Position numbers and translations under genes: made by a program. Below, piece after piece: positions 1 to 64,000 of a stretch of 64,000 nt of DNA. Below the pieces are notes generated by a model. That model saw nothing but the letters and a program-made list of their open reading frames with translations, was not told the origin of the DNA and searched no databases. The DNA comes from Macrocystis pyrifera. Its lineage: Eukaryota; Sar; Phaeophyceae; Laminariales; Laminariaceae. How positions within the stretch are numbered: the first letter of the stretch is position 1; each line of letters begins with the position of its first letter. The stretch is from assembly GCA_031763025.1 (NCBI GenBank), contig JASSKH010000021.1, positions 3,162,001-3,226,000 on the forward strand, in the 5' to 3' direction.

Positions 1-88
1 TTTTCTTTTTTTTCAAAAATGCTGCATCATCGATAACCCCCCCCGTGCTTCCTCCTCTTGGTATGTACTTACGTCCAGGCCCAAGACA

Positions 89-541
89 GGGTAAATGCTG
101 CCTGAATCTGACAAAAATGCCAAAAACATTCACGGTTTGTGCAGTTTTACTTTAAAAATCAGGGTAAATGCTGCTCGAATCTTACAAAAATGCCAGAAAC
201 GTTCACGAAATGCGCCGTCTTACCGCAAAAAGAGGATAAATGCTGGCCGCACCTAACGAAATGGCTAAATGTTCACGGCTTGCGCAAATTTTACCTTGAA
301 AACAGGGCGAGTGCTGCCCGAACCTGTCCAAAGTATTCATGGCTTTCACAGTTTTACGATAAGAACAGGGTAAATGCTGCCCAAATTAGGGTAAATGCTG
401 CCCGAATCTGCCAAAATATCCACTGCTTGCACAACTTCACGATAAGAACAGGGTAAATGCTGCCCAAATTAGGGTAATTGCTGCTCGAATTGGACAAAAT
501 ATTCACGGATCTCGCGCGTTTCCATTTAAAAACAGAATGAC
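89..541. repeat. degenerate tandem repeat, ~72-bp unit, 6-7 copies
   Basis: Each unit starts with a GGGTAAATGCTGCCC-like core, followed by a variable CGAATCTGNCAAAAT section, a CATTCACGG-like section and a pyrimidine-rich AGTTTTAC end. Unit starts are at about 89, 162, 234, 305, 368/389 and 451/472. Spacings are 73, 72 and 71 bp, then about 63 bp with an extra 21-bp half unit in the last two copies. A 105-codon open frame lies inside the array, but it only reflects the repeat and is not called as a gene. Decay is strong, so the array is old. Confidence 0.8.
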
Positions 542-756
542 CATTGCCCGTGACGGTAAGCGCTGCTCAAATCCAGCATTATCCTTACCGTTTTCCATTT
601 CCATCTGATGCCGGGCTTTTCCATACTACGCTCCCTTTTCAGCTTGAATCCCAATGAAAAATGTTACGTTCTTACCGCGTCTTTTGTTTTCTCAGCGTCA
701 CGCTAGAATAGGGTAGTTTGTGTCAATGGGACGCAAAGCGCATCGAGTAGCGTCTG

Positions 757-759
<3 letters not shown>

Positions 760-808
<49 letters not shown>
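760..808. repeat. poly-C tract, 49 bp
   Basis: An uninterrupted run of 49 C on the plus strand, the longest of several G/C homopolymers in the window. Its exact length may be an assembly or sequencing artefact. A frame running across it encodes polyproline and is not treated as coding. Confidence 0.95.
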
Positions 809-1041
809 TGCCGTGTACCTTCGTATTATGCCCTGGCATATATATTATTCTTTCTTTCTTCTCTGTTTTTTTTCCTCCCTTTCCCTTTTTCTGTCTGTCT
901 TACCTCTTCCTTCATATTGCCCGCGCTATTGTTGGTTATAGCCCCTTCCCCCTTCTGAGCCCAGCCGAGACCGGGTCATCCCCTCCACTGGGCACAATAA
1001 GCAACAGCCCCAGCGACCCTGCCGCCCCATCTCTGCTCCAA

Positions 1042-4000
1042 GTGCAAGCGTTACCCCTATGGAACCCCTCCACCGATATGGCTGACAAATCCTCGGACAC
1101 CGGCGTAGCCGGCACCCCTCCCCCCAACTCCCCCACTTCCCGCGAGGCGAGGTACGCCGCTAGGTCCTCGCGCACCACCCAGGACGACCCCAACCTCGAC
1201 ACCTCCTTGGGCGCGCTCAAGCTCACTCAGACGCACACTCCTACACCGGGGCTGCCTCCTCAGGAAACCCCGCTTCAGGGACATGCTGGCCGGTTTAAAC
1301 AGGAAGCTCACACACGGGAACAACTGCCCCGCCTAGCACAAATTTGAGCGATTACGCTGCCCATCAGGCGGCTCTGGACCGACGTCAACACCTCCTACGC
1401 CAACTGGAGGAAAGCGACGCCATCATCTCGTCATTGGCCTCCACCGCCCGCCCTACGAATCCCACCACCCACGTACCCACAACATTAACTACCACTACGG
1501 CGGTACAGCCGGCTCCATTTATTGCAGCCGGCATCGGAATCACTCGCCGTCCCAATCGCTGCGACCCCCATGTCGGCTGAACCCCTTACGCCGGCCCTTC
1601 CCACACCCTCCGAGCACCAACATTCGTCGGTCATACCGTTCAACTCCACCGATTGGGAGTTTCTCAGCGTGACGCTGCATACCATCCAGAGCACACGAGG
1701 ACCAGCGGTCTCCCACGTCTCATCGGCGGCACATCGCCTATGGGGTATGTTCCCCCCTGGCTCCAACCCGACGGTTGCCATCGCTCTATTCCGTGCCGCC
1801 ACAGAAGGCGTCTCGGCTGAGTATGTGCACGCCGCCAACACCCTTCTATTAGCCCTGCGCCGTTTCCATGCCAACGCCGGGCGTGGATATACGTGGGCCA
1901 CCACCGACCACCCGAACGCCTCTGCACACCCCCAACCTCCAACCTGGGCCTGCCCTCCTCAACCTCGTCACCTACTTCCCACACAAACGGACTAGCTTCT
2001 TTACCGGCGTCTACAATCACACCCCTGCGGACGCCCACACCCGCACCCACCACGGGTGCATATTCGTCGAGGACTGGACCAACCGGCCAGTCCGAATCCA
2101 TGACGGAAGCGGAGCTCCGTTCTGTTCGGCGAGCGCAATCCATGATCGACATACGCAAGGTCGACCCGCTTCCACGGTTCCCGTTCCCCGCAAACGTAGA
2201 CGTCGCCACGAGCTTAGGCCAATTCTTCGCGACCTGCAACCTGATCCTTGGAGATATCCTCGTCATGTGTGACGAGTCTGAAAAACAATCGTTCGACAGA
2301 CCACCTTGGGTGGTAGGCTGGGACGCACCACTACAAAAATGTTTCCGGAAGAGACTCTCCGCCCCCCAGGTCGTGGCATCTCCACTGCCGCGCCCCATCG
2401 ACGATTTCTTCGTCCCGCTACGAAGGGAACTGGCCGTTGACGACTCTGGCCCGTCGGCCTACCAAAACCTGTTGAGCCTACTCATGGCCCACTCGACGAC
2501 GGCGACCAGGGGCGAGCGTTCGAACAACTTCACTCGTTCAGCGTGCCTAACAACACAGAGTTCACCACTTTTCTCCGAGCCTTCAAACAACGCGTCTCCA
2601 TCGTCGAGGGAACGGAACGTATTTTCAAGCCTAGCGAATCAATGGTCAACGAAATTACGCGCGGCATCGTCAGCCGGCAATACCCCTCGCTGATGCCGAC
2701 TCTGTACCCCGGTCGCCTCATGACCACCCCTCAGCCATTCGCCATGGTGATGGAGATGTGGGCATCCTCCGAAGTGCTGGCGACCAACAAGACGCCGGCG
2801 GTGAACGGGACCCGCTTCCGCGCCGTCGACTCCGGCGAGCACGTCACATATACCTCAACGCCTGCCCCACCACACCAGGTGAGCTCGCGCGGATCGAACA
2901 CTCACGCCCGCGGCTCGGCCCATCATGCCCTGGCGATGAACGTCACCAGCAACGACACCGACCCGTTCTGTACGGACGAATCGGACTGGCCCCTTCGAAA
3001 TTACGAGGAGGTTTACATGGTAACGACAACGTTCAGCACCCCTGACCCACCGCTCCTCACGCCCCTCCTCACCAGCGCGGCCCGCGCCCAAGCCCTTCCC
3101 GCCCACGGCGGCCACTGTCTAAATTGCAACGGCACAGATCACAGCATGGAGACCTGTGATCAAGGTTTCCGCAACATGTCGGGGCTCCTTTTCACCCCGC
3201 GCTCGGCCAATTCAACGACGGTGGCCAAGCGTAAAGACAATGGCAGCAGCGCATGCGTTCGTACCGCCGCGGCCAATACGAGCGGAACGTCTAACGCAAC
3301 AACCACCGCCACAACCGCACTCACCATGCCCATCACCGCGGCAACAACAGTCGCTCCCACAACGGATGGCACAACGGCCGTTCATACGGCGGCGGTCATC
3401 ACCACTCCCCGGGCCAACATACAGGCACCGAGGCTGCTGCTGCCGCCTCGGCGCCTACCCAAGCACCTTCTCATGCCTCGACAACACAGGCCGCGGGGAC
3501 TATCTTCACAACGTCCACCCCTCCCGGACACATGCGGATAGGGCCAACGACCAACTACCCCAACCAGTGACAGCCGGGCACTTTCCGAACCAACTGACAG
3601 GCCGGTGGTGGAGCTTCAGCCGCATCTTCACCAACAGCACTTATTGCGAGCTTCAAGGGCTCTGAAGAAGCCCGCGCACACGTCCACCGAGTCCCCTGCC
3701 CCCTAAACCCCCCCGCCCCCCCCCACTCAAGCCACGATCACCTTGCCCAAGTGATTGCCTTGAGGTGTGGGCTACATGCAGCCAAGACGCCGAGCCCACC
3801 CGGGATGCTCTCCTCGACGTCTTTGCGTGATGCGCAACCCTGCTTGCCGGCCATCGCCGAGGCTCCAATAGACATAGCTAACCTGGAGGACGCCTCGACG
3901 ACTACGGCTTCCAGCAGTTCCGGACTGCAGCTAGGCCCTCCTGCCTCGACATCCGGGCCATCATACCCTGAGCCCGCCCCGACACCCTCCCGGCGGCCCC

Positions 4001-4551
4001 ATCCGCGTTCGTCACAAGACGTGCGCACCTTCAGCGACAGCACGGTATCCGCGAACGACGGAACTCCAGCTGCTGCGGCCGTGTTGACAACACAACTGCC
4101 CCTGAGCTCGAGGGACAGCCCCGCCGTTATGACGGACGACTCGCGCTCACCGATAACCAGGACACGCCTAGAGACCCCTGCCCCACCCTCCTCCCAAGCC
4201 TCACCCGCTGCGAGGAGCCGGACCACGACAGGTATGGCGCCTCCTAGCGAGTTCAACCCTGCTCACCAATTACTTGGAGACAGGGTTCCACAGGGTATCC
4301 ACATCACTCGTACGCGCACCGACGTGGACCCCCCCGGGTCCCCGGCTTTGCCGACCACACCCACCGCCAACACGAGGATTCCAGTCAACGCCGTTCTTTC
4401 GGATTTGCCTCCATCCCCGTCGAAGCCACAGGGCGACAGCCCCCCCCCCCCCAACCTATTCGCCCAAGTTCTGCCCACCGACAACGGCATTCATGAGACC
4501 AGCAAATGGTGGACCGGGAAGCTTTCAGCTTTTTCACCGCAGCAGTGGTGA
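1042..4551 (+). pseudogene. frameshifted gag-like retrotransposon relic with CCHC zinc knuckle
   Basis: The region is GC-rich with protein-like composition, but the reading passes through several plus-strand frames (about 1042-1347, 1344-1580, 1522-1995, 1893-2693, 2543-3541 and 3751-4551). The frame shift near 2490-2500 joins two halves of an alpha-helical stretch around LHSFSVPNN and FLRAFKQRV, typical of gag capsid-like regions. A coiled-coil-like segment (DRRQHLLRQLEESD) lies near 1385. A retroviral-type CX2CX4HX4C knuckle sits at 3116-3157. The rest is low-complexity Pro/Thr/Ala. No protease, integrase or reverse transcriptase follows. It is either a deleted LTR element or a gag-only derivative; the superfamily cannot be told by eye. 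Confidence 0.6.
3116..3157 (+). other. CCHC zinc-knuckle motif within gag-like relic
   Basis: Translation in the frame of 2543-3541 gives C-LN-C-NGTD-H-SMET-C, an exact CX2CX4HX4C retroviral-type knuckle. In gag proteins this motif binds nucleic acid. It is the best single piece of evidence for the nature of the surrounding relic. Confidence 0.8.
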
Positions 4552-4579
4552 TGAACGATTGGGGCGAGACAGCTGGATG

Positions 4580-5146
4580 CGCTTGCTATGGGTCATTTAG
4601 ACTGTTCTAGGAACACTGCTCGTGTCCTCACAGTAGTCACACCTTGCGATACTTCTGTAAGTCCACTAAAACACATACTACAGGTTATTCAGTCTGTTCT
4701 ACGAACATTCCTCGGGTCCTCACGTAAGCCGTGCCGGCTTGTTATCTACTGAGAGAAACTTCCGAGCTTCAGGAATACTCTTAAGGGTATTCAGGGCTAT
4801 CATTCTTGTTCAACAAGGAAAACTACAGCGTCTCAGGAATACTCTTGGGAGTATTCAGGGCTTGGGGACTTATGGACTTTTGTACTTCTAGAACACTGCT
4901 CAACCACATCTATATTTAGCCCGGTACTACATCATATCACATTAGCCCACCCTGGATAGTTGTATATGCAGACCACACGACGGTCGATGGATGATAACGG
5001 AGTTCATCCTAAAGACCAGAAAGGGGGGTCGAAGATGCGGCTATTCCAAACAATAAAATGAGGCTATAGATATCCCCACACCTCGTAATGAGGTCTTGAG
5101 TGTTACCGATAGTGAAACTGAGGCAAACGGGAGTAAGGGCAAACAG
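4580..5146. repeat. ~565-bp direct repeat, copy 1 (possible LTR)
   Basis: This stretch matches 5474-6038 almost base for base, with scattered substitutions and small indels. Shared blocks include GGTCATTTAGAC, CGTGTCCTCACAGTAGTCAC, ACTACATCATATCACATTAG and CCCCACACCTCGTAATGAGG. It contains two small inverted motifs built on AATACTC...GAGTATT (near 4768 and 4840). It follows directly on the gag-like relic, so it could be its 3' LTR, but clear TG...CA ends and a polypurine tract were not recognised. Confidence 0.7.
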
Positions 5147-5473
5147 ACGCGTGTCACGGTGTCCGAGTCTAAAGGTAAGGGAAGTGAAGGCAGGAACTGG
5201 CTGGCCGGAGGCAGCTTCTCTTGTTTGTAGTGTAGGCTTCTCTTATTAGTGTTGTTTTTCCTCTTGGTCCTTGGTGAGAGAGAGGGGAGTAGAATGAGAC
5301 GATGGGGGTTTGGTTCGAGGCACCAAACCCAGTCTGGTCTCCTACATTAGCCCGCTCGACGGGTTTATACGTTTGTCCGAGGAACTCTCCTCGGACGCTT
5401 GTCCACTGTTCTATCGACGATCTGGACTACCGGAGTAGCCATACCTTTTGATAGTTTCTATAAGTCCGCTAAA

Positions 5474-6038
5474 ACGCATGCTACGGGTCATTTAGACCGT
5501 TCTAGGAACACTGCTCGTGTCCTCACAGTAGTCACACCTTGCGATACTTTTGTAAGTCCACTAAAACACATACTACGGGTTTTTCAGTCTGCTCGACGAA
5601 CATTCCTCGGGTGCTCACGTAGGCCGTGCCGGCTTGGTATCTACTGAGAGAAACTTCCGAGCTTCAGGAATACTCTTAAGGGTATTCAGGGCTATTATTC
5701 TTGTTCAACAAGGAAAACTACAGCGTCTCAGGAATACTCTTGGGAGTATTCAGGGCTTGGGGACTTATGGACTTTGGTACTTCTAGAACACTCCTCAACC
5801 ACTTCTATAGCCCGGTACTACATCATATCACATTAGCCCACCCTGGATAGTCGTATATGCAGACCACACGATGGTCGATGGATGATAACGGAGTTCATCC
5901 TAAAGACCGGAAAGGGGGGTCGAAGATGCGGCTATTCGAAACAACAAAATGAGGCTATAGATATCCCCACACCTCGTAATGAGGTCTTGAGTGTTACCGA
6001 TACTGAAACTAAAGCCAAAGTGCGTAATGGCAAACAGA
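5474..6038. repeat. ~565-bp direct repeat, copy 2 (possible LTR)
   Basis: Second copy of the repeat at 4580-5146, in the same orientation, with about 330 bp between the copies. The spacer contains a TCCGAGGA/TCCTCGGA inverted motif near 5375-5394. The spacer is too short to hold a coding element, so the pair is a tandem LTR remnant or a local duplication. Confidence 0.7.
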
Positions 6039-9000
6039 AAAGACCGATAGCGTAGTGGTAAGGGTAATGGTACGGGACGCAGGTGGTTCTAGCAGCTGGA
6101 AATAAGTGTTTGGCTTCTCCTGATTTAGATCTTCTTATTGATGGCGTGAGCTGAGGAGGTGCTCTGGTATAGAGAAGTGAGAGGTAGGGGGGAGGGACTC
6201 GACGCCCAGATATACTCGTCCCACCGCACGCCACAAGCTCTCCTAAATTCCTCTTATCTGATGTACGCCTACAGAACTTTCCTATGGCTACCGGTCGTTC
6301 TTCTGCCAATATAAGAACTTCACTTCGTGATCCTATATGCGTTAGGGAACATTACGCTCGTCTAGCGGGTTATCCGCCCTAGAGGGCATTCCTAAAGACC
6401 GTTACTCTCGACAAACGGAGTATCCGCCGGGTTAATCCATTCTTTGGATTATTCTCGTATTCGTCAGTCTACAAGACTACAACGTATCATCTATACCTAT
6501 AGCCCATGAGTACTCCACTCATATCACATTGCATTATAGAAATGCATGTGCGTGCGTCCGTAAAAACATTTCCCCTTGCTTCCCCAGGCATCGGAACGAA
6601 GCGGGTTGGTGAGCGTACCGCCATGTACGATACCGACGAAAGATCTCGCAGTTCAAAGAGGGGGAAAGTTTTATAAGGATGACCCCGGGCTGTGTAATCA
6701 ATCGATATTTTGCCTATAGTTCAGCAGGTAACACCTTCACATGCTTGTTCTTGTTGGTTCAGGATACTGCTGTATTCCGTTTTCGCTATCATGATGCATC
6801 GCAGATATGACTACTGCAGGTAGTGAGCTCGTGTTTTGTTACCAGCGAATACTAGCAGTCGTGCGACACCAATGGAATACAGGGTCGTCCCGATGTCGAG
6901 GAGAACGTCAGTCAGGGTCGATGTCAATGGGGCGCTGGCACCCAGGCGTCCCCTGGTTCCCGGGTTTCCGGTCACTCTATTATCTAGATGTTTTATCCAG
7001 ACACAAAAACACATTGCTAGCTTAACACGCTGCGTTCACAACCAACTTCGGCTGGTTCGTGCTCACCAGAGAGCGACAGTGACTTGAAAGAGGTTCATCA
7101 CAGGAGGTTGTGTTTCTCTCGAGATTGATCTCCCGCCCGTTTTCAACAGAGGCCTACATCTCGACTTAAAGGTGCTGCTGTGTAGTGGTCGAAATTGGTC
7201 GACATTTGGGGTGCAGAAAATGAGGCAAAAAACAACTCCCAACTGAATGTTTGCACCTCACCTGCGGACAGCTACAGCTCCTCATAGGGTATATTCTAGC
7301 CCGCGAAATTGAGGGATGCTCTTGGTGGGATGTGTGAGGGTATCGGGTGCGCCAGACGGCAGTGGTAGGCACCAACAAGCGACCCACGAGGTCTTTTCGT
7401 GTACCCGAAGTTGCGAGCGCATAGCACAAAAAGCTTGCTAAAACGCTAAGACTTCATTTTACGCAAGGGGGCATTGCATAATGGCTACATCACCGATGAA
7501 GCAATGGCCTTCACTATATTTTTATTGCTGTTCTCCAGGCGGATGATATATCTCGAAGAGAGTCGTCTTCGAAGATGGGGCGTGAGGAGCACCTCCGTTA
7601 CCATGATGGGTAGTAATTTCTTTGGCCCAATAAAGGGCAAAAAGCTCATGATTCTTGCAAGTTTGCATCAATTATTCTACAACTGCGAAATACGGATCTT
7701 GGTTGCTAATCCCTTTCTCTAATTCCAAGTCGTATGTTTATGCTGCCGAAACGCCTACGCGCGGATGCTTCACATTCAGCATTCTTGAAGGTGCCAGCGT
7801 CCCTTTAACGAGGGGTGTATTTCAGGTTTCTCAGTATTTTCCAGATTTGTTTTCCGGAAAAGCCGAAACCTCGGAACCCGACACATGACGTCTTGAAGTT
7901 TGAAGGTTTTTCACGAAATTTAGGGACAAGGCTGTAGAGGATTGGGCAGCCCCATCGCTCGAGCTGTGCCACCACTCGCGAGCGCAAAAGGCTGACAAGG
8001 ATTGTTCCTAAGGTCATTCGAATGTCATGGCCGAACGCAGAAGGCGCGATAGCTTGCTGGGCTCTCGTGACCGAGTTCGCAAGGTGACCGCACCGAGGTG
8101 ACCAATCAATTGAGTTCGGCGGGGGCAATAGCTGAGACTTTGTCCCGTCGGGCGTAGTAACGTGACGAGTTAGTGATGGATTTCACTCTCCAAGGCACCG
8201 ACACCTGCCTGCGAGTCAGATAGATGACAGTGAGACCATCGCACGGATGGGTTTCGCGATGCATCTGCTGTAGTGACGGTCCTCTGCCGGGTGGACGATT
8301 ATTTTGAAAGCCAACTGGGGCACTTACTCGACAAGATTCAACCCTCGCCGAATTTGGGTGAAGTATCGAAGTTTGAGGAAAAAACGAAATCTAAGACTTG
8401 TCGTTAAGATTGACCCTCACAATCGTTTCATCCATTACGCTCTACCCCATTACAGTACGCGTCAGACCCGCAACGGACGAGATGCGCTCCTCTACCATAG
8501 TTCACGTTGCTTGCCGCACACAATTATGTCCTTGGAGGCTTCCCACGCGCAGAACGTTGAGTCTGCTGGAGCTGCCTGCTCAGCGCATCGAGTCTCGAGT
8601 TCGACCAGTCGTTCCGTTCCGGTGGTGGCGATTTTTCGCGTTGTAACTGATGACTGGTTGCAGGCGGTGTTGGGCCGCGAGAGGCTCGGCTGCCATAGCG
8701 GGAGATTTCTGACGCGCTGAGTAGCCCCGCTGGCTGCCCGTTGCCCGCTGCCCGCTTCGGCGCACCGCCCGAACAAAAAAGCCGAGCTCAACAAGGGCCG
8801 TGTCTGGAAAAGCTAGGTTTCGTCTAAACCTCTCGCTGGAAGTCAGCGACTGGGCGCCCGACCCTTTTTCCATCGAGCCTGCGCACTGTTCGTATGCAAA
8901 CTTTGTCGCGCTCAAAAGCACTAAGTGGGCACGCCACCCCCCCCCCCCCCCCCGACCCGCAATGCTTGACCCCCTTTGACCCTGGTGTTTCAACAATACC

Positions 9001-9957
9001 TACCCTGCCTCTCACGGCTCAACTTTGTTCCCTTCTCAATATAACTCTTGATTCATGCTGGAACCTGTTGGTGACTGTTTACGGGTTGCAGAAAAGAGCG
9101 GGGTTGTAAATTTATCCATGATCGGTTATTCTACCACCGATATTGCTGTTCGAACTTGGATTCGTTCGCGAAGGGTAAGAATGAAATACTTAATGTTTTG
9201 CGGATGATGGAATATCATGTATTAGCTGAGAGGTCTTAAGCTGTTCGTGTAGAAAGTTAAAACAGTTCAATGTCCTTTATTCGGCTATTTAGAGCTAATA
9301 CACGAAAGCCAAACCATGAGTATTTTCCGGTCTTACTAAGTATCACAAGGAGACTTTCATTACTGGAAATTTAGTGCCTGATAAATCCTATGTGAGAAAG
9401 GATGTATGCTATCTCGCGTTTACTGTCACGATCTGTGAACCTATGGAACAGTCGTAGTAGGGGACAAAGAAAAGTTGTTGTCGGGGAAACCTCGCAATGC
9501 TGACGACATGATTGTTTTCGGTTGAGTTGTTGTTTTTGGCGTGGCTACTGTAATCTTTTCCGTGATCGCAATAGTTTATGTGGGAGTGAGGGAGAGGTTT
9601 TGCTGGTCGTGGGGTTGAGTTTCCTCTTGCCAGTACTGTGTGTGGTTGATGTAGGCCAAGGAGGTACGTTCTGGTTGTTTTGGTTTGTGACTGTTTTGAA
9701 AAAAGCCAGAGAGGGTGTTCGTTTGGTCTTTTCTAAAGACAGCTACGTACCGGTTGGTACCATTGCCTGTTGAGGACTATGTGTCTCTTGACATCTAAGT
9801 TTGTACGTGGTGACGCAAGATGCTCACTTCTTCGCTGCACCTACCCTGTGGGAGGCCAATAATACATTACCTGAAACATCCATCCATAGACTGCCATGCA
9901 GTCTGGGCTACCGCGGCCTAAGACTACGAACGCAGCCGGCCGAGATGGCAGCAGTAA
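6039..9957. other. intergenic stretch, no gene recognised
   Basis: Open frames here are short, overlap on both strands and show no motif I recognise. A C17 homopolymer lies at 8937-8953. Sequence near 6330-6480 shares short GC-rich phrases with the spacer between the direct repeats (5340-5400), so the repeat-derived region may extend to about 6.5 kb. Confidence 0.6.
8937..8953. repeat. poly-C tract, 17 bp
   Basis: Uninterrupted C homopolymer on the plus strand, one of a recurrent class in this window. Confidence 0.9.
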
Positions 9958-10200
9958 ACGTATCTCTGCTGTCGATAGTCGCCTATGATACACCACGTAC
10001 TGACCATCTCTGCTGTTCGAGATCGTTTTTGTCGCCGCTACGAGCTACGTGGATCTGTCGGTTGTTACCGATCGTGTTCCAACATAGGGAGTTTCTGTTG
10101 CCAAACAGAATTGTTGCACTGCGGAGCCTTCCGCGGGCAACGGATCCCACGAGCTGGATTGAACCTGAAAACACATGCATCTCCAGACATCGAGAGTTGT
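9958..10200. repeat. diverged direct duplication, copy 1
   Basis: Shares an ordered series of blocks with 10324-10560: CTCTGCTG, a TTTTTGTCGC...TACGAGCTAC block, GATCTGT..GG, TGTTACCGATC, TTGCACTGCG and CCTGAAAA.ACATGC. Spacing between the copies is about 365 bp. Similarity is clearly below that of the young repeats elsewhere, so the duplication is old. No coding function seen. Confidence 0.6.
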
Positions 10201-10323
10201 GGTACATTAGGTGGCGTATTTATTAGGGAGGAGGGTACGAAGGCTGTTAGATGTTGCTGTTGTGCTGGCAACTACATCAAACACTACAAATCGCCCAGCC
10301 GACAGAGAGTACAGCATTAAAGG

Positions 10324-10560
10324 TACGTGCCTCTGCTGCCGATATTCGCGGACGTCACCATCACGCACCGACCGCCTCTGCTCTCCATTGTTTTTTGTCG
10401 CTACTACGAGCTACCTCGATCTGTGGTCGGCTGTTACCGATCACGTTCTAACGTACAGAGTTTTTTCGGCCCAGCGGAATCATTGCACTGCGTAGTCCAC
10501 CGCTTGCGGCGGATGCAACACAATGGCTTCAGCCTGAAAATACATGCGAAGCTCGTTATC
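10324..10560. repeat. diverged direct duplication, copy 2
   Basis: Second member of the duplication described at 9958-10200, same orientation, with numerous substitutions and short indels. Confidence 0.6.
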
Positions 10561-10649
10561 ATTCATTGGCTGGCCTAATAGTTGCTGCGGCCCTCCGTAA
10601 ACTGTCATCAGGACAACAGTGGTAGTATTCTGTGTATTAGTATTAGTAC

Positions 10650-10743
10650 CAGTAGTAGTAGTAGTAGTAGTAGTGGCAGTAGTAGTAGTAGTAGTAGTAG
10701 TGGCAGTAGTAGTAGTAGTAGTAGTAGTGGCAGTAGTAGTAGT
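10650..10743. repeat. (AGT)n microsatellite with 27-bp higher-order period
   Basis: Three successive units of C-(AGT)8-GG (starts 10650, 10677 and 10704), then a partial fourth. The regular GGC interruption every 27 bp shows the array grew by duplication of a 27-bp block. The minus-strand reading is polythreonine/alanine and is not called as a gene. Confidence 0.9.
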
Positions 10744-12435
10744 CTGTAATTCTAGTAGCAGTAGGTTCCGGCTGTCATCGTTGTTTGCCTCTGCAACACG
10801 CACGGTGTGTATCTTGTGCCGTGAAACGCTTCAGCCCCGGAATATGCCCGGATCTAACCCGCGGTGGACGGTACTCCTGGTATACTGTTGTAGTTACCAT
10901 TTTTCAAGAGGGTCTTATATTTAGTATTTACGGCCAGCACTGGCGGTTTGAGCGGCACCACTTCCAACCACCGCCACTATCAAGTCTAGATAGCTGCAAA
11001 CGCAGCAGCTACCCCCGCTCCGAAAAAAACGCTAAAATCGACGGTTCCAAGATAACGTCATATCAAAAGGACGAGGGTAGAATGGCACAGTGAATAACAG
11101 GGCGGATGCGACGTATCTTCCCGTCTGTCATCGTACCGCTGTACGTAGTACTGTACCTACTACTGCACGACACCTACCAGTAATGTGTGCATAATATAAG
11201 TCACAGCAGTACTTGTGCACGACTGATACGTCATATGTACCTGGTACAGTAGTTTCGTATCGCACCTACTTACTTTTGTTAGCCACCAGGTCCGAGACTG
11301 CCTCTCCGTACTGATGTTGGTCCGCGCCTACTGCTGCTGCTTTGCCTATTGCACCTACCTCTACGTATGTATACGTTGGCTAAACGTATAATGTGAGGTT
11401 ACGCGGTTGTCTCTTCCCACAAATCCAGAAGCGTCCGTCCGTCCGATTCGTCAACAAAGCCATACACCTTAACCCTAATACAAACCACCACCTCCCCGAT
11501 CACCATACATGTACTAAGGTTGCACTTAGGGAACCGCACAGCAACACATATCGTTGTCGTGTTCGACAGTATGATAAAATGCGAGCCAATCACATCAGAT
11601 TCTGAGAGTTCAGCTACGTCCTCAATCGAGAAGCTCTCGTCAGCAAACGACTTGGCAAAATAATGATGTTAATCCTGAGCCCAATTTCGTCGATCGCGTC
11701 AGTTTCCACAAACAAAAACCAACCCTACTGTATCTCAACCTTCACTCGCGCCCGCCACGAAACACAAGCGAGTACCTTCATTGTACTTGGCGTATATGGA
11801 ACGCGGCTCTGGAAGCATACATCCGACGAAGTTTATGTGCCGTGGTTGCTTCTCTAAAGGTAGACATATTATTTATGGTTTGCCGCTGTGGATTGCCGCC
11901 TTGGAAACCTCTGACGCTCATAATTCTAGGTTACACCTTTATGACGTCTGGATCGTACCTAGAGCGATGCATGGTCGGGACCGCACGGTTTCCCGAGGCT
12001 CACGGCACAAGGTTCCGGTAACGAAGAGGCACGAACCATATAGACAGGCCTTCCACCCCACAGAGGTTTACCGGCATAACGTTTGTACCCTCCGTACTGT
12101 TTACTGTTGGACAGGTCGCGATCTGCAGTAAATTTCCATTTAGCATATGCTTCATAGCCCACTATGCTCTGTTGTGCAGAAAATACCCGGTATCTGTAAG
12201 AACATAACAGAATCAGCCCATGAAACGTCTGCTAGATTGATGGAGATCATACGGCTGCCACCCAGCAACATGAGCTACATAGAATTGAACAATTTCGCAC
12301 ATATCGTAAGTCTGTCCACCCTGGAAAATCTAGATCACGACTTCAAGATCTGTGATCTGTCCGATGTGTGGACACGTTCGAAATCTCCCGTTCTCTTCGT
12401 CACTGTTCTCCTTCGTTCGGTTTGGCAATGGTTCT
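10744..12435. other. stretch downstream of the glycosyltransferase gene, no gene recognised
   Basis: Only short overlapping open frames. The part next to 12436 should contain the 3' UTR and polyadenylation region of the minus-strand gene, but I could not place a poly(A) site. One TACCTGGTA site lies at 11238-11246. Confidence 0.5.
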
Positions 12436-13511
12436 TTAGCAGCCCTGCGCACCGCAGTGCTTGTTACCATCGTTTGCATGAAACGACTCACAGGGCTGGA
12501 CGTGTCTGGTGAGCCATATATCTCCATAGCCAGTAGCAGTATATTCGCACGTGTCCGTGGTCAAGTACGGGTATCGTTCAATCTCACTGCCCGCGGTCTC
12601 GTTCCCCTCCGGCAAGTGCCGTGTTGGTGTATGCCTGGAGGCCTCCCACAGCACAGCCATCTCTTCGGGATACGCGTGGTGCACCCCCATGTGCTCTTGG
12701 CAAACAGACTCATAGGTCGAAGGGCCGCGTCTCTTTATTTGTTTCTTCATACGTTTCACCAAGAGGCCGTCATGGTCGAGCCGTTCGTCGTGTACCCAAC
12801 GCACGTCGCCGTCTTTGTTGGCGTCGTGATCCACCGTGAACCAATAACCGGCCGACGTCCCACCATAGGGGCCGCAGCGAAGATCTTTAATCGACAGGAC
12901 GCGATGGACGAGAGCGCCCGACAGGAGCATGTACGCCTCGTCTATCCGCGTCTCGCCAGGCGTGCAGTACCGGAAGCCGGCGTATAGCATCAGTTGCGGC
13001 AGCGACGGATCCTCTCTTTCATAGGCCAGAGTCATCTGTCCCGTCAACGAGCGCTTCGTCGCTTCCAGCTCATCCAGCAAGCGGTCAAGACAAAGGAAGT
13101 AATCATCGTCTAATCGGAGGAAAAAATCGAAGTTGTACCGGCCGGACACGTGCTTCATCGCGGAGAGAAGCTTGACAGCAAAGTTCATGCCCCTTTCGAT
13201 GTTCACTACGACAAGATCTCCGTAGGTCTCCGACTCCTCTTTCAAAGCCCTCGCCTCGGCTTGGCCTGTCGGCTTGTTTTCATCCGGCGCCTCGGTGAAA
13301 AACCGCAGCACCACACGATCATCGGCCCACGCTAGCCACGCGTTACGTATGGCCTCTCTCCTCTCCTTACGAATCGTCACAACAGCAATAACCAGCAATA
13401 CGGAAGGCTTGTTACCATCCTCGACGTCTTGCATCCCTATTTCCGCATCCGCTTGCAGTTTCCGCTGCTGCGGGTCTTGGCCGTTCCCTTTTCCCAGGGT
13501 TGCTTCAGTTA
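12436..13511 (-). CDS. exon 7: GT31 beta-1,3-galactosyltransferase-like domain
   Basis: Single open exon to the stop at 12436. PSVLLVIAVV is the first beta-strand, followed by ERREAIRNAW, YGDLVVVNIERGMNFAVK, FFLRLDDDYF (catalytic metal motif) and YMLLSGALVHRVL, all in GT31 (Galactosyl_T) order. A clear E-D-V/M-x-x-G motif, usual in animal members, was not found. There is no anchor or in-frame ATG before residue M581 (ATG at 13434), which argues that the exon depends on the upstream exons. GT31 enzymes transfer Gal or GlcNAc in beta-1,3 linkage; the specificity here is open. Confidence 0.85.
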
Positions 13512-16500
13512 CTTCCAACTCAGCCAAGGTTCTTGTCGTTACAAGACTTGTACTCGCCGCCGATGCCTCGATCGCGGTCGCGCGTTTTCGTAGAAGCTGC
13601 CCCCTTGCTGGATTCTACGGCATCCTTGAGCCAGTCACCTGTCGCAAAGGTCATCTTCCCTTGCTCCTCTTCCTCCACATAAGGATTCGCGTTCGCTACG
13701 GGCTTTCCCATTCCCTCCATGGCGACACTCGCTGCCGGGCGGTTGAACTTGTAGCCCACGGAATGTAGATCTTTCAACCACGCCCGCGTCAAGGCCACGT
13801 CCTGTTCTTCCACGATCCCATGCTCGTACATGTCAATAGCAAGGTCTTGGATTTGCACGAGGGAAAAAACAACGGGAGAACGGGCAGCAGCAGCGACGCC
13901 TTCGTGGGTGTTGTTCTGGCGCCAAGATGCTGCTAGGTGAGCGACAAGCGCTCCGCTCCGTTCGTACAGCTCGAACTCAGATTCTAAGTCCGACATAATG
14001 TTGCGCGACTCTGTCGACTGCAGCGAAACGGTTCATCGAAGGAGAAGAAGAGAAAGGGGTTGGGGGTGGGGGATGGGGGTATTCATTAGTTGTTCGACTT
14101 TGTCTTCATATTATTGACCATGTATCCCTTTCGAGACGGAGCACCGTTCGCACTCCTAACATGACTACCGCCGAGATTTAGGCGTTCATCATGCTTTTCC
14201 GTGCATTGTGGGGAGGGGGGTGAACTTATTATCATGCATGGCCGAGGTCGTATGACCATAGACATTTGCATCCCTACCAAGCCGGACGGAGTACGTCGCG
14301 TTTTCACCGACCAGGCAGACATCGCTTGCACCAAGCGCGAAGGGGGGGGGGGGGGGGGGGGGTAAAAGGAGTTTAGAAACCAGAGGCGCTGATCGATCGA
14401 ACTTGATCAAGCTCTTGGGGTCCAAGTACGTTCGTAACGTAGGCCGAACACGACCCCCAGCATATGCACCCGCAGGCAACTCTCGCCAACTGCAGCTGGT
14501 GAATCCCCAAAAAATACCAGCACTCGTACAGCTTAAATTACATTTGACAGGGTCCACCAATGCTGTCGCCATCCGTATCAAGACGGGAACATTGGCCACT
14601 CGTTATCCCAGAAAACAAAACAACCACCCCCGCTCCCACCCGAAACTGTTTACCGTGCTCACACGTGTCACCCAAGGAGCAGCAACAGCGGTTACGGCCC
14701 CCGTCGCCGGAAGCAAAGCCTGCGTGAAGTAGCTGCGCCAGATGTCGCTGACCCGCTCGTTCACCGTGATGGGAAGCAGCAACCCCCAGAACGCCGGACT
14801 GAAGTGGAGTGTTGCCTGCTCGGGTACCAACCAACAACGGGGTCGGATACGTTTGACGCGACAGAGTTATCTTGATTGGGGGGGGGGGGTGGATGGGGTC
14901 ATGTGCACGTGATAGGCGGAGCTATCAATCAGCCAGCAAGAGCGTTACACCAGGCAAGCTTGATGCGGCAAAATAATTTTGACAGGGAGGGGTGAGTTTC
15001 TGTGCATGTGACGTGACAAAGGTATTGACCACCAGCAAGGGGGCTGCAGTAGGTCAGATAAGTTTTGCTGTGGCGGAGCTATTGACGGAGGGATGGAACG
15101 TCTGGGTCCCCACGGTTCTCACGAACAGCCAAGCACCCGGGGTAAAACGTCTGCTGTATGTCAAAAACCCGGACCCGCTCAAGTATGACGAAACAATTGA
15201 GAGCTATCGTACCCCACGTCGTGCTGAAATTTAGCTCCGCCTTCTTTATACATTCGAACGTGTCGTTGAATAATCTGACAACCGGGTCTACAACAAACCC
15301 ACGAAAACACCTTGCGTTGCATAAGAGAATTGTTCGTTTACTGTGCCTGCTTGCTGGGCGATAGTTACCTGGGCGTTGTATGGCGTGAAGGCAAACTCCG
15401 GCACAATATCGAGACTGGAGTCACGCCTCTCCCGCTTCTCAGACATGTCCGCCTCCCTCCCCCCGATTTGGAGCGGTAGGTCCCCTAGCTCAGCCGTGAG
15501 CGCCAAGCGATACATGGCATCGACGTCCGGCTCATGGTGTGCCAGAGATTGCACCACTCCAAGGGGGAGCGGTGTTCCCTCTAGCACAGCCAGCGCTCCC
15601 TCTCGTCCGCCTTCTAGGCCCGCTACACCGCATGCGAAAGACGCTGGGTCGTTTACAGCATCGAGCGGAAACCCTCGAGGTCGAGCACCCCGCGGGCCTC
15701 CAAAACACGGATACGGGTTATGGACGGCAGAGTGATCACGTCTTGCCCCTCCCACGGATATCGTTGGGGGCACCAAGGTAACGAACGGGGGACCCGAGTA
15801 AGGTATTCCGTCCTCTGGGTGTATAGCAGTGTTGGCGTCGTCAAGGTCGTAAATCACCTAGGCCAGAACCAAACGCGAATCCATGTGTTAGTGCTTATGT
15901 GCTCTGATATACAGGGGGTGCTCCGTACGGGAAGGTCGGGGGCGATGCAGGCGCCTGCAATACGGGTGCCCTTCTAAATGACACGTGAGATCACAGCAGC
16001 GAGGACGGCAACAAGTATTTGCCACGTACTGGGCAGGTTGTCCTCGCTTCTAACGGTCGGTGCTGAACAAAAACACACGATTAGCGAACATCTACCCACG
16101 AAATGCAGGCTGGTTATTCGGTTAGCCTTGGTGAGCTCATACCGCGGCAACGACGCACGTTTTTCTTGATACGTGCTGGGGAGGAATTGTCATCAAGATG
16201 CTACACAAAGACACGAGGATTGCGTACATCTACCTACACACGGTGCGAACGGCGCTTCCGGGTGCCCGGCTGGGCGCATACCCGAACGGTGATGCGCCCT
16301 ATTCCTAGCTCGCGCGGACGTGACCATCGCGAACAGAAACTCGAACGAAGGCGTTTATTCAAGGCTGCATGCAAAAACGCTGCTGCATGTACTTGTTGTC
16401 ATCATGACCACGGTACGCAATAGCAGGCCGCGGTCGCTGTTTAACTACATTAGACTCGGGGCGATCCCGCCCCCTTCCTCCCCTAGCGCTAACTGATGGT

Positions 16501-19500
16501 CAAAACGATCTCCATCTACTTTCCCTGCCCCAGGCTCTGCCCAATAGTAGCTCACCTTCGCCCCGTGATGAATAGCATACAGGTAGCCGACGTTCTTGCG
16601 ACCGAAGTGGTTGGGTGGAATAATTTCCAGTATCCGGTACGGCAGTGCTTCTTGGTCGGCAAAAGACAGGTATGTTACCCCCGCGGTATCGAACATCTTA
16701 CCACCTGCGATAGTGAGGCGATTGGGAAGGAACGACAAACATATTAAACGGCGCTCAGTCGGGAGTGGTGATCTTTGTGTGTCAGGCGACTGTGTTCAGT
16801 GCTGATTGCCGCTAGCATCGTCATCCCAGCGGCATCGTTTCCTTGGCAGGAAATTCTCGCGGATGCCTCCGCGAAAGAATTCGCTCAGGAGAAAAATAAA
16901 ATAAAAACAACTACTTTGGTAGGTGTGGCGCTCTTGCGTATGTACTCTGGCGATAAAGGTTGATAAAAGTATAACGTTTTTTCTGCAATAGTATTGCCGC
17001 AAGCTCGACCAAGCCAGTCTTTCTTCGACTTCTTCAGGAAAATGCACGTCTCCGAGGTAACAGCTAGCCAGACCCATACCCGGTGCTTGACAGAAATGAA
17101 AAAAAAAGGATTAATTTGAGGCGTGCTACGGCAGAAGTTCACCCTATATTTTCTGAGGCTCATATGTTCCCCCAAGGTATGATGCAGAGTTCAACGGGAA
17201 CAAAACATACGAACACGATTGATGCTACTCGCATCTCGTACGCGTACGTGGGCATGATGCCCACCAATGTAGAGCACAGGTTTCAAACTCATCCTTCAAC
17301 TTGCGCCCCACAGGGACGCCAGGATGGCTCAGAAAGTTGTTTTTTCCAAATGTGATATTTCTATCGTAGAACGCCTCCTATACCACGTCTGACCACGTCG
17401 TCGCAGTTTTTGCATCGGGGCGGCCAGTGTGGATTTCGCGCCGTTAACTACGGTGTACAACGAGGACGAAGATGAGAAAGGCGCGCTGCTGCTTCCCGCG
17501 CCGACACGACGATCACAAAGACGTATTGTGGTCTCCTAGATGGATGGCATGTCCAGAAGCGCGTCTTGGGAACGTGTGGAGTGGACAAAACTGTCGCTGG
17601 CTGGCTCAAACCAAGGATGAGTGTCCGCCATGGAGGATTTACACCATAGGGGTGTATATCACGTTCTGCCTCAGTTTTGTTCGACGGGTAGAGCTCTTCA
17701 AGCGAGAAACTACCGGTGAGTATGATGCGTTTACTAATACGGGGGAAACATAGTGAGCAGGACTAGAAACGACTGGTACAGATTACACAGTTTTGGTGTA
17801 TATGATAGGGACCTGCTACTTGTTTTGGGACTATATGGCGCATACACACATCGTTCGGGTTGTATCAACAAAACGTCCTCGACGTCATGTCGCGAGATAA
17901 CATATTGAGCTTTTCTTGAGGAAGAGCTCAAAATAAAGCACTATCCATATCGTGTCTTTGTCCCACCATGGGAAGCACGGGAACACTCGACTTGGACGCA
18001 TGAAAGGTCTGCACGAGGCCGCAGGCACAGCTCCCCGGGGCGAGAGGGATAGGGGTGTGACTCGGACGACTGAACTGCCGTCTTCCGACGGGTGCCGCGG
18101 TAGCGGTAACACCTAGACTTTCCGAGGCCCATCCGGTGGAAAAGCTCCATCGTACCCAAAAACTGTTCGGTGATAGGAAGCTAGGAGTGCAACCCGTCGA
18201 ACAATATCGCAAAATTCTACGCAGGGTGTATATATATATGTGTGTATCACGAGTACAATAGTAGCTGTAGTACAATGGCAAAACCACGATATTGATATTC
18301 CAACGATATTGGGGGCAAAAGGAGGTCCGGCAAAGCAGAAATGTTTGTATCAGAAAGCGCTACTGTAGTTACCCCTATTGTAGCAAGCATTTTCCCAGCT
18401 TCTCCAGCGTGTCCCCTTCGTTTCTGTTCTTGGTGAACCTCGCGTTCTTTTGAGGACAAAAAAAGCCAAAATCAGGTGCACCTTAAGCCAATAACAGTTA
18501 CGTATTGAAACCAAGTTGGAAACACACGCCGCGAGGGGTGCTCCTGGTGACGAAAAATCGCTTCTTTTTATTCTGCTTCCACATTGACCATGTGGCCTCC
18601 AAAATCCGACTTGTTTGGTTTTCTTTAGGGTAGGGACTGCGGGCTCCACTTGGGCTTGCACAGGGTTACACGGCTTTGATAGTTTCGCCACGGCGGGCGG
18701 GCTGAGAGTATGTGTTAAGGCGCCCCCCCCCCCCCCCCGTTGTCAGCTTTGAAGCCTCTTGACGATCCTCGCGGAACCGCCTGCACGGTGCGACGTTATT
18801 TGCCGTACCCATCCTGAGGGCCCCTCGACGCGGGGTAAGACAGGCGGACTGTCGTCTGTGTCCACGATGCTGTACAACAGAGTGTACCATGATTACACAT
18901 CATCACAACTGAAGCCCATCGTACACCCCAAAGAAGCAAAAATGAAAACAGCGTACGTATGCATATATGTGTGTTCTGCACATTACACCGTTCTTTCTAC
19001 CCGTCGACATCCAGCACAACCAGTGCCCGTGCCGATTCTGGAATCCTAGAAAGATACAGGATATGTGGTCACAAAACTACGCCACAGAGATACTACGTTG
19101 CCACGTACCAGGTATGCAGTAAGCACAATGGACAATTCAATGCCATGTCATCACCATACTGGATACGTCAGGCACGACATACACATTTCTAAGAAATAGA
19201 AAAACGAAAGTAAACCAAAACAAAAAACAAAAAAAAACAAAGAAGACAAATCGAAAAACAAAAAGAAAAAAGAAAAAATGCTGAACAAGAAACAAACTGT
19301 CGTGCCCCCCCGCAGGTGATGTGGTAGACACTTGAGATGAATGAGCTGGAACAAAACCAAAAGAAGAAAACATCCCTACTTGTAAACAGAGAAATACTAC
19401 GAACCACGGGGAAAAAACAATCAAAACAAAGCACAAAGTACCCTCCAGGTAGCGGCAGCAGTTTGTGGCACGAGTAGCATAGCCAGGTTCTCCCTTCTAG

Positions 19501-22500
19501 TCCGCCTGGTACCTTACTACCTTGCCTGCCGTCTCCGTCCTGCGTTCGTTAAATATGCCCCGCCCCTCGGCGTCACTCAATACGAAACAAGCAAAGCAGG
19601 CTCGTCATCTACACACGCCACACGACTTTTTTTTTTAATATAACTCATCAATAGAAGAAAGGAAGAGAAAGAAAGAAAATGAAAGTCACAGAGGATCAGC
19701 GCAAGAAAGAACAAAAAAAAAGGAAGACAGAGAAAGGAAGACCACGTTCGAACCAGCTGCACCAGTTGGCGGTACGAGTAGTATAGGCATGTTCTACTTC
19801 CTAGTAGGCCTGGTGCCTTGCTACCCTGTCTGCCATCTCCTTCCTACTTGCGGCCACCGCAGTTGCCCTTCTACTCTTCCTGTTATTGCCCCCCCCTCCT
19901 CTCTTCCCCTGGACACCACCCACGGTGGATGCGCGGCGCTGCTTACTCAGCTCAGCCTCAAATATACGTAGGTGCAGGGTCTAGACAGAAGAATTTCAAC
20001 TGAGGGACCGGAAACCGCATGCGCAGAGAAAAAACAGTGTACGTATGGCCTTTCTGATTGTCTGGAAATCAGACTGAAACAGTTGAAAGCTACAGCAGTA
20101 GACAAAGTAGACAAATCCAGGTGTACATGGTTAGTTTCAAGCCCAAAACAGGTTCAGTGTGCAACTTGCCAACGGGCGGGTGTTTGGCGAATACTTTGTA
20201 GTTGTTTCTACATTAGTAGTGTATAACTGGTTTCAGCACGAAAGGCAAAAGGTAATAATTTATTCTGGCGAAAACATTTTTTTTTAATAGCTGAGTGGGG
20301 ACACACTGCTCACAATACTGACTTTTTGGTGTACCAGGAGCTGTGGAATTTTTGGATCATTCCCCTTGCTCCGGTTCTACTATGCAAATACCTCAGCCCA
20401 GAAGTAGATTTGAATCTGGCTACGGTGTGCTGAAGGCGTTTGATATGTAGGTAAGGCGTTTCACCGTCGCAACAACCGCAACGATACTGAAACGACAATA
20501 CAACAAGGCCAACCGCAAGGCAACAGCACTAACAACAACCAGCTGCGGGAAGTGAGGCAACTGGTTTATCCCAGACAATATTAACTGTACCTAAATGATC
20601 AATTCCCTGGTATTACAGGTATGTACTTGGTATGAGTATTCATGCGTAATTGATAAAAAATGATGCCTGCGAAAAAGTCGTGGTGATATACCGCATGGTG
20701 GCCGTGTGCTGGGATACTTCTCTTCTCCAGGAAACAGCGGTAGTGTTAACACACGGGCTACCCCCCATCGAGGAACGTGAATTTCATGTGCAGTACGTAT
20801 TAATAGTAGTCACACCATCCTTCATTAGACGAGAGGTTGGAAGTAGAAAGTGGGCGACTTTAGTAGAGCACCCTCGGCGAGCGTTGGACGGCTACCCACG
20901 ACACTGATGGCAGTTAGCGCCCCCACCCTCTCCGCTCTTCCCGATGCCGGGCTCATCGCGGTCGGTTCAGGGTGGGTCACAGACTGGTATAAAACATGTT
21001 CGCTGCCGCGCCGCACCTCAGGATTTGAAAAACACAATGAGCCACCCTCCACAACAGAGCATGTTCAGGCTTTCTCGTTAGGTGCGCCTGGGTCTGTCCG
21101 GCCAATGATGCAACGGTTAAGTAAAGTCTCCGTCACTCCGCCTTCATAGATATTTACGCTTGAGTGCGACTACCCGCCAGAAGTGAACGCAAGAACGTGA
21201 CATCCACTGCAACGTCTCGTAACCCATAAGATCCTCCTCCTACCACCACATACACTTCCCCTCACCGTTTTTCTCGTAGCCGACGACCAAGATGCACCAT
21301 TCCTTCATCAACGCCAGCTGCTTGACAGCCTCTGCCGCTCCAACGGTAGGCGACGACAACATGGTGACTCCCCACCGGTCGCATGATGCCCTTTTCTCGG
21401 TGGCCGGAAAAAGTGCCACATCTTCTAGTATTCCTACGCCGTCGGGATCAAACCTCGGGCCCTTATATGCCCGTGTCTTCGTCATGGAGAACGAAGGGAT
21501 CTGGCCCGAGACGCGGTGAAGGTCCATTTGATTTGGGGGCGAAGGGTTCGAACGAAATTGAGTTGGTTGTTGGTTTCGTTTTTAGTGCGTGCAAAGGAAC
21601 AGTATTAAGGAGGCAGGTCGCTGTTGGGTAGAGGAAACGGTTAAATGCCACAAACATACCAAGGCAGAGAGTATCATCGTCGTTTATTTAGACCGCATTC
21701 GTACGCTGCTCTTTGCGGCGACCTCTGTATTATACACCACTGTTCCGATTACGTGTGGATATTTAGAGTTAACTAGAAGGATCTTGAGATTTAGGTACAG
21801 AGTGGTACCGAAAGATGTTACATGCGCGGGTAGGACGTGCGCATTCGGATCATACTGCGGTGCAGTGCAAAAAAAAAGTACACGGAAAAAGCAAACTCTC
21901 TCAATCGTTCTTGCAAGTAAACACGAAGCACAACGGAAGAGTTTCAATGATGTACTCTGAATTCAACGCGGCCCCTGCGGCCGAAACACGTTCTTACACA
22001 AGCTAACACCTACTATTATTGTGACACTACTGCTTGCTGTACGGTGACAACATTAAGGCAACAAGATCGACCTGGAGCTACGTACGGTAGCCGCGTCGAA
22101 AACAACTGCTTCTTCTAGTGTGCTTGTTGAAGGACAGCTGGACGCAACCCACGAATATGGACCGATTGTCTCGGACGCCAGGCTACTGGTGTATGACATC
22201 AACCCCACGGCAACCACTCCGGCACTGCTGGTAGTTGGGGATATGTTGTGCGTAAAAACAATTCGCGGTGAATGGTAGATTGCTAGGCTCGCAATTCGAG
22301 CAGTGTGGCATCATATTGTCAACCCCACACAACTGCTGCACTGTTGTATTACAGCATATACTATAGTTCGAGTTCTAGTGTGCATATTCTCAACCCCGTA
22401 TCCAGCTCCAAGTATTTCCTTGGTTTTGTTGTGCTCGAACCCATCGGCGCCGGAGGACAGATTGCTGACAAAAAAAACTCGGCGTCGAGTTCGACAAACC

Positions 22501-25500
22501 GAAATACTGTTTGAGACGTGGCGTGGATGCTCTAGACGGTACGTTGGGTGGTACGTGCACACCGTCGAATCATGCTGCTAAAGCGCATCGAAATCGAAGC
22601 TATGCGGTAGATCAGGTTAGACTACACGTTCCTCTACCTCCTCCTCCTCCTGTGCAAGAACGGTTTAAGTTCGAATGTGTCCCTTCGAGCATGAAAGGCC
22701 ATCAAGACGTGATAGTTCAACACCAACGGCAACCTCGCTGACACCGTCAAGGGCCTCCATGTATTTCTTGGCACGGTGCCCTCAGAAACTGACTAAACAA
22801 AACTGCTCGGAGCTATTCATGGATTGCAGCGATGTTTACTCCATCATGAAAGGGCAGCCTAGGCCGACCAAAACAGCAAGAGAGTTGACCACGACAGCAG
22901 ATCCTTCCCTCGTGCATCCCCAGGGAGCGCAAGGCAGAGCGTCTCGCGACCTTTAGACAAACCGAGCGTATACGGACGCAGAAATCGGCATCTCTATCGT
23001 GCTCAAACACGAGAGGGTAACTGACACCATCGACGACGGGTGGAACGCCTAGGAGAAGCTGCAATAGAATAGTACTATTATTATCTACGTCACTGACGAG
23101 ACCACCCGCGTAAGGGCAACCGAGGGGGGAGCAACCACCGTGAAGAAAGTCCGGACAAGATCCGGGTTTCTCTTTCGCTGAGGCGATAGTCAAGCGCGCA
23201 GAAAGGACGAGCGCAGGACGAGTCCATGACCGGCCGGCATTGCAAGGACATCCCGTCCAAGCGTTGCCGAGAGTACAAGAGAAGAAAATTTACGATGTAC
23301 CGTAACCTGACCCTACCTCGCCCAGAACTGGACGCCACTTGTAGCTAGACAACCACTGCCGTGGCTCTGCAGCAGGGAGTATAATTACTGGGCATGGTGT
23401 CATGTCAGTGGAGTCAGTTGTTTGACACCAGGTACGCGTAGTGTATATCTGTGACGAAGCATGCCTTATCCGCGGAACGACGGCATATAACTTCCCAAAG
23501 CCACATCGGAGAATACACCAAGCACGACAAGGGCCAGAACGACATCAAGAGGAACATTGCGGGAGCCAAAGGTGAGTCCAGGGGCGGAGGCGGCGCGGGG
23601 GAAACGCAGTGTTGCGTTTATAAGTCCACGCCTCACATCAACGCTGAGTGCTATCAGTATGGAGCGCCACGCCCACAGCACAGCGCATGCACCACATCTG
23701 TCCTCGGAGCCAGCAACACCTTTGCTGTTGTCTAGGAGCCGGCCGTCAGCGTCGGCGGTTGTTTCTTGAGGATGGCGTCTATCCAAGGAAAGACGTTTCT
23801 GCCCAACAACCACGCACAGAATGGCGATGATGGTAATGCCCGGGTTGAATGACCTGGTAAGACACTACTCTTTGTTGAACAACCGAAGACTATCGTGCCC
23901 ACCGGCAACAGTAAACTACGTGGGACTGCAACTAGAAAATCCTCTCAGGCGCTATCGTTAACCAGACCGGCAAGAAGTGTCAAGCTCGGTTTTACCGCTT
24001 GCCATTTTCAGGCCTGGGGCGCCACGGTGACCCCCACCTGAGGGGAGGGTAGCGTCGTAGTGCCGTTACTCTGGAGTTGAGTATGATTTGATTTCAAGTG
24101 TAAGTAGGTGCAAAAAGAAGAGCATCATCGCCTTTTTGTTATGAAGAGTAGACACTGTGCTACTCCGTCAGCGCTGAATGAGTAGCTCAGTGGTCATATC
24201 CTTTATAAATAAACAATCCCGCCGATACATTCCTCCGGGGTTGATGGAAGCCCCTAATCAGCGCCTGGGTTTTCCTTCATATGGTCCCCCTACTTAGTCG
24301 TGTGATCGTATACTCAAGTGGTTCACTCCACCTGATTTTTCCTTTTTCTACCGACGGCAGAAAAGGCGGAAATACGACGTCTGGCGGGACTCGATTAGTT
24401 GTATACCAGGTATCCTTTATAAACAAACATCGCCCGCAATCAGCGACACACTATCGCCCGGAGCGTTGCCTCCCGGGATCGTCAAAGCACCGATGACTGG
24501 CGTCCGTCGGAATGATATCGCCAGAACATCTTCGCCTGGAGTCGCTCGAACAGCACCGCCTGATGGCCCGAGATCATTGGATCATCATCACCTGGGATCA
24601 TCGAAGCATCGGCCTGTTCTGAGCGCTTTCGCCTGGGGATGCCAGGGCTTCGTCGTTTGAGATTGCCGGACTGACATGGCTCGAGGCTGAAAGAGCAGAT
24701 CACCCGGGGTTGACGGAGCATTACTGTCTGGGGCGGCCGGAGTGTCGTCGACTTGGACCCACCATCGAATACTACCACCTGAGGTCGACGGAATTGACCC
24801 CCACTACTTCACCTGGGTTCGCGTCTACCTCTCGTCAGCCACACATACCTCACGCCTCCGCATGCGCATAACTCATCATCGATACCAACCATTAGCTGAT
24901 GTAGCTTTTCACGTTCATTGGCATCGTAGCTGTAGGACTACTGCGAGGCAATATCGAGGCAAGACCTATGGATTCCGCACACGACCACGGAAAACGCTTT
25001 ATGATATTTATGGCCTTCATGTACATCTACAGGTCAACTTCGGGTTTCCTCTTCTTTCTGCACGAAGGGGCCATTAGAATCGAGGCCATAATGCAGACAC
25101 CGACTGCATAGCCAACTGTGAGAGCCGACGTAAAAACAACAAGCTTTGGAGGGAGGGATGCTACCGACATCTCCAGGTTCAAAGTAGAGGTGGGCTTGGT
25201 CCTTCACTCCGGCGCCAACATGATGGAACATGGCTGATGATGTGTCTCGCGAAAAGACTCACAGATGGATGATGACGCCCAGTGATCGTGAGATACACTG
25301 GCGCTGTTCCATAGAACAGTAAATAGAGGGATATATTTGAAAGGTGTCGCTTATGTGTCGGTGGTAAAGAGAGCGGTGATGATGGAGAGTGATGGGAGAG
25401 GGAGTTCGTGGTGCTCACATCTCGAGTGCGATCACCCGCTGTAATCACCCTGATAGGTCGCGAATAACTTACTATACATGACTCCATGATACGACCATGT

Positions 25501-27760
25501 GCCAGTACGCCAGAACCTCCGTATTCCAGTATGCTATCATACGATACACTACGAGTAGTCGTACTCTATCAAGCTTGTCCTACCGACAATCTTAACGTAG
25601 ATCATCGACGATGTACATCTGAAAATGTACGATTAGACGTGACAGTCTTCTGTATATTCCAACACCACACACTACGACAGCACCGAAGCCTAGCACGTTG
25701 TCAGAAAATTCACGCATAATCGAGGACAATGCTTATTGATTTCCCGCTTTTCTTTCTCGATTTGGTCCAGAGAGCAACATCACTAACCACACTTGCCGAC
25801 ACAGCCGATGCTCGCAGCCTGCGTGACCAAGCACCTCACTAAGAAGCAATGCGGCCCGATCCTGCTGAAACTCCGGATTTCTCGTACGGAGCAGGGATTC
25901 TTCGAACGAGAGAGGTCCCTAAAGCGTACAATGTCGGTACATGTAACGAAGGAATTTCTCTTTAACTAGTACCTGGTATTTGCGGACTTCAAGATATAAT
26001 CTCTCGTGTTGAGCAGGGGTTGTGTGAACAAGGGAGGGCGAACATCAACGCCTACAAGATCGGAACAATAGAGAGCGTGGTTTACCTCTAAAACCAGCAT
26101 TCGTAGTCCCCAACAGATGTAAAGTCGATGGCATTGTTCCTTATTTAGATTGCGCGCGGCAGGAAAAGTGGGAGACGTTCGGCTTTGTGCTTGTTGCGCC
26201 CGAACAGGGTAACTGTCGTAACGTATGTCGGGCATATCCTACCTGATCAATTGACTGGACGCAATATTCTTCGGTTTCGATTCCAGTTTAGTAGTAAGCC
26301 AATGCGTGGTGTGTATATAGCTCGCGGAATTTAGGGGGCGGACATGGACGTGACTGCTACACTGTAGTTTTGCTTTCAAATAATAGGTTAACTAACTGAT
26401 TACTGAGGTAGTGTTCTAGCGTCTTATATGGGAGCGCGTGCGAACCACGTCTGTTTTGTACCAAACAAATCCAGAGTGCATCCGGTCATAACCGCATTTG
26501 TTGTTCTTTAGGTTTCTCCGCGATAGACCATCTTCGTCCCGGCAAAGACCATTGTCGAGCAGAACGTTGAGATTGCAAAGAGTTGCCTTCAGCATCATTG
26601 CGAGCTTACGTCAGCAAGTAAATTGTTCGAGAGTTTTTGATATTCGACGTTGAATAATCTGACCCTGACCCCCCAACCCTTTGGGGGGCTTCAGATCGGC
26701 AGGCGCAGTCACTTGTCTCCGCCGTGGGTTTCGTATTATGTATCGAGGCACTATTTTGGCATTCCTCGGGAATGTAGAGCCGTCTTTTCTTTGCGAGGTA
26801 CTCTGACGAATGTGATCGGAGTGCCGGTGTACCTGACATGATAATACGTGACCATGGTCTGTTAAAATACCGGTATCAGTCGTGTGTGTTGACGAAGTCG
26901 GATGCAACTTTGGTGTGGCTGACCTCCGGTGTGCGGTGTGTGTTTTGGTGTAGTGTATACATACCAGGCGTACCTCGGTTCTTTGACGACCATGGTATAG
27001 CAGCGCATGCAACAAGTGGAAGCGTCCGACAGCAGCGTATACAAATACCTGTGTGATTGGACGCGTTCTACGATAGAGGTAGCACGTTTCCGCTAAAATG
27101 TTTCCGAATGACGCGGCTCCTTAACCCATAATCGTCGGAATGGCAATCTTGTTTCGAAAAATAGGTTTTGGTATACTTGGACCGTGGAATACTCATCAGG
27201 ATGCAATTTGACTTTTCCTGAAATAAGTTTTCGGGTGTGGTATGGAGCTCCTTAAGGTCAAGTGAGGAGCCTCAGAAAAATTAGGGTGAACCTCTATCGT
27301 AGAACGCCTCATTGACCGAACAACTATTTTACTAGTTTAGGACCTAACTCACCACGCCTGGATAAATAGCTTATTTATGCTTGTTTTAGAACTCTGCTGC
27401 CTGTTATCATTTGAGTTCGACTCTTTTCAGTTAACTCCTTGCCCATAGAGAGTCTGCACAATAGTTGACTGCCGCACCAGCAGAGCGACCTACCTCGCCA
27501 AGGCTTGAGCTTATTTCTTGGTCGATCAGGTGCTCTGGGAGGGGTCGAAGGTTGCCTCGGGTTCGGATGAAGTTGCTCCACCCGTTCCGCGCACTCTCCC
27601 TAGATGGTTGAGGCGCGACGATCCATGCGATACCGACGACAAAGCCCGTCATGGCAGCGGCGACGACCACCATCCACCTGGAAATACTGCTGCTCCGCCT
27701 ACATGATCCATGTTGGCAGCTGAGGGGGCGAGAGTCCATACACGAGAAGGCGGGGCGCAT
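12436..27760 (-). CDS. two-domain glycosyltransferase: STELLO/DUF288 plus GT31, seven exons (predicted)
   Basis: Spliced model of 2739 nt (912 residues). Exons, in order: 27760-27494, 21500-21266, 16704-16556, 15857-15369, 14815-14665, 14010-13639, 13511-12436. Every intron is GT-AG and the phases (0,1,0,0,1,1) fit at each junction. Residues ~29-49 form an uncharged anchor after an Arg/Ser-rich start, as in Golgi type II enzymes. Residues ~130-490 match the STELLO (DUF288) family as I remember it: RWGVTMLSSPT, LPYRI...RKNVGYLYAIHHGAK, an IYDLDD metal-site candidate, NPYPCFG, EPDVDAMYRL, PYNAQ, and FWGLLLP with VSDIWRSYF. Residues ~590-830 are GT31-like (ERREAIRNAW; FFLRLDDDYF with the DDD triad at ~689-691). 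Plant STELLO proteins act in the Golgi on cellulose synthase assembly; the acceptor here is unknown. Main doubts: the exon 1 link and whether the last intron truly fuses the GT31 part. Confidence 0.75.
13639..14010 (-). CDS. exon 6: C-terminal part of DUF288 domain and linker
   Basis: After acceptor CGACAG|AGTCGC it encodes SRNIMSDLESEFELYERSG, then SLVQIQDLAIDMYEHGIV and RAWLKDLHSVGYKFNRP, matching the C-terminal helical part of DUF288. A linker follows, containing an acidic PYVEEEEQGK segment. Donor CGACAG|GTGACT is in phase 1. Without splicing the frame runs into a TGA at 13520-13522, so an unspliced or alternatively spliced form would end the protein before the GT31 domain. Confidence 0.85.
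14342..14362. repeat. poly-G tract, 21 bp, in intron 5
   Basis: Uninterrupted G run on the plus strand (C on the gene's strand). A further G12 run lies at 14878-14889 in intron 4. The open frame across the 21-bp tract was considered as an exon and rejected. Confidence 0.9.
14665..14815 (-). CDS. exon 5: DUF288 FWGLLLP / VSDIWRSYF block
   Basis: 50 codons plus one base. It begins ATLHFSPAFWGLLLPITV and continues VSDIWRSYFTQALL, then AAPWVT, in the order known for the family. Acceptor is GAGCAG|GCAACA. The donor is read as GACAC|GTGTGA, because phase 1 then joins to AG|TCG in exon 6 and gives WVTQSRN, the family-like reading; GT at 14662 (CGT|GTGAGC) is an alternative. Confidence 0.85.
15369..15857 (-). 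CDS. exon 4: DUF288 metal-site candidate and NPYPCFG / EPDVDAMYRL blocks
   Basis: 163 codons between acceptor GCCTAG|GTGATT and donor GCCCAG|GTAACT, both phase 0. It starts VIYDLDDAN, the expected continuation of HHGAK, with D221, D223 and D224 as candidate metal ligands. It continues with NPYPCFGGP, PRGFPLD, HHEPDVDAMYRL (~residues 324-335) and ends at FTPYNAQ. Confidence 0.88.
16556..16704 (-). CDS. exon 3: DUF288 core (RKNVGYLYAI...HGAK)
   Basis: Acceptor ATCGCAG|GTGG follows a pyrimidine-rich tract; donor is GCGAAG|GTGAGC, phase 0. It encodes 49 residues including YLSFADQEALPYRI and RKNVGYLYAIHHGAK, among the most recognisable DUF288 blocks. The open frame runs on into the intron to 16445, but similarity stops at the donor. 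Confidence 0.88.
18723..18738. repeat. poly-C tract, 16 bp
   Basis: Uninterrupted C run inside intron 2. Confidence 0.9.
18967..19968 (-). mobile_element. LINE 3' fragment (copy j), minus strand, inside intron 2
   Basis: Begins at the family 3' end (TGTGTTCTGCACATTACACC-like) and carries the ~800-bp A-rich 3' UTR (blocks GTGGTCACAAAACTACGCC, CAATGCCATGTCATCA, GGTAGCGGCAGCAGTTT, GACCACGTTCGAACCAGCTG). It ends about 200 bp into the terminal part of the ORF (GCGCGGCGCTGCTTACTCAG). It lies in the same orientation as the host gene and carries a 7-bp TACCAGG insertion relative to other copies (19106). Confidence 0.85.
19106..19114. other. TACCAGGTA footprint-like site, supported by LINE comparison
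   Basis: LINE j has GCCACGTACCAGGTATGCAG where copy d (near 36370) has GCCACGTATGCAG. The difference is exactly 7 bp, leaving TA-CCAGG-TA at a former TA. Confidence 0.8.
21266..21500 (-). CDS. exon 2: start of the DUF288 domain
   Basis: Encodes 78 residues plus one base. RWGVTMLSSPT...AVKQLA and KEWCILVVG match the first beta-strands of the STELLO domain (VVTT-x-PT-x-A, then W-C-VVVG). The chosen acceptor is GGGCCAG|ATCCC at 21501, and the donor is AACG|GTGAGG in phase 1. An in-frame ATG at 21527 just upstream is an alternative start if exon 1 does not belong to this gene. Confidence 0.8.
22670..23760 (+). pseudogene. decayed gag-like relic in intron 1
   Basis: Plus-strand frames with stops give coherent protein-like stretches (MYFLARCPQKLTKQNCSELF near 22760; AYTDAEIGISIVLKHERVTD near 22960). 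They are followed near 23600-23680 by a Gly/Arg-rich segment and CCVYKSTPHINAEC, resembling the C..H-type knuckle ending of many Copia-type Gag proteins. No pol domains were seen. The assignment is tentative. Confidence 0.35.
24225..24830. repeat. degenerate ~30-40-bp tandem repeat
   Basis: Recurring phrases of the type CACCTGGGRTCGNCGGAGCA with variable spacing, e.g. near 24233, 24473, 24535, 24590, 24635, 24700 and 24775. The copies are strongly diverged and the period is irregular. Open frames here are by-products. Confidence 0.5.
27494..27760 (-). CDS. exon 1: N-terminal signal anchor
   Basis: Open from ATG at 27760 (a second in-frame ATG is at 27739; either could be the start). It encodes 89 residues with RRSSSISR followed by a ~20-residue hydrophobic segment, MVVVAAAMTGFVVGIAWIVA, the form of a type II Golgi anchor. 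It ends at a good donor, GAG|GTAGGT, in phase 0. It is joined to exon 2 because that exon lacks an anchor and enters in phase 0. The intervening 5.99-kb intron makes this the least certain link; it could instead be the first exon of another gene. Confidence 0.55.
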
Positions 27761-28224
27761 ACCACGGAGAAAATAAAAATAAGGGAGCGATCGTACAACT
27801 AGGCGCAGGCCCGCGAGCGAGAAATAACCACAGAGCGAAAAACTGAACGAGGCTCACATGTTGGGAGATAGAAAAACATGTTTTGGCAATAAATCATCTT
27901 CCTTTCACTTTTAAAACTGCAGTGAAGGTGACTAGTTTGTCCCCGAACGGGACTGCTGTATAAAAAATGTTAGTACCCGGCATGCATGCGATACAATGGT
28001 CTATTAATACACAAGAAGCAAGAAATATATACGTTGTAGACTATAGTCATACGTATTTGTTATTTTCTTAGGGTCAGGCGGAAATTCTGCATGTCTTGGG
28101 ACCAAAATATCCCAACTTAATGCAAAAACAGGAAGATCTGGCGAGAAGAAATTATTCAAGAAGAAACAGTTCGTCATGGGTTTGCAAGGGTTCATAGAAC
28201 ACCTGTGCCAAACTTCACGGTCCA
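27761..28224. other. region upstream of exon 1
   Basis: It should contain the promoter and 5' UTR of the minus-strand gene if exon 1 is correct. No TATA-like element or other motif stands out at a convincing position. Confidence 0.3.
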
Positions 28225-29743
28225 CCTCCAAAAAACGGCGAGGACATCAGACGATCGCCTCGCTTAACCTGAAGGTCCGAAAGCTGAAGGCCGAGGTGAA
28301 TGACATCCTGCTGTACGGGTGAGTGACGTGGACCCTGAGAGCGGAACACTTTGCCAAGCTTTGAACGGCCCACCAAGTCCTCCTGCGAGTCATTGCCTTC
28401 TAGCGCCGACTTGCGCTGACCACGCCACGTTCTCGTACGCGAAGGCCCTAAAGATGATACGTCGTGAAAGCATCGAAACGACCATCCGTAAACGGCGGCT
28501 CGCTTTCGCGGGAGCTGTGGCACGGCAACGCAAGGAGCAAATACCCAGTTAGGTATGGTCTGGAACAATGGCTGGGGGGGAGAACCCAAGACCTGGCGGA
28601 TACCTCAAGACTTGGCATAGGTGCATCGTCGAAGCCCTGAAGGAGTTTCCAGCCACCAAATGGCCAACGCAACACTCCCCCTTGATGTTTGAAGTTGAGA
28701 TCGCGCTGTGGATCACTGCAGCAAGAAAGGCGGGGATGGAGCACCGGGGCCCCCCTGAAGCAGCCGAACGGTTCATGGCGAGGTAGGACGAAAATGAGAC
28801 ACAACTGAGTAGGCAACGCCGCGCATCGGCCGCGGGTGGTGCCCAAGGGAATGGGGGGACGGGTGGCAACAAGGGTAGAAAGAAACCCGACAGGCGGGAA
28901 TGTGGGGAAGGCGGGGGCAACAGGACGAGTAGAAGAGAAACCGCGTAGACTAAAGTACAAAGGAGACGGCAGACAGGGTAGCAAGGTAGCAATAACTAGT
29001 GAAGTATTTACAACATGTCTACGCCACTCGTACTGCCAACTTCTGCAGCCGGTTGGAACGTGGTCTTTCTTTGTCTTCTTTTTTTTTTGCGCTTGATCCT
29101 CCGTGATTTCCGTTGTATTACTTCATCTTTCTTTCTTCCTGGATTTACCTAAAGAGTCGTCTGGCGTTGGTGGATGACGAGCCTCCTATGCTTGTTTAGT
29201 ATCGTCTGATGCGTCCTCTCCGGGGGTAGGGCGTAGTTGACGAAAACAAGACGGAGACGGCACACAGAGTACCAAGGTACCAGACCAACTAGTAGGTGAT
29301 ACCTGGCTATGCTAGTACCACAAAGTGCTGCGTGTATCTGGAGGGTGCGTTGTGCTTTGGTTAACCTGTTGTTTCCCTTGGTTCTTACTAATAGTCTTAC
29401 TCTGTCTGTAGTGGTGCGTCTTTCGCTCGTTCTTGTCGAGTGTCTGCCACACGTCCTGAGAGGAGGCACGACAGATTAATATTCTGTTAAATTTTCTTCT
29501 TTTTCTTTTGATTTGTTTCTTTGCTGTCTGAATATATTTTTCCTCTCTTTCAAATGATGTGTATGCCGTGGCTGTCGTATCCAGTACCTGGTATGATGAC
29601 ACATGGCACTGCGTTGTCTGCTCTGCTTCCTACATAACAACGTACCTTCTCTGTGGCGTAGATTTGTGACCACAGAGCTTGGATCGCTCTAGGATTGAAG
29701 AATCAGCCTGGGCTGTGGTCGTGCTGGATGTCGATGGGTAGAA
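28225..29743 (+). mobile_element. LINE copy a: 5'-truncated, plus strand
   Basis: Starts within the C-terminal part of the LINE ORF (LKVRKLKAEV...WTLRAEHFAKL, then [15 protein letters not shown] near 28470). It carries several in-frame stops and frameshifts, reaches the ORF end near 28990 and continues through the complete ~750-bp pyrimidine-rich 3' UTR to GCTGGATGTCGATGGGTAGAA. It contains a 7-bp ACCTGGT insertion at 29585-29593 relative to its relatives. Confidence 0.88.
29585..29593. other. TACCTGGTA footprint-like site, supported by LINE comparison
   Basis: LINE a reads CAGTACCTGGTATGATGAC; the matching position of copy f (reverse complement of about 54853-54870) reads CAGTATGATGAC. Exactly 7 bp is inserted at TA. 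Confidence 0.8.
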
Positions 29744-29754
29744 GCAGCACAAAA

Positions 29755-29806
29755 CACATCCAGCACAACCACTCTCCGTGCCGAATCTTCGATCTTAGAG
29801 AGTCTA
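29755..29806 (-). mobile_element. short LINE 3'-end fragment, head-to-head with copy a
   Basis: CACATCCAGCACAACC...GTGCCGAATCTTCGATC is the family 3' end in the reverse orientation, directly after the 3' end of copy a. The two 3' ends therefore face each other across about 12 bp. Confidence 0.7.
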
Positions 29807-30073
29807 CTGCTATGTACTATAGATACATGCTCTGATAGGTTTCCACATTATTTATGTGCGGCGTATTGATTTTTGCGGAAGCATCCTCCGCGACAAACAA
29901 AACGCGCACAAACTAGAACGAATAACAGCAGCCCCACAGGCACCCCCAACGGGGCTACCCTGATCCCATGTTGGCAGCAGTGGCCGTCCAGTCACGAAAA
30001 ATCGCAAAAAACAAAAAACAAAAAAAATAACTCGTCTAACTGGTAGCGCACCCGGAACCGATACAACAGCAAC

Positions 30074-30230
30074 GAACGTGTCGGTATTGGCCGTGAAACC
30101 ACATCAATCAATGCTTCGATTGCAACGTGTCGGTATACGCTACGCCGTGGAGTCATATCAATCCTTCGGCTCAACAGAAACTTGTCGGCGTAGGCCGCGG
30201 AACCATATCCAATCTTCGATTAATTACCGC
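30074..30230. repeat. degenerate ~50-55-bp tandem repeat, 3 copies
   Basis: Units begin at about 30074, 30123 and 30177 with AACGTGTCGGTAT-like starts, then GGCCGTGRAACCATATCAAT and CTTCGATT-like ends. The remaining sequence from 29831 to 30294 shows nothing further. Confidence 0.65.
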
Positions 30231-30294
30231 CACCCCGACCACCACCCCGCCCACAACCCGCATGTTTCACCCTTATCTATAGTCAAGTACAGTC

Positions 30295-32252
30295 ATGCCC
30301 CCAGCACGACCAGTGTCCGTGCCGATTCTTTATTCCTAGAGATGCAAGTTATGTGGCCACACACTATGCCACAGATGCGAATAACACACATAGAGACACT
30401 ATATTGCTATGCAATAAGCAGAGTGGACAACGCAATACCATGCCATCACAATACTCGATACGACAGGCACGACGTAAACACTCTATGAGAGAGAGATAAC
30501 GGGAGGAAACAAACGGACAGGAAAACAATAAAAAACAGAGTGCGAAGAAACAAATTATGGAGAAGAAGGCGAAGGAGAAACAAGAGAAAATCCGTCGTGT
30601 CTCCCCTCAGGAGATGAGGCATACACCCAAAACGGACGAGCTAAAGAAATAGCACCACTACATACTCCACGCGGAGTAAGACCGAAGAACCAGGAAATGA
30701 ACTGGCAAACAAGGGCAAACAGCATCCTCCGGGTAACCGCAGCGGTTTGTGGTACCAGTAGCATGGCCAAGTTTTCCCTACAAGGCGGTCTGGTACCTTG
30801 CTACCTTTGTCTACCGTCTCCGTCCTGAGTTCGTTAAGTATGCCCCACCCCCGGAGAGGATGCGTCAGACAACACGAAACAAGCGAAGCAGGCCTGTCAT
30901 CCACCAGCGCCACACGCGACTCTTATCGTAAGGACGACAAAGAAATCAGAAAAAATAAAATGAAAATGACGGGCGATCAAGCGCAAAAAGAACAAAAAAC
31001 AGAGGAAGACCACGTTCGAACCAGCTCCACTGTTGGCTGCACGAGTATAATTGTATAGACATGCTTTTTTAGTCTCTAGTCGGCCTGGTGCCCCGCTACC
31101 CTGTCTGCCATCTCCTTTCTACGTTCGTCCACCGCGGTCTCCCTTCTACTCCCTCTATAGCCGCCCTCCCCGCATTCCCTTGGGTGGGTTTCCTTTTTCT
31201 CCTGTTGCCCCCCCTCCCCATTCCCACCGACGGCAGATACCTGGCGCTGTCTACCGTTTACTCAGCTGTGCCTCATCCTGGTGCCATCTCACCACGAACC
31301 GTTCGGCTTCTTCAAGGACCCCCCGGTACCACTTCCCCGCCTTTATTGCTGCCGTGGACAACAGCGCGGTCTCAACTTCAAACACCAAGGGGGAGTGTTC
31401 CTTTGACCCTTCGGTGGCTCGGATTTCCCTACGTTCTTGGGCTATGCACCTATGCCAAGTCTTAAACTTTCCGCCAGGCCGTGGGTTCTCCTGAATATTA
31501 CCAGACTGGGTAATCCCTCCTTTCTTTACCGTGCCACGGCCCCCGTAAAGGAGAGCCGCCGTTTACGGACGGCCGTTTCGATGCTCTCAAAACGTGCCAT
31601 TTTGAGGGCCTTCGCGTACGAGAGGGTGGCGTAGTCAGCGTAGAGTCGGCGTTGGCAGCCAATAATTCGCAAGTGGACTTGGTGGTGAGCCGTTCGATGC
31701 TTGGCAAAGTGTCCCGCTCTGAGTGTCCACGTCACACGCCCGTATCACAAGGAATCATTCACCTCGCCCTGCAGCATTCGGACATTCGGGCCAAGCAGGG
31801 CCGTCGTCCCATCATACATCTCCGGGCCGAACCGTTTGATGCATGACCGCATTCGACGGATCCGTCGGTCGATTTCGAGCAAGAGGTCAGCGTTTCGGTG
31901 GATAATGCCGCCTATTGTAGGTGTAGGAACTGGGCCGTCTGTTAATACCTCTGGCCTGCTGCTTCGATGACGACCGGTGGGACGAGGGTTGTCTGGTCTG
32001 GTGTTCGTAATGCATTGTCTCCGCCTGTGCGATACCGTGAGGCCTACTGTTTCGAAGACAGTCACTAACTGTCATCATTTTCGTGAGCCCTTCAGTCGAC
32101 TTCGAGACAATTCCTGCGTCATCGGCGTAAACCATGCCCCACACAGTCCTTCGCATGCATGCCAACGGCTCCTGCTTCTCTGTTCCGATTACTCCAGGAT
32201 CATTGAGTTGAACCAAATCCCTGACGATGACTCCGTCTTTGCTGAAGCGTAC
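30295..32252 (-). mobile_element. LINE copy b: 5'-truncated, minus strand
   Basis: 3' UTR at 30295-31070, then the last ~380 codons of the LINE ORF read from 32252 downward. It has many frameshifts and stops; a deletion removes part of the region after the YADD motif. Recognisable blocks include SYAKALKMARFESIETAVRKR near 31600 and [16 protein letters not shown] near 32120. It breaks off in the RT domain. Confidence 0.85.
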
Positions 32253-34704
32253 TATTAATACTACAGTTGTTAGTCATGGGAATGGATTCTGTTTAGACGT
32301 CGAAATATGTCCAGTCTATTCGAGAAGCCGTTAAAGTGTAAAACGAACGAACAAATTTTGAAAAAAGTCTGCCGCCACCCTATTTACTTTGTTTTAGACT
32401 ACCTTCAAGTGTAGCACCGAGCACCTGATTTCTCCACCTAGGAAACGAAGTGGATTAACCCGTTCGACTGAGACACCTCCCATCAATGGAGAATGATCCT
32501 CTGGCTGATTGTTTTCTGATCTGCAGATTTTAGTTCCGTTAAATTTCGGAGAAATGCGCGGGGAATCTCGATGTGTTCAGGTTTTATTCGCGTCGTTCAG
32601 TCTAGTGAAGAACTATTTGAGATTACTAAAAAAATTAAACCCGTCAACCGATGCGGTAGGACATTTGCGCACACACCAAATGCATTCCGCGCCTGAATCC
32701 GACAAGTAGCCGACGAGAAATCTTACGCACGAGTTGACCCTCTTTTGATGAATCAAGCAATTGTTGATGGGAAGCTCAACAAATAATAAGTCGAGATAGA
32801 ACCAAAGGACGTCCAGTCTTCATTGTATCCGGCAAACGGTGCCGGACATGAAAAGGGCCGCACGCCGAGCGATCGCCATCACACCCGGTGTCATCGCAGC
32901 AGCGAAGACCATCTTTGATCGGGCCTTGATGCAGCAGGAAGCGCGTTACAGCTATTAATAGCGTTCGGATGCGAACGCATACTATTGTTGTCGTACGTGA
33001 GAAAACGATCGAGTAGAAATCCTCTACCCTACCACCCTGTCCGGAGAAATAGGAATAGTTTAAATCATAAATAAGCAAATACGCTGTTCTTCATATTACC
33101 GAACAGAGTGGTAGTTACGTACGAGTACATACAGCAGCACCATGCAGATTACAGGCGCGTGGTGAATGCAGCCTTGGCCGCAAGGCTCAAGCCTAGCTGT
33201 ATACACAGCAACAACTTGCCCATCAGCTAGAAAAAAGTGGGGCGCAATTCCACGGAGGTGAAGGCAGCGCCGTCGAAATCTCGGTCTCGGCGAAGTGGAG
33301 TATAGCAACACGCAGCCAATTGTCGATGCTGTGTGCAGATACGTTCTTGTTTACACGTGCCCGACAGCAGTAAAACAGGAACACATACTGCGACTTGATC
33401 CGGAACATATGTGGACGTGCCCGACAGCAGTAAAACAGGACCACATACTGCGACTTGATCCGGAACATATGTGGTTCACAGGGGGGGGGAGCTTTCTCGT
33501 GCTGCCGGTCGCCAACCCCAAGGCCCCCCCAGGAACGTGCTATTCTTTCACGCTCTCGCGACCGTGTCTACGTTGCTGCTCTACGCTCTGGGCTTGGTTG
33601 TGCGCTGTCCTGCAGCACGTACCGCGCAAGAAGCAAGGCTGACTTTTGTTTCGGTTATACTTGTAGTTCAACGCCACAACATCCATGCCGGCACTGCTTT
33701 TTTTGTTTTGAGAGGCACCATAATAAAACGGATTTTTTGGTGGCAAACGTTTTTTTGCCCAATCAGGGATTGGATAATTTCCTAAGGTCAACTTTCATGC
33801 ATTCGGAAACTAGGACTGAAAAGGCCGGTTTCCGACCAGTTGTTTTTCCAATTGGATTGGGAATAGCTACCCTTCTTATCGTCCGTCGGATCGAGTATAC
33901 AGTTTTGTGTTTCTTCTGGAGACGTTTGGTGTACGAGTACGTAAGGGAGTGACTTTCAGCTCCAAGAAAAAAGGGTAGGGCAGACGGACGTCGGTTCGAC
34001 CCTGCTTCGCCGTAATGCTCGTGGGGTGAAAGAGTCTACCAGCAGCCGCACCCCACCATACATACATGCTGATGTCTCGCTTCGTCCTCGAGCAGCGTGT
34101 GAGCTTCGTACGCCGGGCGTTCTCCTTAATCTCGTCCTCGAGGCCTTCGCAGCTCTCTTTGAGAGTCGCTAAAGCTACAGCCAGCGCAGCAGTGGGCAAA
34201 AGGTCATGGATACCGCGCACTGCGGCCATCGGGTGCCGTCACGTCCTGCTGACGGGCGTGAATAAGAATGTCACGCTGACACGCGCCGATCATAGCAGAA
34301 GTGACAGCAGCCAAGCCAGCGGCGCCGATGTTGTGGTGTGGGGCCGTGTCGTACGTCGTATTGTTGTGCAGGGTGCGTGATACTCGTACAAGTATGTGGC
34401 GGGATATTCTAACATTTCCGATGCATGGATCCGACTGGCGAGTTGGATCGAAAATATCGGTTTTTGCCTCTGTCAGGTCCAGTTGGAAATCATCATCGAA
34501 AAATCTTGGAGTGAAAAGGAGCTTTTTCAACAGAATACTAAGGTTACCATTTTTAGGCTCCGATCGGAAACCGGCTTTTTAAATCCATGTTTCCGACAGA
34601 ATAACAAGTGGCATAAAGGTGTTTTTCCCCGAATAACGATCATGCGACATCTTTCGTTTTTTGTACGTACTGACACGTTCCCACCCCAAACTGTAGTGCC
34701 ACGT
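32253..34704. other. stretch between LINE copies b and c, no gene recognised
   Basis: No open frame with a recognisable motif on either strand. It contains the 60-bp tandem duplication at 33355-33474. Confidence 0.5.
33355..33474. repeat. 60-bp tandem duplication
   Basis: Two adjacent 60-bp copies (33355-33414 and 33415-33474) starting ACGTGCCCGACAGCAG and ending CCGGAACATATGTGG, differing at one base (GGAACA against GGACCA). A very recent duplication. Confidence 0.95.
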
Positions 34705-36150
34705 GTAACGCAGCAGCGAAGAACACGTTGAACAGCAGCAACGGTGATAACACGCAGCCTTGTCGCAGCGCCTGCGTGACTTCAAACCATTCCGAGAGCT
34801 CGCCGTTATCCGTTCGGACGCGAGCCCGCATGCGGTCGTGGAAATTGCGAGTGATAGTATGCAGCTTGATTGGTACGGCGTGTGCGTACCTTCCACAACA
34901 GCCCTGGGTCGACCGAGTCGTACGCTTTCTTCGATAAATCACATGTAAAGGGAGGTTTTCCTCTGTCGTTCGAGCTGTTGCAACCTGCGCAACATATCGA
35001 TCGTTGATGGTGCGGGGCAGAAGCCGCTGTGTTTGTCCAGGAGTAATCCCTTGGTCTCGCAGGGGGGTGCCCGGCATGCCATGGGTAATACAAAGACAAC
35101 CCCTGCGTCTACCGCCACGGCACTACATGGCAACCCCACGGCATGTCATGGAAACCCCCACGGCACCCCAACGTCCGCGGCATCTAGGTTAGGATTAGGA
35201 TTGGGTTAGGGTGAGGGTTCCATGGTATGCCGGGGAGGTCCGTGGAAGGTTCCGTGGTATGCCGTGAAAGATATCGTGGAAGGTTTGCCGCAGGTGGTGC
35301 CACGGCATGCCACACCATGTCGCGAAAAAAAGGACAATAACGTACATCTTGATCATCGCATCTTGCCATTGCTGGGGGACTTTGCATATTCTACCCAAAC
35401 ATTGACAAGGATGTTGTGAAGGCATTGGACGATTGCGGGGTGGTCGATTCTTAGAATATCGGGCGGGAAGCCATCTGGCCCAACACCTTTCCAATTAGGC
35501 ACGCCGTGAAGTGCTTCCATCATCTCGGCCATAGATGGTTCATCTCCGAGGGACAGTTGGAGCGTTCGCGGTGGCAGGAGGTCAATAATCATGGGATCGA
35601 AGTTCAGCGATTTCGTGTTCAAGAGTTTGTGGTAGAACCTTCACGTATTCGCACCTTATCCCGCAACAGCGTGCCATCATCGTCCCTAACAAACTGCTCG
35701 ATCTTCGTTTTAGTACATTTCAATCCCACCGTAAGTTTTTGGTGCTACAGTAATATAATCTTCTGCGGTCATTGTTCGCTAACAGTCGTTCGGTTTCGGC
35801 GAGGTACTCTTCGAAGTACGCACGCAATCGATCTCCTTCTGCTGGTTCGCACACTCAAATCTCAGTGCCTTTTACGCGTTTCTATCCCGGGGGTGGGTGG
35901 GCACGCAAGAGTTGTCGTGCATCCTCCTTCGCTGTCAATTCTCAATCTAAAATCGGCCAACGTTTCGGCAGACTCACACCATCCATGACTGCGGTGGCGA
36001 CATGGAGGGGGGGGGGTACTTCTTTTTCGGCCGCATCAATAATAATAGCCGTGGTGAAAACCCATGCCAGACGCCTTACGGGGGCTAAAGATTAGCTGGT
36101 TGAGAGTGCGAACGACCCACGCGGCTACTGGTTGACGACACTTTTCATCG
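34705..36150 (-). mobile_element. LINE copy c: internal fragment with an insertion, minus strand
   Basis: 34705-35062 corresponds to the RT core ([36 protein letters not shown]) and 35330-36150 to the segment from the start of RT back into the region after the endonuclease. The two parts are separated by the repeat at 35063-35329, which replaces about 110 bp of LINE sequence. Both LINE ends are missing and the frame is broken. Confidence 0.8.
35063..35329. repeat. insertion with CCACGGCAT / ATGCCGTGG inverted motifs and a telomere-like core
   Basis: The left half repeats CCACGGCAT-type words and the right half their reverse complements (GGTATGCCGTGG), so the insert is an imperfect palindrome. 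The centre, at 35187-35219, reads GGTTAGGATTAGGATTGGG followed by TTAGGGTGAGGGTT, i.e. degenerate TTAGGG units. Origin unknown. Confidence 0.75.
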
Positions 36151-36221
36151 AACATCAAAGCTACCGGCAGAACACTTGGTGACATGGCCATGCACTATGC
36201 TTTAATAATTTATCCGTACCT

Positions 36222-39200
36222 CTTGTTCTTGTTGTTTTCTTCACATTAAACCGTTCTTTCTACTCGTCGACATCCAGCACAACCAGTGTCCGTGCCGATT
36301 CGTCAATCCCAGAAGAGATATAAGTTCTGTTGCCTGTAGTCACAAAGGTACGCGACAGAGATACCACGTTGCCACGTATGCAGTGAGCACCTTGGGCAAT
36401 GCAATGCCATGTCATCATACTGCATATGACAGGCACCACATATGCATTCCATGAAAAAGAGAAACGAAACGAAACAAAGAGAAACACAAAAAAAAACAGA
36501 GAAGACAATTCGAAAAAGAAAAAGAAACAAGGAAAAAATATAAGACACAAACCATCGTGCCCCCCCGCAGGGCATCTGGCAGACACTTGAAAAGAACGGG
36601 CTGAAAAAAAGGAAGAAAAAGAAGTAAAACACCACTATTAATAGTCGTCATTAACAGAGTAAGAGTAAGAACCAAGGGAAAATAACAGGCAAACCAACGC
36701 ACAAAGCATCCTCCAGGTAGCGGCAGCAGTTTATGGTACGAGTAGCACAGCCAGGGTCTCCCTGCTAAATCGCCTGGTACCTTGCTACCCTGTCTGCCGC
36801 CCCCGTCCAGCGTTTGTCAACTATGCCCGGCCCCTCGGCGTCAGACAATACGAAACAAGCAAAACAAGCTCGTCATCCACCCACGCCACACGACTCCTTC
36901 AATAAGGCTTATCTATCGGAGAAAGGAAGACAAAGAAATAAAATGAAAATCACATAGGGTCAGCGTAAAAAGAAGAAAGTAAAAGGAAATAAAAAAAAAT
37001 AAAAACAATATGAAGACGAAGGAAGACCACGTTCGAACCAGCTGCACCAGTTGGTGGCACGAGTAGTATACGCATGTTCTACTTCGTAGTCTGCCCGTTA
37101 CCTTGCTACCCTGTCTGCCATCTCCATCCTACTTTCGTCCACTGCAGTTTCCCTTCCCCCCCCCTTTCCGCATTCCCTTGGTCGGGTTTCTGCCACTCTT
37201 CTTGTTGTCCCCCCTCCCCCCATTCCCTTGGACACCACACACGGCGGGTGCGCGGCGCTGCCTACTCAGCTCAGCCTCAGCCTCGTGCCACCTCATCATA
37301 AACCGTTCGCCTGCTTCGAGGATCCCCCGATGCCACTTCCCCACCCATTTTGTAGCAGTGGACCACAGCCCGGTCTCAACTCCAAACACGAAGAGGGCAA
37401 GTTCCGTTGACCTTTCGGTGGCTCGGGACTTCCTAAGGTCTTCGACTACGCATATGTTCAAGTCTTAAAGTGTCCGCCAGGTCTCGGGTTCTCCTCAACA
37501 ACCATCGGCTTGAACATTGCCCGACTGGGTAATCGATCCTTGCTTTGCCGTGCCACCCCCCTCGCGAAGAAGAGCCACCGTTTGCGGATGGTCGTTTCGA
37601 TGCTCTCGCGACGTGTCATCTTGACGGCCTTCGCGTAGGAGATGGTGGTATGGTCAGTGCGAAGTCGGCGCTGGAAGCCAATGACTCGCAACAAGAATTG
37701 GTGGTAAGCCGTTCGAAGCTTGGCAAAGTGTTCTACTCTAAGGTCCACGTCACACACCCGTACAGCAGGGTCTTAATCACCTCGGGCCTCAGCATTCAGA
37801 CTTCCAGGTTAAGGGGGGCGGTCGTTCTATCATACAGGTCCGGGCCGACCATTCGAGGCATGCTCGCATGACACGGATCCGTCGGTTGATTTCGATCAGC
37901 GTTTTCGTGGATAAGGCCGCCAATGTAAAAGAACTGGGCCGTCTGCTTACACCTCTGGCCTGCTGCTTCAATGACGAGCGGTGGTGCGAGGGGTTTTCTG
38001 GTCTGGCATTTGTTGAAGCATTGTCTCTGTCTTCTTTTCCGACACCGTAAGGCCTGTTGCTTCGAAGACAGTCACGATGACTGTCATCATTTTCACGAGC
38101 CCTTCAGCCGACTTCGAGACAACCCCTGCGTCATCGGCGCATACAGCCCTTCGCACGAACGCCAACGGCCCCTGCTCGTCCGTTCCGACTATTCCAGCAT
38201 CACTGAGTTGAACCAAATCCTTTACGATGGCTTCGCCATGGCTAAATCGTACTAGTACGACGTGTAACGCAGCAGCGAGAATACGTTGAACAGTAACGGT
38301 GATAGCACACAAGCCTTTCCGCAGCCCCTGCGTGGCATCAAACCATTCCGAGTGCTCGCCGTCATCCGTACGCACGCGAGCCTGCATGCCATCGTAGAAA
38401 TTACGGATAACTCTCAGCATCTTGGTTGGTACGCCAAAACGTGTGAGTACCTCGCATAACAGCTCTCGGTCGACAGAGTCGTACGCTTTCTGCAGATCAA
38501 TGAAGCACGAGTACAGGGGGTCTTTCCTGTGTCGTCCAAGCTCTTGCAACCGGCGCACGACGAACGACATTTCAATCGTTAATCGTGCGGGGCGGAAGCC
38601 GCACTGTTCCTCCGGGAGTATTTCCTCAATCTCGCAGTAGTTGCTGAGGCGGGACGCGACGATTTTCAACAAAACTTTGCCTGTGTGGGCAACAAGCGAA
38701 ATAGCTCTGTAGTTGCAATCAGTTCGGTCCTTTTTTTGTGAAGGATCTTGATGATCGCATCTTTCCATTGCTGGGGGACTTCTCCTGTTACCCAAACATT
38801 GACAAGGATGTTGTGAAAGCACTGGGCGAATGCGGGGTGGTCGATTTTCAGGAGTTCGGCCGGGAGACCATCTGGCCCGACAGCTTTCCAATTAGACATC
38901 CCTTTAAGTGCTTCCGTCATCTCGTCCATGGATGGTTCATCTCCGAGCGGCAGATTAAGCGGTCGTGGTGGCATGAGGTGGATGATCGTGGGATCGAGTT
39001 TAAGCGATTTCGTGTTCAAGAGTTTGTGGTAAACCCCCCCCCCCACCGTTCCCGAATTCGGACCTTATCCCGCACCAGCGTGCCATCCTCGTCCCTAATG
39101 AACTGTTCGCTTCTCGCTTTAGTCCAATCCTACCGTACTCTTAAGGTGCTTGTACAAGCCCCTCTGTCGTTGTTCGCTAGGAGTCGTTCGGTTTCAGCGA

Positions 39201-40690
39201 GGGACGCTTCGAAGTACGCACGCAGTCCCGCGGCAATCACCTTCTGCAGGTTCGCACACGCAGATCTCAGTGTCTTCAACGCGGTTCTATCCCGAAGGTG
39301 GGCACGCAAGAATTGCCGTGCATCCTCTCTCGCTGTCCATACATATATGAGTGCGGTCAAGGTTCGGCAGACTCACACCATCCATGTCTGCGGTGGCGAC
39401 GTGGAGGGCGTGGTACCTCTTTTTCGATGGCAATAATAATAGCCGCAGTGAAAAATTCAACCACGCCAGACGTACTACGGGGCTGGTTAAGCTGGTTGAG
39501 TGTGGAGATGACCATCGCGACTATTTGTTCACGACACTTTTCATCGGACATAAAAAGCCGCCTGTCGATCTCTCGGCGTTTTGTCGGTCAACGTATTTCT
39601 CTGTTGGACGCAAATTGACTACTGAGTTGGACCTTGATATACAAGATGTTGTGGTCTGAGTCAGCCTTAGCTCGGACAGGAGGCTGTGGGACGACCTTAA
39701 CATCTTGTACTCTAAGGTCGATGGGCTTGACGGGTTAGGATGTAGTCGATCGGCTTACGGTCATTCGGGCTGGTGCCGTTGTGTGTATGCGAAATCCCAC
39801 CCTTGGGCGTGATGAAAAACGTGCTGGTGAGAGCTAACATGCAATTGGTGGCGAACGACAGGAGGAGTCGTTTGCCATTATCGTTACGAACATCACGTCC
39901 ATATGCTCCAAGCACTCTGGTTTCATCATCACCGCACCCTTCCATCTTCTGTCCAGTTCGCGCGTTGGCATCCATCAGTACAAACAGACACTCGTTCGTC
40001 GGGATCTTTTCCACCAAGTCCTCCAGCTTTAGTAACTACGTTTCAGTTTAACGTCCTTGGTACAATCCGTTAGAGAACATGCAACGGCGAAATAAACTGC
40101 CTCGCATTTGATAGCCAGCTCAAAGCGCATAGACATAAGCCGCTCGTCAATGAACTGATGAGTGTATACAGACTTACTGCACAACGATTCCTTGACAGCT
40201 AGACCTACTCCGTTCAGCCCTTGCCTGGCAGCTGTTTTTTCCTGACCTGAACAGAAAACGCGATACCTTGCCGCACGGAACGTCGTGCTGCCGGACCTCT
40301 GAGTTTCCTGCAGGCCAATGAAGTCACAGCCTAGTTGCCGTCCCTTCGCCAGTTCACGCTCGCCATGTCCGTAGCCGTTCTTCCCTTTTACAGCCAGGGT
40401 GCGCACATTGTACGACGCTACCGCCACCAGTGCCTACGGTTGTCTCTTGCGAGCCTCGCGTGCTGCTTTCTTTGCCAGCCGACGTGAGGCTCGTCCCCGC
40501 CTCCTTTTTTTTACGTTTGTTTTCATTTTTATTCTCTATGGAGAAAGTGGCTCTCCGTTTTATAGCCCGGTACGCGCCTTGGTTTCCGTTGGCTGGGTGC
40601 AGCCGTCCCAGCCAACGCCGCTTTCGTGCCTAGGCGTCGCGTGTGCCTCGAGACACGAGGGATGCATCAATAGGCTCTGTCTGGCCTCCA
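36222..40690 (-). mobile_element. LINE copy d: near full length, broken ORF, minus strand
   Basis: 3' end at 36222 after a short TTG-rich tail, 3' UTR to about 37060, then the whole ORF back to about 40640, but in many pieces: 37458-37757, 37968-38891 (RT core), 38666-39046, 39130-39360, 39712-40017 (endonuclease, MDANARTG) and 40029-40427 (endonuclease start, SYNVRTLAV, GLQETQ). It shares a specific deletion/substitution (CTTTAGTAACTACG near 40030) with copy g, which marks a subfamily distinct from copy f. Confidence 0.88.
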
Positions 40691-42294
40691 TTTGTGATTT
40701 TTCATAGAGTACATAAAAGTATTTAAGGGTCGTTCGGGATTGTAAGATAATACTCAAGCGGTGCTTATTTTTGTGACCGGGTTGAAAATTAAACCCAGTG
40801 TGAGCACCTACATTGTCGAGCTGGCGAACGAGGTCCACGGTGAGCACCGGGCTTCACGCGAGGCGGGCGACGGGGCTCACTGTGGAAGACAGGGAGGAAA
40901 GCTTTACCCGGACCGAACCGGTGGCGAGATGGTCGCGAGAGGGGCAGGCGGCGTACGAGGCTGAGAGACAAGCTCTGCCGTTTGATTTTTTCTTTTTTTC
41001 ATTTTTTCGTTTTGAACGGTGTAAGGTGTTCCAATCAGGTAGCAAAATATTATACGGAAAGGGGACGGGAATTTGTTTCTTCCAGAATTTTTTGGTTTTC
41101 ATTGTTTTTGCTATATTGCTGTCCCGTGCTGTGCTCTATCTTTCGTGAATACGAGTACACACACAGAGCATATCAAAAGAAGAAAATAAGTACCCTACCT
41201 GGGGTAGGTACGTACGTCCGACATGTGAGCGAGCGTAGCGGAAAACCGCCCGCGACGCAAAGCGTATGTGGCGTCCGAGCTGTTTTGTCCTGAAGGATGG
41301 CGGCGTGACTCTTGGCATTATCAAGACGCCAGTTGACAACTTCAGTACAGTCATGAAAAAACAATATTCAATCATGGACCTCTGTCCGCTTCGCATAATT
41401 TCATGTACTCTTGCCCCTTCCTGAGCAAGCGTAGCGGGCGGCGTAGGCCGCCCGCGGAGCAAAGCGCCTTGTATATTGTACCAGTATGTATGTATGTGCG
41501 GTACCTTACTCAGCCGGTCACAAAGTATTACGGCGCAACGTCGACCTCACGCAACTTTTTGGTACTTACGTTTACGGCGCATACCTTAAATTGATGGCCG
41601 CATGTCATCTGTTCATGATCAATATCTACTTACCGGTGCCCTATTTTATATTGTTTTAGGAGTGATCCCACACAAATTCCGCAAACAATATACTATGTAG
41701 TCTGTCCTAAAAGGTATGTGTGTGTTCTTCACGTTAGTGATGGGTGGAGCCAGCTGCTACTTCAAAACAGGTGTGCAGGATTTCATACGAGCATTATTGC
41801 GCTCTTGCGCCACTCCCCTCGGCACCTCCCGGAGGGGAACCTTGTATATATCATAGATGTTGGGGAAGCATGCGTGATAGATGTTATTCCTAAGGGGATG
41901 GAGGTCGAGGATGGTCGGGTTTCCTGGTGAACCCAGCTATCCCGCTAGCGTAATGCGCCGCTCGATCTTGCCATGAGGCGCGGGAGCAAAAGAAGAGATG
42001 TTGTTGTTCTTGTCATTGTCGTTCTAAAGGTTCCACTTTATTTGTAATTGAATTGTGAGGTTGACAAGGCAAGACTGAGGTCACGGGGGTTCTCATCCTT
42101 CTTCCCTGTGACCCTGGAAAACCATGCAAATATATTTTTATGAAACCCTTTCGGGAAAGCACCAAACCCACCGCATATGCCCCTTGGACCGTTTGCAGCT
42201 GCACATAAATCATATCAACCAACCAATCAGAATACATCAGACATTTTGGCGATTGTGAACAAATGTTAGACACCTTGCACAGATCAGATCACGC
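40691..42294. other. stretch between LINE d and the AGCT-rich repeat, no gene recognised
   Basis: Short open frames only. Two blocks near 41220-41290 and 41420-41470 share GAGCGTAGCGG/AAGCGTAGCGGG and CCGCCCGCG...CAAAGCG phrases, suggesting an old short duplication. Confidence 0.45.
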
Positions 42295-42645
42295 TGTAGC
42301 TCGAGCTAGCTCTTTCTTTAAGGAGGCAGCTCACTGGTGAGCTACGTGAGCCATACATGTTTTCTTGGCTTGAGCTATAGCAGGGTACCTCATCTGCACG
42401 TGTTTTCCAAGCTTGAGCTATAGAGGATAGTTCATCTGCACATACATGTCCAGAGTGAGCTATAGGAGTTACATGAGCTAGCTCATCTACCCCCGACATG
42501 ACCTATGGGAGCTATATGAGCTACACATGTTTTCCCCGGCTTGAGCTATAGCTCATCTGCACATGTTTTCAAAGCTGAGCAATAGGCGATAGCTCATCTG
42601 CACATGTTTGCAAAGCTTGAGCTGCAGGGGACAGATGAGCTACTG
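42295..42645. repeat. degenerate tandem repeat with GAGCTATAGCTC core
   Basis: About eight irregular units built from CTTGAGCTATAG, RTTCATCTGCACATG and TTTTCAAAG-like words, period roughly 45-60 bp (e.g. near 42370, 42412, 42470, 42541 and 42575). GAGCTATAGCTC and GAGCTAGCTC are self-complementary, so single strands could form many small hairpins. Confidence 0.75.
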
Positions 42646-43512
42646 CTGTTCATGGGCTGTATAACTGACCAATACAAATTACGTACCAGGTAGAATAGAA
42701 CGATATCAACACAAACAACCACATATTTTTTGTACGTACCAGGTACAGCAGTGCGTGATATGATATGAGATCGGATCTGCTTCTGTTCCGAAGATACTGT
42801 TGCGGCGGAGGGACGTGGAAGCAACCAAAAGTACGACGAGTCGAGGCATGCAGCCACGAGTCGTTGGGTGCAGAGTAGAGGCGGACTGCTCTGTGGGTGT
42901 GGGATGGGTGTTTCATTCAGCAGACGGAATCAGCCTGCTGAATGCAAAAAGCCTGACCGAGGTGTACAGCGCATGCAGCGCGTGGACCAACGTCGAGTGT
43001 GGACGCTACCCAGGCAAGGAAGAGAATACGTGCAAAACCTAAAAAGTGAACTAAATGACTAAAAACTAAAGGATTAAAGGCTAAACCGACTGTTCGCTTG
43101 CATTTACGCATCATTTCGCTCGCAATCGGGGTTTTTGGTCATCATTTCCTTCGCTCTCGCCTGAGCGAAGCCCTGGAGCCACTGGGACTGCCGAAGGGTA
43201 TGAGCTTGTCCGGGGTGTGAAATGTTATGTTTTACAGCCTCCCCATTCGCGGCACACTGTCATAATCATAGTGCCAATGCCGTACTACTGTGGGTATACA
43301 CTCATCCAAACCATAGGTGCTGTCGTGGCGGCACTGCAAGTAGTTTAGTGCCACCAATTCAGACACGAAAACACCAAAAACCATAAAACAGCTGCCTCCC
43401 TGCTAAAAACTCACCAAACTCATCGACTGTCCAAAAACTCAAATTCAATGCAAATTTCCAAACAGTACTGTACTGGCGTAAGCCTCAACAATCTCCCAAA
43501 CACTCAACTTCC
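42646..43512. other. stretch with no gene recognised
   Basis: Contains two closely spaced TACCAGGTA sites (42684-42692 and 42737-42745). No coding or RNA feature was recognised. Confidence 0.5.
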
Positions 43513-43561
43513 GAAACTACGGACGTCTGTCCGTGATAAAACTACGGACGTCTGTCCGTGA
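43513..43561. repeat. 24-bp direct duplication with internal palindrome
   Basis: AACTACGGACGTCTGTCCGT is present twice in tandem. Each copy holds ACGGAC-GTCT-GTCCGT, a 6-bp stem with a 4-nt loop. A second, looser duplication (TCAATAAAATTCAAAATATC and TCAATAAAGTTCAAAATATC) follows at about 43652-43710. Confidence 0.85.
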
Positions 43562-43972
43562 TATTCAAACGGTCATCAGTTGAAAACTACTACGCACGCA
43601 CAACTGCCTCCCGGCTGTGTGTGCACACGGTCCTTCGAATTAAAAAAAAGTCAATAAAATTCAAAATATCCGACTCCACGACATCAGTACTTTCAATAAA
43701 GTTCAAAATATCTCACTCCTCCAAGTCAGTATAATACCACCCGAATCTCTCGACGGCCCAAACCTAGATGTCTTCCTTATGAACCGACCACTAAAACTCC
43801 AATACATTGCACACCACAAAAAAAAATGAAACAAAACAGTACTAAACAATAAATCTATAGGTACGCGCACGGGCAGGAATACCATACTCATAACTCCTCC
43901 CTGCTGTACGTACGTGACCGTACTTTATGCAGTAACATCAACAACAGTAGTATTACCCAAACACTGCATAAC

Positions 43973-43987
43973 GGGGGGGGGGGGGGG
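43973..43987. repeat. poly-G tract, 15 bp
   Basis: Uninterrupted G run on the plus strand. The flanking ~330 bp up to LINE copy e shows nothing recognisable. Confidence 0.9.
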
Positions 43988-44071
43988 TACAAAACAAAAT
44001 AATCAAAAATTGAACAATAGACTATTAATCGAAGAAACGTTTCGCTATGGGTGGCTATTGCTGCCAACAAT

Positions 44072-47000
44072 ATGTGTGTGTGTGTGTGTTCTTCACATTA
44101 AACCGTTCTTCTACTCGTCGACATCCAGCAAGCCCAGTGTCCGTGCTGATTCTTCACCCTAGAAAGATACGAGCTCTGTGGTCACAGACTACGACACAGA
44201 GATAACACACCGTAATGCATTAATAGCCTACGTAATACCATGCCTTCGCACTAGGTGCGGCCGACACAACATACATACATACGCCAGCAACCAAAATACA
44301 CCATAAAGAAAGAGAAGCAACGAAAAAACCAAACCGAAAAAGAACAAGAAAAAGAAAAAGAAAAGGAGAAGAATCCCAAATGAATAAATAAAATGGGAAG
44401 CCAAAGCTCAGACACATACATACTTACCCCGAGCATGAGCCAAAAGGGACGTGCAAGGGGAAAGATACGAGAAGGAAAAAGGGGACTATGCATCCCGGTG
44501 AACACTTAACTAAGTAAAAAGAGCAATAGTGAGTGGGCCAAAATACGCTCGTCACCCACCCACTATGTAGTACTTCTTTCATAAGGATAGGAAGGGAAAA
44601 AAATCAAAATGCATACCGAACGGCCGCAGCAGTTGGCGGTACGAGTAGCAAAGAAACGTCCAACCTATTAGTCGGCCTGGTACCTTGCTACCCTATCTGC
44701 GGTCTCTCTGCTACTCTCTTCTACCGCGGTTTCCCTTCTACTCCTCCTGTTCCCCCCCCTGCCCCCATACACTTGTACGGTGTTCCCTCTACCCCTCCTG
44801 CTGTTACCCCTCCCCCCATTCCCTCTAACACTACCTGCAGCGGATGCACGGCGCTGTCTACTCAGCTTTGCCTCAGCCTCGTGCCACCTGCCCATGAACT
44901 GTTCAGCTGCTTCGAGGATTCCCCGGTACCACTTTCCCGTCTGTTTTGCTGCAGTGGGCCACAGTGCGGTCCCAACTCCAAAGACTAAGGGGGAGTCTTC
45001 CGTTGATCCCTCTGAGGCTTTGAACACTCTAAGGTCCTCAGCAATTGCCCTAGGCCAAGTCTTAGGCTGCCCGCCTGGTTTCGGGCTCCCCCCACCAGCG
45101 ATCGTCCCGAACATCAACCGACTGGGCAATCGCCCCTCGTGTTGCCGCACCACAGCCCCCGCAAAGAAGAGTCGCCGTTTACGGATGGTCGTTTCGATAC
45201 TTTCGCATCGTGTTATCCTGAGCGCCTTCGCATACGAGAGGGTGGTGTGGTCGGTGCGTAGTCGCCGCTGGAAACCAATGACTCGCAGAAGGACTTCGTG
45301 GTGGGCTGATCGAAGCTTGGCGAAGTGGTCCGCATTGAGGGTCCACGTCACGCAACCGTACAGCAAGGTCTCAAATCACCTCGGCCTTCAGCATCCGGAC
45401 TTTCAGACTAAGCGGTGCGTTCGTCCTATCGTACAGTTCCGGACCATACCGTTTGAGGCATGCCCGCATCAGACGGATTCGTCGCTCGATTTCGAAGGAG
45501 AGGTCAGCGTTCTCGTGGATAATTCCTCCTAGGTACAAAAACTGGGTCGTCTGTTTATACTTTTGGCCTGCAGCTTCGATCGCGAGCGGTGAGGTGGTAA
45601 ACGTCTGATCCGGTGTTCGTAGGAGCATCGTCTCTGTCTTCTTCTCGGATACCGTGAGACCTACTGCTTCGAAGACAGTCACGATGACTGTCATCATTCT
45701 CGCAAGGCCTGCCGCCGACTTCGAGACTATTCCTGCGTCGTCTGCATACAACATGCCCCACACAGCCCTTTGCACGCATGCCAACGGTTCCTCTTTTCCG
45801 ACAACCCTGTCCTCTTCGAGATGAACCAAATCCCTTACGATGCATTCGTCTTTGCTGAAGCGTACCAGCACGATGTGTATCGCAGCGGCGAAGAACACGT
45901 TGAACAGTAACGGCGATAGTACGCAGCCTTGCCGCAGTCCCTGGGTTACATTGAACCAGTCCGAGTGTTCACCGTCATCCGCACGCACGCGAGCCCGCAT
46001 GCCTTCGTGAAAATTGCGAATGATTGTGAGCATCTTGGTTGGTACACCAAGGCGTGTGAGTACCTCCCACAACAGTTCTCGGTCGACAGAGTCGTACGCT
46101 TTCTGCAAGTCGATAAAGCACATGTACAGGGGGATTTTCTACTGCCGCCCGAGCTGCTGCAACCGGCGCACGACAAACAGCATATCGACTGTTGACCGTG
46201 CGGGGCGGAAGCCACACTGTTCTTCAGGGAGTATATGCTCGGTCTCGCAGTAGCTGCTTAGACGGGACGCAACGATTTTCAGCAACACCTTGCCTGCGTG
46301 AGCAACAACCGAAATACCTCTGTAGTTGTTGCAATCAGTTCTATCCTTCTTTTTATGAAGGGTTTTTATGATCGCATCTTTCCATTGCTGGGGGACTTCT
46401 CCCGTTACCCAAACGTTAACAAGGATACTGTGAAAATACTGCACGAAAGCGGGGTGGTCAAGTTTCAGTACTTCGACCGGGAGACCATCTGGTCCAACGG
46501 CTTTCCAGTTTGACATACCCTTCACTGCTTCCATCATCTCGTCAATGGATGGTTCATTTCCAAGGGATAGTTTCAGCGGTCGTGGTGGCACTAGGTCGAT
46601 GATCGTGGGGTCAAGTTTCAGCGATTTCGTGTTCAATAGTTTGTGGTAGTGCCCCGCCCATCTTTCACGAATTCGCGCTTGATCTCGCAACAGCGTGCCA
46701 TCCTCGTCCATGATAAACTGTTCACTCCTCGCTTTCGTACCTTGCAACCCTACCGTACTCTTCAGGTGCTTGTAGAACCCTCGTTGATCGGAACTCGCGA
46801 GGAATTTCTCGGTTTCAGCGAGGTACTCTTCAAAATACGCATTGACTCCTGCGGCGACCACTTCCTGCAGATTCGCACAGGCGGATCTCAACTTCTTCCA
46901 CGCTGTACTATCTCGGGGGTAGACACGCAGGAGCTGTCTCGCATCCTCCCTCGCTGTCCATGCTACTTTGAAAGCGGCCACCGTTTCGGGGGTCTCACAC

Positions 47001-47976
47001 CAACCGTTTCGGTGGTGGCGACGTGGTGGAGGTGGCACCTCTTTCTCAACAGCATTTATGACAGTTGTGGTGAAAAACTCAACCATGCCAGACGTGTTAC
47101 GAGGCTGGGTAGGTTGGTTAAGAGTGGAAACGACCCTCTCGACTATTCGGTGTCGACGCTCTCCATCGGATAAGAAAAGCTGCCTGTCGAATTCTCGGCG
47201 TTTTGGGGGTTTCAGCAATCTTCGGTTAGACGAAAAGTGACCACTAAGTCGGGCCTTGATGTACACGATGTTATGGTCTGAATCAGCCTTACCAGGTGGT
47301 GGGGGCTGTGGGACGACTGTAACATTATGTACTCTAGGTCGGTGGACTTGACGAGTTAGGATGTAGTCGATTCGCTTACGATCATTCAGGCTGGTGCCGT
47401 TGTATGTATGCGATATTCCGCCCTTGCGCGTGCTGAAAAATGTGTTGGTGAGCGCTAGCTTGCAACTGGTAGCGAACGACAAAAGCCGTTTGCCGTTATC
47501 ACTACGAACATCTCGTCCGTATGCTCCGAGCACCCTACATTCATCATCACCGCACCCTTCTATCCTCCCCCCAGTTCGCCCATTGGCATCTATAAGCACA
47601 AACAAACACTCTTTAGCAGGAATCTGCTTAACCAGGTCCTCCAACTTTCGCCAGAACATGCCTTTCTGCTTGGAGTCTTTGGTACAATCAGTTGGGGCGT
47701 ACGCAACGACGAAATTAACCGCATCGCACCGACCGTCCAACTCAAAGCGCATAGACATAAGTCGTTCGTCAATAAACTGCTGAGTGAACTTAGACGTACG
47801 GCATATTGAGTCTTTTACTGCTAAACCTACCCCATACAACCCTTGTCTCGCTGCTGTTTTTTCCTGACCTGAACAAAAAACTTGGTATCCAGCTGCACGA
47901 AATCTCGTGTTGCCGGACCGTCGGGTTTCCTGCAGACCAATGAGGTCACAACCGAGTTGCCGTCCTTTCGCAATAA
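44072..47976 (-). mobile_element. LINE copy e: 5'-truncated, nearly intact ORF, minus strand
   Basis: 3' end next to a (TG)n tract (44072-44089), a different tail from copy f, and a diverged 3' UTR (CACTAGGTGCGGCCGACACA). The ORF reads 47839-46139 (endonuclease to mid RT), then a TAG in place of an Arg codon (GRQ-stop-KIPLY at 46139), then the same frame 46123-45371 ([34 protein letters not shown]). A one-base insertion near 45373 follows, then 45366-44668 to the normal C-terminus. Only two disabling lesions are visible. Similarity continues upstream of 47839 and stops at the SINE at 47977. Confidence 0.9.
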
Positions 47977-48294
47977 TTTTTTTTTTTCATCACTTTTACT
48001 TTCCAGCCCACTCGTAGGAGGTTTTACCCTCGACGATCTTCTGGACAAGCCGTGGTCACAGGTGTCGTCCCTTCTCCCCCCCGGTACGTGCCTTTATTTT
48101 TTATCGCGCATAGGGTTCAGCATTCCCACTGCTCGTCGATTTTCATCGAATGTACAGCTAACTCACGCTCTCGCGCTTTCCGCTAATCAATTTTATGCAA
48201 GAAAAAGTCCCTATGAGCATGCACTCGGTGAGACTCGAACTCACGAAATTGATCTTGATAGGCTCGCGGACCACCTACCAAGCCACCGGGGACG
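47977..48294 (-). mobile_element. tRNA-headed SINE, copy 1
   Basis: On the minus strand it starts GTCCCCGGTGGCTTGGTAGG (A-box-like) and has GTGAG-TTCGAGT-CTCAC (B-box and T-arm) about 50 bp later. It continues through a ~240-bp body (GCGAGAGCGTGAGTTAGCTG, TGGGAATGCTGAACC, GGGACGACACCTGTG) and ends in a short poly(A) (T11 at 47977-47987 on the plus strand). The acceptor stem does not close, so it is not a functional tRNA. It abuts the truncated 5' side of LINE copy e. Confidence 0.65.
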
Positions 48295-48630
48295 ATATAC
48301 ACGCAATTGTATCCATCAATAGCCATCGTCACCCACAATAGACTGCTGGGCGTGTTTTCGCAATGGACTATTCATTGCCTGAACCTGTTATTGTATACCG
48401 TGGAATGATGCATTTCCATGGTCATTCTTAGCTGCCATATTGCCGCCAATAATAGGTTCACGATTGTCTCCAACAATAGCCATCGCCACATACAATCAAT
48501 AGATTGTTGGTGGGGCTCCGAAAAATATGAATATGACTTAATTCATTTCAGTATGGGACATAAACCTCGAGTTAACAAACGGAAAGCTGATAATTTTCTA
48601 GTCAAAGTGGATTGTTTTTAGTATCCCGGC
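48295..48630. other. spacer between the two SINE copies
   Basis: AT-rich sequence with CAATAGCCATCG-like words (near 48329, 48474) related to the minisatellite at 50131-50600. No gene. Confidence 0.5.
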
Positions 48631-48944
48631 GTCCCCGGTGGCTTGGTGGGTGGTCCGCGAGCATATCAAGATCAATTTCGTGGGTGCGCACCGAGTGCAT
48701 GCTGGTGGTAGGGACTTTTTCTTGTACAAAATTGATTAGCGGAAGGCGCGAGAGCGTGAGTTAGCTGTACATTCGAAGAAAATCGACCAGCAGTGGGAAT
48801 GCTGAACCCGATGCGCGACAAAAAAAAAGGCACGTGCCGTGGGGGAAGAGGGACGACACCTATGACCACGACTTGTCCAGAAAATTGCTGAGGGTAACAC
48901 CTCGAGGGTAACACCTCCTACGAGTTAGGCTGAAAAGTGAAAGA
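48631..48944 (+). mobile_element. tRNA-headed SINE, copy 2 (inverted relative to copy 1)
   Basis: Same start (GTCCCCGGTGGCTTGG) and body as copy 1, in opposite orientation 336 bp away. The B-box is mutated (GTGGGTGCGCACCG), and GAGGGTAACACCTC is duplicated near its 3' end. A TACCTGGTA site lies exactly at the end (48945-48953). Confidence 0.65.
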
Positions 48945-49628
48945 TACCTGGTATGATTTTTATTTTCTTTAAAACGAAAGTAAGTGCAGTTAATATCAGA
49001 CAACGAAACCTAGGGGCAACCAATCGAATTTATTTCCGAACTAAAAAAAGCAAAAATAAACATGACCAGCATCCAAATAAAATAAAAAAAAACTCTTACT
49101 TACTTGGTTTCGGTATGGAACAAACAAACCTGAGATGAGAAACGGAAAGCTTGAAAATTACAACATGTAAGGTGGTTTTAGTTTAATTATCCACGATCTA
49201 TCCGAGGTGGATTTTCTAGATAGACTGTTTTTGTAGGACAAAGTAAGGCTGGCTATTAAATCGAATCAATTTCCGAAACTACCGGCGCGCACAACTTCAT
49301 GACAGCAGTCACCAACTTGGTGCGCGGGTTTCTACTATTAGTAATAGCGACGTATAAACTTGTACTTTATAAAATTATATTTACTATATATATATGTATC
49401 TTTAAATCTTTAAATGAGTGTGGAGAGATGTTCCTCGGTTTACATTATTAATACCATGCACTTAAACACAGAACATGACATGCCTGGTACCTCAGAAGAT
49501 GACCTGGCATATATTTGCCAACTCGTTGTGTTTCGAAGGATAAAATCTCGTTCTCATTAGAAAGGCAATTCTCAATTAGGAAAATCGACTGTGTACAACA
49601 ACAGTAACCATCGCCATCCACATTATTT
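48945..49628. other. AT-rich stretch, no gene recognised
   Basis: No coding or RNA feature seen; includes A-rich runs near 49045-49090 and a (TA)n run near 49384-49394. Confidence 0.5.
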
Positions 49629-50050
49629 CTCTTTTTACTTAGTTGATTAAGTGTTCCCCGGGATGCATATTTCCATTTTTCCTTCCCGTTTCTTCCCCTT
49701 GCACGTCTATTTTGGTTCGGGGTATGTGTCTGAGCTTTGGCGTCCCATTTTATTTATTTATTTGGGATTCTTCTCCTTTTCTTTTTCGGTTTGGTTTCTT
49801 CCTTGCTTCTCTTTCTTTATGGTGTTTTTTTGTTGCTGCCGTACCTGTGTATGCTGTGTCGGCCGCACCTAGTGCGAAGGCATGGTATTGCGTAGGCTAT
49901 AAATTTTAAATGCATTACGGTGTGTTATCTCTGTGTCGTAGTCTGTGACCACAGAGCGCGTATCTTTCTAGGGTGAAGAATTAGCACGGACACTGGGCTT
50001 GCTGGATGTCGACGAGTAGAAAAACGGTTTAATGTGAAGAACACACACAA
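49629..50050 (+). mobile_element. LINE 3'-end fragment (copy i), plus strand
   Basis: Matches the 3' UTR of copy e in reverse complement (GGCCGCACCTAGTGCGAAGG, GGCTTGCTGGATGTCGACGA), ends GGTTTAATGTGAAGAA and is followed by (CA)4. Only about 420 bp of the 3' UTR is present. Confidence 0.88.
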
Positions 50051-50130
50051 ATTAGATTATTGGACGTGCTTCCAAAAATAGACTATTGCCTCGCGTATAT
50101 CGCGGGATGAGTGCAAGATATCCTCCAGAT

Positions 50131-50600
50131 GGTTATCGAAGGATAGCTTGTACATTCTATTATGGCCGGCACTGGCCATCGAAAGACATCTCGTACAATC
50201 TATTATAAAATTGTGGCCGGCAATGGCCATCGATAGACATTTGACCGTCTATAGATCTCTCGCACAATCTATTATTGTGGTCGGCAATGTCCGTCGATAG
50301 ATCTCTCCCTCAATGTATTGAGGCCACCAATGGCTATCGATAGACATCTCGCACAATCTATCATGGCCGGCAATGGCCATCGATCGATATCTCGCACATT
50401 CTATTATCATCGTGGCCTGCAATGGCCATCGATGGACAAAGTTCACCATCTATTGTGTTCGGCATTGTCTATTGATCGAAAAATATCCCCAGTCTATTGT
50501 CGCCGACAATATCTATCGATAGACACTTTCCATAATCTATTGTCGCAGACAATATACATCGATATACTCCCCCTTCGTCTATTGTCAAAGCATTAGACTA
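50131..50600. repeat. minisatellite, ~43-60-bp units, about 10 copies
   Basis: Units follow the pattern CGATAGACATCTCGCACAAT, CTATTGTGGCCGGCAATGG, CCAT. Starts are near 50137, 50187, 50230, 50293, 50337, 50380, 50429, 50474, 50517 and 50560. The units become more AT-rich and diverged toward the right end. The GGCCGGCAATGGCCATCGAT region is rich in short palindromes. Confidence 0.85.
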
Positions 50601-50613
50601 TTCTTGTGTCCGT

Positions 50614-51032
50614 TAACACTGGGTTTTAGAACTTGAGAAAATGACAAGTAGTTGAGAAAAAAAACGTCTAAGCGGCTAACTTCTTCAATTCGTAACATAA
50701 TTCAAGTCTGATCGGCTCAAAAACTACGTACTCCTCAACAGCAACCGAATGCACTTCCTTTTAATGAAATCGAACCAGTACAGCCGGAGGTACGGCAAAA
50801 ACAATCGTTTGAAGCGAAAAATGAAATCCGCGGTAAATAGATTGTTTTTGCTGTTACTCCGGCTGTACTGATTCGATTTTATCAAAAGTAAGTGCGTTCG
50901 GTTGCTGTTCAGGAGTACGTAGTTTTTGAGCCGATCAGACTTGAATTATTTTACGGATTGAAGAAGTTAGCCGCTTATTAGATGTTCTCTTTTCTCAACT
51001 ACTTGTCATTCAAGTTATGAAATCCAGTGTTC
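50614..51032. repeat. ~420-bp imperfect palindrome (foldback element)
   Basis: Arms of about 185 bp. The left arm (50614-50798) includes AACACTGG, CTAAGCGGCTAACTTCTTCA, CAAGTCTGATCGGCTCAAAA and CAGTACAGCCGG. The right arm (about 50840-51032) is its reverse complement, ending CCAGTGTT. The loop of ~40 bp is AT-rich. There is no coding capacity, so it is a MITE-like foldback or a potential hairpin-RNA source. Confidence 0.88.
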
Positions 51033-51657
51033 ATTGTCCAGAGTGTGATTGGTCACAGCAATCTGTGCAGCATCATGGTCACACGGCATTTCGTCTGCAC
51101 CACCCCGCATCGAGGTCTCAGGTTTGGTACGGCATGATAACTTCGTGCGGAGAAGGCAGTTCCGCGAGGACGGTCTATAAGCTTTAAAGTGGTCAACGGG
51201 GGAAGGGTGCCAGAGTAAATACTCTTCTTGGCGCCCCGGCCGTGGCGAAACAAACGAAGCATATATTATTTGTCATGACTCTGCAGGTCCAAGTGGAGCC
51301 CGTGGTACCTAGACCCTAAATAAAACAAAACAATTCAGATTTTGGAGGCCATGTGGCACGATTATTCTTTAGGCGCATTCTTTTCTGATCGGATTTTCAT
51401 AAACATACCTGGTAAATTACACCGCTTGCTTGTGGCTCGCATTTTTTACTCGGTTTTGGGATTACCTGATATTGGCTCAAACGGATCAGGTATACCTTAT
51501 TTTGGCGTTTTCCCTATACATAATGAACGGGAGAACATCATCATCGTCATCCTCATTACGTGCAAACGAAGAAGCTAAGCAGCACAAAATACAATGGATG
51601 TGATCTGAAGTTGTGCCATTATTGACTTGATGTGAGTTACAGCGGTATGCAAGGTTG

Positions 51658-52690
51658 ATACCAAGGATTATCACAGTGACTGAGAATCGTGACGGGACGG
51701 GACGGGACAGATTTTACTCGTTTGGCAGTGAAAAAAAATGAAAACGGGACGGTAAAATGAGGACAGAAAAAGTTGGCGGGACGGGACAGCGGGTGCCAAA
51801 TTTCTCGACGGGACGGGACGGTAAAAGTCAACGGGGCTGATTTTCACGACTGGACGGGACGGTAAATGTTTTTCCCCTCGGCGGGACGGGACGGTAAATA
51901 TTTTTTACCTCGGTGGGACGGGACGGTAAATATTTTTTTCCTCGGCCGGACGGGACGGTAAATATTGTTTCCTCGGCGGGACGGGACGGTAAATATTTTT
52001 CCCACGGTCCCGCACACCGCTGGTTCCGCGAAGAGAGCCGTCCCAACGCGGACGTTTCCTTCTCGACCTGCGCAGCCCAAGCCCCGAGAAGTGCTGCCAC
52101 TACACAGGCGACGTCTTCTGATTTCTTCCACCCCTGCCCCGAGCACTGTTGTTGTTGCGTTGCCAGCTCATGGTGGCTGTTATGATGGTTGTGCTTGCGC
52201 TGTGTTGCTCGTGGTTGTGGAGGTGGAGGTGGTGGCGGTGGTGGTGATTCTAGTGCCGCTGCTGGTCGATCGACCCCGCCCGTGAGATAGGCATCCATCC
52301 GTGGCGTCCGTGTCGGTCACACCAAAGATGTTAGGAGACAGCACTTTTGCCCTTGACATACAGCAACTTTGCATTGACATTGACATGCTTTGACTGACAC
52401 CAAACTACTAGGTTTTAAAGTGTGTAATACTCGGCCCTACATCCTTGACAGCGCACGTTTTGCGTCCCGCTTGATGGCATGTCTCCTGAAATCTTTTTGG
52501 GCCACACCAGTACTGGTGTGATCGTGAGTTGAGTGGTCTCTGTGTTGAGTGGTCTCTGTGCTGTTTGTGTGTGGTGGCGAGCCTGCGGCAGCTAGTGCGT
52601 TATGATACTACTCTGCGTTCAGTTGCGAGTGGAAATATGAAGTATGAAGATTTAAAAACAATGAAAAGAAAAAACAACACCACCACTAGT
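51658..52690. repeat. inverted-repeat arm A
   Basis: Starts CCAAGGATTATCACAGTGAC at about 51661 and ends CACCACCACTAG. It is the reverse complement of 53471-54466 over about 1 kb. It contains a GC-rich minisatellite (51849-52010) and a (GGT)n-rich stretch near 52210-52250. Open frames in it are low-complexity by-products. Confidence 0.8.
51849..52010. repeat. GC-rich minisatellite, ~33-bp units (GGCGGGACGGGACGGTAAAT)
   Basis: Five units of GGCGGGACGGGACGGTAAAT plus a T-rich spacer ending CCTC. The mirror array lies at about 54130-54320. Related GGGACGGGACGG tracts lie at both ends of the arms and inside element C. Confidence 0.85.
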
Positions 52691-53470
52691 TACCAAGGCT
52701 TATCACGGTAATTTCGGCGGAACGGTAACGGCGGTAACGGCGGGACGGGACGGGACGGTAAAACCGCCGTCAAAATGGTCCCGCCGTCCCGTCCCGTCCC
52801 GTCCCGCCGACAAAATCCCTGACCGTCGTCGCTTAACCGTCCCGTCCCGCCTATAAAATCTCTCCCGTTGGAAATTCCCGTCCCGTCCCGCCGTGACACA
52901 GAAAAAATACCGTCCCGTCCCGCCGCCGATAAAATCTCTCCCGTAGAAAATTATCGTTCCGTCCCGTCGTGGCACCGCCGCCGGCAGACATAACTTGCCT
53001 CTTCCCGTACAAGAAATATTCATGGTGGTCTGTTCCCACCCATTTCCACCACGAACTACGAAAATAATCAAGAAATTTCGAGTTGTACCAAACTTCAATA
53101 GTAATTCCTATATAAATACATGTGTTATCGTAAGTTGTGCCCAACTCCCATCTATAAATGAAATACGTACCAGGTATAGAATAGTAGTAGGCGTATTACC
53201 CAGCTTGCAAAATTGGGTATCAACTATTCAATTATTAATCAGTCGAACTCACAGATGACGTATTTTCATCGTCTTGCTTATATAATACCTGGTCAGTGGT
53301 TGGTATGATATTGCTGGGCACCACATTTACTTCTGCTAGAAAAAGCTGTGCTGGTGATGTTGATCACCAGCTGGTTGATGATCTGTTTCAAATGAAGGTA
53401 AGTACAAATATTACCGAAAAAGGATGAAAATTACTACCAGGTACTCGTACCAAGTAGTAAGTGTATATAT
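52691..53470 (+). repeat. repeat element C, copy 1
   Basis: Starts CCAAGGCTTATCACGGTAAT and has GGGACGGGACGG tracts for ~300 bp. It then becomes AT-rich (CCCAACTCCCATCTATAAAT, ATTCAATTATTAATCAGTCG, GTATGATATTGCTGGGCACC) and ends near CCAAGTAGTAAG. The second copy, in reverse orientation, is split by LINE copy f (54467-54677 and 59456-60022). This copy has a 7-bp TACCAGG insertion at 53168 that copy 2 lacks. Confidence 0.8.
53168..53176. other. TACCAGGTA footprint-like site, supported by repeat C comparison
   Basis: Repeat C copy 1 reads AAATACGTACCAGGTATAGA; copy 2 (reverse complement near 59525) reads AAATACGTATAGA. Exactly 7 bp is inserted at TA. Confidence 0.85.
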
Positions 53471-54466
53471 ATATACCTGGTGGTGTTGTTTTTTCTTTTC
53501 ATATCTTCATTCTTCATTTCCGCTCGCAACTGAAAGCAGACTATCATATCACAACACCTGCCACAGGCTCGCCACCACACACAAAGAGCACACAGACCAC
53601 GACCACACCAGTACTACTGGTGTGGCCCAAAAAGATTTTAGGAGACACCCCATCAAGCGGGACGCGAAACGTGCGCTGTCAAGGATGTAGGGTCGAGTGT
53701 TACACACTGTCAATGTCAATGCCAAGTTGCTGTCTGTCAAGGGGTGAAAGTGCTCTCCTAACATCTTTGGTGTGACCGTCACGGACGCCATGGATGCCCA
53801 TCTCACGGGCGGGGTCGATCGACCAGCAGCGGCATAGGAATCACCACCGCCGCCGCCACCACCTCCATCTGCACAACCACCAGTAACACAGCGCGAGCAC
53901 TACCATCAGAACAGCCACCATGAGCTGGCAACGCAACCACAGCGCTTGGGGCAGGGGTGGAAGAAATCAGAAGACGTCGCCCGTGTAGTGGCAGCACTTC
54001 TCGGGGCTTGGGCTGCGCGGGTCGAGAAGAAAACATCTGCGTCGGGACGGCTCCCTTCGCAGAACCAGCAGTGTGCGGAAATGTTTCACGTACAACCGTG
54101 CTGACCCTGCGGCGGGAAAGAAGAAAAATATATTTATCGTCCCGCCCGCCGAAGAAAAAGAAAATTACCGTCCCGTCCCGCCGTGGGAAAAAATATTTGC
54201 CGTCTCGTCCCGCCGAGGAAAAAAATATTTACCGTCCCGTCCCGCCGAGGAAAAAAATATTTACCGTCTCGTCCCGCCGAGGGGAAAAATATTTACCGTC
54301 CCGTCCCGCCGTGAAAATCAGCCCCGTTGACTTTTACCGTCCCGTCCCGTCGAGAAGTTCGGCACCCGCTGTCCCGTCCCGTCCCGTCCCGCCAACGTTT
54401 TATGTCCTCATTTTACCGTCCCGTCCCGTCCCGTTACGATTCTCAGTCACTGTGATAAGCCTTGCT
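53471..54466. repeat. inverted-repeat arm A' (reverse complement of A)
   Basis: Runs from GGTGGTGTTGTTTTTTC to GATTCTCAGTCACTGTGATA-AGCCTTG and mirrors arm A, including the CCGTCCCGTCCCGCCGAGG minisatellite. Together A, C and A' form a stem of ~1 kb with a ~780-bp loop. Confidence 0.8.
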
Positions 54467-54677
54467 AGTTACTACTTGGTAGAAATTTTCATTCTTTTTC
54501 GTAGATGGCAATATTTGTACTTACCTTCATTTGAAAGTATATAAAACGAATCATCAACCAGCTGCTGATCAACACCACCAGCACAGCTTTTCCTAGCAGA
54601 AGTAAATGTGGTGCCCAGCAATTTCATATCACTGACCAGGTATTATATAAGCAAGACGATGAAATTACGTGATCTGT
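54467..54677 (-). repeat. repeat element C, copy 2, left part (split by LINE f)
   Basis: Reverse complement of 53255-53460 (ATCAACCAGCTGCTGATCAA, GGTGCCCAGCAATTTCATAT, ATTATATAAGCAAGACGATG). It stops at ATCTGTG, where the LINE begins; the element resumes at 59456. Confidence 0.85.
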
Positions 54678-54987
54678 GTTGTTGTTGTTGTTGTTGTTGT
54701 TTTCTTCACATTAAACGTTCTTTCTACGCGTCGACATCCAGCACAACCAGTGTCCGTGCCGATTCTTCAAACCTAGAGAGATACAGGTTCTGTGGTCACA
54801 AAGCTACGCCACAGAGATACTACGTTGCCACGTATGTAATGCAATGCCATGTCATCATACTGCGTACGACAGGCACGACATACACATTCCATGACTTAGA
54901 AAAACAAAAACGAAACAAAGAGAAAAACAAAAACAAAAACAAAGACAATTCGAAAGAGAAAAGAAACAAAAAAAAAAAACTAAAATA

Positions 54988-54996
54988 TACCTGGTA
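54988..54996. other. TACCTGGTA footprint-like site in LINE f, supported by LINE g
   Basis: LINE f reads AAATATACCTGGTATATGTA; LINE g (reverse complement near 63265) reads AAATATATGTATA. Again the difference is 7 bp at TA. The region is TA-rich, so the alignment is slightly less unique than the other three. Confidence 0.7.
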
Positions 54997-55540
54997 TATG
55001 TATATACTTCAGTATAGCAACAAACCATCGTACCCCCACGTAGGGGACGTGGCAGACACTTGAAAAGAACGAGCTGGAAAAAGAAAAAGAAAAAGAAGAA
55101 AACACCACTAGTCGTCAACAGAGTAAGACTAAGAACCAAGGTAAAATAACAGTCAAACCAAACAAAGCACAAGGCATGCTCCAGGTAGCGGCAGCAGTTT
55201 ATGGTACGAGTAGCACAGCCAGGGTATCCCTGCTGGCCCGCCTGGTACCTTGCTACCCTGTCTGCCACCATCGTCCAGCGTTCGTCAACTATGCCGGGCC
55301 CCTCGGCGTCAGACAGTACGAAACAAGCAGAGCAGGCTCGTCATCCACCCACGCCACACGACTCCTTCAATAAGGCTTATCAATCGGAGAAAGGAAGAAA
55401 TGAAAATCACATAGGGTCACCGCAAAGAAGACAATAAAATGAAATAAAAATAAACAAAAACAACAGGAAGACAAAGGAAGACCACGTTCGAACCAGCTGC
55501 ACCAGTTGGTGGTACGAGTAGTATAGGCATATTCTACTTC

Positions 55541-58500
55541 TTAGTCTGCCCGGTACCTGGCTACCCTATCTGCCATCTCCTTCCTACTTTCGTCCACTGC
55601 AGTTTCCCTGCTACTCCTCTTCCCCCCCCTCTCCGCATTCCCTTGGCCGGGTTTTCTGTTACTCCTCTTGTTGCCCCTCCTCCCCCCATTCCCTTGGACA
55701 CCACCCACGGCGGATGCGCGGCGCTGCCTGCTCAGCTCAGCCTCAGCCTCGTGCCACCTCACCATGAACCGTTCGGCTGCTTCCAGGATCCCCCGGTACC
55801 ACTTCCCCGCCTTTTTTGCAGCAGTGGGCCACAGTGCGGTCTCAACTCCAAACACCAAGGGAGCAAGTTCCGTTGACCCTTCGGTGGCGCGGAACTCCCT
55901 AAGGTCTTCGACTACGCATCTATGCCAAGTCTTAACCTGTCCGCCAGGTCTCGGGTTCTCCCCACCAGCAATCGTCCCGAACATCACCCGGCTAGGTAAT
56001 CGATCCTTGCTTTGCCGTGCCACCCCCCCCGCGAAGAAGAGACGCCGTTTGCGGATGGTCGTTTCGATGCTCTCGCAACGTGTCATCTTGAGGGCCTTCG
56101 CGTACGAGAGGGTGGCATGGTCAGTACGAAGTCGGCGTTGGAAGCCAATGACTCGCAACAGAACTTGGTGGTGAGCCGTTCGAAGCTTGGCAAAGTGTTC
56201 CGCTCTGAGGGTCCACGTCACACACCCGTAGAGCAGGGTCTCAATCACCTCGGCCTTCAGCATTCGGACTTTCAGGCTAAGGGGGGCGGTCGTCCTATCA
56301 TACAGCTCCGGGCCGAACCGTTTGAGGCATGCTCGCATGAGACGGATCCGTCGGTCGATTTCGAGCGAGAGGTCAGCATTTTCGTGGATAACGCCGCCTA
56401 GGTACAAAAACTGGGCCGTCTGCTTATACCTCTGGCCTGCTGCTTCGATAACGAGCGGTGGTGCGAGGGTTTTCTGGTCTGGCGTTTGTAGAAGCATAGT
56501 CTCTGTCTTCTTTTCCGACACCGTAAGGCCTGCTGCTTCGAAGACAGTCACGATGACTGTCATCATTTTCGCGAGCCCTTCAGCCGACTTCGAGACGATC
56601 CCTGCGTCATCGGCGTACAACATGCCCCATACAGCCCTTCGCACGTACGTCAACGGCTCCTGCTCCTCCGTCCCGGCTACTCCAGCATCACTAAGTTGGA
56701 CCAAATCCCTTACGATTGCTTCGTCATGGCTAAAGCGTACTAGTACGACGTGCAACGCAGCAGCGAAAAATACGTTGAACAGTAACGGTGACAGCACACA
56801 GCCTTGCCGCAGCCCCTGCGTGACATCAAACCATTCCGAGTGCTCGCCGTCATCCGTACGCACGCGAGCCCGCATGCCATCGTGGAAATTACGGATAATT
56901 CTCAGCATCTTGGTTGGTACGCCAAAACGTGTGAGTACTTCCCATAACAGCTCTCGGTCGACAGAGTCGTACGCTTTCTGCAGATCGATGAAGCACAAGT
57001 ACAGGGGGATTTTCCTCTGTCTTCCAAGCTCTTGCAACCGGCGCACGACGAACAACATATCAATCGTTGATCGTGCGGGGCGGAAGCCGCACTGTTCCTC
57101 CGGGAGTAATTCCTCGGTCTCGCGGTAGTTGCTGAGGCGCGACGCGACGATTTTCAACAAGACTTTGCCTGCGTGGGCAACCAGCGAAATCCCTCTGTAG
57201 TTGTTGCAATCAGTTCGGTCCTTCTTTTTGTGAAGGACCTTGATGATCGCGTCTTTCCATTGCTGGGGGACTTCTCCTGTTACCCAAACATTGACAAGGA
57301 TGTTGTGAAAGCACTGGGCGAATGCGGGGTGGTCGATTTTCAGGAGTTCGGCCGGGAGACCATCTGGCCCGACAGCTTTCCAGTTTGACATCCCCTTAAG
57401 TGCTTCCGTCATCTCGTCCATGGATGGTTCATCTCCGAGCGACAGTTTAAGCGGTCGTGGTGGCAAGAGGTCGATGATCGTGGAATCGAGTTTAAGCGAT
57501 TTCGTGTTCAAAAGTTTGTGGTAAAACCTCCCCCACCGTTCACGAATTCGCACCTTATCCCGCAACAGCGTGCCATCCTCGTCCCTAATGAACTGTTCGC
57601 TTCTCGCTTTAGTCCCTTCCAATCCTACCGTACTCTTAAGGTGCTTGTAAAAGCCTCTCTGGTCGTTGTTCGCTAGTAGTCGTTCGGTTTCAGCGAGGTA
57701 CGCTTCGAAGTACGCATGCAGTCCTGCGGCAATCACCTTCTGCAGGTTCGCACACGCAGATCTCAGTGTCTTCCACGCGGTTCTATCCTGGGGGTGGGCA
57801 CGCAAGAATTGCCGTGCATCCTCCCTCGCTGTCCATGCTAATATGAATGCGGTCACGGTTTCGGCAGGCTCACACCATCCATGTCTGCGGTGGCGACGTG
57901 GAGGGGGTGGTACCTCTTTTTCGACCGCATCAATAATAGCCGCAGTGAAAAACTCAACCATGCCAGACGTATTACGGGGATGGTTAGGCTGGTTGAGAGT
58001 GGAGACGACCCTCGCGACTACTCGTTCACGACACTTTCCATCGGACATAAAAAGCTGCCTGTCGAACTCTCGGCGTTTTGCCGGTCTACGTATTTGTCTG
58101 TTGGACGCGAAGTGACCACTGAGTCGGACTTTGACATACAAGATGTTGTGGTCTGAGTCAGCCTTGGCTGGGGCAGGAGGCTGTGGGACGACTTTAACAT
58201 CTTGTACTCTAGGTCGATGGGCTTGACGGGTTAGGATGTAGTCGATCCGCTTACGGTCACTCGGGCTGGTGCCGTTGTGTGTATGCGAAATCCCACCCTT
58301 GCGCGTGCTGAAAAAAAACGTGTTGGTGAGAGCTAACTTGCAATTGGTGGCGAACGACAGGAGTCGTCTGCCATTATCATTACGAGCATCACGCCCATAT
58401 GCTCCAAGCACTCTATTTTCATCATCACCACACCCTTCCATCCTCTGTCCAGTTCGCGCGTTGGCATCCATCAGTACAAACAGACACTCTTTCGTCGGGA

Positions 58501-59272
58501 TCTTTTCCACCAAGTCCTCCAGCTTCTGCCAGAAGCTACGTTTCAGTCCAACGTCTTTGGTACAATCAGTTGGAGCATACGCGACGACGAAATTAACTGC
58601 CTCGTATTTGCTAGCCAGCTCAAAGCGCATAGACATAAGCCGCTCGTCAATGAACTGATGAGTGTACACAGCCTTACTGCACAACGATTCCTCTACAGCT
58701 AGACCTACTCCGTACAGCCCTTGCCTAGCAGCTGTTGTTTCCTGACCTGAACAGAAAACGCGATACCCTGCCGCACGAAACGTCGTGCTACCGGTCCTCC
58801 GGGTTTCCTGCAGGCCAATGAAGTCACAGCCGAGTTGCCGTCCCTTCGCCAGTACACTCTCGTCATGTCCGTACCCGTTCTTCCCCTTTACAGCCAGGGT
58901 GCGCACATTGTAGGTCGCTACCGCGACCAGTGCCTCCTTCTGTCTCTTACGAACCTCGCGTGCTCCTTTCTTTGCCAGCCGACGTGAGGCTCGTCCCCGC
59001 CTCCTTTTTTTCTTCTTTTGTTTTTTTTTTTTCTCTATGGCGAAAGTGGCTCTCCGTTTCGTAGCCCGGTACGCGCCTTGGTTTCCGTTGGCTGGGTGCA
59101 GCCGTCCCAGCCAACGCCGACATTCCCATCCTTCCTGTCGTGCATGCATACCCACGCTGTGGCCAGCCTCTCCACTCCCCCGACTGCCCGTGTAGCGCTC
59201 TCTGCTGTGGTGATATACCCGTCCCGCCAGAGGGATGAACTCCTTGGCGTCGGGGTTAAGAAGAAAAAACAT
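55541..59272 (-). CDS. LINE polyprotein: APE endonuclease and reverse transcriptase
   Basis: 1243 codons from ATG at 59272 (the frame is open slightly further, from a GTG). Residues ~80-115 are Lys/Arg-rich and may bind RNA or the nucleus import machinery. The endonuclease spans ~118-380: ATYNVRTL, GLQETRRTG, YAPTDCTK, MDANARTG, SDHN. Reverse transcriptase spans ~635-970: [53 protein letters not shown], and YADD at ~886-889. The C-terminal region has YGCVTWTL and [15 protein letters not shown], then a Gly/Arg-rich tail. The protein would nick target DNA and copy LINE RNA at the nick. All catalytic blocks look present, and no frameshift or internal stop is seen. Confidence 0.92.
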   Translation of the reverse strand: MFFLLNPDAKEFIPLAGRVYHHSRERYTGSRGSGEAGHSVGMHARQEGWECRRWLGRLHPANGNQGAYRATKRRATFAIEKKKKQKKKKRRRGRASRRLAKKGAREVRKRQKEALVAVATYNVRTLAVKGKNGYGHDESVLAKGRQLGCDFIGLQETRRTGSTTFRAAGYRVFCSGQETTAARQGLYGVGLAVEESLCSKAVYTHQFIDERLMSMRFELASKYEAVNFVVAYAPTDCTKDVGLKRSFWQKLEDLVEKIPTKECLFVLMDANARTGQRMEGCGDDENRVLGAYGRDARNDNGRRLLSFATNCKLALTNTFFFSTRKGGISHTHNGTSPSDRKRIDYILTRQAHRPRVQDVKVVPQPPAPAKADSDHNILYVKVRLSGHFASNRQIRRPAKRREFDRQLFMSDGKCRERVVARVVSTLNQPNHPRNTSGMVEFFTAAIIDAVEKEVPPPPRRHRRHGWCEPAETVTAFILAWTAREDARQFLRAHPQDRTAWKTLRSACANLQKVIAAGLHAYFEAYLAETERLLANNDQRGFYKHLKSTVGLEGTKARSEQFIRDEDGTLLRDKVRIRERWGRFYHKLLNTKSLKLDSTIIDLLPPRPLKLSLGDEPSMDEMTEALKGMSNWKAVGPDGLPAELLKIDHPAFAQCFHNILVNVWVTGEVPQQWKDAIIKVLHKKKDRTDCNNYRGISLVAHAGKVLLKIVASRLSNYRETEELLPEEQCGFRPARSTIDMLFVVRRLQELGRQRKIPLYLCFIDLQKAYDSVDRELLWEVLTRFGVPTKMLRIIRNFHDGMRARVRTDDGEHSEWFDVTQGLRQGCVLSPLLFNVFFAAALHVVLVRFSHDEAIVRDLVQLSDAGVAGTEEQEPLTYVRRAVWGMLYADDAGIVSKSAEGLAKMMTVIVTVFEAAGLTVSEKKTETMLLQTPDQKTLAPPLVIEAAGQRYKQTAQFLYLGGVIHENADLSLEIDRRIRLMRACLKRFGPELYDRTTAPLSLKVRMLKAEVIETLLYGCVTWTLRAEHFAKLRTAHHQVLLRVIGFQRRLRTDHATLSYAKALKMTRCESIETTIRKRRLFFAGGVARQSKDRLPSRVMFGTIAGGENPRPGGQVKTWHRCVVEDLREFRATEGSTELAPLVFGVETALWPTAAKKAGKWYRGILEAAERFMVRWHEAEAELSRQRRASAVGGVQGNGGRRGNKRSNRKPGQGNAERGGKRSSRETAVDESRKEMADRVARYRAD

Positions 59273-59455
59273 CACCACCACCCCACGCGGTCCTTAAAGC
59301 GACCAGGCCACCAGCCGGACCGCGCAAGGTACCCTCTCTACTCAGCCAGAAGCTCGATGTTCGTGTGACTGTCGCTAGACCGTTGCAGATCCTTGCGGAC
59401 TTCCTCGGCCCACCCCAAGGACGGGGCAGGCCGGAGGAGTAGTCTATTGTGTGAG

Positions 59456-60022
59456 TACGACTGATTAATAATTGAATAGTTGATGACCCATTTTGCAATC
59501 TGGGTAATACGCCTACTACTAATTCTATACGTATTTCATTTATAGATGGGAGTTGTGCACAATTTACGATAACACATGTATTTATATAGGAATTACTATT
59601 GAAGTTTGGTACAACTCGAAATTGCCTGATTAATTTCGTAATTCGTGGTGGAAATGGATGGGAACAGACGACCACGAATGTTTCTTGTAGGGGAAGAGGC
59701 AAGTTATGTCCGCCGGAGGCGGTGCCACGACGGGACGGAACTTTAATTTCCTACGGGAGAGATTTTATCGGCGGGACAGGACGGTATTTTTTCGGGGTCA
59801 CGGCGGGACGGGACGGAAATTTTTCGGTGTCACTGCGGGACGGGACGGTAATGTTTCGGTGCCACGGCGGGACGGGACGGTAATTTTCCGGTGTCACGGC
59901 GGGACGGGACGATAATTTCCAACGGGGAGAGATTTTATAGGCGGGACGGGGCGGTTAAGTGACGACGGTCAGGGATTTTGTTACCGCCGTTACCGTCCCG
60001 CCGAAATTACCGTGATAAGCCT
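59456..60022 (-). repeat. repeat element C, copy 2, right part
   Basis: Continues the element interrupted at 54677. It carries GAGTACGACTGATTAATAAT at the LINE junction, then the GGGACGGGACGG-rich part, and ends GTGATAAGCCTTGG at 60022, the reverse complement of the shared CCAAGGCTTATCAC terminus. Confidence 0.85.
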
Positions 60023-60260
60023 TGGTTGATACGCCTCTCGTTTACTACGAGTACTTACTCCCATCACACAAACCACACATACCACGCATACCAGACACGA
60101 AAAAAGTGAGGATTTCGTTTTTCGGCCCCTCCGAGGGAGGGGACGGGGGGGTCTCACAGCAGTCTGTTATCCCAGAATTAGTATTCCTATTAATAGGACA
60201 GATGAGGATCGACCCTGCATGGGTGTACTGATGCAGTAGAAAAAACGGTTACATGCAGAC

Positions 60261-63200
60261 TACCAAGGACGTTAAACTGAAACGTAGTTACTAAAGCTGG
60301 AGGACTTGGTGGAAAAGATCCCGACGAAAGAGTGTCTGTTTGTACTGATGGATGCCAACGCGCGAACTGGACAGAGGATGGAAGGGTGTGATGATGATGA
60401 AAGTAGAGTGCTTGAAGCATATGGACGTGATGTTCGTAACGATAATGGCAGACGACTCCTGTCGTTCGCCACCAATTGCAAGTTAGCTCTCATCAACACG
60501 TTTTCAGCACGCGCAAGGGTGGGATTTCGCATACACACAACGGCACCAGCCCGAGTGACCGTAAGCGGATCGACTACATCCTAACCCGCCAAGCCCATCG
60601 GCCTAGAGTACAAGATGTTTAAGTCGTCCCACAGCCTCCTGTCCCAGCTAAGGCTGACTCAGACCACAACATCATATATACCAAAGTCCGACTCAGTGGT
60701 CACTTTGCGTCTAACAGACAAATCCGTTGACCGACAAAACGCCGAGAGTTCGACAGGCAGATTTTTATGTCCGATGAAAAGTGTCGTGAACGAGCAGTCG
60801 CGAGGGTCATCTCCACTCTCAACCAGCTTAATCAGCCCCGTAATACGCCTGGCATGATTGAGTTTTTCACTGCGGCTATTATTATTGCCATCGAAAAAGA
60901 GGTACCACCCCCTCCACGTCGCCACCGCAGACATGGATGGTGTGAGTCTGCCGAAATCTTGACCGCACTCATATTAGCATGGACAGCGAGGGAGGATGCA
61001 CGGCAATTCTTGCGTGCCCACCCCAGGGATAGAACCGCGTGGAAGACACTGAGATCTGCGTGTGCAAACCTGCAGAAGGTGATTGCCGCAGGACTGCATG
61101 CGTACTTCGAAGCGTACCTCGCTGAAACCGAACGACTCCTAGCGAACAACGACAGAGGGGATTTTACAAGCACCTTAAGAGTACGGTAGGATTGAAAGGG
61201 ACTAAAGCGAGAAGCGAACAGTTCATTAGGGACGAGGATGGCACGCTGTTACGGGATAAGGTCCGAATTCGTCAACGGTGGGGGGGGTTTTACCACAAAC
61301 TCTTGAACACGAAAGCGCTTAAACTCGATCCCACGATCATCGACCTCATGCCACCACGACCACTTAAACTGTCGCTCGGAGATGAACTATCCGTGAACGA
61401 GATGACGAAAGCACTTAAGGTAATGCCAAAATGGAAAGCGGTCAGGCCAGATGGCCTCCAGACGGAACTTCTCAAAATCGACCACCCCGCATTCGCCCAG
61501 TGCTTTTACAACATCCTTGTCAATGTTTGGGTAACAGGAGAAGTCCCCCAGCAATGGAAAGATGCAATCATCAAGGTCCTTCACAAAAATGAAGACCCGA
61601 ACTGATTGCAACAACTACAAAGGGATTTCGCTTGTTGCCCACGCAGGCAAAGTTTTGTTGAAAATCGTCGCGTCCCGCCTCAGCAACTACTGCGAGGATG
61701 AGGAATTACTCCCGGAGGAACAGTGCGGCTTCTGCTCCGCACGATCAGCGATTGATATTTTGTTCGTCGTGCGCAGTTTGCAAGAGCTTGGAAGTCAAAG
61801 GAAAATCCCCCTGTACGTGTGCTTCATCGATCTGCAGAAAGCGTACGACTCTGTCGACAGAGAGCTGTTCAGGCAAGTACTCACACGTTTTGGTGTACCA
61901 ACCAAGATGCTGAGAATTATCCTTAATTTCCACGATGGCATGTGGGCTCTCGTGCGTACCGATGACGGCGAGCACTCGGAATGGTTTGATATCACGTACC
62001 ACCGCGAAGGCCCTCAAGATGACACGTTGCTAGAGCATCGAAACGACCATCCGCAAACGGCGTCTCTTCTTCGCGGGGGAGGTGGCACGGCAAAGCAAGG
62101 ATCGATTACCCAGTCGGGTAATGTTCGGGACGATGGCTGGTGGGGAGAACCCGAGACCTGGCGGACAGGTTAAGACTTGGCATGGATGCATAGTCGAAGA
62201 CGTTAGGGAGTTCCGAGCCACCGAAGGGTCAACGGAACTTGCTCCCTTGGTGTTTGGAGTTGAGACCACGCTGTGGCCCACTGCTGCATAAAAGGCGGAG
62301 AAGTGGAAACGGAGGATCCTCGAAGCAGCCGAACGGTTCATGGTGAGGTGGCACGAGGCTGAGGCTGAGCTGAGCAGGCAGCGGCGCGCATCTGCCGTGG
62401 GTGGTGTCCAAGGGAATGGGGGGAGTAGGGGCAACAAGAGGGGCAGAAGAAAACCCGACCAAGGGAATGCGGAGAGGGGGGGGAACAGGAGTAGAAGGGA
62501 AACTGCAGTGGACGAGAATAGGAAAGAGATGGCACTCAGGGTAGCAAGGTACCGGGCAGAGTACGAAGTAGAACATGCCTATACTACTCGTGCCACCAAC
62601 TGGTGCAGCTGGTTCGAACGTGGTCTTCCTTTGTCTTTCTTTTGTTTTTGTTTATTTTTTGTTTCATTTTATCTTCTTTTTGCGCTGATCCTATGCGCTC
62701 TTCACTTTATTTTCTTTCGAAGTAGAACATGCCTATACTACTCGTGCCACCAACTGGTGCAGCTGGTTCGAACGTGGTCTTCCTTTGTCTTTCTTTTGTT
62801 TTTGTTTATTTTTGTTTCATTTTATCTTCTTTTTGCGCTGATCCTATGCGCTCTTCACTTTATTTTCTTTCACTTCCTCCGATTGATAAGACTTATTGAA
62901 GGAGTCGTGTGGCGTAGGTGGATGACGAGCCTGCTTTGCTTGTTTCGTTTTGTCTGACGCCGGGGGTGCGAGCATAGTGGACGAACGCTGGACAAGGTGG
63001 CACACAGGGTAGCAGGGTACCAGGCGGACCGGCAGGGAGACCCTGGCTGTGCTACGAGTACTCGTACCATATACTGCTGCCGCTACCTGGAGGATGCGTT
63101 GTGCTTTGTTCGGTTTGCCTGTTATTTTCTCTTGGTTCTTAGTCTTACTCTGTTGACGACTATTAGTAGTGGTGTTTTCTTCTTTTCTTTCCTTTTTTTT

Positions 63201-63470
63201 CACAGCTCGTCCTTTTCAAGTGTCTGCCAGATCCCCTGCGGGGGGGGCACGATGGTTGGTTTTTTATATACATATATTTCCTTGTTTCTTTTTCTCTTTC
63301 CATTTCGAATTGTCTTCTTTGTTTTTGTTTTTCTTTCTCTTTTTTTCGTTTCGTTTCTCTAGGTCATGTGTATGTCGTGCCTATCGTACTCAATACGTAG
63401 TCGTATGATGACATGTCTTTGCATTGCATACGTGGCATCCTAGAGAGATACGAGTTCTGTGGTCACCTAG
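60261..63470 (+). mobile_element. LINE copy g: 5'-truncated, internally deleted, plus strand
   Basis: Begins inside the endonuclease (CTGGAGGACTTGGTGGAAAA), then runs in broken frames 60306-60584, 60767-61189, 61192-61605 and 61562-62173 (YDSVDREL near 61845). At about 61998 it jumps from the EWFD block to [16 protein letters not shown], losing about 650 bp with the YADD motif. The C-terminus ends near 62570, followed by a 3' UTR with a ~150-bp tandem duplication, truncated near 63470. It shares a diagnostic change with copy d. Confidence 0.88.
62566..62869. repeat. ~152-bp tandem duplication in the 3' UTR of LINE g
   Basis: GAAGTAGAACATGCCTATAC to TTCACTTTATTTTCTTTC occurs twice in succession (62566-62717 and 62718-62869), nearly identical apart from one T in a T-run. 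Other LINE copies have it once, so the duplication is specific to this copy. Confidence 0.92.
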
Positions 63471-63678
63471 AGAGATACGTTGTGTAGGACGCGGGTGTTT
63501 TTTGGTCGGACAATTACCTCTCTCCTCCATCGCCAGTACTTGTAGAAGTGGTTGCCCCTTGCAACGACAAGGTATTTCGTTGTCCGTCTTGGCGGGTCAC
63601 ATCCGATTTCGATGCCTGATGCAGCGTCGCCATTGCCTGATACTTATTCTACTACAACTGTTGTTTATGTGGAGACAA

Positions 63679-63917
63679 TGTGTGTGTGTGTGTGTGTTCT
63701 TCACATTAAACCGTTCTTCTACTCGTCGACATCCAGCAAGCCCAGTGTCCGTGCTGATTCTTCACCCTAGAAAGATACGAGCTCTGTGGTCACAGACTAC
63801 GACACAGAGATAACACACCGTGATGCATTAATAGCCTACGTAATACCATGCCTTCGCACTAGGTGCGGCCGACACAACATACATACATACGCCAGCAACC
63901 AAAATACACCATAAAGG
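63679..63917 (-). mobile_element. LINE 3'-end fragment (copy h), e-type, minus strand
   Basis: A (TG)n tract, then TTCTTCACATTAAACCG and ~220 bp almost identical to 44089-44310 of copy e. It breaks at ACCAAAATACACCATAAAG and is joined directly to a plus-strand f-type 3' UTR piece. Confidence 0.9.
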
Positions 63918-64000
63918 TTTGACTGTTATTTTTACCTTGGTTCTTAGTCTTACTCTGTTGACGACTAGTGGTGTTTTCTTTTTTTTTTTTTCCAGCTCGT
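63918..64000 (+). mobile_element. LINE 3' UTR fragment, f-type, plus strand (runs off the window)
   Basis: TTGGTTCTTAGTCTTACTCT and GACGACTAGTGGTGTTTTCT match the 3' UTR of copies f and g in sense orientation. The junction with copy h is abrupt. The element continues past the window end. Confidence 0.8.

Follow-up and report, generated by a model that had tools for sequence, protein, structure and literature searches.

Excision scars are, to our knowledge, usually studied one locus at a time. Tc1/mariner elements have been described with overhangs of 2-3 nt and footprints of 2-4 bp (PMC7913693, PMC3878927), and 2 or 3 nt is the overhang length described in the relevant sections of PMC3878927, PMC7827188, and PMC2170065. 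Sleeping Beauty and Frog Prince, with an overhang of 3 nt (PMC7827188), leave the footprint C(A/T)GTA, and the mariner element Hsmar1 leaves T(T/A)A (PMC3878927). As outlined in the latter source, the identical 3' overhangs of Sleeping Beauty and Hsmar1 pair except at the centre. Stowaway MITEs and the plant mariner Osmar5 also target TA and leave short fragments of their ends, in scars that vary (1-4 bp fragments; PMC1925063). In the brown alga Ectocarpus, Mariner-Tc1 elements are abundant, with almost 12,000 copies, most of which are non-autonomous (PMC12477816); the words "footprint" and "excision" are absent from the main text of that paper.

In this study, we analyzed a stretch of 64,000 nucleotides of the giant kelp Macrocystis pyrifera (contig JASSKH010000021.1, positions 3,162,001 to 3,226,000; hereafter the window), in which the 9-mer TACCWGGTA recurs. 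As far as the cited sections describe Sleeping Beauty and Frog Prince, the kelp 9-mer would resemble their footprints in combining insertion at TA with an overhang and a second TA, and its core is likewise an odd palindrome whose central A or T would come from a mismatch between identical overhangs; the overhangs of Sleeping Beauty and Hsmar1 share their design with CC(A/T)GG (PMC3878927). However, the predicted kelp overhang is 5 nt (or 4) instead of 3 nt, and the core is 5 nt compared with 3 nt for Hsmar1, whose logic and TA target are the same. The kelp sites also have a single dominant form, whereas Stowaway and Osmar5 scars vary, and this one dominant length is tidier than that reported for other elements in the sections cited (PMC7913693, PMC1925063). 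Among the literature matches listed, those containing the 9-mer dealt with subjects unrelated to transposons, and those on kelp or brown algal footprints or on genome-wide footprint surveys did not report this scar in their titles and abstract openings.

Sites in the window and in the genome

A sequence-only reading had placed twelve exact TACCWGGTA sites in the window against a chance expectation of about 0.5. All 12 were found exactly where it had placed them, and 100 dinucleotide shuffles gave a mean of 0.40 and a maximum of 2. The sites are as follows.

11238..11246, strand., TACCTGGTA scar, exact match
19106..19114, strand., TACCAGGTA scar within a LINE-flank repeat, inserted at TA as exactly 7 bp, with copies without the scar
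24404..24412, strand., TACCAGGTA scar, exact match
25970..25978, strand., TACCTGGTA scar, exact match
29585..29593, strand., TACCTGGTA scar within the LINE-flank repeat of 19106 in an inverted copy, inserted at TA as exactly 7 bp, with copies having a 7-bp gap
42684..42692, strand., TACCAGGTA scar, exact match
42737..42745, strand., TACCAGGTA scar, exact match
48945..48953, strand., TACCTGGTA scar, exact match
51406..51414, strand., TACCTGGTA scar, exact match
53168..53176, strand., TACCAGGTA scar, exact 7-bp insertion at TA, with an inverted copy without the scar
53435..53443, strand., TACCAGGTA scar, exact match
54988..54996, strand., TACCTGGTA scar in a TA-rich run, with the same scar in the paralogue G000:C202:3126989

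The same reading had taken the A or T at the centre as a sign of mismatch repair. This argument fails, because TACCAGGTA and TACCTGGTA are reverse complements, that is, one sequence on two strands; the split in the window (six A, six T) reflects random orientation and says nothing on mismatch repair. The informative point is the rarity of C or G at the centre, and not the split between A and T. A central C or G (TACCCGGTA), an enrichment rated as mild, was found at 6 sites with 1.59 expected, and a central A or T at 43 with 1.71 expected (both in unique sequence, defined below). In addition, TACCAGGCG, which had been named as a one-mismatch relative near 26966, starts at 26962 and is two mismatches away.

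The genome-wide excess that had been proposed as a check was observed. The assembly (537,376,219 bases in 223 contigs; published as 537 Mb, 223 contigs, and 50.37% GC, according to the section cited of PMC10498591) contains 121,279 TACCWGGTA sites against 2,421 for the pattern read backwards, an excess of about 119,000 over this reversed control. For comparison, a 2.8-Mb bacterial MAG had 24 sites against 11. In other sequence of the kelp genome (200 kb from three contigs), we counted 40 sites with 1.6 expected and none in the reversed control; with the window, this gives a sample of 264 kb with 52 sites in total. When duplicates of at least 95% identity and at least 400 bp were masked, 264,000 bases were reduced to 218,490 bases of unique sequence, in which 43 sites remained with 1.71 expected. 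There, the core letters arranged in the 29 remaining orders summed to 37 with 33.5 expected (maximum 4), and among TA-N5-TA words the other five of the six best listed reached at most 7, compared with 43. That listing was restricted to words with at least three kinds of letter, and TATTAATA, described below, thereby falls outside it.

The 9-mer would also be multiplied if it were part of a high-copy repeat that spread: the scar at 54988 is shared with G000:C202:3126989, and a tandem pair occurs in two copies on contig C1. The flanks, however, are mutually different at 42 of the 52 sites (at least 5 mismatches in 30 bases), and the 43 sites left after duplicate masking also contradict such an origin. 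Spread of this kind adds some copies, but the sample speaks against it as the main cause, and we consider it very improbable as the explanation. The number of independent events is lower than that of sites, because the sample has duplicated stretches and some scars were copied inside repeats. G000:C202:3062001-3122000 and contig C1 contain near-identical inverted or direct duplicates, lying on C202 around a run of N, which are probably assembly duplications; raw repeat counts in the kelp assembly may be inflated.

Homologous copies and the age of the probable scars

A homologous copy across the site was found for 30 of the 52 sites in the 264 kb, with up to five copies listed per site. Eighteen were near-identical duplicates with the same state, among them C1:9591 and C1:44046; four were parts of a tandem scar that two paralogues have in common; one was C1:26346; two, 54988 and G000:C202:3126989, shared the scar with each other; and five were informative, namely 19106, 29585, and 53168 in the window and G000:C202:3126065 and 3141482. 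Among the 17 copies listed for these five sites, 11 lacked exactly 7 bp, six had other gaps, and none had the scar; the exact 7-bp absence was seen in three of five listed copies for 19106, two of five for 29585, one of one for 53168, four of five for 3126065, and one of one for 3141482. In all five exact cases, the 7 bp were bounded by TA on either side, with a single TA at the same place in at least one copy.

The scar-free copies of 19106 lie at 36.2 kb, at 54.7 kb, and at about 3126.7-3126.9 kb of G000:C202, and two more distant copies have other gaps. For 29585, a 7-bp gap was found against copies at 36.7 kb, at 54.9 kb, and one outside the window, with other gaps in three copies. For 53168, one other copy was found, inverted at 59.45-59.82 kb and 90.9% identical, without the scar. 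At G000:C202:3126065, two of the four 7-bp copies have TT in place of TA. Since several copies are scar-free and one copy has the scar, the 9-mer is the derived state at 19106, 29585, and 3126065. The repeat alignments thus bear out the earlier expectation of a 7-bp difference of fixed size at TA, seen at five sites in the 264 kb, with the 9-mer derived at three. That expectation had rested on four window sites, of which 19106, 29585, and 53168 stood with an exact 7-bp difference at TA; 54988 is not counted, as it lies in an AT-rich run and the size of its difference is ambiguous, with a 10-bp gap against the copy at 63.4 kb. Its paralogue G000:C202:3126989, which shares the scar and is 86% identical, shows a 7-bp gap against the same copy. 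In a listing of 409 indel entries, TACCWGG at TA and TATTAATA were the joint commonest TA-flanked insertions, with 6 entries at 5 distinct sites each.

Two further comparisons involved copies of unchanged length. At C1:9591 and its duplicate C1:44046, a copy of 71% identity has TAGCATGCA where the 9-mer sits, which counts against a 7-bp insertion there, unless this copy contains an older, decayed scar; at C1:26346, a copy of the same length has TGCCTGGTA. Alternatively, selection might maintain the 9-mer at many places as a motif, for example one bound by a protein. A 9-bp odd palindrome is typical of sites bound by dimers, and the distant copy at C1:9591 differs by substitutions only. Such a motif would arise by substitutions, however, whereas five sites differ by exactly 7 bp with TA on both sides, and the flank preference described below reaches 7 bp; we give this explanation very little credence.

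Several scars are common to paralogues of about 80-86% identity (a rough value). Furthermore, about 41 scars above chance were accompanied by an excess of about 30 one-letter variants of the 9-mer, corresponding roughly to 0.08 changes per base; central A-to-T changes are excluded from this excess, as they represent one site read on its opposite strand. Because of the one-letter variants and the scars shared by diverged paralogues, the scar-making activity is not only recent. The same data bear on a developmentally programmed, precise removal of TA-bounded DNA that leaves a scar, similar to the IES of ciliates. One dominant scar length would agree with it, as would the absence of the elements from view in the sampled gametophyte genome. 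Paralogues of differing divergence, however, share or lack single scars, as expected for old scattered events, and ciliate IES excision leaves one TA with no added bases. We also know of no such process in brown algae. Programmed removal is very improbable.

The tandem scar TACCWGGTACCWGGTA was found three times in unique sequence, two of the three being paralogues, with 0.16 expected from random re-use of TA, and tandem scars with one letter changed were present at G000:C202:3141354 and C2:34497. For a Stowaway element, the cited section of PMC1925063 reports reinsertion beside or at the TA of an old scar. The kelp tandem scars may hint at such reinsertion at the TA of an old scar, in a suggestive manner given the small numbers.

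Flank preference and the form of the probable scar

If a transposase inserted at these sites, its choice should be visible in the bases flanking TA. We compared 36 of the 43 unique-sequence sites with 2,000 control sets, for which TA sites were sampled no farther than 1 kb from each scar; three tandem scars, accounting for six sites, and C2:5477 with its tandem-like flank were left out. A preference was observed on both sides of TA from +1 to +7 and was gone at +8. The summed chi-square from +1 to +7 was 119.7, compared with a control mean of 23.1 and a control maximum of 59.0, and none of the 2,000 controls was as large. Read outward with the sides pooled, +1 was C or T in 80%, +4 was C in 6%, +6 was T in 46%, and +7 was A or T in 87% (left 89%, right 86%), with +8 at background; positions +5 and +7 were A/T-rich, and +3 differed between the sides. 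In an initial comparison of 42 sites (the 52 minus near-duplicate flanks) with all TA, chi-square peaked at +1, +4, +6, and +7. This preference is independent of the 9-mer itself and is the way in which a DDE transposase picks its insertion sites. Tc1/mariner elements have a palindromic, AT-rich target around TA, and ATATATAT has been reported for ZB and SB in the section cited (PMC7913693), from which the kelp scars differ with C or T at +1.

In the series TACC-N(0..11)-GGTA, N=1 gave 61 sites against 0 in the reversed control, N=0 gave 14 against 6, and N=8 gave 10 against 1; the ten N=8 cases include three tandem scars and two tandem scars with one letter changed. When palindromic and near-palindromic cores between two TAs were ranked by log-likelihood, leaving aside TA microsatellites, TACCWGGTA reached 97.4, TATTAATA 61.6, and the next 14.3. 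In unique sequence, TACCGGTA was mildly enriched (9 with 2.94 expected). In the same 218 kb, the Sleeping Beauty type scar TACWGTA was also mildly enriched (51 with 27.7 expected). The idea of a 3-nt CCA overhang made blunt by fill-in, which predicts TACCATGGTA, was rejected, with none seen and 0.44 expected.

These sites are best explained as excision scars of a TA-targeting cut-and-paste transposon, and on the sequence data we regard this as probably correct. Such a DNA transposon, with ends beginning CCAGG or CCTGG, would insert at TA and duplicate it on insertion. Cleavage of the non-transferred strand by its transposase would then fall about 5 nt, or possibly 4 nt, from each end within the element, so that both flanks keep 3' overhangs of CCAGG or CCTGG. 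In these overhangs, CC would pair with GG around one A-A or T-T mismatch before being sealed, to give TA-CCWGG-TA; in the 4-nt alternative, CCWG overhangs would be joined by the inner CWG. With four G-C pairs in the overhang, one exact joint would be favoured, which would fit the one dominant length. The footprint reading proposed earlier from the window is thus supported by the genome-wide excess, the fixed 7-bp difference, and the transposase-like flanks, although an element with CCWGG ends was not found in the 264 kb.

The TA target, duplicated on insertion as in Tc1/mariner elements, was observed in all five exact cases, whereas the 5-bp core departs from the overhang of 2-3 nt and footprint of 2-4 bp that are typical, though not strictly defining, of these elements. 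The putative kelp transposon works like Tc1/mariner and is a candidate member, with a scar size that departs from the description. Other superfamilies do not fit. piggyBac targets TTAA and excises without a trace, whereas here the target is TA and 7 bp are left behind. hAT elements leave random footprints and duplicate 8 bp of target, whereas a 2-bp duplication and one dominant core were found here. PIF/Harbinger elements (mPing-like), with a 3-bp TNA or ANT duplication in the section cited (PMC12477816), do not fit either, since TA is duplicated and the neighbouring bases vary.

A second probable scar family and the search for the proposed element

A second TA scar, TATTAATA, was found 27 times with 1.06 expected in the 218 kb of unique sequence. 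It showed exact 6-bp presence and absence at five places, one of which is 36636 in the window, and its flank preference differs from that of TACCWGGTA, with G at +1 in 59%. Two independent loci and one duplicate carry a miniature element, about 100 bp long and nearly palindromic, TA-TTACGGGGG...CCCCCGTAA-TA with ends TTACGG.

20798, 28002, 32253, 32953, 36636, 49446, 60188: TATTAATA scars in the window
G000:C202:3077949-3078049 and G000:C1:45935-46043: TTACGG miniature element with TA flanks

Read outward, G adjoins TA on all six sides of this element, and TATTAATA is what results when two letters from each of its ends are set between two TAs, as would be expected if a 2-nt overhang were filled in. 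Judged from these ends, the TTACGG element is likely the source of the TATTAATA scars. In the sample, the 27 TATTAATA sites compare with 2 independent element copies by exact-end search.

A search for inverted repeats beginning CCAGG or CCTGG and flanked by TA, also proposed earlier, gave no convincing element in the 264 kb. The 81 TACCWGG sites not followed by TA gave no convincing inverted pair with CCWGG ends; the best CCWG-ended pair matched at 17 of 24 positions and lay in two inverted LINE-flank copies, the rest reaching at most 16. Neither the general TA-flanked inverted repeats, among the matches listed, nor the large insertions between homologous copies included a convincing CCWGG-ended element, and no occupied allele was seen in the 264 kb. 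Because none was found in 218 kb of unique sequence, more than about 7,000 recognisable copies genome-wide are unlikely by a Poisson estimate. A domain search of the kelp genome gave no match to the Tc1-type DDE_3 (PF13358) and 39 matches to the pogo-type DDE_1 (PF03184), of which 28 were without stops and 17 were nearly full-domain with similar scores. Transposases of a TA-type superfamily therefore exist in the kelp genome, and these copies, probably a recent pogo-type family, are not claimed as the scar source. An Rfam search gave no match.

Dense scars beside an element not found in the 264 kb would also be expected if a transposase or another enzyme joined a fragment of 5-7 bp, for example processed transposon ends, directly into TA, with a full element never present. 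The single dominant length would suit this as well. We know of no enzyme that acts in this way, however, and loss of full elements explains the same data; known Tc1/mariner scars share the form, and the second scar family, TATTAATA, has a resident element. Direct micro-insertion is accordingly unlikely, and excision is preferred.

Several other repeats were observed. At 50669-50977 of the window lies a TA-flanked miniature element with inverted repeats, about 305 bp long and with ends AGCGGCTAACTTCTTC; a long inverted duplication spans 51659-54678, and a GACGGGACGG-type minisatellite lies inside several repeats. The few named close relatives of the window LINE are brown algal (Ectocarpus, with an Undaria record further down). 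No relatives of it were found in viral contigs, and those in bacterial or archaeal genomes were two short contigs in one MAG, neither of which had the TACCWGGTA scar. The Oligoflexales MAG JALZUO01 includes contigs that encode reverse transcriptases and are probably eukaryotic contamination; kelp-like LINEs account for two of them.

In a fuller scenario, to which we would give an even chance, a TA transposase with a 5-nt stagger made cut-and-paste moves of the order of 10^5 in the kelp lineage, its CC/GG overhangs led mostly to one exact closure, and the element is now rare or gone, with a 7-bp trace missed by copy-based annotation. The kelp scars would then record a very active transposon, itself not found so far. 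The scars of a cut-and-paste family can greatly outnumber its copies, and most of its activity can then escape copy-based annotation. The excess of about 119,000 scars over the reversed control in one genome is enough to measure target choice, repair outcome, and event age without an active element. If the 5-nt stagger is true, it widens the range described for such transposases, and overhang pairing would explain the exact repair. The 7-bp mark would, if this reading is true, be among the most abundant transposon traces in the kelp genome while being invisible to copy-based annotation.
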